Positions 1 to 38,925 of a stretch of DNA of 38,925 nt are shown here, one piece after another. The DNA is from Clostridiisalibacter paucivorans DSM 22131 (lineage in GTDB: Bacteria; Bacillota; Clostridia; Tissierellales; Clostridiisalibacteraceae). The notes beneath the pieces were generated by a model. That model ran no database searches. It was not told the DNA's origin and saw only the letters and a program-made list of their open reading frames with translations. The stretch covers positions 55,310-94,234 of the forward strand of contig NZ_JHVL01000008.1 of the NCBI RefSeq assembly GCF_000620125.1, given 5' to 3'. Made by a program: the position numbers and the translations under genes. Within the stretch, counting starts at the first letter, position 1. Each line of letters opens with the position of its first letter.

Positions 1-66
1 AACTAAGAACTAAGAACTAAGAACTAAGAACTAAGAACTAAGAACTAAGAACTAAGAACTAAGAAC
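1..66. repeat. Heptamer tandem array (AACTAAG)n
   Basis: About nine consecutive copies of a 7-bp unit (AACTAAG, equivalently CTAAGAA) run from the window edge to about base 66, where the array decays into GAACCAAAC. It matches the right arm of the hairpin repeat at 13700-13844. It is therefore probably the right half of another such element whose core and left arm lie upstream of the window. The unit is visible directly; the element assignment is inference. Confidence 0.9.
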
Positions 67-151
67 CAAACCTAAAGTATACTATCAGAAATCATAGGGC
101 ATATTATATATTAGTAAATAAGTAAAAATATATAATATATATAAGGAAGTG

Positions 152-679
152 ATGCAAATAGAAAGGTTAGTTGGAGACATCGCTCCAAATTTTACCATGG
201 ATACCGTATCAGGAGATGGAGAAACATTTGGTAAGATAAGTCTTGAAGATTTCAAGGGAAAATGGCTGGTAATGTTTTTTTACCCACTGGATTTTACTTT
301 TGTATGTCCTACAGAGATTACTGCATATAGTAAAAAGTACCAGGAATTTAAAAAAGCGGGGGCAGAAATCTTTGCTGCCAGTGTAGATAGTATTCATTCC
401 CATAAGGCTTGGATAAAAGGAGAACTAGGTCAGTTGAACTTTCCATTGGCCTCTGATATTACAAAACAGGTGTCCAAGGACTATGGTATATTAGTAGAGG
501 ATGAGGGAATAGCTTTAAGGGGATTGTTTATAATTGATCCCCAAGGAACAGTAAGATATTCTGTAATACATGATCTAAATGTAGGTAGAAGTGTAGACGA
601 AACATTAAGAGTACTCAGAGCTTTACAGACAGGAGGACTTTGTCCTGTAGATTGGAACGAAGGCGATGAGTTACTATAA
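152..679 (+). CDS. 2-Cys peroxiredoxin (AhpC/Prx1 family)
   Basis: The 175-residue protein is a thiol peroxidase that reduces H2O2 and organic peroxides in the cytoplasm. The peroxidatic cysteine is in the FVCPTE motif (C52) after the FFYPLDFTF strand, and the resolving cysteine is in GGLCPVDW (C164). This makes it a typical 2-Cys enzyme of normal length. I prefer the ATG at 152 over the GTG at 149 because family members begin close to the ERLVG segment. The ribosome binding site AAGGAAGTGAT runs right into the start. It is monocistronic and followed by a hairpin. No electron donor gene is adjacent, but a thioredoxin reductase-like/glutaredoxin-like pair at 30029-31211 could reduce it. That link is inference. 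Confidence 0.95.
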   Translation: MQIERLVGDIAPNFTMDTVSGDGETFGKISLEDFKGKWLVMFFYPLDFTFVCPTEITAYSKKYQEFKKAGAEIFAASVDSIHSHKAWIKGELGQLNFPLASDITKQVSKDYGILVEDEGIALRGLFIIDPQGTVRYSVIHDLNVGRSVDETLRVLRALQTGGLCPVDWNEGDELL

Positions 680-716
680 AGGAGTTAGTAGTTAATAGCT
701 ACTAGCTCCTTTATAT
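678..716 (+). terminator. Hairpin terminator built from heptamer units
   Basis: The arms 678-691 and 699-712 pair over about 14 bp with one G-T, around the loop TTAATAG, starting at the peroxiredoxin stop codon. The stem contains TTAGTAG/CTACTAG, the unit of the dispersed repeat family. The T-run after it is weak (TTATATTTTC). Confidence 0.7.
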
Positions 717-780
717 TTTCAAACTAACTTATTGATTGAATAATATGTTATACTAAAGAAAAAATATAAGGGGATTTAAT

Positions 781-2241
781 ATGAAGTTTTTAAATGCAAA
801 TAAAATTTCTATAAAAACAAGATTATTGACTATATTCTTGGTAATAGCAGTAATAATGACAATGGCATTTTATATATCCTTATCTATGAGATCAAAGATA
901 GATCAACAATACCATAGAAATATGCATGTAAATATGACGCTTAATAAACTTTCTATGGCCATAAGTCAAAGTCATGATGACTTTGAGAGGTATGCATTGA
1001 CAGGAGATGTAAAAAGTTATACCTCATATATAAAAAATAATTATCAAATATATAATATATTGGAGTCAATAGGTTTATATATAAAGGAAGATACAAGGAG
1101 CTCGGTATTTTTGAGACATATAGAAAATATGTTTGAGTATAGAAAGACATTGGCATATGAAATAGATAGGAATAAGATTTTTGATGAAACAGTATATAAT
1201 AATAGAAAAAAATTCAAAAAGGTATCAGAATATATGAATACTTATTCTCAAAAGCTTATAAAGAGATATCTTACCTATAGTGGAGAGAAGTATACTAAAT
1301 TGATGGGAAAATATAAATTTATTGAAAAACAAATATATCTTGTAGTTATATTTTTTGCAATAATAAGTGTATTTTTTGCGATGATGCTTTCAAATAATAT
1401 CTTAAAAACCATAATAGATTTGTCTAATAATGCAAGACTTCTTTCTATGGCAAAATGGGATACACCAGATATCAAAGAGAATAAATACTATGAATTGAAT
1501 ATACTTGCCAAGGCATTTAATAATATGAAAAAGGACATCAAAAAGTTTATAGAGGAATTGAAATATAAGGCCCAGTTGGAAAAAAATTTAAATGAGGAAA
1601 GACTAAAGAGTATAGAAAAGGACAAGCTATTGAAGGAATCTCAACTGATGGCATTACAGATGCAGATGGATCCCCATTTTTTGTTTAATGCATTGAATAC
1701 TGTTTCTAGAACTGCTATGTTCGAAGGTGGGGATAAGACAGTAAAGCTTATCCATGCTATATCGAAAATGCTCAGAAGCAATTTGAATTTCACAGGAGAA
1801 TTAATTTCATTAACAGAGGAAATATCAGTACTTCAAGCCTATATATCTATACAGGAGATTAGATTTGAAGATCAAATGAAATTTATATTGGAGACCAATA
1901 CTGATATGGATGAAATAAAAGTACCTCCAATGATTATTCAACCAATAGTAGAAAATTCTATAAAACATGGTTTGAAAAACAAGGAAAAGGGTGGCATTAT
2001 AACAGTAAAGATACATAAAAGAGAAAGATTCTTGGATATAATTGTTGAGGATAATGGCGAGGGAATGCATAGGGAGGATATAAGTGTAAAAGATTCTTCA
2101 GGAGTAGGTTTATCAAATGTCAGAGAAAGGTTAAAGCTTTATTATGGGAAGGATGATTTGTTAAGGATAGACAGCAAAGTTAATCATGGTACTAAAGTAA
2201 CTATTTCTATTCCATTATGGGGAGATGATGATAGTGTTTAA
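781..2241 (+). CDS. Membrane sensor histidine kinase, YesM/LytS type
   Basis: The 486-residue protein has a first membrane segment at about 15-32, an extracytoplasmic helical region of about 150 residues with no sensor fold I recognise, and a second membrane segment at about 182-203. A HAMP-like linker and coiled coil to about 285 follow. The His_kinase domain has the phospho-acceptor in DPHFLFN (H299), then an HATPase with an N-box (PIVENSIKHG), DNGEGM and GVGLSNVRERL. AAGGGGA precedes the ATG. It overlaps the response regulator by 8 bases, so the two are co-translated. YesM/YesN pairs in Clostridia usually control nearby carbohydrate transport genes, here probably the TRAP/uronate operon starting at 3990. 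Confidence 0.93.
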   Translation: MKFLNANKISIKTRLLTIFLVIAVIMTMAFYISLSMRSKIDQQYHRNMHVNMTLNKLSMAISQSHDDFERYALTGDVKSYTSYIKNNYQIYNILESIGLYIKEDTRSSVFLRHIENMFEYRKTLAYEIDRNKIFDETVYNNRKKFKKVSEYMNTYSQKLIKRYLTYSGEKYTKLMGKYKFIEKQIYLVVIFFAIISVFFAMMLSNNILKTIIDLSNNARLLSMAKWDTPDIKENKYYELNILAKAFNNMKKDIKKFIEELKYKAQLEKNLNEERLKSIEKDKLLKESQLMALQMQMDPHFLFNALNTVSRTAMFEGGDKTVKLIHAISKMLRSNLNFTGELISLTEEISVLQAYISIQEIRFEDQMKFILETNTDMDEIKVPPMIIQPIVENSIKHGLKNKEKGGIITVKIHKRERFLDIIVEDNGEGMHREDISVKDSSGVGLSNVRERLKLYYGKDDLLRIDSKVNHGTKVTISIPLWGDDDSV

Positions 2242-3782
2242 ACTTATGATAGCTGAAGATGAGGCAATAGAAAGGAAGGCGCTAAACTTTTTATTGAAAA
2301 AATATTATAAAGATAAAATAGAAGTAATATGTCAATGTCAAAATGGGAGGGAAACTGTTTCTAATGCATTAAGATATAGACCCAATATAATACTTTTGGA
2401 TATAAATATGCCAATAATGGGTGGATTAGAGGCAGCGGAAGAAATAAAAAAACATTTAAAAGATGTAGAAATTATAATATTGACTGCATTTAGCTATTTT
2501 GAATATGCAAAAAAGGCCATAAAGTTAAATGTAAGTGAATACCTATTAAAACCTATATCAAATGATGAATTTTGTAACGCCATAGACAATGTAATAGATA
2601 AGCTTTCTCAGACAAGGGAGATTGTATATAGACAAAGAGAGTTAAAGAATAATTTAGAAAGCATGAAGCCTTTTTTAGAAAAAGAGATAGTTGCTGAGAT
2701 GGTATATGGTTATAAGATAAAAAAATCTAAATTTCAAGAATATAAGAGGATACTAAATATATCCCATGATGAATTTATGTGTATAGTTTTTAGAAGAAGT
2801 GATGATCAGGGATTTAGTGAAAAGCTGGTAAATATGGTGAGAAGTAAATTAAAGTTTATATTTTCAGAGATGGTAGGGTATACATTTCTAAATAATATAG
2901 TCTTTGTGATATTCGGGGCTAAATTAGAGGATAAAAAGACAGGTTTAGAATTTAAGGATTTATTAATGGAAATACAAAAGAGATTGAGTTCCGATGCTCA
3001 AGGGTTATCTATAGGAGTGGGAAAGGTAAAAGATGATATGACCCAGCTATATGATTCCTATAATGAAGCAAGTATTGCTGCAGATAATAAATGTGAGGGT
3101 ATATCTTTTTATACTGAAGAGATTAAAAATATTAATTGTTGTAGTTATCCCTATGATGTAGAGAATAAGATATATGGGAAATTAATAAATGAAGATATAG
3201 AAGGTGCACTCAAGGGATTTGAAGAAATAATGGAATATATATTGAAGAACAAATCTGATATACAGGATATAAAAAAGGCAATTATATATCTTTGTTTGAC
3301 AATAGAAAGAAATATAATATATTTCTTTGAAAATACCTTTGAACCCTTTGATATGGAGGTCGCAGAATCTTGTTTAAAAAATACAAGAGATGTAGATGAA
3401 ATAAGAAACTATATTTAAGAAGCTATTTAAAGAAATTATATATAATATATGTCTCCAAAAAAAGGGTAGGGATAAAAATATAATAGAAGATGTAAAAAGC
3501 TATATACATCATAATTATAATAAAGATTTATCTTTAAACGATTTGGCAGAGTATATACAATTAAGTTCTTATTATTTAAGCAAATTATTTAAGAAAGTTG
3601 AAGGTATAAATTTTAAGGACTATTTAATAAAGGTAAGGATGGAAAAGGCAAAGGATTTACTCCGTAAAGATGGCAAATCTATTAAAGAGACTGCTATCGA
3701 GGTCGGATATGGTGACCCCAATTATTTCAGTCGGGCATTTAAAAAATATGTGGGCATAAATGCCTCAGAATATAAGGGGTAG
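2234..3782 (+). pseudogene. Response regulator YesN type (REC...AraC HTH), frameshifted
   Basis: The first reading frame, 2234-3418, encodes a receiver domain with acidic residues near E8-D9, phospho-acceptor D56 in LLDINMP, and the KPI lysine. A YesN-type middle region follows and ends at TAA 3416-3418. The +1 frame, open from 3405, continues the protein as KKLFKEIIYNIC and then an AraC/XylS double HTH ending at 3782. Deleting one T from the TTT at 3414-3416 rejoins them into a 515-residue protein of normal family length. I chose the GTG at 2234 because GGGGAG lies 9 bases upstream and the product starts MFKLMIAEDE. The alternative ATGs at 2225 and 2228 are too close to that site. If the frameshift is real, the receiver is cut off from its DNA-binding domain. 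A sequencing error is possible. Confidence 0.85.
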
Positions 3783-3887
3783 TTAGTAGTTAGTGGTTAA
3801 TAGTTAGTGGTTAGTAGTTTAATGGTGAAATCCATAGGATTTCTGCCATCAACTACTAACTACTAGCTACGAACTACTAACTTTTTT
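3780..3887 (+). repeat. Heptamer hairpin repeat, copy A
   Basis: A left arm of TTAGTAG/TTAGTGG units leads to a core with GAAATCC-ATA-GGATTTC at about 3827-3843. The right arm is made of CTACTAA-type units and ends at a T-run, 3882-3887. The first bases supply the TAG stop (3780-3782) of the response regulator. The whole element can fold into one long hairpin followed by T6, so it probably terminates transcription from the two-component operon. Confidence 0.88.
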
Positions 3888-3925
3888 ATTGAACAAAAAA
3901 AGTAAGAAGAAGACAACTAAGTACA

Positions 3926-3959
3926 TGGAAAACGATTTTCCTAGGGGTTAGAATATAAT
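3926..3959 (+). promoter_or_regulatory. Candidate operator and -10 of the TRAP/uronate operon
   Basis: A 15-base near-palindrome, GGAAAACGATTTTCC (3927-3941), has 6-bp perfect arms and lies directly upstream of a TATAAT -10 box at 3954-3959. The CG-centred form recalls LacI-family operators but does not fit the cre consensus spacing. The position over the -35 region suggests a repressor or activator site. The regulator is unknown. Confidence 0.55.
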
Positions 3960-3989
3960 TGAATAAAAAATAGGGGAGGAATTAATCAA

Positions 3990-5042
3990 ATGAGTACAAA
4001 AAGAATTTTAGCTATCATGTTAAGTTTAGTTATGGTTATGGCTTTATTTGTAGGATGTGGATCTTCACAAGATTCATCAGAAGATGCATCCAATGAAAAT
4101 GGAGCAGAAGCACCAGCTGGCGATGTAGATGAGCCAATAGTATTGAGATTAGCAGATAACCACAATGAAGGATACCCAACAGTAAAGGGAGATAGAAAAT
4201 TTGCAGAATTAGTTGAAGAGAGAACAGATGGTAAAATTAAAATCGAAGTATATCCTGGTGGGCAATTAGGAGATGAAAAAAGTGTTATAGAACAAGTACA
4301 ATTTGGGGCTATAGACTTTACAAGAACTAGTATATCTCCATTAACTGAATTTAACAAAGATTTAAGTGTACTTATGTTACCTTATCTTTATAGAGACAGA
4401 GATCATATGTTTAAAGTATTAGATGGAGAAGTAGGAGATAAATTCTTAAAGAGTTTAGAAGATAACGATATGTTAGGACTTTGCTGGTTTGATGGAGGTT
4501 CAAGAAATTTCTACAATGCTAAAAAAGAAGTAAAAACTGTAGAAGATATGAAGGGATTAAAGATAAGAGTTCAACAAAGTAAGCTTATGATGGACTTAGT
4601 AACAGCAGTTGGAGCTTCACCTACACCAATGACATTTGGAGAAGTATACAGTGCATTACAAACAGGAGTAATAGACGGTGCTGAAAATAACTGGCCAAGT
4701 TACCTTTCAACAAGTCATTATGAGGTAGCTAAATATTTCACTGTAGATGAGCATACAAGAGTACCTGAGATGATCTTAGTAAGTAAAATGACTTATGATA
4801 AAATACCTGATGAGTACAAACCTATAATAGAAGAAGCTGCAAAAGAAGCTGCTCTATATCAAAGAGAAGAGTGGGAAAAGGCTGCAAAAGAAGCTGAAGA
4901 AAAAGTTGTAGAAAATGGAAACGTAATAACTAGAATAGATGAAGAAGCTAGAAAAGGATTCCAAGATGCAGTTAAACCATTATATGAAGAGTTTGGAGCA
5001 GGACAAGAAGATATAATAGAAAAGATATTGAATACCAAGTAG
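3990..5042 (+). CDS. dctP: TRAP transporter solute-binding lipoprotein (DctP family)
   Basis: The 350-residue protein has a lipoprotein signal ending at FVGC (C23) and a low-complexity acidic linker to about residue 50, followed by a DctP fold. It delivers an organic acid to the DctQ-DctM permease. Recognisable family segments are YPGGQLGDE, GLKIRVQQS and GVIDGAENNW. The arginine in the IRV segment normally binds the substrate carboxylate. AGGGGAGGA precedes the ATG. The downstream genes are uronate isomerase- and tagaturonate reductase-like, which suggests a hexuronate ligand, but the sequence alone cannot name it. Confidence 0.93.
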   Translation: MSTKRILAIMLSLVMVMALFVGCGSSQDSSEDASNENGAEAPAGDVDEPIVLRLADNHNEGYPTVKGDRKFAELVEERTDGKIKIEVYPGGQLGDEKSVIEQVQFGAIDFTRTSISPLTEFNKDLSVLMLPYLYRDRDHMFKVLDGEVGDKFLKSLEDNDMLGLCWFDGGSRNFYNAKKEVKTVEDMKGLKIRVQQSKLMMDLVTAVGASPTPMTFGEVYSALQTGVIDGAENNWPSYLSTSHYEVAKYFTVDEHTRVPEMILVSKMTYDKIPDEYKPIIEEAAKEAALYQREEWEKAAKEAEEKVVENGNVITRIDEEARKGFQDAVKPLYEEFGAGQEDIIEKILNTK

Positions 5043-5051
5043 ACTTTTAAC

Positions 5052-5083
5052 AGAAGGTGAAGATTTCAATCTTCACCTTCTTT
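5052..5083 (+). terminator. Intercistronic hairpin between dctP and dctQ
   Basis: A 12-13 bp near-perfect stem (AGAAGGTGAAGAT against its complement) with a 4-base loop is followed only by TTT before the dctQ ribosome binding site. It looks like a weak terminator or 3'-end stabiliser that lets the binding protein be made in excess over the permease. Confidence 0.7.
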
Positions 5084-5102
5084 AAAAAGGAGGAGTAGCA
5101 AT

Positions 5103-5606
5103 ATGAAGTTTTTAAAGAAGATTATAGATTTTATAGATATGGTACTAGAGAATCTTGCTATGCTCTTTTTAGTGCTAATGACATTGATAATAACATATCA
5201 GGTAGCCACAAGATATTTTCTTAATAAAACTCCCTATTGGTCAGAGGAGATTTCATTGCTTTTAATGGTTTGGTTTGGATTTATGGGCATAGCTATTGGA
5301 GTGAAGAAGGGCATTCATATAAGCATTCAGTTTTTTGCAGAGAGGCTCCCTGCATCAATGCAGAAAGTAGTAATAAAGATTGATGAGCTTTTAATTGGTG
5401 TATTTGGGGTTTTACTATTTGTCCATGGTATTGGACTATGTAAAAAGACAGCTGTTTCTACTATGGCAGCAACTCAATGGCCTACATCTACATTGTATAT
5501 TATGGTACCTGTTTCTGGATTTATGATAGTAGTATATTCTCTATCTAAAATTTTTGGCATAGAGGACGATATAGAAATAGAAAAAAGATGTATAGATGAA
5601 AAATAA
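5103..5606 (+). CDS. dctQ: TRAP transporter small permease (DctQ family)
   Basis: The 167-residue protein has about four predicted membrane segments, at roughly 17-37, 54-72, 95-117 and 133-155. It carries the family motif of an aromatic-rich loop with WSEEISLLLMVW (about 46-57) and the following G-I-G-V-KKG-H stretch. It is the small integral membrane subunit that pairs with DctM in Na+-driven uptake. AAAAGGAGGA precedes the ATG, and dctM follows after 18 bases. Length and position are normal for the family. Confidence 0.92.
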   Translation: MKFLKKIIDFIDMVLENLAMLFLVLMTLIITYQVATRYFLNKTPYWSEEISLLLMVWFGFMGIAIGVKKGIHISIQFFAERLPASMQKVVIKIDELLIGVFGVLLFVHGIGLCKKTAVSTMAATQWPTSTLYIMVPVSGFMIVVYSLSKIFGIEDDIEIEKRCIDEK

Positions 5607-5624
5607 TTGTAGGAGGTGGATGAT

Positions 5625-6920
5625 ATGGTAAATACAGCAGCAATAGTTTTACTTATTGGATCACTATTTTTATTGCTTATTTTAAGGGTTCCAATAGCTT
5701 TTTCACTGGGACTTTCCACATTGGCTACTGCAATATATTTGGAAATACCTCCTATGGTGGTGACACAGCAAATGGTTAAAGGAGTACATTCCTTTTCTCT
5801 TATGGCAATTCCATTCTTTATATTGGCAGGAGAGATAATGGGAGAAGGAGGTATATCAAAACGTCTTATTGCATTTTCCAATGTAATAGTAGGTAGACTT
5901 AGAGGTGGATTGGCAATGGTTAATATATTGGCCAGTATGTTTTTTGGAGGTATATCAGGTTCGTCAGTTGCTGATACATCATCTATAGGTTCGATAATGA
6001 TACCAATGATGGAAAAACAAGGATATGATAAAGATTATGCTATAAATGTCACAGTAACCTCATCAACACAAGGAGTAATTATACCACCTAGTCACAATGT
6101 AATAATATATTCATTAGCAGCAGGTGGACTTTCGGTTGGAAGACTGTTTTTAGGTGGCTTTTTACCAGGAGCATTGTTGGGAATATCTTTAATGGTACTA
6201 AGTTATATAATCGCAGTAAAGAGAAATTACCCAAAAGGTGAAAAGGTAAGCTTTAAAGAAGGGTTGAAGATTACATGGGAAAGTCTTTTAGGACTTTTTA
6301 CCGCACTTATAATTATAGGCGGAGTTATTTCAGGGATATTTACTGCTACAGAATCTGCAGCAATAGCCACTGTATATGCATTTATAATTACGTTTTTTGT
6401 TTATAAAGAAATACCTTTATCCAGAATGAAATTAATCCTTAGAAATTCGCTTAAGACATTGGCAATGGTTATGGCTGTAATAGCAACATCTAGTGCCTTT
6501 GGATGGATGATGGCATATTTGAAGGTACCTACTTTGGTTACCAGTGGACTGATATCTATCTCTGATAATAAATATGTAATATTACTCATAGTAAATGTGA
6601 TTTTATTATTTTTAGGAATGATAATGGATATGGCACCATTGATATTGATAACTACTCCAATATTGTTACCCGTTGTAACTAGTGTAGGGATGGACCCTAT
6701 ACAATTTGGTATAGTAATGATGCTTAATCTAGGTATTGGACTTATAACTCCACCAGTAGGTTCTACATTGTTTGTGGGATGTTCCATAGGAGGAATGCCC
6801 ATAGAGAAGGTAGCAAAATCTCTAATGCCTTTTTATATAGTAATGTTTATATACTTACTATTATTAACCTTTGTACCTCAACTTACATTATTTATACCTA
6901 ATTTATTGATGGGGTCTTAA
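5625..6920 (+). CDS. dctM: TRAP transporter large permease (DctM family)
   Basis: The 431-residue protein is very hydrophobic, with about 11-12 membrane segments. It forms the transport channel of the TRAP system. Family signatures include RVPIAFSLG near the N-terminus, SGSSVADTSSIGSIMIP around residues 110-126 and the LGIGLITPPVG segment near the C-terminus. I chose the ATG at 5625, 8 bases after AGGAGG (5611-5616), rather than the GTG at 5616, which lies inside that ribosome binding site. It is followed after 25 bases by the first catabolic gene, so transport and metabolism are on one transcript. Confidence 0.94.
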   Translation: MVNTAAIVLLIGSLFLLLILRVPIAFSLGLSTLATAIYLEIPPMVVTQQMVKGVHSFSLMAIPFFILAGEIMGEGGISKRLIAFSNVIVGRLRGGLAMVNILASMFFGGISGSSVADTSSIGSIMIPMMEKQGYDKDYAINVTVTSSTQGVIIPPSHNVIIYSLAAGGLSVGRLFLGGFLPGALLGISLMVLSYIIAVKRNYPKGEKVSFKEGLKITWESLLGLFTALIIIGGVISGIFTATESAAIATVYAFIITFFVYKEIPLSRMKLILRNSLKTLAMVMAVIATSSAFGWMMAYLKVPTLVTSGLISISDNKYVILLIVNVILLFLGMIMDMAPLILITTPILLPVVTSVGMDPIQFGIVMMLNLGIGLITPPVGSTLFVGCSIGGMPIEKVAKSLMPFYIVMFIYLLLLTFVPQLTLFIPNLLMGS

Positions 6921-6945
6921 ATACTCGTTGGAAAGGGATGCTAAT

Positions 6946-7974
6946 ATGAGTAAAGAAACTGGTTTTGGTATTATAGGATGTGGAAGTGTATCAAGGTTAC
7001 ATGCCAAGGCTATATCGGAGATACCAGGAGCTAAATTAGTAGCATTGTGTAATAGAACGAGAGAAAAGGCAGAAAAGTTGGCACAAGAGTTTCAAGTAGA
7101 TGCCATATATACAGACTATAGAGAGCTTATAGATAATGAAGATTTGGACGTATTAAATATACTGACTCCCAGTGGAACCCATGGTGAAATAGCTTGCTAT
7201 GCTGCTAAAAAAGGAAAAAATGTAATAGTAGAAAAGCCCATGGAGATTGATTTGGATAGGGCAAAAGAGATGGTTGATACATTTGATAAATATAATAGAA
7301 AATTATCAGTTATATACCAACATAGAATGGATCCCGACACTATAAAATTAAAGAAAATTATAGCAGAAGGCGGATTTGGAAGACTAGTATTATCCGATGC
7401 ACATATAAAGTGGTATAGAACTCAATCATATTATGATAGTGGCAAATGGCGTGGAACATGGGCCCTTGATGGTGGAGGAGTATTAATGAATCAGGGCATT
7501 CATACCATAGATTTGATGATTCATATTATGGGAGAAGTTGAAAGTGTATTTGCCTATTGTGATACACTGGGACATAAAAATGTTGAGGTTGAAGATATGG
7601 CTACTGCTGTATTGAGATTTAAAAGTGGGGCCTACGGTACCATTGTAGGTTCCACTTGCACATACCCTGGACTGCCTGCAAGGTTAGAAATTCATGGAAT
7701 AAAGGGCTCTGCTAGATTAGAAGGAGATAAACTTATATATTTAAATACCTCAGATGAAACAATTGAGTTAGAAAATGATATAATTAAAAATACTGGGACA
7801 TCTAATCCCATGGCTATAGACTATATGTCCCACAAAGCTCAGATAGAAGATATGGTTAACAGCATAAAAGAAGACAAAAGACCTCTAATAGATGGTGTAG
7901 AGGGTTTGAAGGCACTCAAATTAATATTAGCCATATATGAATCTGCAAGGAAGGGCGTAGAGGTGAAACTATAA
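6946..7974 (+). CDS. Gfo/Idh/MocA-family NAD(P)-dependent oxidoreductase
   Basis: The 342-residue protein has an N-terminal Rossmann fold with GIIGCGSVSRLH (about residues 7-18) and the family's EKPMEIDL motif near residue 96, which contributes the conserved lysine. The C-terminal alpha/beta domain contains NQGIHTIDLM, whose histidine is the usual catalytic base. Members oxidise or reduce sugars, sugar acids and inositols, so the substrate cannot be read from sequence. Its place between the TRAP permease and uronate enzymes suggests a sugar acid. I chose the ATG at 6946 after GAAAGGGA over a TTG at 6928 that has no ribosome binding site. Confidence 0.88.
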   Translation: MSKETGFGIIGCGSVSRLHAKAISEIPGAKLVALCNRTREKAEKLAQEFQVDAIYTDYRELIDNEDLDVLNILTPSGTHGEIACYAAKKGKNVIVEKPMEIDLDRAKEMVDTFDKYNRKLSVIYQHRMDPDTIKLKKIIAEGGFGRLVLSDAHIKWYRTQSYYDSGKWRGTWALDGGGVLMNQGIHTIDLMIHIMGEVESVFAYCDTLGHKNVEVEDMATAVLRFKSGAYGTIVGSTCTYPGLPARLEIHGIKGSARLEGDKLIYLNTSDETIELENDIIKNTGTSNPMAIDYMSHKAQIEDMVNSIKEDKRPLIDGVEGLKALKLILAIYESARKGVEVKL

Positions 7975-7995
7975 TAATTATAGGAGGTATTTTAA

Positions 7996-9453
7996 ATGAA
8001 ATTAAGTAAAGAACTTTGCAAGAATTATAAAAAATATCCAGAAAAAATTCTTCAATTTGGAGAAGGAAACTTTATAAGGTCCTTTGTGGATTGGATGGTA
8101 GATGATATGAATTGCAAAGGATTATTTAATGGAAGTGCAGTAGTAATTCAACCCAGAAAAAGAGACAGAGTTACAGTGCTTAACAATCAAGATGGATTAT
8201 TTACATTATATCTAAATGGCATTAAAGATGGAGAAGCCAAAAGTACACATAAGATAATAAATGCCATAAGTAGAGGTATAAATACCTATACAGATTATGA
8301 TGAATTTTTAAAAGTTGCTGAGAATCCAGAGTTGAGAATAATTACATCTAATACCACAGAGGCAGGAATTGCATTTGACGAAGACGATGAACTTACAGAT
8401 AGACCTCAGACTAGCTTTCCAGGAAAGTTAACTGCATTTTTATATCATAGATATAAATCTTTTAACGGAGATAATAATAAAGGGTTTATAATATTACCCT
8501 GTGAATTAATAGATAAGAATGGACAGAAACTTAAAGAAATAATTTTAAAGTATGCAGAAAAATGGCATCTAGATAAAGGATTTATAGACTGGATAAACAA
8601 TGCCAATACCTTTTGCAATACCCTTGTAGATAGGATAGTTCCCGGTTATCCTAAAGATAAGATAGATAAAATAACAGAGGAATTGGGCTACGAAGATGCT
8701 TTAGTAGCAGAGGGAGAAGTATTCCATTTGTGGGTAATAGAAGGTCCTAAGTGGATAAAAGATGAGTTTCCTGTGGATAAAGCAGGATTAAATGTGCTAG
8801 TTGTGGATGATATGACTCCATATAGAACTAGAAAGGTAAGGATATTAAATGGAGCTCATACAAGCATGGTGCCAGTAGGTTATTTATATGGTTTAGAGAC
8901 AGTAAAAGAAGCAGTGGAAGATGAAGTGATCGGTAAATTTGTAAAGAAAGCTATATTTGAAGATATAATTCCTACCCTAGATTTATCGGAGAAAGAGCTT
9001 ACTGACTTTGCAAATGATGTATTAGATAGATTTAAAAACCCATATATAAAACATAGACTTATAAGTATCTCTTTAAATTCCATGTCTAAATATAAAACTA
9101 GAGTATTGCCCTCTGTATTCAAATATAAAGAAATAAAAGGAGCATTACCCAATAGATTAGTATTTTCATTGGCGGCCCTTATAAGGTTTTATAAGGGAGA
9201 AATAAATGGTGAGCATATAGATTTATCAGACAATGAAGACATATTACAATTGTACAAAGGTCTTTGGGGAAATTATGATGGAACTAAAGAATATTTAGAA
9301 AAGATTGTAGAAGAAGTATTAGCATATGAAAAAAATTGGGATATGGACTTAAATAATGTAGATGGGTTAAAAGAAATGGTTTTGGAATACCTAGTAGATA
9401 TAGAGAAAAAAGGGATTACTGAAGCTGTAAAGGAGTTAATGAGTAACAGCTAA
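7996..9453 (+). CDS. uxaB: Tagaturonate reductase-like (mannitol dehydrogenase family, UxaB-type)
   Basis: The 485-residue protein belongs to the long-chain mannitol dehydrogenase family. The N-terminal NAD-binding segment reads [15 protein letters not shown], and the C-terminal domain has the catalytic K-x4-N-x2-H motif in [12 protein letters not shown]. The QFGEGNF/RSFVDWM form is the one seen in altronate oxidoreductases, which interconvert tagaturonate and altronate with NADH. GGAGG lies 10 bases before the ATG. The next gene is uronate isomerase-like, giving two consecutive steps of hexuronate breakdown. Fructuronate reductase activity cannot be excluded. Confidence 0.82.
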
Positions 9454-9470
9454 AAAGGAGGTAGAAAATC

Positions 9471-10715
9471 ATGGCTATAAAAGATAAAGAAATGTTAAAA
9501 AAGGTTGTAGAAAATACAGTTGAAGAGGTGAAGATTACTGATATTCATACCCATATATATTCTAAAGATTTCGGAGAACTTTTGTTATGGGGAATAGATG
9601 AACTATTAGTATATCATTATCTTGTTGCAGAATTTTTCAGATATTCTTCCATAGAGTATGATGAATTTTTCAAAAAAACTAAGAGAGAACAGGCCGATTT
9701 AATATGGCAGACACTATTTATTGAGCACTCTCCCGTAAGTGAGTCTGTAAGGGGAGTATTGACTGTACTTAAAAAATTGGGATTAGATGTAGAGTCTAGA
9801 AATCTTGATGAGTATAGACAATATTTTGACTCCATGGAATTAAATGATTATATTGATAAGGTATTTGAAATATCAGGTGTTAAAGAAGTAGTAATGACTA
9901 ATGACCCCTTTGATGATAAAGAAAGCCCTGTATGGAATGAGATAGGAAATAATGATAGTAGATTTAAGGCTGCATTGAGGATTGATCCATTGCTAAATAG
10001 CTATGAAGACTCATATAACAGATTAGTTGAATGGGGATACAATGTAACTAAAGATTTGGATCAAAATTCTATAGAAGAAGTTAAAAGATTTTTAGCAGAC
10101 AATGTAAAGAAGATGGATGCACTATATATGGCAGTATCTTTACCACCAAGCTTTTGTATACCAGAGGATTCTCTTAGGTCAAGACTGGTAGAAAATTGTG
10201 TTATACCTGTATGTAGAGAATTAAACATCCCCTTTGCAATGATGATAGGAGTTAATAAATTAGTAAATTATAAACTTCAATTAGCTGGAGATTCTGTTGG
10301 CAAAGGAAATATAAGAACAGTAGAATATCTATGTAATACTTATCCTGAAAACAAGTTTATGGTTACTATGTTATCTAAAGAAAATCAACACGAATTAGCT
10401 ATAACGGCGAGGAAGTTTAGAAATCTTATGATATTTGGATGTTGGTGGTTCTTAAATAATCCTAGCATAATAGAAGAAATGACAAGGATAAGAATGGAGA
10501 CATTGGGGTTATCTTTTATACCTCAACATTCTGATGCTAGGGTCCTTGACCAATTAATATATAAATGGGATCATTCAAAGAAGATTATATCAAAGATACT
10601 TATAGATAAATATAGTGACATAATGGATAATGATTGGACAATAACAGAAGAAGAAATAAAAAGAGATATCGATAATATATTCTCTAATAATTTTTGGGAG
10701 TTCTTAAATAAATAA
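9471..10715 (+). CDS. Uronate isomerase-like amidohydrolase-superfamily protein (UxaC-related)
   Basis: The 414-residue protein has an early metal-binding HxH motif (DIHTHIY, H26 and H28). It has a C-terminal block, GCWWFLNNP...HSDARVLDQL, that parallels the WWF and D-S-R segments of uronate isomerase. It is about 50 residues shorter than classical UxaC and diverges in the N-terminus (DIHTHIY rather than DYHCHL). I call it a uronate isomerase-like enzyme of a divergent subgroup. It would convert glucuronate or galacturonate to the ketouronate used by the preceding gene product. AAAGGAGG precedes the ATG, and it is last in the operon before a strong terminator. Confidence 0.72.
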   Translation: MAIKDKEMLKKVVENTVEEVKITDIHTHIYSKDFGELLLWGIDELLVYHYLVAEFFRYSSIEYDEFFKKTKREQADLIWQTLFIEHSPVSESVRGVLTVLKKLGLDVESRNLDEYRQYFDSMELNDYIDKVFEISGVKEVVMTNDPFDDKESPVWNEIGNNDSRFKAALRIDPLLNSYEDSYNRLVEWGYNVTKDLDQNSIEEVKRFLADNVKKMDALYMAVSLPPSFCIPEDSLRSRLVENCVIPVCRELNIPFAMMIGVNKLVNYKLQLAGDSVGKGNIRTVEYLCNTYPENKFMVTMLSKENQHELAITARKFRNLMIFGCWWFLNNPSIIEEMTRIRMETLGLSFIPQHSDARVLDQLIYKWDHSKKIISKILIDKYSDIMDNDWTITEEEIKRDIDNIFSNNFWEFLNK

Positions 10716-10733
10716 GCCCCTACTTTAAATTAA

Positions 10734-10792
10734 TATATATAAAAACATTTCCAGGGTATACTACTCTGGAAATGTTTTTATATATACTTTTT
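10734..10792 (+). terminator. Strong rho-independent terminator of the TRAP/uronate operon
   Basis: A 21-bp perfect stem (10734-10754 with 10766-10786) surrounds an 11-base loop, GGTATACTACT. The stem ends in an A-run/T-run, and CTTTTT follows. It closes the operon starting at 3990. Confidence 0.93.
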
Positions 10793-10843
10793 GGGTATAA
10801 ATATATTTAATTCATTATTTCAATATAAAAGGTAGGGGATATA

Positions 10844-11464
10844 ATGGAATTAGAAAATATAAATAAAATATTGAATAAAAGAAAAGAATGTCCTATGGGG
10901 ATTAATGAAAGCTTTTCTGTGCTATTGCCATTGATAGATATAGATGGAGAATTACATCTAATATATGAAATAAGAGCAGAACATCTGGAGACACAGCCAG
11001 GAGAGATATCCTTTCCCGGGGGAATGGTGGAATGGGGAGAAACCCATGAAGAAGCAGCCGTAAGGGAAACGGAAGAAGAACTTAATATATCTAGAAAAAA
11101 TATAGAGATTATAGGTAAAACAGATTTTCTTATAACACCATTTAATATAGCAATATATCCCTTTGTGGGAGTTATAAAAAATGTAGATTTAAAGGATATA
11201 AGATTTAGTAAATGTGAAGTTGATGATATATTTACTGTACCATTAAAATTTTTCTTGTCAGAAGGACCATTGGAGCATTTTCTCTATATGGAACCTAAAC
11301 CTGAAAGAGAATTTCCCTACCATATGGTTCAACGAGGTAAGGCATATGATTGGAGAATAGGCAAGTATCCTGTATTATTTTATGAATATAATAACTATAT
11401 AATATGGGGAATAACTGCCAGAATAACTAGAAATTTTATAGATATATTGAAATATAGCTTTTAG
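10844..11464 (+). CDS. Nudix hydrolase, CoA pyrophosphatase-like
   Basis: The 206-residue protein has a Nudix box from G60 (GMVEWGETHEEAAV-RET-EEE) with metal-binding E75, E78 and E79. It is preceded by the QPGEISFPGG segment characteristic of the CoA diphosphatase subgroup (NudL/YeaB). It probably cleaves CoA or its derivatives, or another nucleoside diphosphate compound. AGGGGAT precedes the ATG. The gene stands alone between a terminator and a repeat. Its TAG stop lies within the first heptamer of the downstream repeat, so the exact C-terminus may have been set by the insertion of that element. Confidence 0.85.
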   Translation: MELENINKILNKRKECPMGINESFSVLLPLIDIDGELHLIYEIRAEHLETQPGEISFPGGMVEWGETHEEAAVRETEEELNISRKNIEIIGKTDFLITPFNIAIYPFVGVIKNVDLKDIRFSKCEVDDIFTVPLKFFLSEGPLEHFLYMEPKPEREFPYHMVQRGKAYDWRIGKYPVLFYEYNNYIIWGITARITRNFIDILKYSF

Positions 11465-11532
11465 TTCTTAGTTTTTAGTTCTTGGTTCTTAGGACAAACT
11501 ACGGACTACGAGCTACCAACTATGGACTACCA
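11461..11532. repeat. Heptamer repeat, copy F (coreless, imperfect)
   Basis: TTAGTTC/TTGGTTC units on the left face ACTACGG/ACTACGA/ACTACC units on the right across a short GACA spacer, with no GAAATCC core. The right arm is open in the frame of the following dehydrogenase, which could mislead start-site prediction. The true ATG is at 11548. Confidence 0.75.
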
Positions 11533-11547
11533 AAAGGAGGATGTAAA

Positions 11548-12516
11548 ATGTCAAAGGTATTGATTAATTTAAATTTACCATTTATGGAATTTTCCAAAGA
11601 TTATGTAGAACAGTTGAGGAAAAATTATAGCCAGTATGAGTTTATAGTATGCAATACTAAAGATGATGTATTGAATAATATTCATGATGCAGAGGTATTA
11701 ATAACATTTAAATTTGATAAAGAAATGTTAGATAGGTCCAATAATAACTTAAAATGGGTGCAAGGTGCCAGTGCAGGGGTAGATTTTATGCCTTTGGAAG
11801 ATATGGGAAAGAGAGGTATGATTTTAACCAATGGTAGAGGAATACATAAGGTACAGATGGCTGAATATGCCATAATGGCTATGATTATGCTTTCAAGGAA
11901 TTTCCATGTGATGGTTAGGGATCAGTTTAATAATGTTTGGGGTAAAAATATAGTTCAAGGAGAAATAAATGGAGCTACAGTAGGTATTTTAGGATTGGGA
12001 AGTATAGGTAGAGAGACCGCCAAAAAGGCATCACTCATGGGAATGAATGTAATAGGGTTAAAGAATACTAAGGCTGATGTACCCTATGTAAATGAAGTAT
12101 ATGGACCAGAAGAGATGGAGATATTATTTGAGAAAAGTGATTATGTAATAAATTTATTACCGTATACGGAAGAGACAGAAAAAATAATAGATCAGAAATA
12201 TTTTAATATAATGAAGGAAAGTGCTTCTTTTATAAATATAGGCAGAGGAAAAACAGTTAATGAAAAGGACTTAATAAATGCATTAGAGAATGAGTCAATA
12301 AAAGCTGCAGTTATGGACGTATTTTATGAAGAACCTTTAGATGAAAATAATCCGTTGTGGAGTCTAGAAAATGTAATCATAACTCCCCATATATGTGGTC
12401 AATCCACAAAATATATGGATAGGTTATTTGATATAGTAGAACAGAATATTAAGGCATATGTAAAAGGAAATAAGGATGATATGATAAACTTAGTAGATTT
12501 AAATAAAGGATATTAA
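11548..12516 (+). CDS. D-2-hydroxyacid dehydrogenase (NAD-dependent)
   Basis: The 322-residue protein has an N-terminal catalytic half. Its NAD-binding half has the GILGLGSIGRETA dinucleotide motif and the catalytic triad: Arg in INIGRGKTV, Glu in DVFYEEPL, His in TPHICGQ. This group includes 2-ketoacid reductases and glyoxylate/hydroxypyruvate reductases, so the substrate is not evident. The ATG at 11548 follows AAAGGAGG (11533-11540). An upstream in-frame start would translate the repeat and add about 22 residues that no family member has. A strong terminator follows, so it is probably monocistronic. Confidence 0.9.
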   Translation: MSKVLINLNLPFMEFSKDYVEQLRKNYSQYEFIVCNTKDDVLNNIHDAEVLITFKFDKEMLDRSNNNLKWVQGASAGVDFMPLEDMGKRGMILTNGRGIHKVQMAEYAIMAMIMLSRNFHVMVRDQFNNVWGKNIVQGEINGATVGILGLGSIGRETAKKASLMGMNVIGLKNTKADVPYVNEVYGPEEMEILFEKSDYVINLLPYTEETEKIIDQKYFNIMKESASFINIGRGKTVNEKDLINALENESIKAAVMDVFYEEPLDENNPLWSLENVIITPHICGQSTKYMDRLFDIVEQNIKAYVKGNKDDMINLVDLNKGY

Positions 12517-12518
12517 TC

Positions 12519-12555
12519 AAAAGTAGCTTGGAAATAAATTCCAAGCTACTTTTTT
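12519..12555 (+). terminator. Rho-independent terminator
   Basis: A 15-bp perfect stem, AAAAGTAGCTTGGAA (12519-12533) with 12539-12553, has loop ATAAA and a T-run. Its A-rich left flank means it could also end the convergent CAP-protein transcript. Confidence 0.95.
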
Positions 12556-12560
12556 ATTAA

Positions 12561-13478
12561 CTATGGTCTAATGAACATTTGTGTCCAATAAGGAGTACCA
12601 TTTTTATTTACAACATACCCTACACCTATCTCTGTAAAGTTAGGAGAAAGGATGTTTTTTCTATGTCCTGCTGAATTCATCCAACCATTCATAACTTGTT
12701 CTGCACTTCTTTGCCCCATAGCTATATTTTCACCAGCATATGAGTAGCTGATACCAAATTGTTTCATCATATCAAAGGGACTACCATAAGTTGGTGATGT
12801 ATGACTGAAGTATCCTTTATCACTCATGTCTTGAGATTTAGTTTGTGCAACTTTTGATAATTCTGCACTATATTTTAATGGTTCAAGACCAGCCTTGCTT
12901 CTTTCAGCATTAACAAGATTTACTATTTGCATTTGTATAGAATTTGAAGTGGTGATTACGTTGTTGTTTGTTGAAGGTTTTTCACTGTTTTCGATTGTTA
13001 CGTTATTGTTTGTTGAAGGTTTTTCACTGTTTTCAATTGTTACGTTATTGTTTGTTGAAGGTTTTTCACTGTTTTCAATTACTACGTCATTGTTTGTTGA
13101 AGTTTTTTTATTGTTTTCAATTATTATGTTATTGTTTGTTGAGGGCTTGTCCTTAGGTCTTGTTGTAGAATTATTGTTTTCTACATCTTTTTTATAGAAT
13201 CTAGAAAAGTCATTGTCTGCAAATTTTCTTATTGCATTCCAATTGATACTAAGATCCCTATTAGTTGAGGTCTTATATCTGGTACCTTGGTTTTGGATTT
13301 CAGTGCAATCATCTAGATTTTGGCCTTTCATACTTAATACAATCCTAGATACATCTTTGTTTATTTGCCCTCTATTTATGTCATAAGTACAATCACTACC
13401 AAATGCTAAACTTGAATTTAAAACCATTAATCCAGTCAATATAGACGGGACTAAAAGCTTAAACTTCTTTCTTTTCAT
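12561..13478 (-). CDS. Secreted CAP/SCP-domain protein (YkwD-like) with Asn-rich repeats
   Basis: The 305-residue protein starts with a signal peptide (KKFKLLVPSILTGLMVL, cleavage near SLAFG). A linker region to about residue 110 leads into five 14-residue units of the KPSTNNNVTIENSE type (111-179) and a C-terminal CAP domain (about 184-303). The domain retains GYFSHTSP, GENIAMG and the GHRKNILSP motif, so the conserved His and Glu residues are present. CAP proteins are extracellular or spore/cell-wall associated in Firmicutes, and the biochemical role is not settled. AAAGGAGGAAG precedes the start. The repeats look like a length-variable stalk. Confidence 0.88.
   Translation of the reverse strand: MKRKKFKLLVPSILTGLMVLNSSLAFGSDCTYDINRGQINKDVSRIVLSMKGQNLDDCTEIQNQGTRYKTSTNRDLSINWNAIRKFADNDFSRFYKKDVENNNSTTRPKDKPSTNNNIIIENNKKTSTNNDVVIENSEKPSTNNNVTIENSEKPSTNNNVTIENSEKPSTNNNVITTSNSIQMQIVNLVNAERSKAGLEPLKYSAELSKVAQTKSQDMSDKGYFSHTSPTYGSPFDMMKQFGISYSYAGENIAMGQRSAEQVMNGWMNSAGHRKNILSPNFTEIGVGYVVNKNGTPYWTQMFIRP
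12942..13148 (-). repeat. 42-bp coding minisatellite in the CAP-protein gene
   Basis: Four full 42-bp units and one partial unit encode KPSTNNN(V/I)-type 14-mers. Two adjacent units are identical at the protein level (KPSTNNNVTIENSE), while the outer ones have diverged. This suggests recent in-frame duplication in the middle of the array. Confidence 0.9.
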
Positions 13479-13610
13479 AAAATACTTCCTCCTTTATTTT
13501 TGAAAAAATTTTGTCAAGTAGAATCAGTGAAAAACTTATGTAGATTATAACACTGGTATTATAATAAAAAAAGCTGTAATGTTTACATAACTAGGGATAA
13601 ATATGTATAA

Positions 13611-13690
13611 TAGTTAGTAGTTAGTTGTAAGTGGTTAGTTGTTAATATACAGGGAAATTATTCTGTATTGGAAAGCAGTTACTAATTAAT
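13611..13690. repeat. Degenerate heptamer element, copy B1
   Basis: TTAGTAG/TTAGTTG-like units (13611-13645) are followed by a different short palindrome, ATACAG...CTGTAT, and a brief ACTAATTA right end. It looks like a decayed member of the same family. It lies upstream of the CAP gene (transcribed away) within the 415-base gap before the GAF gene. Confidence 0.6.
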
Positions 13691-13699
13691 GTAGAATAT

Positions 13700-13844
13700 A
13701 GTTAGTAGTTGGTAGTTGGTAGTTGGTAGCTAGTAGTTGGTAGTTAGTAGTTCAATGATGAAATCCTGCGGATTTCTTCCACCAACTAAGAACTAAGAAC
13801 TAAGAACTAAGAACTAAGAACTAAGAACTAAGAGCTAAGAACTA
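13700..13844. repeat. Heptamer hairpin repeat, copy B2 (longest)
   Basis: The left arm has about seven TTAGTAG/TTGGTAG units (13700-13752). The core is GATGAAATCC-TGC-GGATTTC (about 13756-13777). The right arm has about eight CTAAGAA units to 13844. The arms differ in unit type (TTAGTAG against the complement TTCTTAG), so they pair only partly. They seem to have expanded independently by unit duplication. Confidence 0.92.
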
Positions 13845-13896
13845 TCTGTATTAATATTATTTTAGAAAATAAATAGTAAAGGAGAGGGTCTATATT

Positions 13897-14400
13897 ATTA
13901 CAATTACTAAATTAAAAGAAATTGATACATCTAATAAAGAAAAGTTTTATGGATACTTAAATAAGAGATTGTCTGGAGTTATATCTGAAGAGTCTGATTG
14001 GATTGCAAGTACATCTAATGCTGCAAGTTTATTGGGGCTTCTAATGGATGATATAAATTGGGCAGGGTTTTATTTTCACAGAAAAAAAGAGTTGATTTTA
14101 GGACCATTTCAAGGCCGACCTGCATGTACCCGTATACCAATAGGACAAGGAGTTTGTGGAACAGCAGCAGAAACCTTAGAAACTCAAGTTGTACCTGATG
14201 TAAATAAATTTCCAGGACATATAGCATGTGATATAGAATCACAATCAGAGATAGTTATTCCAATAGTAAATGATGAAAAGTTGATAGGGGTGCTAGATAT
14301 AGACAGTCCCACTAAAAATAGATTTGATCAACAAGATAAAAAGTACTTAGAAGAATTTGTAGAAATACTTAATAAATATATAAAATGGGAAGTAATTTAG
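13897..14400 (+). CDS. GAF-domain free methionine-(R)-sulfoxide reductase (fRMsr/YtsP-like)
   Basis: The 167-residue protein is a single GAF domain with the three fRMsr cysteines at the expected spacing: C77 (GRPAC), C87 (GQGVC) and C111 (GHIAC). DDINWAGFY, GPFQG and GVLDIDSP are family signatures. The enzyme reduces free Met-R-sulfoxide using thioredoxin. No ATG or GTG exists in a sensible position. Homology requires the TKLKEIDTSNKEKFY N-terminus, so the start is probably ATT at 13897 (or 13894), 6-9 bases after GGAGAGG (13881-13887). Using the TTG at 13969 would remove 24 conserved residues. The ATT may be a rare start codon or a mutated ATG. Confidence 0.85.
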   Translation: MTITKLKEIDTSNKEKFYGYLNKRLSGVISEESDWIASTSNAASLLGLLMDDINWAGFYFHRKKELILGPFQGRPACTRIPIGQGVCGTAAETLETQVVPDVNKFPGHIACDIESQSEIVIPIVNDEKLIGVLDIDSPTKNRFDQQDKKYLEEFVEILNKYIKWEVI

Positions 14401-14415
14401 GGGTAGTAAAAAGAA

Positions 14416-14483
14416 AGTTAGTAGTTAAATGATGAAGTCCAAAGGATTTCCACCATAAACTACTAACTATTATCCACTAACTA
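14416..14483. repeat. Heptamer hairpin repeat, copy C
   Basis: A short left arm (AGTTAGTAG), the core GATGAAGTCC-AAA-GGATTTC and a right arm of CTACTAA/CCACTAA units lie between the convergent GAF gene and tyrS. CTA at 14481-14483 is the tyrS stop (TAG on the minus strand). On the minus strand the hairpin is followed by TTTCTTTTT, so it probably terminates tyrS. Confidence 0.85.
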
Positions 14484-15710
14484 AATAATATTCACTTGAT
14501 GATATACTTTTTTACCTTTTCTTATAATAATTTTCCCATCTTTAAAATCATCTAATGTGATATTTAAATCTATATCTTCTACTCTATTGTCATTTACATA
14601 GATACCACCTTGTTTAACTAATCTTCTACCTTCACTTTTTGAAGATGTAAGTTCTAATTCATTAAGCAAAGTAAGCACATCCATGCCTTCATTAAATTTA
14701 GATTTTTCTATATCGGTAGATGGCATAGAATCAGTGGCTTTACCTTGACCAAATAGAGACTTAGCTGTATCCTGTGCTTTTTTAGCTTCCTCTTCTCCAT
14801 GGACTATTTTAGTAAATTCATATGCGAGTATTTCTTTAGCTTTATTGATTTCTGCTCCTTCTAAAGAAGATAATCTTTTAATTTCATCCATAGGTAAAAA
14901 TGTCAATAGACATAGACAATTTTCCACATCTGCATCATCTATATTTCTCAAATATTGATACATTCTATATGGTGATGCCTGTTCAGGATCTATCCAAAGG
15001 GCACCAGCTTCAGTTTTACCCATTTTTTTGCCTTCACTAGTTGTAAGAAGTTTAAATGTTAGACCGTATGCAGGTTTTCCTTCCATTCTTCTTATTAAGT
15101 CAGCCCCTGAAATAATATTTGACCATTGATCATTGCCACCTAATTGTAGCTGACAACCATATCTTCTATATAATTCTAAGAAGTCATAGGATTGCATAAT
15201 CATGTAGTTGAATTCTAAGAATGAAAGTCCTTTTTCCATTCTAGATTTAAAACATTCTGCAGTAAGCATTCTATTTACAGAGAAATTCTTTCCAATGTCC
15301 CTTAAAAATTCAATATAGTTTAGATTCCTAAGCCAATCAGCGTTGTTTACTGATAATCCGTTTTCTCCATCTATAACCAAATACTTAGATAATTGTTCAG
15401 TTATTCTATTTGCATTGTGGTTTATTTGGTCAACAGTGAGCATCTTTCTAATATCACTTCTGCCAGAGGGATCTCCTACCATTGCAGTACCGCCTCCAAC
15501 TAAAGCTATAGGTCTATGTCCAGCCCTTTGAAGATGCATCATAACCATGATCTGAACAAAATGTCCTAAATGCAAACTATCTCCTGTAGGGTCAAATCCT
15601 ACATAAAATGTTACTGATTCTTTACCTAATAATTCTCTTATTTCATCTTCATGGGTTGCCTGCTCAATAAAGCCCCTTTCTTTTAACACATCATAAACAT
15701 TTCTTTCCAT
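14481..15710 (-). CDS. tyrS: Tyrosyl-tRNA synthetase
   Basis: The 409-residue class I synthetase has the HIGH-type motif HLGH in a Rossmann fold (near residue 50, after [10 protein letters not shown]) and the KMSKS-type loop KKMGKTEAG. Its C-terminal S4 RNA-binding domain includes [15 protein letters not shown]. It charges tRNA-Tyr. I chose the start at 15710 because GGAGGT lies 8 bases upstream and the product begins MERNVYDVL. An upstream ATG extends into the leader without support. Expression is controlled by the T-box leader upstream. The stop codon lies in a repeat arm. Confidence 0.97.
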
Positions 15711-15745
15711 ACTAAATACCTCCATTTTTATGATTTTATTATGCA

Positions 15746-15986
15746 AATAAAAAAGGGCCTTCCAATCCTGTTAAGGACGAGAAAACCCGCGGTACCACCT
15801 TATTTACATCTAAGAGATGCCTCTTTGGTCGGATTAACGAACCGACATATCGCAATGTTCTACCATTGAAACTCCAGAATGTAATTTCAATTTTTATGCA
15901 ACATAGACTTTGCACCAACCAGCCTACTCTCTGATTATAGACATAAAAATCTACTAAATCCTTCATAGTCTTTGAATATGTATTTA
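15746..15986 (-). promoter_or_regulatory. T-box riboswitch leader of tyrS
   Basis: On the minus strand the canonical T-box sequence AAGGTGGTACCGCG lies at 15801-15788. It is followed by a terminator hairpin (CCTT...AAGGCCC) ending in TTTTTT at about 15754-15749. AGAGAG and GGTTGGTG match stem I elements. A TAC triplet at 15883-15881 sits in a plausible specifier loop position, matching a tyrosine codon. Uncharged tRNA-Tyr would stabilise the antiterminator and switch on tyrS. Confidence 0.93.
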
Positions 15987-15992
15987 TAGTCT

Positions 15993-16021
15993 ATCATATA
16001 GATATATGTTTTTTTTGTCAA
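15993..16021 (-). promoter_or_regulatory. Sigma-A promoter of the tyrS T-box transcript
   Basis: On the minus strand TTGACA (16021-16016) is separated by 17 bases from TATGAT (15998-15993), a near-consensus promoter. Transcription should begin near 15986, just ahead of the T-box leader. Confidence 0.88.
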
Positions 16022-16034
16022 GGGGGTAAAATGA

Positions 16035-16133
16035 ATTAGTTAGTAGTTAAAATAATAATAGCTAGTAGTTAGCAATTGATGGATAAATCCTATGGATTTT
16101 ATCATTAAACTACGAACTACGGACTACCAACTA
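16035..16133. repeat. Heptamer hairpin repeat, copy D
   Basis: The left arm has TTAGTAG and CTAGTAG units, and the core is GATAAATCC-TAT-GGATTTTATC. The right arm is of ACTACGA/ACTACGG/ACTACCA type. More right-arm units (CTACGAACTACCAACTAA) appear at about 16171-16187, after an unrelated 28-base palindrome. This suggests the palindrome interrupts, or was inserted into, the arm. Confidence 0.82.
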
Positions 16134-16145
16134 TATCCAACAAAA

Positions 16146-16173
16146 TAGAGGTAGACATATATGTCTACCTCTA
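16146..16173 (-). terminator. Perfect 28-base palindrome, terminator of the superoxide reductase gene
   Basis: The sequence is its own reverse complement over 28 bases (TAGAGGTAGACATA plus its complement). On the minus strand it is followed directly by TTTTG and lies 18 bases after the superoxide reductase stop. It acts most simply as a rho-independent terminator. Confidence 0.8.
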
Positions 16174-16190
16174 CGAACTACCAACTAATT

Positions 16191-16562
16191 TTACTCAACT
16201 GTAATTTCTTTTTCGCTTTCCCAAAGTCCATGTATATTACAGTAGCTAACTACATGAATTGTACCTGATTTACTAAGTTTTACACAAGTCTTAACTTCAG
16301 GATCATTTAATATATCTCCTTCACCATGGGCAGTGAAATTATAAGTACCTATTTCAACAGGGAATTTTGCTCCCTCTGGATGGAAAAATACCTTGAACCA
16401 TGATATATGATGCTCAATAGTATTTGGATGTTTAATTTCATCTCCTATTGAAACTCCTAATTCAAAAGCCTCTCCTGCCTTTACCTTTTCAGGGCTATGT
16501 ATAACAGGAACGTGTTTTTCACCTTTCCAATCACCAGTTTGTAATAATTTACCTAAACTCAT
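16191..16562 (-). CDS. Class II superoxide reductase (neelaredoxin/desulfoferrodoxin family)
   Basis: The 123-residue protein is the single-iron form without the N-terminal desulforedoxin domain. The Fe(His4Cys) ligands are visible: a His in EKHVPV, two in the EHHISWF segment, and Cys plus His in YCNIHG. It reduces superoxide to peroxide in the cytoplasm, a typical anaerobe oxygen defence. The start at 16562 follows AAGGAGGAGATATTA. Upstream in-frame codons would add a hydrophobic extension absent from the family. A peroxiredoxin at the start of the window could remove the peroxide made. Confidence 0.94.
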   Translation of the reverse strand: MSLGKLLQTGDWKGEKHVPVIHSPEKVKAGEAFELGVSIGDEIKHPNTIEHHISWFKVFFHPEGAKFPVEIGTYNFTAHGEGDILNDPEVKTCVKLSKSGTIHVVSYCNIHGLWESEKEITVE

Positions 16563-16683
16563 TAATATCTCCTCCTTGACCTTCATTATTATCATCTCTA
16601 AAAATATATATACCCACAATGATAAAAATAACACAGATTTTTTAAAAAGAAAATAAAACCAAGGGCAAAGAACTAAGAACTAC

Positions 16684-16703
16684 ACTTTTTACTGGTAAAA
16701 AGT
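16684..16703. promoter_or_regulatory. 20-base palindrome upstream of the RNA methyltransferase gene
   Basis: ACTTTTTAC-TG-GTAAAAAGT is a 9-bp perfect inverted repeat with a 2-base centre. It lies in the divergent region between the superoxide reductase and methyltransferase genes, next to a short heptamer remnant (AAGAACTAAGAACTAC, 16668-16683). The tiny loop favours an operator over an RNA hairpin. The binding protein is unknown. Confidence 0.45.
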
Positions 16704-16753
16704 ATACTGTTTTGCTAAAATAATAATGAATCTAATATGAATGGAGAGATTGC

Positions 16754-17890
16754 ATGTTGAAACTTAAACTGATAGCAACTTCTACCTTTGGTCTTGAAGC
16801 TGTAGTAAAAAGAGAGATACAAGATTTGGGATATGAAGATATAGAAGTAGAGAATGGGAAAATCACATATACTGGAGATGAAAGGGCGATAGCCAAATCT
16901 AATTTATGGCTTAGAAGTGCTGATAGGGTATTATTGAAAATGGGAGAATTTAAGGCTAGATCCTTTGAAGAACTATTTGAAAAGACCAAATCCTTGCCAT
17001 GGGACGAATTTATTCCAGAAGATGGAGAGTTCACTGTCACAGGTAAGTCTGTGAAATCACAATTACATAGTGTACCTGATTGTCAAGCTATAGTAAAGAA
17101 GGCAGTAGTGGAAAAAATGAAAAGTAGGTACAATAGAGATTGGTTTGAAGAAACGGGACCTAAATTTACTATACAAGTAGCACTATTGAAGGATACAGCA
17201 ACTCTAACTATAGATACCAGTGGAGTAGGGCTACATAAGAGGGGATATAGAGAAGAGGCTGTAGAAGCTCCATTGAAGGAGACATTGGCAGCAGCCATGG
17301 TTAATTTGAGTTTTTGGGATAAAAATAGAATCTTTTTAGATCCATTTTGTGGTTCTGGAACTATACCTATAGAGGCGGCTATGATAGGCAGAAATATAGC
17401 GCCAGGATTAAATCGTTCCTTTGCCTCTGAACAATGGTCAATTATAGGAAAGGATATATGGAAAGAAGAAAGAGTAAATGCCCTTAAAGCTATAGATCAA
17501 GATGTGGAACTAAAGATATATGCTCAAGATATGGATCCTGATGCTATTGAAATAGCTAAAGAAAACGCATATAAAGCTGGAGTAGATGATTGTATAAGAT
17601 TTCAATTAAAAAGAATGGAGAACATAAATACAAAAGATGAATATGGTGTAATAATATGTAACCCTCCATATGGAGAAAGGCTGGGAAGGAAAAAACAAGT
17701 GGAAAAACTATACAAAACTATGGGAAAGAAGTTTGAAAAACTATCTACTTGGTCTAAATATATTATTACATCTAATGAAAATTTTGAAAAACTATACGGA
17801 AAAAAGGCCAGCAAGAAGCGTAAATTATATAATGGCAGGATAAAAGTAGACTATTATCAGTACTATGGTCCTAAACCACCAAAAAAATAG
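16754..17890 (+). CDS. THUMP-domain rRNA N2-guanine methyltransferase (RlmL/YpsC-like)
   Basis: The 378-residue protein has an N-terminal ferredoxin-like/THUMP region (about 1-160) for RNA binding and a C-terminal class I SAM-dependent methyltransferase domain. The SAM loop is DPFCGSGTIPIEAA, and the catalytic motif is NPPYGERLG, the NPPY form used for exocyclic amino groups. Length and domain order match the Firmicute YpsC family, likely acting on 23S rRNA. The start ATG at 16754 has GGAGAG 5 bases upstream. The C-terminus is rich in lysine and ends KPPKK, consistent with RNA contact. Confidence 0.93.
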   Translation: MLKLKLIATSTFGLEAVVKREIQDLGYEDIEVENGKITYTGDERAIAKSNLWLRSADRVLLKMGEFKARSFEELFEKTKSLPWDEFIPEDGEFTVTGKSVKSQLHSVPDCQAIVKKAVVEKMKSRYNRDWFEETGPKFTIQVALLKDTATLTIDTSGVGLHKRGYREEAVEAPLKETLAAAMVNLSFWDKNRIFLDPFCGSGTIPIEAAMIGRNIAPGLNRSFASEQWSIIGKDIWKEERVNALKAIDQDVELKIYAQDMDPDAIEIAKENAYKAGVDDCIRFQLKRMENINTKDEYGVIICNPPYGERLGRKKQVEKLYKTMGKKFEKLSTWSKYIITSNENFEKLYGKKASKKRKLYNGRIKVDYYQYYGPKPPKK

Positions 17891-17981
17891 GTGAAAAAAG
17901 TAGTAAATTGTGTTATCATTGTATGAGTCAAAAAAATAACATAAAAGGGGGGATTAACTGACTAATTATGTCAGTGATTTC

Positions 17982-19031
17982 ATGAAAAAAAGAAAAATTA
18001 TATCATTATTATTAATTATTGTACTTTCTATAGGAATACTTTCAGCATGTGGACCTAAAGAACCCAAGGAGATTTTAAAGAAAGCAACTGAAGAATCTGC
18101 TGATATGAAGACAGGTACTCAAAGTTTTGAAATGGGTATAAAATTAGATATACCAATGGAAAATGAAGATCCATTTGCGTCTATGATATTAAATGCCATA
18201 AACAATGGAAAAATATCAGGAACATTTGCATCAGATACTAATGAAATGAAGACATTTGGAGATTTTACATTGGATTTAGATGGCATATCTTATAAATGTG
18301 AATTATACTTTAGTCCTGAAAAATCTGCTATTAAGGTACCTATGGTAGATAAGTATATACTATTAGACGATGAAGAAATGAAAAACATGTCTGATGAGGA
18401 CCAAGTTAAAGAGATGCAGAAACTGTCCATAGATATGGTAAATTCAATCCTTGATGAGTTAGAAGATGATAGCCTTTCAAAGAAAGAGGATGTTGTACTT
18501 AATACACCAGAGGGTGATGTTAAGGTTACAGAAATAACAATGGATATATCTGATGAAAAAATCAAGACTATAATAAAGGATATAGTTCCAACATTATTTG
18601 AAAATCCTGCTATGAGAGAGATGATGGTACCTAGTATAAAACAACAATTAGAATTAGAAGGCAAAGAAGCAACAGATGAGGCTGTGCAGGCAGAATTAGA
18701 CAATAGCTTGAAGGAATTTAATGAAGGATTTACTGAAATAGAAGATATACTTACATTTAATGAGGTAAAAATAGTTTACGGAGTAGATGATGATTATAAT
18801 ATAAGATCATCTAAGATTAAATTAGATTATAAAATGCAAGATAAGGAAACAGGCGAAGAATTGGGAATAGTTATAGATGCTGAAGGCAAGGTATGGGGAA
18901 TAAATGAACCTATAGAAATTGAAGAGCCAGAGCTTACAGAAGAAAACAGTATAAAAATGGAAGAACTAATGAACCAATTTATGATGCCTATGCCTGAACC
19001 AGAACTAGAACAATTACCAGAAGAACAATAA
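17982..19031 (+). CDS. Putative lipoprotein, LppX/DUF6612-like
   Basis: The 349-residue protein has a clear lipoprotein signal (KKRKIISLLLIIVLSIGIL then SAC, C23). A long acidic extracytoplasmic domain with alternating beta-strand pattern follows (TSGTFASD-, DFTLDLDGISY-like segments). Such proteins are often annotated as DUF6612 or LppX-like; I cannot assign a function. The nearest ribosome binding site (AAAAGGGGGGA, ending 17953) is 28 bases from the ATG. A five-codon ORF (MSVIS, ATG 17968) lies between and overlaps the lipoprotein start as ATGA, so translation may be coupled. A CTG at 17958 is another possible start. Confidence 0.75.
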   Translation: MKKRKIISLLLIIVLSIGILSACGPKEPKEILKKATEESADMKTGTQSFEMGIKLDIPMENEDPFASMILNAINNGKISGTFASDTNEMKTFGDFTLDLDGISYKCELYFSPEKSAIKVPMVDKYILLDDEEMKNMSDEDQVKEMQKLSIDMVNSILDELEDDSLSKKEDVVLNTPEGDVKVTEITMDISDEKIKTIIKDIVPTLFENPAMREMMVPSIKQQLELEGKEATDEAVQAELDNSLKEFNEGFTEIEDILTFNEVKIVYGVDDDYNIRSSKIKLDYKMQDKETGEELGIVIDAEGKVWGINEPIEIEEPELTEENSIKMEELMNQFMMPMPEPELEQLPEEQ

Positions 19032-19032
19032 T

Positions 19033-19133
19033 AGTTAGTAGTTAATAGTCGGTAGTTAGTAGTTGATGGTTGAAATCTTATAGATTTCCTTGTTAAACTA
19101 CTAGCTACTAACCGTTAACTACTAATTTTTTTA
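19033..19133 (+). repeat. Heptamer hairpin repeat, copy E
   Basis: TTAGTAG-type units on the left, core GAAATCT-TAT-AGATTTC, and CTACTAG/CTACTAA-type units on the right form an imperfect hairpin of about 45 bp. It is followed by TTTTTTTA. It starts one base after the lipoprotein stop and lies between convergent genes, so it probably ends both transcripts. The core has the compensated change CC/GG to CT/AG, which keeps pairing. Confidence 0.88.
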
Positions 19134-20489
19134 TACTTTTCTTTTAATAACTTTCTTTTTCCATTTACCTGTCATATAAATGCCAAATCCTATAATACAT
19201 ATAAATGCATTACTTAAAACCATTGAATACCATACAGAACTGGGACCAAGATTAGTAAATTTTTTAAATATAAGTATCATGGGTATTCTCAATCCCCAAA
19301 GTCTTCCCATCATTATAATCATAGCAGATATAGTATGACCAGAGCCTTGGAATGTACCTATAAATATCTGAAAAAATCCCACCAACGGTAATCCCATAGA
19401 AATAAGCTTTAAATATTGACTGCCTTGTTTTAACACAATGGCATTATCTGAAAAGATTCCAACAACTTTTTCAGATAAAGAAAATATTATTGAACCACCT
19501 ATTACCAAAAATATAGTAGCTATAAATGCACTGGTTTTAACAGCTTCCTTTGCCCTTTTGATATTGTCTGCACCTAAATTTTGTCCAACTATAGTAGCAA
19601 GGGCACTACCTATTCCCATAGCTGGCATAAGGATAAGTGAATTTATCCTATTTCCTATTCCAAACGCAGTGATGGTTTCCTCTCCAAAAGAGAGTATAAA
19701 TATATTTAATACTGTGAATCCCAATGCAGCAGTAGATTGACCTATAGATGATGGCAATCCTATCTTTATAATTTTTTGTAAAAGTTCTTTATTAAATATT
19801 AAATCCTTTTTAGTTAATTGAATCCCTGTGTTTTTGTTAAAGAGTGTATATAAAGCATATATGGCAAATACGCCTCTAGCCAATACTGTAGCCAGTGCAG
19901 CACCTTGTATATCCATATCTAAAACAAATATAAATATTGGGTCTAAAATTATATTTAGTCCTACAGATAATGCGCCATATCTCATGGGAGTCATTGTGTC
20001 CCCTTGACCTTGTTTTATGGCATTAAAAGCAAAAAAAATAAACATAGTGGGCATACCTAAAAATATAATTCTTAAAAACTCATTGGAGTAAGTAAATAAG
20101 TCTCCTTCTCCTCCCATAAACCTTATGATATGGGGAGATATGATAAACCCAATAATGCCCAATACAAATGAAAACACCAATGAAAATGATATGATCTGTC
20201 CAGCTATATATTTTGCTTTAGTATAATTGTCAGACCCTATATACTGAGATATAAGGGTGGTACCTGCTATAGAAACACCTATACCTAAAGACATCATAAA
20301 AAAGATTACTGGCCAAATTAGAGTAATAGCTGCTACTTCTGTATCACCTAAAATACTTACAAAATAGGTATCCGTTAAATTATATATAGTTTGGATTAAA
20401 TTATTAATCATCAACGGTCCTGATAATACAAGTATTACCTTGGACATTTTTCCTTCCAAAATAAACTCTCTTTTTTTTGAATAATTCAT
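19131..20489 (-). CDS. MATE-family multidrug/cation efflux transporter
   Basis: The 452-residue membrane protein has about 12 predicted transmembrane segments in two six-helix halves. The N-terminus has the MATE-typical segments MSKVILVLSGPLMINNLIQ and YNLTDTYFVS. It is a Na+- or H+-coupled exporter of unknown substrate. GAAGGTG lies 5-6 bases before the ATG. The unknown membrane-anchored gene lies 74 bases upstream in the same direction, so the two may form an operon. Confidence 0.93.
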   Translation of the reverse strand: MNYSKKREFILEGKMSKVILVLSGPLMINNLIQTIYNLTDTYFVSILGDTEVAAITLIWPVIFFMMSLGIGVSIAGTTLISQYIGSDNYTKAKYIAGQIISFSLVFSFVLGIIGFIISPHIIRFMGGEGDLFTYSNEFLRIIFLGMPTMFIFFAFNAIKQGQGDTMTPMRYGALSVGLNIILDPIFIFVLDMDIQGAALATVLARGVFAIYALYTLFNKNTGIQLTKKDLIFNKELLQKIIKIGLPSSIGQSTAALGFTVLNIFILSFGEETITAFGIGNRINSLILMPAMGIGSALATIVGQNLGADNIKRAKEAVKTSAFIATIFLVIGGSIIFSLSEKVVGIFSDNAIVLKQGSQYLKLISMGLPLVGFFQIFIGTFQGSGHTISAMIIMMGRLWGLRIPMILIFKKFTNLGPSSVWYSMVLSNAFICIIGFGIYMTGKWKKKVIKRKV

Positions 20490-20563
20490 TTATAACACCT
20501 TCTTTTAGATACAATTATACCATTAATTATTTCGGGTATCAAAATAGTTTTTTCAATCAATAA

Positions 20564-21406
20564 TTAATAGATAACTGTCTTTTCTAATATTTCTTCGTCC
20601 CATTTGTTTAATACTTCCATAGAAGACATCATACCATAAAGAATTACAGTGATATTATATTCATCAAAATATTTTATGTATACCCTTCCATACAAATCAA
20701 TCACTGGAAAGTTGTTGATATCATTGTCTAAATGAGGAGGTCTGCCATATTGTATATACCCTCTCTTGTGGGATTTAAATCTATGTATAGGGCTATTGGT
20801 CTTGATCTTGGCATCTACCTTGGTCCAATTAGTATGACCTAGATATTCAATATTTTTATTGATATCAGTTATATCAAAATTGAATGAGGATTTTGTTGAG
20901 TCAAGTCCTAGAGAGGCGAGAACCAAATTTTTTTGATCATATGTGACCAGTTTAGATATCTCGTCAATATTCAATGTATTATTTTTATTGTAACCGAACA
21001 TATTTATGGGATTTTCATTATCTCTTATTATATATGCACCATAAAAACTACTGTAATATGGAGAATTTGAATCATAATAAGAAGACATACCAGATTTATG
21101 ATTAAATGCACCGAAATTGTATAGGATAGTTATGGATAGGTTCTTATTTATGTGTTTAGAAAATCCTTTATCATTATTAAAATATATCATAAAGGGATAC
21201 CAGTCCCTTTCTTTTGTAGAAAGGCCACCAGGGATATGTATATTGAAGTCTATTTTATTTATTAAACTATCACATTTATGTATAAAGCTATAGGGGAACA
21301 TTATAGCATAGCTTTTCAAAGGATAATATAAGTTATAGTTTATAATTAAAAAAGATATAATTAAAATTGATATTAGAATCAAATTCCTTTTTTTATTAAT
21401 AGTCAT
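20564..21406 (-). CDS. Hypothetical membrane-anchored extracytoplasmic protein
   Basis: I do not recognise this 280-residue protein. One membrane segment at about 8-26 with a positively charged front (TINKKRN) anchors an extracytoplasmic domain rich in Tyr, Asn, Ser and Asp. It contains no cysteine-based lipobox and no obvious catalytic motif. The GAGAGG ribosome binding site and normal codon pattern support expression. It precedes a MATE exporter on the same strand, with no clear terminator between them. Confidence 0.7.
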   Translation of the reverse strand: MTINKKRNLILISILIISFLIINYNLYYPLKSYAIMFPYSFIHKCDSLINKIDFNIHIPGGLSTKERDWYPFMIYFNNDKGFSKHINKNLSITILYNFGAFNHKSGMSSYYDSNSPYYSSFYGAYIIRDNENPINMFGYNKNNTLNIDEISKLVTYDQKNLVLASLGLDSTKSSFNFDITDINKNIEYLGHTNWTKVDAKIKTNSPIHRFKSHKRGYIQYGRPPHLDNDINNFPVIDLYGRVYIKYFDEYNITVILYGMMSSMEVLNKWDEEILEKTVIY

Positions 21407-21510
21407 TAAAAATAACCTCTCTTTTAAAGCTAAAAACTTAATTATTTAGTTGCTTTTCTTAAATTATATCCCAAAATAAAAAAATAATGAATAAAGCATA
21501 GTAAATTGTG

Positions 21511-21548
21511 GTAATATAATATTATGATGCAAATAACAATCAGTTGCA
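21511..21548 (+). promoter_or_regulatory. Candidate zinc-operon promoter/operator region
   Basis: A 13-base 6-1-6 palindrome TAATAT-A-ATATTA (21512-21524) overlaps a TATAAT -10 box (21515-21520). Just downstream TGCAA (21528-21532) and TTGCA (21544-21548) form a second inverted repeat. A Fur-family regulator encoded by the fourth gene of the cluster would be expected to bind here. The match to a known Zur box is only partial. Confidence 0.4.
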
Positions 21549-21568
21549 TTTACATGAGGAGGAAAATT

Positions 21569-22501
21569 ATGAAGAAAAAAAAGATATTAACGATAGGCTC
21601 TGTATTTTTAATATTAATATTGACAATAACAGGATGTGCAAAAGAAGTAGACAACAAGTCTCAAGAAGATGGCAAGATAGAAGTTTATGCCAGTATATAC
21701 CCCCTATACGATTTTGTAACTAAAATAGGGGGAGAGAGGGTCAATGTAAATCTTATAGTGCCCCCAGGGGCAGAACCCCATGATTGGGAACCAACAGCTA
21801 AACTATTAGTAAGGATGAAGGAGTCAGATATCATCATATATAATGGTGGTGGTATGGAATCTTGGATTGAAAGGGTAAAAGGAGCTATAGATGATGAACA
21901 GATACATTTTATAAATTCATCAAAAGGTATAGACTTATTGATGGATAGTGGAGAACATCATGAAGGTGATAATCATGGCAAATACGATCCCCATATATGG
22001 TTGGACCCTATTAATGCTATAAAACAAGGAGAGAATATCAAGAATGCATTGATAAAAATTGATGGAACTAATAAGTCATATTATGATGAAAATTATCAGA
22101 AATTTGTAACTGATATGAAAGAGCTAGACAGTCAATATAGAGAAGCTATATCCAATAGTCCTAGAAAAGAGCTAGTAGTATCCCATGCGGCCTTTGGATA
22201 TTTAGCAAATAGATATGAACTAGTTCAAATCCCAATTAAGGGTATAACTCCACAGGAGGAGCCTACTCCATCTAAAATGGCTGAAATATCAGATATGATT
22301 AAAGAAAAAGGCATCAAATATATCTTCTTAGAGTCTTTATCAAATGATAGAATATCTAAGGTTTTGGCTGAAGATACAGGTGTAGAGGTTATGACTTTGG
22401 ATACATTGGGAGGACTATCTCCTGAACAAATGGAATCGTCAGATTATATATCTGTAATGGAACAGAACTTAGAAAAAATAATAAAGGCATTGGGAGAATA
22501 A
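21569..22501 (+). CDS. znuA: Zinc ABC transporter substrate-binding lipoprotein (ZnuA-like)
   Basis: The 310-residue cluster A-I binding protein has a lipobox TGC (C23). The metal ligand segments are AEPHDWEP, the PHIWLDP histidine, HAAFGY, and a C-terminal aspartate region near DTLGG. A short His-rich loop (GEHHEGDNHG) is typical of zinc rather than manganese binders. It captures zinc outside the membrane for the ZnuC-ZnuB pump. I chose the ATG at 21569 after GAGGAGGA. An earlier ATG would put a non-signal extension in front. The downstream genes are 3 and 45 bases away. Confidence 0.9.
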   Translation: MKKKKILTIGSVFLILILTITGCAKEVDNKSQEDGKIEVYASIYPLYDFVTKIGGERVNVNLIVPPGAEPHDWEPTAKLLVRMKESDIIIYNGGGMESWIERVKGAIDDEQIHFINSSKGIDLLMDSGEHHEGDNHGKYDPHIWLDPINAIKQGENIKNALIKIDGTNKSYYDENYQKFVTDMKELDSQYREAISNSPRKELVVSHAAFGYLANRYELVQIPIKGITPQEEPTPSKMAEISDMIKEKGIKYIFLESLSNDRISKVLAEDTGVEVMTLDTLGGLSPEQMESSDYISVMEQNLEKIIKALGE

Positions 22502-22504
22502 AAT

Positions 22505-23236
22505 ATGAAAGATGTAATAAATATAGAAAATTTAAGCTTTAAATATGAAAATAATCAAGTACTAAATAATGTAAATATAGATATAAAAGAAGGTGATTAC
22601 TTAGGCATTGTTGGGCCTAATGGATGTGGAAAGAGTACATTGATAAAGCTCATGTTAAACCTTCTTAGTCCACAGAAAGGTAATATAAAAATTTTAGGAC
22701 AAGATTTAAAGAAGTTTAATAGATGGAATAAAATAGGATATGTGTCTCAAAAGGCAAATAGCTTTAATGGTAGTTTTCCTGCCACTGTTTATGAGGTAGT
22801 AGCTGCTAATTTATATGCCACGGTGAGTCCTTTTAAACATATGAAATCCAATAAAAATATAGAAGTAGATAAATATTTAGATATAGTGGGAGCAAAGGAA
22901 TATAAGCATAAACTTATAGGGAATTTATCTGGAGGACAACAGCAGCGAGTTTTTATAGCAAGGGCATTGGTTACTAATCCAGAGATTATAATACTTGATG
23001 AACCCACTGTAGGTGTAGATATTGAATCACAGACTAAATTTTATGATTTACTGGATGTATTAAACAAAAATATGAATATAACTATAATTATAGTAACCCA
23101 TGATATAGGTATAATAGCCAAGAGAGCAAAAAAGATAGTTTACTTTGAAAATAAAGAAGTAAACGTAAAAGAAAATATTTCTAAAGAGAATATGATAGAA
23201 ATTATAAATAAGATGTACGGGAAAAGTAATTTTTAG
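22505..23236 (+). CDS. znuC: Zinc ABC transporter ATP-binding protein (ZnuC-like)
   Basis: The 243-residue ABC ATPase has Walker A GPNGCGKST (about 37-45), Q-loop YVSQKA, signature LSGGQQQR, Walker B IIILDEPT and switch histidine VTHD. It powers metal import with the adjacent binding protein and permease. It starts 3 bases after the znuA stop, with GGGAGAA as ribosome binding site inside the end of znuA, so the genes are translationally linked. Confidence 0.93.
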   Translation: MKDVINIENLSFKYENNQVLNNVNIDIKEGDYLGIVGPNGCGKSTLIKLMLNLLSPQKGNIKILGQDLKKFNRWNKIGYVSQKANSFNGSFPATVYEVVAANLYATVSPFKHMKSNKNIEVDKYLDIVGAKEYKHKLIGNLSGGQQQRVFIARALVTNPEIIILDEPTVGVDIESQTKFYDLLDVLNKNMNITIIIVTHDIGIIAKRAKKIVYFENKEVNVKENISKENMIEIINKMYGKSNF

Positions 23237-23281
23237 CTCTGAATATATAGGGATCTAATGGTCAAGAAAAGGAGAATGACA

Positions 23282-24091
23282 ATGGAATGGTTACAACATG
23301 AATTTATGCAGAGGGCATTATTATCAGGTATCATGATTGGGATCCTTTGTCCCACCATCGGCATATTTGTAGTATTGAGAAGGATGTCCCTTATAGGAGA
23401 TAGTCTGTCCCATGTGGCATTGTCGGGAGTTGCAATTGGTATAATAACAGGGGCTTCTCCTACAGTTATGGCATTATTGGTGTCAGCAATAGCAGCCCTA
23501 GGAATAGAGGGATTAAGAAAAAAATATGAAAAGTATGCAGAACTTTCCATAGCCATAATATTATCTACAGGATTAGGGTTAGCAGTAGTACTGATAAGTT
23601 TGGCTAAATCCATAAACATAGATATCTTTGGCTATTTATTTGGCAATATAACCACGGTACTACCCAATGACTTAAGATTAATAGTCTTATTGGGGATAGC
23701 CATAATATTATTTATAATGATAACTTATAGACAGTTATTTTATATAGCATTTGATGAAGTTGGAGCTAAAGTTTCAGGAGTACCTGTAAGACATCTCAAC
23801 TTAATATTTATGATAGTGGTGGCTGTAACAATAACATTATCTATGAGGGTGGTGGGGGTATTATTAGTTTCATCCCTTATGGTAATACCTGTAGCTACCA
23901 GTATACAAATAGCCAAAAGTTTTAAAAAAGCTATGATTTTAGCAGTAATATTTGCACAGATTTCAGTGATATCAGGCATAATAATATCCTATTATCTGGA
24001 ATTGGCATCAGGAGGAACCATAGTATTGGTATCGGTGCTTTTATTGTTGATAGTATTGGGAAGCAAAAAGTTAGAAAGATGGAAAGCTTGA
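23282..24091 (+). CDS. znuB: Zinc ABC transporter permease (ZnuB-like)
   Basis: The 269-residue protein has about eight membrane segments and the start MEWLQHEFMQRALL typical of ZnuB/AdcB permeases. The GDSLSHVALSG segment (about 44-54) is the family hallmark for metal passage and ATPase coupling. The ATG at 23282 is preferred because GGAG lies 7 bases upstream. The ATG at 23276 is too close to it, and an earlier start would add charged residues. Confidence 0.93.
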   Translation: MEWLQHEFMQRALLSGIMIGILCPTIGIFVVLRRMSLIGDSLSHVALSGVAIGIITGASPTVMALLVSAIAALGIEGLRKKYEKYAELSIAIILSTGLGLAVVLISLAKSINIDIFGYLFGNITTVLPNDLRLIVLLGIAIILFIMITYRQLFYIAFDEVGAKVSGVPVRHLNLIFMIVVAVTITLSMRVVGVLLVSSLMVIPVATSIQIAKSFKKAMILAVIFAQISVISGIIISYYLELASGGTIVLVSVLLLLIVLGSKKLERWKA

Positions 24092-24161
24092 AAAAATTAA
24101 TAATACAGAGTTTGCTTACTAGAGTTTATAGACTATGAACTAAAAAACTGGAGTGATAATA

Positions 24162-24593
24162 TTGATTGGATTTAAAGATTTGGAACAAAAGCTTAAAGAC
24201 AACGGATATAAAACAACTAAACAGAGAAGGGCCATATTACAAGTATTATATGAAAATGTACAGAGATTTATATCAGCAGAAGATATATACAATAAAACTA
24301 AAGAAAAATTTAACACTACTAATTTTTCTACTGTATATAGAAACTTGGAGATATTGGAGAGATTAGGGATAATACACAAGACAAATATAGAGGATGGGAT
24401 ATCTGTATATGAGTTGATATGTCATCGAGAACATCATCACCATATTATATGTAAAAAATGCGGAAAGACAGAAATAATAGACTTTTGTCCCTTTGAAAAT
24501 ATAGAACATATATTGGATGATAAAGGATTTGAGGCCACTGAGCATAAATTTGAAGTATATGGGTACTGTAGTAAATGTAAGAGTGATGTTTAA
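24162..24593 (+). CDS. zur: Fur-family metalloregulator, probably Zur
   Basis: The 143-residue protein has an N-terminal winged helix (KTTKQRRAILQVL...FSTVYRNLEIL recognition helix). The C-terminal dimerisation domain has the HHHH cluster in REHHHHIICKKCG and two CxxC pairs (CKKC and CSKC) for structural zinc. Its position directly after znuABC suggests a zinc uptake repressor. The start is probably TTG at 24162, 8 bases after GGAG. The GTG at 24153 overlaps that site. PerR or Fur activity cannot be excluded. Confidence 0.88.
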   Translation: MIGFKDLEQKLKDNGYKTTKQRRAILQVLYENVQRFISAEDIYNKTKEKFNTTNFSTVYRNLEILERLGIIHKTNIEDGISVYELICHREHHHHIICKKCGKTEIIDFCPFENIEHILDDKGFEATEHKFEVYGYCSKCKSDV

Positions 24594-24658
24594 TTATCTG
24601 GATACAAGGGTATAAGGTTTATGACGGGCATTAAAAATATAGTAGGGGGTAGAGGAAT

Positions 24659-25192
24659 ATGATTATTTACACAAAAACTGGAGATAAAGGGGAAACTAGT
24701 CTTTATGATAATAAAAGGGTATCTAAAGACAGTGCTAGAGTAGAAAGTTATGGTACTATAGATGAATTAAATTCTGCCATAGGATTGGCAAAGAACTTTA
24801 TAGAGGACAAAGAAGTATATGATTTTTTGAATTCTGTTCAGAGAAAATTATTTGATGTTGCAGCCCAGTTGGCCACAGAAGATGAGACTAAGCTTAAAGT
24901 TAAAATAGTAGAAGAAGATGTGGAAAAATTAGAAAAATATATAGACAAGTTATTAGAAAAATTTAAAAAACCAGATCACTTTATAATACCAGGATGTGGA
25001 AAGGCATCAGGTTTTCTACATTTAGCTAGAACTATATGTAGGAGGGCCGAAAGAAGAATAATAACTTTATCTAAAATAGCAAGGATAGATCCCATGGTTA
25101 TAAAATATGTAAATAGATTATCCGATGTACTATATACTGTGGCTAGATATGTAGAAGAGTGTTATGAAGAAGTAGTTTTTGATAAAAAATAG
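24659..25192 (+). CDS. Cob(I)alamin adenosyltransferase, PduO type
   Basis: The 177-residue protein transfers adenosine from ATP to Co(I) corrinoid to make adenosylcobalamin. Family marks are the N-terminal IYTKTGDKGETSLYDNKRV ATP loop, ESYGTIDELNSAIGLA, and the C-terminal ARTICRRAERR helix with VKYVNRLSDVLY, which carry the conserved Arg, Glu and Asn. Length is normal. GGGGGTAGAGGA precedes the ATG. It stands alone before a terminator, with no dehydratase genes in view. The adenosylcobalamin user (for example an aminomutase or ribonucleotide reductase) must lie elsewhere. Confidence 0.93.
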   Translation: MIIYTKTGDKGETSLYDNKRVSKDSARVESYGTIDELNSAIGLAKNFIEDKEVYDFLNSVQRKLFDVAAQLATEDETKLKVKIVEEDVEKLEKYIDKLLEKFKKPDHFIIPGCGKASGFLHLARTICRRAERRIITLSKIARIDPMVIKYVNRLSDVLYTVARYVEECYEEVVFDKK

Positions 25193-25221
25193 ATATAGAG
25201 AAAACAACATATGAATAAAGG

Positions 25222-25257
25222 AAAGCTCTAAAATCCATGAGATTTAGGGCTTTTTTT
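25222..25257 (+). terminator. Rho-independent terminator
   Basis: An AAAGCTCTAAAATC arm pairs with GATTTAGGGCTTT around loop CATGA. T7 follows (25251-25257). It ends the adenosyltransferase transcript. Confidence 0.88.
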
Positions 25258-25383
25258 GTTTATATGTTAAATTAAAGTTTAAAACATACAAAAATATGTA
25301 AAAAAATATTATGCTGTGATATAATACTATAAAAAAGAGTATATAAATGCCCGTATCTCTTTATATAGAATAAGGGGGAAAAT

Positions 25384-26523
25384 ATGCTAAAAGACATTAT
25401 TATTTCTTCAAAGAATAATCTAAAAGTTCACAAGAGGCTAGCATATGATATATTGGATGGAATGGCTGACTGGGTTAGAGTAATCGACAAAAATTCAGTC
25501 GTAATATATGCCAATAAGCCTATGATTCAAGAGCTTGGGATAGAAGTAATAGGACAGAAATGTTTTAAATGCTTAGGGAAGGATAAGCCCTGTGATAGAT
25601 GTATAACAGAAACTACCATGAGTACAGGTGTAATAAGTGAAAAAGAAGAGATTGTAGGAGATAAAATATATTCAGTAAAGAGTTCACCAGTTAAAGATTT
25701 AGATGGAAATATATATGCTGCTGTAGAAGTTTTTAGAGATGTTACTAGAGAAAGGAAATTAGAATCTGAGGTGTTAAAGAAGAATAAAAAGATGAGAAAG
25801 GACCTTGAATTTTCCAGAAGATTACAAAAAAAGATACTTCCTGAGAGGGGAAACTATGGTTCAGTATATATAGATTATATGTATAAACCATCAGAGGCCT
25901 TAAGTGGAGACATTTTTGATGTGTTCAATATAGATGAAAGATATACAGGTATATATATTAGTGATGTAATGGGCCATGGAGTAACGGCATCCATGATGAC
26001 CATGTTTATAAGGCAGTCTATGAGAGCTATAAAGGATAAAATTATCAAACCTGAAATGGCTCTGAAAAAGTTACACAAGATGTTTTTGAATCTCAAATTA
26101 GATGATGACCAATATTTCACAATATTTTATGGAATAATAGATAAAAAAAATAAACAATTTGTATATGTAAATGGAGGACATAATTCCATTCCATTACTAA
26201 TAAGAGAAGATAATATAATTCCTTTAGAATTAAGAGGTTATCCTATTACCTATCTTTTTGATAATATAGATTATGTGTCAAAGACTATTGATATAGATAA
26301 AGATGATAAGATACTTTTTTATACTGATGGAATAATAGAAGCTAAGAATCCTAAAGGAGAAGTATTTGGGTTTGAAAGACTATTGAAAATAGTAAAGAAT
26401 AATTTTAAATATGACATAATAAGTTCTATAGAAGAAGGACTATCAAATTTTAATTATAATATGAGAGAGGATGATTTAGCCATAGTAAAGGCTAGAATAT
26501 TAGACTTAGATGAAAGAAGGTAA
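25384..26523 (+). CDS. PAS-sensor SpoIIE/RsbU-type protein phosphatase
   Basis: The 379-residue soluble protein has a PAS domain at about 20-120 containing four cysteines as CxxC-x6-CxxC (C60, C63, C70, C73). A coiled linker (about 125-150) and a PP2C-like SpoIIE domain (about 155-375) follow. Metal-binding acids appear in LSGDIFDVF, YISDVMGHG and YTDGIIEA, so the phosphatase looks active. Such proteins dephosphorylate anti-anti-sigma factors in partner switching. No anti-sigma partner is adjacent. The ATP-grasp gene starts 3 bases after the stop. The cysteines could hold a metal or act as a redox switch. Confidence 0.9.
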   Translation: MLKDIIISSKNNLKVHKRLAYDILDGMADWVRVIDKNSVVIYANKPMIQELGIEVIGQKCFKCLGKDKPCDRCITETTMSTGVISEKEEIVGDKIYSVKSSPVKDLDGNIYAAVEVFRDVTRERKLESEVLKKNKKMRKDLEFSRRLQKKILPERGNYGSVYIDYMYKPSEALSGDIFDVFNIDERYTGIYISDVMGHGVTASMMTMFIRQSMRAIKDKIIKPEMALKKLHKMFLNLKLDDDQYFTIFYGIIDKKNKQFVYVNGGHNSIPLLIREDNIIPLELRGYPITYLFDNIDYVSKTIDIDKDDKILFYTDGIIEAKNPKGEVFGFERLLKIVKNNFKYDIISSIEEGLSNFNYNMREDDLAIVKARILDLDERR

Positions 26524-26526
26524 GAA

Positions 26527-27339
26527 ATGAATATTATAACTTTTGATCCTTTTAGGACTATAGGTATAAATGGTGTTAAATATATAAAACCAGAGAATGT
26601 GTTTGCAAATATAGAAGATATAAAAGAGGCAGATTATATTTTATTCCCCCAATACTGGCAAGTAAACTTTTTAGTTTATGGATTGAATAAAAAAATATTT
26701 CCAAATATAAATACTTTTCATTTGGGTCATAACAAGATAGAGATGACTAGGGCTCTTTTGGCAACATTTCCAGAACATGTCCCATATACTATAATTAGTG
26801 GGAAAACTGGTGATAGTGTAAATAAATTGGAAGAAGATATGGGATATCCATGTGTGGCTAAAGAAGTAAAAAACTCCATGGGACAGGGCGTTTTTTTGAT
26901 AAATAATAGAAAAGAATTAAAGACATATGTTAACAATAATGACACTTTATATATACAAGAAAAATTGCCAATAGATAGAGATTTAAGAGTTGTATATGTG
27001 GGTAATAAAGTTATTGGGGCTTACTGGAGAATAGGAAGAGAAGGTGTATTTCATAATAATATAGCTAAGGGTGCTACATTTTCCTTTGAGGATATACCTG
27101 AAGAAGCAATAAAATTAGTTGATGATGTGGCAAATAAACTGGGCATAAATCATGCAGGGTTTGATGTGGTGAAAGTAGAAAATAAATACTATATCCTTGA
27201 ATTTAACGTGTTATTTGGAAATGAAGGATTAAAACAATTGGATATCTCTGTATCCGATATAATATATAAATATATTATGTCAGACTTTGACCCTAATAAC
27301 CCCAGATTTCCAGGATTTCCACGAAAACTTGTATCATAG
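26527..27339 (+). CDS. RimK-like ATP-grasp ligase
   Basis: The 270-residue protein has an N-terminal preATP-grasp region and an ATP-grasp fold. It has the strand/lysine segment GYPCVAKEV, the glycine-rich loop NSMGQGVF, YIQEKLPIDRDLRVVYVG, the GAYWRIG segment and the metal-binding E-x-N (LEFNVLFG). It resembles RimK/glutamate ligase enzymes that add an amino acid to a carboxyl group. The substrate is unknown. It starts 3 bases after the phosphatase stop with its ribosome binding site inside that gene (GAAAGAAGG), so the two are almost certainly co-translated and functionally linked. Confidence 0.85.
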   Translation: MNIITFDPFRTIGINGVKYIKPENVFANIEDIKEADYILFPQYWQVNFLVYGLNKKIFPNINTFHLGHNKIEMTRALLATFPEHVPYTIISGKTGDSVNKLEEDMGYPCVAKEVKNSMGQGVFLINNRKELKTYVNNNDTLYIQEKLPIDRDLRVVYVGNKVIGAYWRIGREGVFHNNIAKGATFSFEDIPEEAIKLVDDVANKLGINHAGFDVVKVENKYYILEFNVLFGNEGLKQLDISVSDIIYKYIMSDFDPNNPRFPGFPRKLVS

Positions 27340-27546
27340 ATTGATAATTATCTTATTTAAAATAGGGCTTTATAGGAATAATTATCCACAAAAGAATAAA
27401 ATATCGGTTTTATTTATATAATATGGAAAATTAAGAAGGAATTTATGCTTTTAAGTCGAATATAACTTTAGATAAATAATATATTATATGGATGTAGTAA
27501 TGGACAAATATTTATCAAGTTATATAACATAATGGAGTGTCTAAAA

Positions 27547-29895
27547 ATGTCGCATACTAGGATAAAAAGCATAAAAACTAAAATAATTATATTGGCATTA
27601 ATTATAACGACTATGGTAACTTTAACTATGATAGTCATATCAAATATGTTATCTGTAAGTAATCTGAATTCTTTAATAAATGAAAATTGGCAAAGGAATA
27701 TAAAAGGATATTCAGATACTATTGGCAATTGGATTCAAGAAAGAAAGACGGAAATGAATGTATACTCAAATATTCCAATCATGAAAACTATGGATTGGAG
27801 AGATATATATCCTTATTTGAAGAGAGAGACAGATGAAAATAAGAGTGTATACAATTTTTTATTTATAGCAGATAAAAATGGAAAATATCATACTGTCACA
27901 GAAGGTTTGTCAGGAAGTATATTTGGTAGGGAATATTTTAAAAAAATTATGGAGGGCAGTACTGTAGTTTCAGAACCATTGATATCTAAAACAGGTAATC
28001 AACGGGTAATAGTGGTTGCATCACCTATAAAGGATAATAATGACGAAATTATAGGATTAGTTGGAGGAACTATAAATTTAATAAGGTTATACGATTTTAT
28101 AGAGAGGTTCAATACTAATAATCCCTCTTTTGAATTTTTTATAATAAATAAAGAAGGGTTTATGATAACCCATAAAGATAAATCCATGATTATGACTACC
28201 AATATCAATGAACAATCGTTGGGAGTAGAAACTAATAATGAGTTTACAGATATTTTAGTTAATAAAGAGGGTGTAATCGGAAGGAATTCTAAAGAAACTG
28301 ATAAAATTTATTATTTTTCAGAGATACCAAATACAGATGGATGGAAAGTGATAGCCAAGATACCTAAATCTTATTTTATGAGTCCTGTAAATAAAGCAAG
28401 TAGAAAACTCATTTTTATAGGTTTCATAGGTATAGTCATAGGAGTAGTTCTGGCATTTATTTTATCTAGAAAGATATCAAGACCTATAGAGAATTTAAAA
28501 AAGGTGTTTGATAAGGCATCAGAAGGAGATTTGACCGCTAGAGCCAATATAGAAACCAATGACGAGATAGGCCAGGCCAGTAAAGGATTCAATAAGATGA
28601 TGGATACTATTGAGTATATGACCTATAATGACGAGCTTACAGGTATGTATAATATGAATTTTCTTATAAAAAGGTTGTCCCATATAATAAGTAATAATAC
28701 AATAAATGATAGTCAATTGGCTGTGATAGTTATAGGGCTAGATAAATTTAAACAAGTCAATGATACCTTGGGACATAATATAGGAGATAAGCTATTAAAA
28801 AGGGTGTCATCACAATTAAATAAAATAATAAAAGATGAATATGATATATGTAGAATAGGTGGCGATGAATTTGCAATAATATTACACAATATAGAAAATG
28901 AGCAATATGTGTCATCGTTGGCTGATAAAATATTAAATAAGATAAATATACCATGGATTATAAATAAATATAATCTGTATATAACAGCCAGTATAGGTAT
29001 AGCATTTTACTCTGAAGGTGAAGAGGATGCAAATGTGATTCTTAAAAATGCTAATATGGCTATGCATAAGGCAAAGGAAAAGGGCGGCGGCAGATTAGAA
29101 TTTTATGTAGAATCTATGGATAAAGAATTGATAGAACAAATGAATTTAGAAAATAATATGAGAAATGGCTTGAAAAACAATGAATTTTTCCTAAGATATC
29201 AACCCATTATAGATATAAATACAAAACGGATTGTTGGAATGGAGGCATTGGTCAGGTGGAAACATCCTTCCAGAGGCATAGTATCTCCGGCAGAGTTTAT
29301 ACCTTTGGCGGAAGAAAATGGATTTATAGTAGAGTTGGGTAACTGGATACTGACTGAGGCTTGTATGAGAAATAAAGAGCTTCAAGATGAAGGATATGAC
29401 CCCATATACGTTTCAGTAAATATTTCCCCAGTACAAATGCAAGAACCCAATTTTGTAAATACTGTTTTTTCAATAATAGAAGAAACTAAATTAGATCCAA
29501 AATATTTAGAACTAGAGATAACAGAGAGTGTATTTATAGGGAATTTGGATTATACTATTGAGGTGTTAAACAAATTAAAAGAAATGGGGATTAGCATTGC
29601 ATTAGATGATTTTGGAACAGGATATTCTTCATTGAGTTATCTTCACAAATTGCCTTTTGATACCATGAAAATAGATCAATCATTTGTGAAAGACTTGGAT
29701 AACGATAAAAGCGACAAGACAATAGTTTCTACCATAATAGATATAGGTGAAAATTTAAATATATCAGTAACGGCAGAGGGGGTAGAGACTATAAAGCAAC
29801 TTAAATTTTTAAAAGATCAGCGATGTTATAGCATACAGGGGTATTATTTTAGTCCACCTGTATCCAATGATGAATTTAAAAGATTGATGAAATAG
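27547..29895 (+). CDS. Bifunctional GGDEF-EAL c-di-GMP enzyme with dCache-like sensor
   Basis: The 782-residue protein has a membrane segment at about 12-32, a dCache-like extracytoplasmic sensor to about 280 and a second membrane segment at about 288-308. HAMP to about 360, GGDEF (about 370-530) and EAL (about 545-780) domains follow. The synthase motif is intact (RIGGDEFA), but the inhibitory RxxD site five residues before it is absent (KDEY). The phosphodiesterase keeps EALVRW, NISPVQM, EITES, DDFGTG and AEGVET, so both activities are possible. GGAG lies 9 bases before the ATG at 27547. The gene is monocistronic with a strong terminator. Confidence 0.93.
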   Translation: MSHTRIKSIKTKIIILALIITTMVTLTMIVISNMLSVSNLNSLINENWQRNIKGYSDTIGNWIQERKTEMNVYSNIPIMKTMDWRDIYPYLKRETDENKSVYNFLFIADKNGKYHTVTEGLSGSIFGREYFKKIMEGSTVVSEPLISKTGNQRVIVVASPIKDNNDEIIGLVGGTINLIRLYDFIERFNTNNPSFEFFIINKEGFMITHKDKSMIMTTNINEQSLGVETNNEFTDILVNKEGVIGRNSKETDKIYYFSEIPNTDGWKVIAKIPKSYFMSPVNKASRKLIFIGFIGIVIGVVLAFILSRKISRPIENLKKVFDKASEGDLTARANIETNDEIGQASKGFNKMMDTIEYMTYNDELTGMYNMNFLIKRLSHIISNNTINDSQLAVIVIGLDKFKQVNDTLGHNIGDKLLKRVSSQLNKIIKDEYDICRIGGDEFAIILHNIENEQYVSSLADKILNKINIPWIINKYNLYITASIGIAFYSEGEEDANVILKNANMAMHKAKEKGGGRLEFYVESMDKELIEQMNLENNMRNGLKNNEFFLRYQPIIDINTKRIVGMEALVRWKHPSRGIVSPAEFIPLAEENGFIVELGNWILTEACMRNKELQDEGYDPIYVSVNISPVQMQEPNFVNTVFSIIEETKLDPKYLELEITESVFIGNLDYTIEVLNKLKEMGISIALDDFGTGYSSLSYLHKLPFDTMKIDQSFVKDLDNDKSDKTIVSTIIDIGENLNISVTAEGVETIKQLKFLKDQRCYSIQGYYFSPPVSNDEFKRLMK

Positions 29896-29917
29896 GTACT
29901 AAGTAATTGGGGTACTA

Positions 29918-29966
29918 TAGTATTATATTAAAAAATCTAGAATTTTTAATATAATACTAATTTTTT
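29918..29966 (+). terminator. Rho-independent terminator
   Basis: A 17-bp perfect stem (29918-29934 with 29943-29959) is followed by T6. It separates the c-di-GMP gene from the promoter of the flavoprotein, whose -35 starts at the end of the T-run. Confidence 0.92.
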
Positions 29967-29995
29967 GTTCACAATATACCTATATGGGGTATAAT
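29965..29995 (+). promoter_or_regulatory. Promoter with CsoR/CstR-type operator (flavoprotein gene)
   Basis: TTGTTC (29965-29970) and TATAAT (29990-29995) are 19 bases apart. The spacer and -10 hold ATACCTATATGGGGTAT (29976-29992), an imperfect inverted repeat with ATACC and GGGTAT halves. A matching element lies upstream of the glutaredoxin-like gene. Such ATACCC-N5-GGGTAT sites are the recognition type of CsoR-family repressors (copper CsoR, persulfide CstR). No such regulator is encoded in the window. Confidence 0.75.
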
Positions 29996-30028
29996 ATAAA
30001 TTAGTATTATATATTAGGAGGGAAAAAT

Positions 30029-30907
30029 ATGTATGATGTAATAATAATAGGAAAGGGTCCAGCTGGTTTATCATCATCAATATATACTGGAAGAGGAAAT
30101 CTAAAAACACTGATAATAGGGAAGGATAGTGAAGCCCTTGAAAAGGCGTATATATCTAATTTTTGTTGTGCTGAGGAACAAACGGGAAAAGAGCTAATAC
30201 ACAAAGGTATAAAACAGGCATTGGATGTAGGTGTAGATATAGTGGAAGAGGAAGTATTGGATATTAAAAAAGAAAGTGAATTTGTAATAACTACAGATAC
30301 TAAAGAATACAAATCAAAATCTGTTATTATAGCTACGGGAAAGCCTAAAATAAAAATAGATATCCCTGGAATCAATAAATATGAAGCAAAGGGAGTGCAT
30401 TATTGTGTAGCCTGTGATGGCTTTTTTTATAAGGATACAAAGGTTGGTGTAATTGGGTACAATGATTATGCATATCATGAAATACTGGAGTTAGAATCCA
30501 TAACTAAAGATATAACTTTATTTACTAATGGTAAAGACATAGAAATGAAAAAAGAAAATTTAGATGAGTTAAAATCTAAAGATATTAACATAAATAAAAA
30601 GAGGATAGGGGTATTAGAAGGAAACGATTATCTAGAAAAAATATCATTTGAAGATGGATCAGAAGAGGAAATAGATGGTATTTTTGTGGCATATGGCACA
30701 GCTTCTTCCGTGGATTTTGCAAGAAAATTAGGAATAACTATTGATAATCAAAATATATTGGTAGATGATAACCAACAGACCAATATACCAGGTATTTTTG
30801 CTGCAGGAGATTGTACAGGAGGTATTACACAAGTGGCTACAGCAGTAGGTCAGGGCTCCACAGCAGGCATAAGAACAAAAACATATTTACAGAAATTAAA
30901 AAAATAA
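30029..30907 (+). CDS. Thioredoxin reductase-like flavoprotein without NADPH motifs
   Basis: The 292-residue flavoprotein has FAD motif IIIGKGPAGLSSS at the N-terminus, the redox pair CVAC (C126 and C129) followed by DGFFY as in thioredoxin reductase, and the FAD motif GDCTGGITQVATAVGQG at the C-terminus. The nucleotide domain lacks the Rossmann GxGxxA/G (GVIGYNDYAYH instead) and the HRR motif for the NADPH phosphate. It may use NADH or ferredoxin, as known for some clostridial relatives. AGGAGGGA precedes the ATG. A separate gene for a CPWC glutaredoxin-like protein follows, sharing the same operator type. Confidence 0.88.
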   Translation: MYDVIIIGKGPAGLSSSIYTGRGNLKTLIIGKDSEALEKAYISNFCCAEEQTGKELIHKGIKQALDVGVDIVEEEVLDIKKESEFVITTDTKEYKSKSVIIATGKPKIKIDIPGINKYEAKGVHYCVACDGFFYKDTKVGVIGYNDYAYHEILELESITKDITLFTNGKDIEMKKENLDELKSKDININKKRIGVLEGNDYLEKISFEDGSEEEIDGIFVAYGTASSVDFARKLGITIDNQNILVDDNQQTNIPGIFAAGDCTGGITQVATAVGQGSTAGIRTKTYLQKLKK

Positions 30908-30917
30908 TAAAAAAATA

Positions 30918-30947
30918 TTGATTTAACATACCCCTGTAGGGTATAAT
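30918..30947 (+). promoter_or_regulatory. Promoter with CsoR/CstR-type operator (glutaredoxin-like gene)
   Basis: TTGATT (30918-30923) and TATAAT (30942-30947) are 18 bases apart. The spacer and -10 hold ATACCCCTGTAGGGTAT (30928-30944), with a perfect 6-bp inverted repeat ATACCC/GGGTAT. The layout is the same as at 29965-29995, so the two genes are probably controlled by one repressor although each has its own promoter. Confidence 0.82.
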
Positions 30948-30980
30948 AAATATAAGAAAATTAATAAAGGAGAGGATCAA

Positions 30981-31211
30981 ATGAATGTATCAGTATATTC
31001 AACCCCAACATGTCCATGGTGTGATAAGGCTAAATCATATCTTAATCAAAATAATATAGACTATACTAATTATAATGTAGCAGAGGATAGAAATGCAGCA
31101 ATGGATATGATAAGAAAGTCTGGTCAAAGAGGAGTGCCTGTATTAGACATTAATGGAAAGATAATTATAGGGTTTGACAAGCCAGCTATAGATAGTGCAT
31201 TGGGATTATAA
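30981..31211 (+). CDS. Glutaredoxin-like thiol-disulfide carrier (CPWC)
   Basis: The 76-residue thioredoxin-fold protein has active-site CPWC (C11 and C14), the cis-proline segment RGVPVLDI, and a C-terminal IIGFDK motif that matches the glutaredoxin/NrdH family. It is a small electron carrier. Placed after the CVAC flavoprotein with the same operator, it is a probable partner that passes electrons to targets such as the peroxiredoxin at 152-679. AAAGGAGAGG precedes the ATG. Confidence 0.92.
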   Translation: MNVSVYSTPTCPWCDKAKSYLNQNNIDYTNYNVAEDRNAAMDMIRKSGQRGVPVLDINGKIIIGFDKPAIDSALGL

Positions 31212-31215
31212 TAAT

Positions 31216-31250
31216 AAAAGGTCTGATGGGGCAACTCACAGACCTTTTGT
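31216..31250 (+). terminator. Rho-independent terminator
   Basis: AAAAGGTCTG (31216-31225) pairs with CAGACCTTTT (31239-31248) around a 13-base loop. It ends the glutaredoxin-like gene. Confidence 0.85.
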
Positions 31251-31340
31251 TAGTTTTACCAGAAATTAATATCACTATAATATTGACTTAACAAATTTAA
31301 TATATCATTTAAAGTGAAAACATAGAAGGAGGCGATAGGA

Positions 31341-31928
31341 GTGAATAAATTAAATATATGCGTAGATATTGATGGAACTATAACAGCACCATATACATGG
31401 GTAGAAGATGCTAATAAGTACTTCAAAACAAAAATAACTGAAAAAGATGTAACAAAATATGAGATACATGAGGTATTGGGAGTATCTAGGGAGTCATATT
31501 TAGAGTTTTATCAGAGGCATGGGGAAAAATTGCATCTCGAAGCTAGTCCTAGAATATATGCTAAATATGGGTTAGATACAATCAATATAATGCATAATTT
31601 ATATTATGTGACAGCTAGGCAAAAAAATATGGAGAATGTTACAAGAAAATGGTTTATAAAAGAAAATTTGCCCAAAGGAGAATTATTCTTATTAGGTAGT
31701 CATTATAAAGTAGAGAAGGCAAAAGAATTAAATTGTGATATCTTTATAGAAGACAGATATGAAAATGCTATACAATTAGCTACAGCTGGATTTGAAGTGC
31801 TTTTGATGGACTGTAGATACAATAGAATGCCTGTTATTCCAGGAATAACAAGGGTTTTTAATTGGCAGGAAGTAATTATGGAAATAGATAGATATCAGAA
31901 AGAAAAGATAATAAAACAAACAGCATAA
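31341..31928 (+). CDS. HAD-like 5'-nucleotidase (NT5C type)
   Basis: The 195-residue HAD-superfamily phosphatase has nucleophile and acid DIDGT (D9 and D11), motif II in YYVTAR, and motifs III/IV with HYKVEKAKELNCDIFIEDR. The pattern matches the 5'(3')-deoxyribonucleotidase-like (YqfW-type) family. The substrate is probably a nucleotide monophosphate. The start is GTG at 31341, 8 bases after GGAGG (31328-31332). It is monocistronic, flanked by terminators. Confidence 0.85.
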   Translation: MNKLNICVDIDGTITAPYTWVEDANKYFKTKITEKDVTKYEIHEVLGVSRESYLEFYQRHGEKLHLEASPRIYAKYGLDTINIMHNLYYVTARQKNMENVTRKWFIKENLPKGELFLLGSHYKVEKAKELNCDIFIEDRYENAIQLATAGFEVLLMDCRYNRMPVIPGITRVFNWQEVIMEIDRYQKEKIIKQTA

Positions 31929-31965
31929 AAAAGACCTTTCTTATGAATTTTAGAAAGGTCTTTTT
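31928..31965. terminator. Bidirectional rho-independent terminator
   Basis: The 14-bp perfect stem AAAAAGACCTTTCT (31928-31941) with 31952-31965 has T-runs on both strands. It serves the nucleotidase on the plus strand and the XRE regulator on the minus strand, whose stop lies 19 bases away. Confidence 0.93.
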
Positions 31966-31983
31966 ATATTGGGAAAAATTTCC

Positions 31984-32352
31984 CTATGAGTTTTGACTAT
32001 TCAAATATTTGAATAAAGTTAAAAAGCAAATCTCGTCTTTATCTTTTTCTGACAATTGATTTAAAAAATATGTAATAGACTTGTCCATATTATTTGATTT
32101 ACAATCTATCCCATTGTCTTTTGACATAAATGCAAAAGATTCATGTTTTGTCATATTGCCAGTAAGAATCCAGTCGGTAGATACATTGAAATATTGACTA
32201 ACGGATAAAATAGTATCTACAGATGGTTTATACTTGTTCTTTTCAATATCACTTAATGTGCCCTGGGATATACCTACAGACTTTGCAAACTCCCATTGAG
32301 TCAATGCCTTCGACTTCCTTAAAAATTTAAATCTACTTCCTATAGAGTTCAT
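31984..32352 (-). CDS. XRE-family transcriptional regulator
   Basis: The 122-residue protein has an N-terminal HTH of Cro/CI type (RFKFLRKSKALTQWEFAKSVGISQGTLSDIEKN, split here by residues 7-39) and a C-terminal helical tail without catalytic residues. The start at 32352 follows AAAGGAGTG. An upstream in-frame ATG lacks a ribosome binding site. It is divergent from a small HTH protein across a 243-base shared promoter region, a cI/cro-like layout. It could be a remnant of a mobile element, but no integrase or structural gene is nearby. Confidence 0.87.
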   Translation of the reverse strand: MNSIGSRFKFLRKSKALTQWEFAKSVGISQGTLSDIEKNKYKPSVDTILSVSQYFNVSTDWILTGNMTKHESFAFMSKDNGIDCKSNNMDKSITYFLNQLSEKDKDEICFLTLFKYLNSQNS

Positions 32353-32452
32353 CTTGAACACTCCTTTCAATTTGTATATACAACATATATCTAATACCCC
32401 AATAAATGATACAATGACCATTAATTAACGTATTTAGATATATTATCATAAC

Positions 32453-32481
32453 TTGACAATATCGGCATACCAATATATTAT
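32453..32481 (+). promoter_or_regulatory. Near-consensus promoter of the small HTH gene
   Basis: TTGACA (32453-32458) is 17 bases from TATTAT (32476-32481), giving a predicted untranslated leader of about 108 bases before the ATG at 32596. The region from 32353 to 32452 must also hold the minus-strand promoter of the XRE regulator, for which I see only weak boxes. Confidence 0.75.
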
Positions 32482-32595
32482 AGTATGAGGAAGATTTCCA
32501 CGTATACATAATATATCAAAAACTGTATAAATATGTACAGAAAAATAGGAACAAAGTCTCATTTTCAAAACTTTAAAAGTTAATGGAGGTAATTT

Positions 32596-32787
32596 ATGAA
32601 TTATTCAAGGAAATTAACTGATTTAGGTGTAGAAGTAAAAAAACAATTGATAGATAAAAATATGTCTCAGAGAGAGTTTTGTAGAAAATATGGTATCCCA
32701 GAAAATAGATTCAGTGAAATATTATATGGAGTTAGACCAGGTAAAAAATACAAAAAGATAATCAAAAAGGCATTGGATTTAGATTAA
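32596..32787 (+). CDS. Small helix-turn-helix DNA-binding protein
   Basis: The 63-residue protein is basic and mostly one HTH domain (NMSQREFCRKYGIPENRFSE then LYGVRPGKKY), with the recognition helix likely around PENRFSEIL. Such proteins occur in phage and Clostridial genomes without a well-defined function. GGAGGTAA precedes the ATG. It is transcribed away from the XRE regulator and may antagonise it. Confidence 0.75.
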   Translation: MNYSRKLTDLGVEVKKQLIDKNMSQREFCRKYGIPENRFSEILYGVRPGKKYKKIIKKALDLD

Positions 32788-32841
32788 TTTATGTTTATTA
32801 TCATCTCTTAATAATGGAAACAATAACAATAAAACATAAAG

Positions 32842-32881
32842 TTTTTAAAGGGTCAGATAAAAAAATCTGGCCCTTTAAAAA
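32842..32881. terminator. Hairpin, likely terminator
   Basis: A 17-bp stem (32842-32858 with 32865-32881, one G-T pair) surrounds an A6 loop. No T-run follows on the plus strand beyond the stem itself. It begins 55 bases after the small HTH gene and probably ends its transcript. Confidence 0.7.
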
Positions 32882-33057
32882 TAAATGATAATAATATGGT
32901 CGATATGGGTATATCAAAAATATAGGGTTAAACAAATAAAATTTTTAGACAAACTTATTTTATTGATAAAAAAATATCAAAGAGTGTTTAGGACACAGTA
33001 CACATGTATTGAAATACGGACACGCACAATAAAGCTCATATATACAAGGATTTGAAG

Positions 33058-33163
33058 ATGATTATCATTCAAAATCAAATAAATAATGTACGAAAACAAT
33101 ACATTATTTCAGGTAACATTTGACAAAAATAATTCAATGAATAGGTATAAACCCAAACTTTGG
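33058..33163 (+). promoter_or_regulatory. Upstream control region of the crt operon
   Basis: The 469-base gap 32788-33256 has no gene. It contains a Fur-box-like ATGAT-T-ATCAT (33058-33068) and a 10-bp perfect inverted repeat AAATAATGTA/TACATTATTT (33081-33090 and 33100-33109). TTGACA (33120-33125) follows with a poorly spaced TATAAA (33146-33151), then CCAAA-C-TTTGG (33153-33163). The two palindromes upstream of -35 look like activator or repressor sites. No clear Rex box is seen. Confidence 0.5.
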
Positions 33164-33256
33164 TAGAAGATTTTTTTGATGGCATATCTTTTGCAATACA
33201 TATAAGGGAAAGGTTTTAGAATTGTATATTGTATATAATTTAGGAGGGATAAGATT

Positions 33257-34036
33257 ATGAATTATGACAACCTTTTATTAAAAAAGGAAGAAAATGTATG
33301 TGTTTTAAGTATCAACAATCCAAAATCGTTAAATGCTCTAAATACAGCGGTTTTGAAGGAATTAGACAAGGCTTTAGACGAAATAGCGGCAGATGATGAA
33401 ATCTCCGTTATAATTTTAACAGGTGAGGGCAAGGCCTTTGTTGCTGGAGCAGATATAGTTGAAATGAAGGAAAAGAATGCAGAAGAAGGAAGAATTTTTG
33501 GAGAATTAGGGGCAAATGTTTTCAGAAAGATTGAATTGATGGAGAAGCCAGTAATAGCAGCTGTAAATGGATTTGCTCTAGGTGGAGGTTGTGAACTTTC
33601 TATGTCATGTGATATTAGAATAGCTAGTGAAAAGGCTAAGTTCGGACAACCAGAGGTAGGTCTAGGTATTACGCCTGGATTTGCAGGTACTCAAAGATTG
33701 CCTAGATTAGTAGGGCTTGGAAAGGCAAAAGAATTAATATTTACTGCTGATATGGTAGGTGGCAGTGAAGCAGAAAAAATAGGTCTAGTAAATAAAGTTG
33801 TTCCTCATGAAGAACTTATGAATGAAGCTATGAATATGGCAAAGAAAATTGCTGCTAAGGGACCAATCGCAGTTAAATATGCAAAGACTGCAATTAACAG
33901 AGGAATAGAAACAGATATAGAGACAGGAATGGCAATAGAAAAAGATATATTTGGTCTATGTTTTGCAACTGAAGATCAAAAAGAAGGTATGACTGCATTT
34001 GTAGAAAAAAGAAAGCCAGATTTCAAAAATAAATAG
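33257..34036 (+). CDS. crt: Crotonase / 3-hydroxybutyryl-CoA dehydratase
   Basis: The 259-residue enoyl-CoA hydratase interconverts crotonyl-CoA and 3-hydroxybutyryl-CoA. The oxyanion-hole segment FVAGADI and the two catalytic glutamates, in GGGCELSMSCDI and FGQPEVGLGI, are both present. Length is normal. AGGAGGGA precedes the ATG. It is the first gene of a C4 acyl-CoA operon, but bcd and etfBA, which usually follow crt in butyrate producers, are missing here. Confidence 0.94.
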   Translation: MNYDNLLLKKEENVCVLSINNPKSLNALNTAVLKELDKALDEIAADDEISVIILTGEGKAFVAGADIVEMKEKNAEEGRIFGELGANVFRKIELMEKPVIAAVNGFALGGGCELSMSCDIRIASEKAKFGQPEVGLGITPGFAGTQRLPRLVGLGKAKELIFTADMVGGSEAEKIGLVNKVVPHEELMNEAMNMAKKIAAKGPIAVKYAKTAINRGIETDIETGMAIEKDIFGLCFATEDQKEGMTAFVEKRKPDFKNK

Positions 34037-34119
34037 GTAATTGTATATATAGTTGGTTTCTCACTTACTATAAATTTTTATAAAAGGTTTCAAAGATTTA
34101 TTCTCTCACATATATTTTT

Positions 34120-34171
34120 AAGGTTTTAAGGTTAAGGTTTTAAGGTTAAGATTTAAGGTTAAGGTTTTTTT
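34120..34171 (+). repeat. 14-bp tandem repeat between crt and hbd
   Basis: AAGGTTTTAAGGTT occurs twice perfectly (34120-34133, 34134-34147). A 13-base variant and a final AAGGTTTTTTT follow. It fills the 179-base gap within the operon. The unit is twice seven bases and may be related to the heptamer family, but it has no inverted arms. Confidence 0.85.
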
Positions 34172-34215
34172 ATATTTACAATTCGAACACCATATTAATG
34201 AGGAGGTAGTTAAGT

Positions 34216-35061
34216 ATGAAGGTATGCGTATTAGGTGCAGGAACTATGGGTTCAGGTATTGCTCAAGCATTTGCTCAAAAAGGTCATCAAGTTATACTAA
34301 GAGATTTGGACCAAAAGTATATTGATAAGGGATTAGCAGTAATCTCTAAAAATTTAGGAAGATTAGTAAAAAAAGAAAAAATGACAGAAGATCAAAAGAA
34401 CGATATCTTAGGAAATGTAACCACAACAACAGAATTAAAAGATGCCAAGGATGTAGACTTAGTTGTAGAAGCGGCAGTAGAAAATATGGATATTAAAAAG
34501 AAAATATTTGCAGAACTAGACGAAGTATGTAATAAAAAAGCTATATTAGCATCAAATACATCTTCATTATCAATAACAGAAATAGCCAGTGCTACCAATA
34601 GACCAGACAAAGTAATAGGAATGCATTTCTTTAATCCAGTACCAGTTATGAAATTGGTAGAAGTAATAAAGGGTATAGCAACATCAGATGAAACAAAGGA
34701 TACCATAGTAGAATTATCAAAAGATTTAGGAAAGAGTCCAGTAGAAGTAGAAGAGGCTCCAGGATTTGTAGTTAATAGAATACTTATACCAATGATAAAT
34801 GAAGCAGTGGGTATATTGGCAGATGGAGTAGCTACAGCAGAAGATATAGACACAGCTATGAAATTAGGTGCAAACCATCCAATAGGACCATTGGCGTTGG
34901 CAGATCTTATAGGAAATGATGTTAACTTAGCAATAATGGAAGTACTTTATAACGAATTTGGAGATACTAAGTATAGACCTCATCCACTACTAAGAAAGAT
35001 GGTAAGAGGAGGACTATTAGGTAGAAAGACTGGTAAAGGATTCTACGATTATACTAAATAA
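34216..35061 (+). CDS. hbd: 3-hydroxybutyryl-CoA dehydrogenase
   Basis: The 281-residue enzyme has the N-terminal Rossmann motif [17 protein letters not shown] and the catalytic His in [17 protein letters not shown], with the partner Glu in LVEVI and Asn in the ASNTSS region. It interconverts acetoacetyl-CoA and 3-hydroxybutyryl-CoA with NAD(P)H. GAGGAGG lies 7-8 bases before the ATG. The C-terminal dimerisation domain ends with [13 protein letters not shown], as in the family. Confidence 0.96.
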
Positions 35062-35093
35062 TTTTTGACGATTCTATTATGGAGGTGTAATAC

Positions 35094-35747
35094 ATGGATA
35101 AAGTTATTACTATTGACAAAGCCATTGACCATATTAAGGACGGTATGACTATAATGGTTGGTGGATTCCTAGGTTGTGGAAGCCCTCATAGATTAATAGA
35201 TGCATTGGTAAATAAAGGTGTGAAGGATTTAACTATCATAGCAAATGATACTGCTTATGTTGACTATGGTGTAGGTAAATTGGTAGTCAATAAACAGGTA
35301 AAAAAGGTTATAGCTTCCCATATAGGTACCAACAAAGAGACTGGAAGACAGATGAACGAAAAAGAAACAGAAGTGGAGCTTGTACCCCAGGGGACCCTTG
35401 CAGAAAGGATTCGTTCAGGCGGGTCAGGACTTGGTGGTTTTCTTACTCCAACAGGTGTTGGAACTATAGTTGAAGAAGGCAAAGAAAAGATGGATATAGA
35501 TGGTACAACATATATACTTGAATTGCCATTGAAGGCAGATATTGCATTAATTGGAGGTTCCAAAGTAGATAAAAAGGGAAATATATACTACAATAAAGCC
35601 ACTAAAAACTTTAACCCAGTTATGGCTACGGCAGCAGATGTAGTAATAGTTGAGGCGGAAGAATTAGTGGAGATAGGAGATATAAACCCTAATGATGTAA
35701 TGACTCCTTCAGTGTATGTTGACTACATAGTAGGGGGTGGAAAATAA
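35094..35747 (+). CDS. ctfA: Butyrate/acetoacetate CoA-transferase subunit A
   Basis: The 217-residue alpha subunit of a 3-oxoacid-type CoA-transferase has the CoA-binding segment [17 protein letters not shown] near the N-terminus and the [19 protein letters not shown] segment around residue 100. With CtfB it transfers CoA between acyl-CoA and acetoacetate or short-chain acids. GGAGGTG precedes the ATG. Its stop overlaps the ctfB start by one base, so the subunits are translated together. AtoD is the equivalent name in E. coli. Confidence 0.95.
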
Positions 35748-36397
35748 TGAATGTAAAAGAGCTTATAGCAAGGAGAGTTGCCAAGGAATTAAAGGACGGA
35801 GATGTGGTAAACCTAGGTATAGGACTTCCTACTATGGTAGCTAATTATATTCCAGAGGGAATGGATGTGACGTTTCAATCTGAGAATGGATTTGTAGGAT
35901 TGGGACCAGCACCAGAGGAAGGAAAAGAAGACAAAGATTTAGTAAATGCAGGGGGATTACCAGTAACAATAAAGGCTGGAGGAGCATTTTTTGACAGTGC
36001 AGAGTCCTTTGGAATAATAAGAGGAGGACATGTGGACGCCACAGTATTAGGAGCGTTACAGGTAGATGAAAAAGGAAATTTGGCCAACTGGATGATACCA
36101 GGAAAGATGGTACCAGGAATGGGAGGAGCCATGGACTTGGTAGTAGGAGCAAAGAAGGTTATAGTGGCGATGACCCATACAGCTAAAGGAAATCCTAAGA
36201 TATTAAAAGAGTGCAAACTGCCTTTAACAGCTGCTGGACAGGTAGATATGATAATAACAGAAATGGGAGTAATGGAAGTAACAGATAAGGGATTGTTGTT
36301 AACAGAGATCGGACCTGAAGTTACAGTGGAAGATATAAAGGCTGCTACAGAGGCGGACATTCTAGTAGCTAAAGACTTAAAGAAGATGGAAGTTTAG
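35747..36397 (+). CDS. ctfB: Butyrate/acetoacetate CoA-transferase subunit B
   Basis: The 216-residue beta subunit carries the catalytic glutamate in the [10 protein letters not shown] segment, preceded by [15 protein letters not shown]. It forms the active site with CtfA. The start codon overlaps the ctfA stop (TAATG). Length is normal. A hairpin follows before atoE. Confidence 0.95.
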
Positions 36398-36411
36398 TAC
36401 AATAAAATAAA

Positions 36412-36451
36412 AGTCTTCACCTATTATTTCTTAAAATAATAGGTGGAGACT
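36412..36451 (+). terminator. Intercistronic hairpin between ctfB and atoE
   Basis: An 18-bp stem with one mismatch (36412-36429 with 36434-36451) has a short loop and no strong T-run. It may reduce read-through into atoE or stabilise the upstream message. Confidence 0.65.
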
Positions 36452-36503
36452 AAACATTATTTCCATTTTATAAAAAACATAGTAAAAAAAGGAGGTAGAA
36501 CAA

Positions 36504-37853
36504 ATGTTTAAAAAATTCACAAAGGGTTGCGTAACTATTGTACAAAAGTATTTACCAGATCCATTCCTATTTGCAGTGATACTTAATTTCATAGTTTTTA
36601 TACTTGGAATGGTAGTTACAGGGCAGGGACCAAAGGATATGGTACTTCATTGGGGTAACGGATTTTGGAACTTATTAGCATTTTCTATGCAAATGGTATT
36701 AGTACTAGTTACAGGTCATGCATTAGCTAATGCACCTATAATCAAAAGATTTTTAGCTAATTTGGCTAAAATAGCCAAAACTCCATCTCAAGCTATATTG
36801 GCAGTTACATTTATAAGTATAATAGCTTGTTGGATTAACTGGGGATTTGGCCTAGTAATAGGTGCCCTTTATGCAAGACAGTTAGCTAAGAGGGTAAAAA
36901 ATGTGGACTATAGATTGCTTATAGCATCGGCTTACTCTGGTTTCGTGGTATGGCATGCTGGTATATCTGGTTCTATACCACTAAAATTAGCTACAGCAGG
37001 TGCAGACTTGGCTAAGGCTACTAATAATGCAGTGACTGAACCTGTATCAACATCTCTTACAATATTTTCACCTTTTAACTTGATTATCAGTGGAATTATA
37101 TTAATTACTATGCCTTTGTTAAATAAGGCAATGCATCCATCGGAAGATGAAGCTATAGCAGTAGATCCTGAACTCTTAGAAGATGAAAATCTTGAACCTA
37201 ATATAGAAAATCCAACTCCAGCAGATAAGATGGAAAACAGTCCAGTTTTATCAATACTTATAGGTATAATGGGTATAGCATTTGCAGTATTCTATTTTGC
37301 CAAAAATGGATTTGCTCTTAACCTCAATATAGTAAACTTCTTATTCTTATTTGCAGGTATAATACTTCATGGAACACCAAAGAGATATATAGGTGCAGTT
37401 GCAGAAGCAACTAAAGGTGCATCAGGTATAATTCTTCAATTCCCATTCTATGCAGGGATAATGGGAATGATGGTTGGTGTCAATCCTGAAACAGGATCAT
37501 CTTTTGCAGGAGTAATATCTGAAGGATTTGTAAACATATCTACACCTACAACATTCCCACTGTTTACATTCTTGAGTGCAGGTATAGTAAACTTCTTCGT
37601 ACCATCAGGTGGAGGACAATGGGCAGTACAGGCACCAATAATGATGCCTGCAGGAAATGCGTTGGGTGTGTCTACAGCCAAAACAGGTATGTCTATAGCA
37701 TGGGGAGATGCTTGGACCAATATGATCCAACCTTTCTGGGCGTTACCAGCATTAGGTATAGCAGGATTAGGTGCTAGAGATATAATGGGATTCTGTGTTA
37801 TCGACTTGATCTATACAGGAATCATAATAGCATTAGGTCTTATGTTTTTATAA
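36504..37853 (+). CDS. atoE: Short-chain fatty acid transporter, AtoE family
   Basis: The 449-residue membrane protein has about 11-12 membrane segments. It has the family N-terminus KKFTKGCVTIVQKYLPDPFLFA and the C-terminal half with FFVPSGGGQWAVQAP and WGDAWTNMIQPFWALP. It is predicted to take up or release butyrate, acetoacetate or similar acids. An acidic cytoplasmic stretch (about 215-250, rich in Glu and Asp) separates the halves. AAAGGAGG precedes the ATG. Confidence 0.93.
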   Translation: MFKKFTKGCVTIVQKYLPDPFLFAVILNFIVFILGMVVTGQGPKDMVLHWGNGFWNLLAFSMQMVLVLVTGHALANAPIIKRFLANLAKIAKTPSQAILAVTFISIIACWINWGFGLVIGALYARQLAKRVKNVDYRLLIASAYSGFVVWHAGISGSIPLKLATAGADLAKATNNAVTEPVSTSLTIFSPFNLIISGIILITMPLLNKAMHPSEDEAIAVDPELLEDENLEPNIENPTPADKMENSPVLSILIGIMGIAFAVFYFAKNGFALNLNIVNFLFLFAGIILHGTPKRYIGAVAEATKGASGIILQFPFYAGIMGMMVGVNPETGSSFAGVISEGFVNISTPTTFPLFTFLSAGIVNFFVPSGGGQWAVQAPIMMPAGNALGVSTAKTGMSIAWGDAWTNMIQPFWALPALGIAGLGARDIMGFCVIDLIYTGIIIALGLMFL

Positions 37854-37862
37854 AGGCAAAAA

Positions 37863-37893
37863 AACCCTCTTTACTGCTACAGTAAAGGGGGTT
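37863..37893. terminator. Hairpin after atoE
   Basis: AACCCTCTTTACTG (37863-37876) pairs with CAGTAAAGGGGGTT (37880-37893) with one G-T, around loop CTA. A-rich rather than T-rich sequence follows on the plus strand, so termination may be partial. The thiolase gene has its own promoter beyond it. Confidence 0.7.
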
Positions 37894-37927
37894 AAAAACA
37901 AAGAATTTAGACAGAATACTCATAAAA

Positions 37928-37986
37928 TTGACAAAATTAGCAAAACAACTATTACATAAATTGTGAATATCGTCTTTTAGACGATA
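37928..37986 (+). promoter_or_regulatory. Thiolase promoter and operator-like palindrome
   Basis: TTGACA (37928-37933) is 16 bases from TATTAC (37950-37955). Downstream, TATCGTCT-TTT-AGACGATA (37968-37986) is an 8-bp perfect inverted repeat at or just after the expected transcription start. It could block transcription when bound by a repressor, or fold as a 5' leader hairpin. Confidence 0.65.
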
Positions 37987-38016
37987 ATAAATATAATTTA
38001 AAAGGAGGTTGTATTG

Positions 38017-38925
38017 ATGAGAGAAGTAGTAATTGCAAGTGCAGCAAGGACACCAATAGGAACATATGGTGGAGCATTTAAAAATGTAGATGCAGTAAAA
38101 TTAGGTATTGTAGCAGCAAAGGCAGCGATAGAAAGAGCAGGAATAAAGCCAGAGATGATAGAAGAAGTGTTATTTGGGAATGTACTTCAAGCAGGAATAG
38201 GACAAAATACAGCAAGACAGGTGACTATAGGGGCAGGATTACCTCAGGAGACACCAGCAATTACAATAAATAAAGTATGTGGTTCAGGACTTAGAACAGT
38301 GAGTATGGCAGCCCAATTTATAGCATTGGGAGATGCAGATATAATATTGACTGGAGGAACAGAAAATATGAGCATGGCTCCATATTTGTTGCCCAATGAA
38401 AGATGGGGACAGAGAATGGGAGATGGCAAGGTAGTAGACTATATGGTACATGATGGATTGTGGGATATATTCAATGAATATCATATGGGAATAACAGCAG
38501 AAAATATAGCAGAGAGATGGAATATAACAAGGGAAGCCCAAGATGAGTTTTCATTGACAAGCCAATTGAGAGCAGAAAAGGCCATAAAAGAAGGCAGATT
38601 TAAAGATGAAATAGTACCAGTAGAAGTACCACAGAGAAAGGGAGATCCAATACTAGTAGATACAGATGAGCATCCTAAATTTGGATCAACAATAGAAAAA
38701 CTAGGAAAATTGAGACCAGCATTTAAAAAGGGTGGAACAGTAACAGCAGGAAATGCATCAGGAATAAATGATGGAGCAGCAGCATTGATAGTAATGTCTA
38801 AAGAAAAGGCAGATGAATTGGGCATTAAGCCATTGGCAACAATCAAGGGATATGGTTCAGCAGCATTAGATCCAGCAATAATGGGATATGGACCAGTGCC
38901 AGCAACTAGAAAGGCATTGAAAAAA
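38017..38925 (+). CDS. thlA: Acetyl-CoA acetyltransferase (thiolase), 3' end outside window
   Basis: 303 codons are open to the window edge, so this is a partial protein of the usual 390-residue family. The N-terminus has [13 protein letters not shown], the nucleophile is C88 in NKVCGSGL, and [19 protein letters not shown] is the conserved central segment. The C-terminal catalytic His and Cys lie outside the window. It condenses two acetyl-CoA to acetoacetyl-CoA or works in reverse. AAAGGAGG ends 8 bases before the ATG. It belongs with crt, hbd, ctfAB and atoE. Confidence 0.96.

Follow-up and report, generated by a model that had tools for sequence, protein, structure and literature searches.

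A dispersed family of hairpin elements with arms of 7-bp units and a covarying palindromic core in Clostridiisalibacter paucivorans

In a stretch of 38,925 bp of the genome of Clostridiisalibacter paucivorans DSM 22131 (contig NZ_JHVL01000008.1, positions 55,310 to 94,234; hereafter the window) a short hairpin appears repeatedly between arrays of heptamers, which raises the question of what these sequences are and how they came to be dispersed. In the usual element, the hairpin core GAAATCC-N3-GGATTTC-YACCATC is flanked on both sides by arms of 7-bp units, oriented head to head. An earlier inspection of the letters, the sequence-only reading, had proposed that the repeats form a dispersed family sharing a conserved palindromic core, and this proposal was supported by the finding of more copies throughout the genome and by the covariation of the core.

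The five full elements of the window were all found where the sequence-only reading had located them. Those with the canonical orientation on the plus strand are 3780..3887, with its hairpin stem at 3827-3843 and a T-run at its right end; 13700..13844, which is long-armed, with TTGGTAG-type units on the left, TTCTTAG-type units on the right and the stem at 13760-13776; and the short-armed 14416..14483 (stem 14434-14450). The minus strand is the canonical one for 16035..16133 (stem 16084-16100) and for 19033..19133 (stem 19072-19088). The latter starts directly past the stop codon of an ORF ending at 19031 and has a T-run at its right end, and the compensated CT/AG change that had been pointed out in its stem is real. 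Coreless copies were also present: a short inverted one at 678..712 (plus strand), with two TTAGTAG-type units and CTACTAG in a GGAG...CTCC stem; inverted arrays at 11461..11532 (no strand assigned), with TTCTTAG-type units on the left and TCCGTAG/TTGGTAG-type units, in reverse, on the right; forward units at 13611..13690 (plus strand), adjoining the full element at 13700; and two CTAAGAA-type units at 16668..16683 (minus strand). The CTAAGAA-type units at 1..66 (minus strand) had been taken for a lone partial copy; instead, they belong to a full element as its right arm. The core of that element (G000:C8:55207-55226) is located some 85-100 nt upstream of the window, and its array is interrupted by an N10 gap. 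Absent from the earlier account were two extra reverse units behind a separate hairpin at about 16171..16184 (minus strand) and two reverse units at 24133..24146 (minus strand). The latter may be due to chance and are the sole heptad piece found past 20 kb, so that the claimed absence of the family from 20-38.9 kb holds overall, with this one exception.

The existence of further copies in the genome had been named beforehand as a test of the family, and a covariance model gave about 123 places among the best 150 of 4070 candidates (150 scored rows minus 27 opposite-strand duplicates). The exact core was matched 41 times in the whole genome (39 places, two of them counted on both strands) versus 0 times for the backwards pattern, and a pattern of three heptads allowing at most 3 mismatches gave 306 matches, overlapping registers counted, versus 0 for the control. 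In 438,925 sampled bases, 103 heptad arrays were detected, compared with 12 in the reversed sequence; 15 of the 103 were mostly inside ORFs, and their units were TTAGTAG, TTCTTAG, TTCGTAG, TTGGTAG and similar ones. With scoring confined to the 12 best candidates of each genome, a search of 391 genomes of the class found the TTAGTAG-type element outside the source genome only in G535, at one place and on both strands. No description of the element was found in the open PMC literature with the terms searched.

The arms have a preferred length and orientation. Four units per arm was the commonest number, in 27 left and 28 right arms of 56 elements; 24 of these 56 were taken from the best model hits or from earlier loci and, as a consequence, the count favours typical copies. 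Four units were also modal at the sample sites (17 left and 12 right of 38). Among arms with 3-5 units, AGTTAGT was the outermost unit in 14 of 24 on the left and in 11 of 21 on the right. Arrays separated by no more than 120 nt were arranged forward-reverse in 28 cases, reverse-forward in 1, reverse-reverse in 7 and forward-forward in 6. Inside the unit, A6 was present in 404 of 462, T5 and G7 being set by the scan pattern. The stem is flanked by AATGAT and YACCATC, and GTAG occurs only inside the arm units. Inverted ends, a feature of MITEs, are present (AGTTAGTAG / CTACTAACT profile), as is the architecture of foldback elements, since each arm is a short tandem repeat of variable unit number and the two arms are inverted. 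In eukaryotic foldback elements, a middle part is likewise enclosed by inverted arms in which the number of short tandem repeats varies; these elements are far longer, and the likeness to the elements described here is one of architecture only. A longer end motif, AAAGGTATA, spotted by eye on some flanks, was discarded because only 2 of its 30 occurrences had an array within 80 nt.

Ruminant-gut Clostridia carry related elements in which the hairpin is the same and the 7-bp units are different. A long form with two inverted hairpins was found there as well, its second hairpin giving 75 matches in one genome (G621, a draft), and one locus of C. paucivorans (L139) is a two-hairpin copy. Five of the eight listed hairpin matches of genome G628 were compared with G622, three being left out, and one of the five sites was empty: 247 nt in G628 correspond to 4 in G622, between flanks 95-96% identical. 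This single case of presence and absence could alternatively be a deletion in G622. Elements shared between relatives differed by exactly 28 and 7 nt, and one orthologous site held a different element.

These length changes would be expected if the arrays were simple heptamer repeats grown by replication slippage, the core being an older element or binding site and nothing having moved as a unit. Heptamer slippage is indeed proposed in the available portions of PMC4692102, coreless arrays occur, and the 7-bp lag was the highest or joint-highest in all nine sequence sets scanned, including unrelated loci. However, a core of 39 nt is common to at least about 123 places and copying is therefore needed. 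Nor do the fixed polarity, the modal four units and the empty site of G622 fit with slippage, and identical neighbouring units were not in excess (0.164 versus 0.178 when shuffled within arrays). We consider this origin distinctly unlikely.

The same relatives bear on the idea that a protein binding DNA or RNA, such as a nucleoid or translation factor, recognises the heptad arrays, which would be placed and kept for that function. The fixed polarity and the fixed positions inside the unit are consistent with it, and a regulator is proposed for TAACTGA heptamers in the accessible part of PMC4679880. However, at a shared site close species have different unit letters, orthologous spacers can hold quite different arrays, and the idea comes without a candidate protein, so that it appears highly improbable. 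Between two close species, heptad arrays account for 21 of the 92 gaps of at least 5 nt, and are thus hotspots of intergenic change.

Pairing was studied at the level of the fold and of the alignment. The five full elements fold better than the mean dinucleotide shuffle on both strands (z from -2.4 to -9.1); shuffles folding as well numbered 2 of 200 for the plus strand of the element at 13700, 6 of 200 for that of the element at 16035, and 0 otherwise. The members for the covariation analysis were chosen by a model built on sequence only, and 85 rows minus 40 same-place duplicates left 45. From an alignment of 60 core sites (A1), 15 weak or reversed matches had been left out. Pairing was found in 92.7% of 286 stem cells, compared with 87.2% after shuffling (maximum 90.2%), and 12 double-change cells, in 4 of the 7 pairs of the core stem, compared with a shuffled mean of 2.5 (maximum 9). 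A lack of covariation in the core, the other outcome named beforehand as a refutation, thus did not occur. No covariation was detected between left and right units of the arms in this genome; the complementarity attributed to the right-hand units is thus valid for the consensus only. In 30 ruminant-gut elements, drawn from 101 hairpin-match rows, the two arms of an element match each other better than when shuffled within the genome (0.913 versus 0.861, 5 of 5000).

With respect to genes, elements are located immediately downstream of stop codons, and few are found between divergent genes. Considering spacers of at least 60 bp, outside which 15 of the 61 array clusters fell, the 20 convergent ones held 10 of the 46 element clusters, the 154 tandem ones 34 and the 31 divergent ones 2. 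This placement and the covariation of the core would suit RNA elements that work at the ends of genes, mostly as intrinsic terminators or as stabilisers of the 3'-UTR, and that are kept by selection on the transcript. Moreover, 35 of 45 copies give the better RNA fold on the strand opposite to the canonical one, mainly because one A-C position becomes G-U there, and in 20 of 27 tandem cases this opposite strand is the sense strand; T-runs also end some copies, such as those at 3780 and 19033. However, T-runs of at least 4 past the arm were present on 12 of the 45 strands into which a gene reads and on 4 of the other 29, with no difference in T counts (p 0.45), and a consensus terminator scan flagged 0 of the five elements and 9 sites versus 8.1 in shuffles. 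Both results give no support to a general role as terminators: sense strands do not generally carry a T-run directly behind the stem, although single copies may qualify. In addition, no Rfam family matches the five elements at the gathering threshold, and the pairing of the arms is not maintained by covariation. We consider the reading as working RNA elements unlikely.

The possible enzyme was looked for near genes encoding transposases. The sequence-only reading had noted no linked transposase, and this agrees with the 8 Y1_Tnp loci of the genome, none of which is flanked by heptad arrays as far as visible, 6 of the 8 running off a contig end. At one of them (L170), a small family-like inverted repeat without the core stem adjoins an insertion-sequence end. 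Another (L173) encodes a Y1_Tnp protein of 274 aa, and such a protein, together with the short, imperfect, intergenic hairpins in high copy number and the two inverted hairpins of the long form, could suggest REP/REPIN-type repeats moved by a host RAYT (Y1 transposase). However, the flanks of L173 carry GGGGTCAGGC-type repeats and not the heptad elements, no heptads or hairpins were present in the flanks examined around the 9 Y1_Tnp loci of eight ruminant-gut genomes, and the draft G621, despite its 75 hairpin matches, gave no Y1_Tnp match. The GTAG tag characteristic of REPs and REPINs does not directly adjoin the palindrome either. The link with a RAYT was thus not found at the loci seen in this and the other genomes, and such a system is very unlikely here.

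No target-site duplication was detected in 45 elements by 648 offset tests (best z 3.5, identity 0.35 versus 0.29), 11 of the 56 elements being left out for lack of clean ends. Neither a parent transposon nor an autonomous copy sharing the ends was present in the approximately 13% of the genome read. A gene-enclosing element was also considered and rejected, one forward-reverse array pair 0.3-4 kb apart being found in the sample; the two ORFs between these arrays presumably resemble a GTP-binding protein and a PDZ-type protein.

The dispersal, the polarity, the pairing of the core and the placement just past stop codons were observed in this genome; presence and absence at an orthologous site and unit changes in multiples of 7 were observed only for the elements of ruminant-gut Clostridia. 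We explain these data, with moderate confidence, by small non-coding and non-autonomous inverted-repeat elements, similar to MITEs or foldback elements. The copies in this genome would have spread as units through a trans-acting recombinase that targets the hairpin or the end repeats, perhaps with single-stranded DNA as its substrate because no target duplication was seen. The number of units would change by slippage or unequal recombination. The sites past stop codons may be those where insertions are tolerated, and a minority of copies could act as terminators.

Among known systems, the published Xanthomonas heptamer repeats match the family in placement, although its units lack G-tracts. 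According to the available portions of PMC4692102, the GGGAATC heptamers of Xanthomonas most commonly have four units, form convergent pairs (70 and 75 cases), are 89-93% intergenic, lie 28 nt from the upstream ORF versus 160 nt from the downstream one, are few between divergent ORFs and vary strongly between close species. The elements described here share the intergenic 7-bp arrays, the convergent pairs, the four-unit mode, the proximity to the upstream ORF, the scarcity at divergent ORFs and the strong variation from one close species to another. They differ in that the Xanthomonas repeats have G-tracts and are read as G-quadruplexes, whereas the common units here lack any GGG run, and in the conserved hairpin core, none being described for GGGAATC in those portions; the likeness is one of habits. 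The same source, as far as available, names the STRR repeats of Calothrix, grouped with intergenic 7-bp direct repeats. The TAACTGA and other heptamers of Beggiatoaceae, cyanobacteria and Bacteroidetes are likewise intergenic 7-bp repeats with indels in 7-nt steps and a patchy distribution; in the accessible part of PMC4679880, those of Beggiatoaceae are mostly direct repeats near start codons, and no covarying core between inverted arms is described. REPs, REPINs and GTAG/CGTC palindromes, in the parts available of PMC3733652 and PMC3116915, are also short intergenic hairpins in high copy number, comparable with the two inverted hairpins of the long form, and the CGTC repeats also lack a dedicated transposase. 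Unlike them, the elements here have no GTAG/CGTC tag at the stem, no flanked RAYT was found, and their arms are made of 7-bp units. Finally, the bacterial MITEs Correia, ERIC and RUP, as presented in the accessible text of PMC2229807, are equally non-coding, of about 100 bp, A+T-rich and with inverted ends; in contrast, no target duplication was found here and the arms are tandem 7-bp units in variable number.

Heptamer repeats are over-represented in bacterial genomes, and polymerase slippage or G-quadruplexes are proposed as the reason in the available portions of PMC4692102. A Xanthomonas-like placement with units lacking G-tracts implies that the G-quadruplex cannot be the general reason. 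The covarying hairpin, the preferred ends and the empty site in relatives provide a testable alternative, in which heptamer arrays are the arms of small mobile elements. It is possible, if doubtful, that heptad-armed hairpins make up a single broad class of mobile DNA in bacteria that has so far gone unrecognised; within this class the letters would change fast while the 7-bp step, the polarity, the preference for four units and the placement stay. Its unit letters would comprise TTAGTAG, GAGAATT, GGAATTA, GTTAGTG, GGTTTTA and, less surely, GGGAATC in Xanthomonas. If this were true, the 7-bp step would be a feature of the enzyme by which the element is copied or bound, and this would account for the over-representation of heptamers in bacteria.

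The five full copies of the TTAGTAG family that a sequence-only reading had proposed, starting at 3780, 13700, 14416, 16035 and 19033, were present in the window together with the partial ones, and all five full copies folded better than their shuffle mean. At 1-66 that reading had listed a partial or coreless copy; the array there forms the right arm of a complete element, with its core a short way outside the window, past a ten-N run. This run stands within a CTAAGAA array about 70 nt past the core (locus L015, contig C8, just before the window), and the draft assembly breaks in such arrays. The proposal of a dispersed family was borne out over the whole genome, a 3.25-Mb draft of 85 contigs. 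The exact core gave 41 matches at 39 places, and a search for three TTAGTAG-type units, allowing 3 mismatches at most, gave 306 matches, overlapping registers counted; neither pattern gave any match when read backwards. A covariance model trained on 45 copies pointed to about 123 places among the 150 candidates scored out of 4070, after removal of 27 opposite-strand duplicates. A sequence-only model found 45 distinct places, including a few short partial matches, in 438,925 bases (the window plus 400 kb of fetched stretches), a non-random sample that is hence not extrapolated to the genome.

From the left outer end inwards and on to the right, elements consist of AGTTAGTAG, 7-bp units, TTTAATGAT, the stem GAAATCC-N3-GGATTTC, YACCATCAA, units of opposite polarity and the right end CTACTAACT, with A-rich DNA before them and T-rich DNA after. 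Walking outward, we counted four units in 27 of the left and 28 of the right arms of 56 elements, 24 of which were best model hits or earlier loci, a bias toward typical copies; at 38 sample sites, 17 left arms and 12 right arms had four units, and 5 sites had four in both. Among arms of 3-5 units, AGTTAGT stood outermost in 14 of 24 on the left and 11 of 21 on the right. The arms stand head to head: neighbouring arrays at most 120 nt apart formed 28 forward-reverse, 1 reverse-forward, 7 reverse-reverse and 6 forward-forward pairs. A second, long-armed type, exemplified by the copy at 13700, has TTCGTAG/TTGGTAG units in one arm and TTCTTAG in the other.

The conserved core pairing claimed for the family withstood comparison with shuffled sets. 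With members chosen by sequence alone, 92.7% of the 286 cells in the seven core-stem pairs were paired, against 87.2% after shuffling (maximum 90.2%), and 12 cells, in 4 pairs, showed double changes (shuffled mean 2.5, maximum 9). In the arms, 82.4% of 624 cells paired versus 81.4% after shuffling, with 13 double changes versus 10.0 (maximum 18). The core thus stays paired from copy to copy, and arm pairing stems from both arms following one consensus. Within-element arm likeness showed no excess in this genome, either in a first test (0.092 vs 0.077 shuffled; 227 of 1000 shuffles as high) or in a second (0.816 vs 0.809; 1530 of 5000 as high). Neighbouring units were not more alike than after within-array shuffling (0.164 vs 0.178), and therefore no gradient from one-unit slippage is visible.

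Although 86-89% of the DNA was called coding (ORFs of at least 80 aa from a simple caller), only 15 of 103 arrays lay mostly inside ORFs. The arrays group into 61 clusters, 46 of them within spacers of at least 60 bp: the 20 convergent spacers contain 10, the 154 tandem ones 34 and the 31 divergent ones 2. For the 31 minus-strand tandem cases, medians read from the list put the upstream stop 21 nt away and the next start 139 nt away. A terminator role was considered. In 20 of 27 tandem cases the canonical strand ran antisense to the gene upstream, while convergent cases divided 5 to 4. The reverse complement of the canonical strand gave the better RNA fold in 35 of 45 copies, mainly via one position. 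Of 45 sense strands, 12 had a T-run of at least 4 after the arm, versus 4 of 29 others; T counts did not differ. Individual copies may act as terminators, but such a role is not general. Beside the element at 3780, a response-regulator ORF (2225-3418) stops early and an AraC-type C-terminal part continues in another frame to about 3782, where the element begins; the stretch 2225-3782 is either a disrupted gene or misassembled. A T-box leader (15770-15975, minus strand; Rfam RF00230, 108.4 bits) lies upstream of a tyrS-like ORF at 14481-15746.

Y1_Tnp matches numbered eight in C. paucivorans and nine in five of eight ruminant-gut genomes. Heptad arrays or the hairpin flanked none of the eight here, six of which run off contig ends, and none of the nine in the ruminant-gut draft genomes, in agreement with the earlier remark that no transposase is linked. 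No target duplication was found at the elements. The 274-aa RAYT-like gene of C. paucivorans carries its own GGGGTCAGGC repeats. At about 1360-1405 of L170, one of the eight loci in C. paucivorans, there is, beside the end of an IS200-like copy, a small family-like inverted repeat, TAGTAGTTAATGAT...ATCATTAACTACTA, with no core stem.

The heptad pattern was found in 11 of 249 genomes of the order, C. paucivorans included, and was abundant in three only (C. paucivorans, 306 matches; G011, 109; G037, 39), which belong to three different families. In autocorrelation scans lag 7 was highest or joint-highest in all nine sets, unrelated loci too, some sets being small and resting on one to three segments; over 400 kb of this genome, segments per 100 kb were 4.8 at lag 7, 4.0 at lag 14, 2.8 at lag 21 and 0-0.2 at the others. 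Among the 122 core matches listed in other genomes, eight had 7-periodic arrays within 70 nt (none at lags 5, 6, 8, 9 or 10): one Scytonema record and seven ruminant-gut Clostridia MAGs (six named RUG and one from goat ileum). Of these seven, L118 and L123 represent a single locus in close relatives. The remaining 114 look mostly unrelated or coding. The 20-nt core pattern also occurs in heptad-free repeats, in Eisenbergiella (L042, L052, L066) as pairs spaced by about 90 bp and in Methanococci (L021, L022, L029) as copies following AGCTCCTATCA. The ruminant-gut form is longer: between its arms lie hairpin 1, a spacer whose content varies and hairpin 2, which ends GGATTTG-CACC. Hairpin 2 had 75 matches in one genome (G621) and was found in 6 of 8. 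Because one C. paucivorans copy, L139, also carries two hairpins, the short form may represent hairpins 1 and 2 merged. In 30 ruminant-gut elements, the within-element arm match was 0.913 vs 0.861 in within-genome shuffles (5 of 5000).

Turnover was followed in heptad elements of other genomes, not in the TTAGTAG family itself. Five sites of the ruminant-gut genome G628 were compared with its close relative G622: one was empty in G622 (4 nt vs 247 in G628, flanks 95-96% identical), one carried a different heptad element and three shared the element. The shared elements differed by 28 nt at one site, by 7 nt at another, and at the third in a 44-nt spacer and in the unit letters of both arms (GAGAATT vs GGGAATT), the hairpins being alike. 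In the pair L339/L351, element and near flanks are identical save the 28-nt unit difference while the surroundings are about 92% identical between genomes, perhaps owing to recent exchange. At L369 (G622, contig C18) the right arm of a heptad element is interrupted by a nested, longer insert with inverted ends GAGTGTGTTTCTAAA. Genomes G007 and G023 are 93-94% identical over 165.7 kb aligned, and 21 of their 92 gaps of at least 5 nt fell in 7-periodic DNA (3 at lag 6, 2 at lag 11, none at lags 5, 8, 9 and 10). Heptad mosaics in their orthologous spacers are often quite different, and both these stretches and L233-L235 show several heptad types per spacer, e.g., AATTTTC, CTGTCCT and AGTACCC blocks in recurring order.

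According to PMC4692102, the GGGAATC heptamers of Xanthomonas most commonly have four units, form convergent pairs, are 89-93% intergenic, lie 28 nt from the upstream ORF and 160 nt from the downstream one, are few between divergent ORFs and vary strongly between close species. The C. paucivorans elements have the same habits. The Xanthomonas heptamers are interpreted there as G-quadruplexes, whereas the C. paucivorans units are without G-tracts. GTAG-type REPs, according to PMC3733652, require the tag and a RAYT. In C. paucivorans neither a GTAG tag directly at the palindrome nor, at the loci seen, a RAYT flanked by these repeats was found. The open PMC literature searched gave no description of the TTAGTAG family. 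We class it among the heptamer inverted repeats, as a new variant with MITE-like traits, rather than as a REP/RAYT member.
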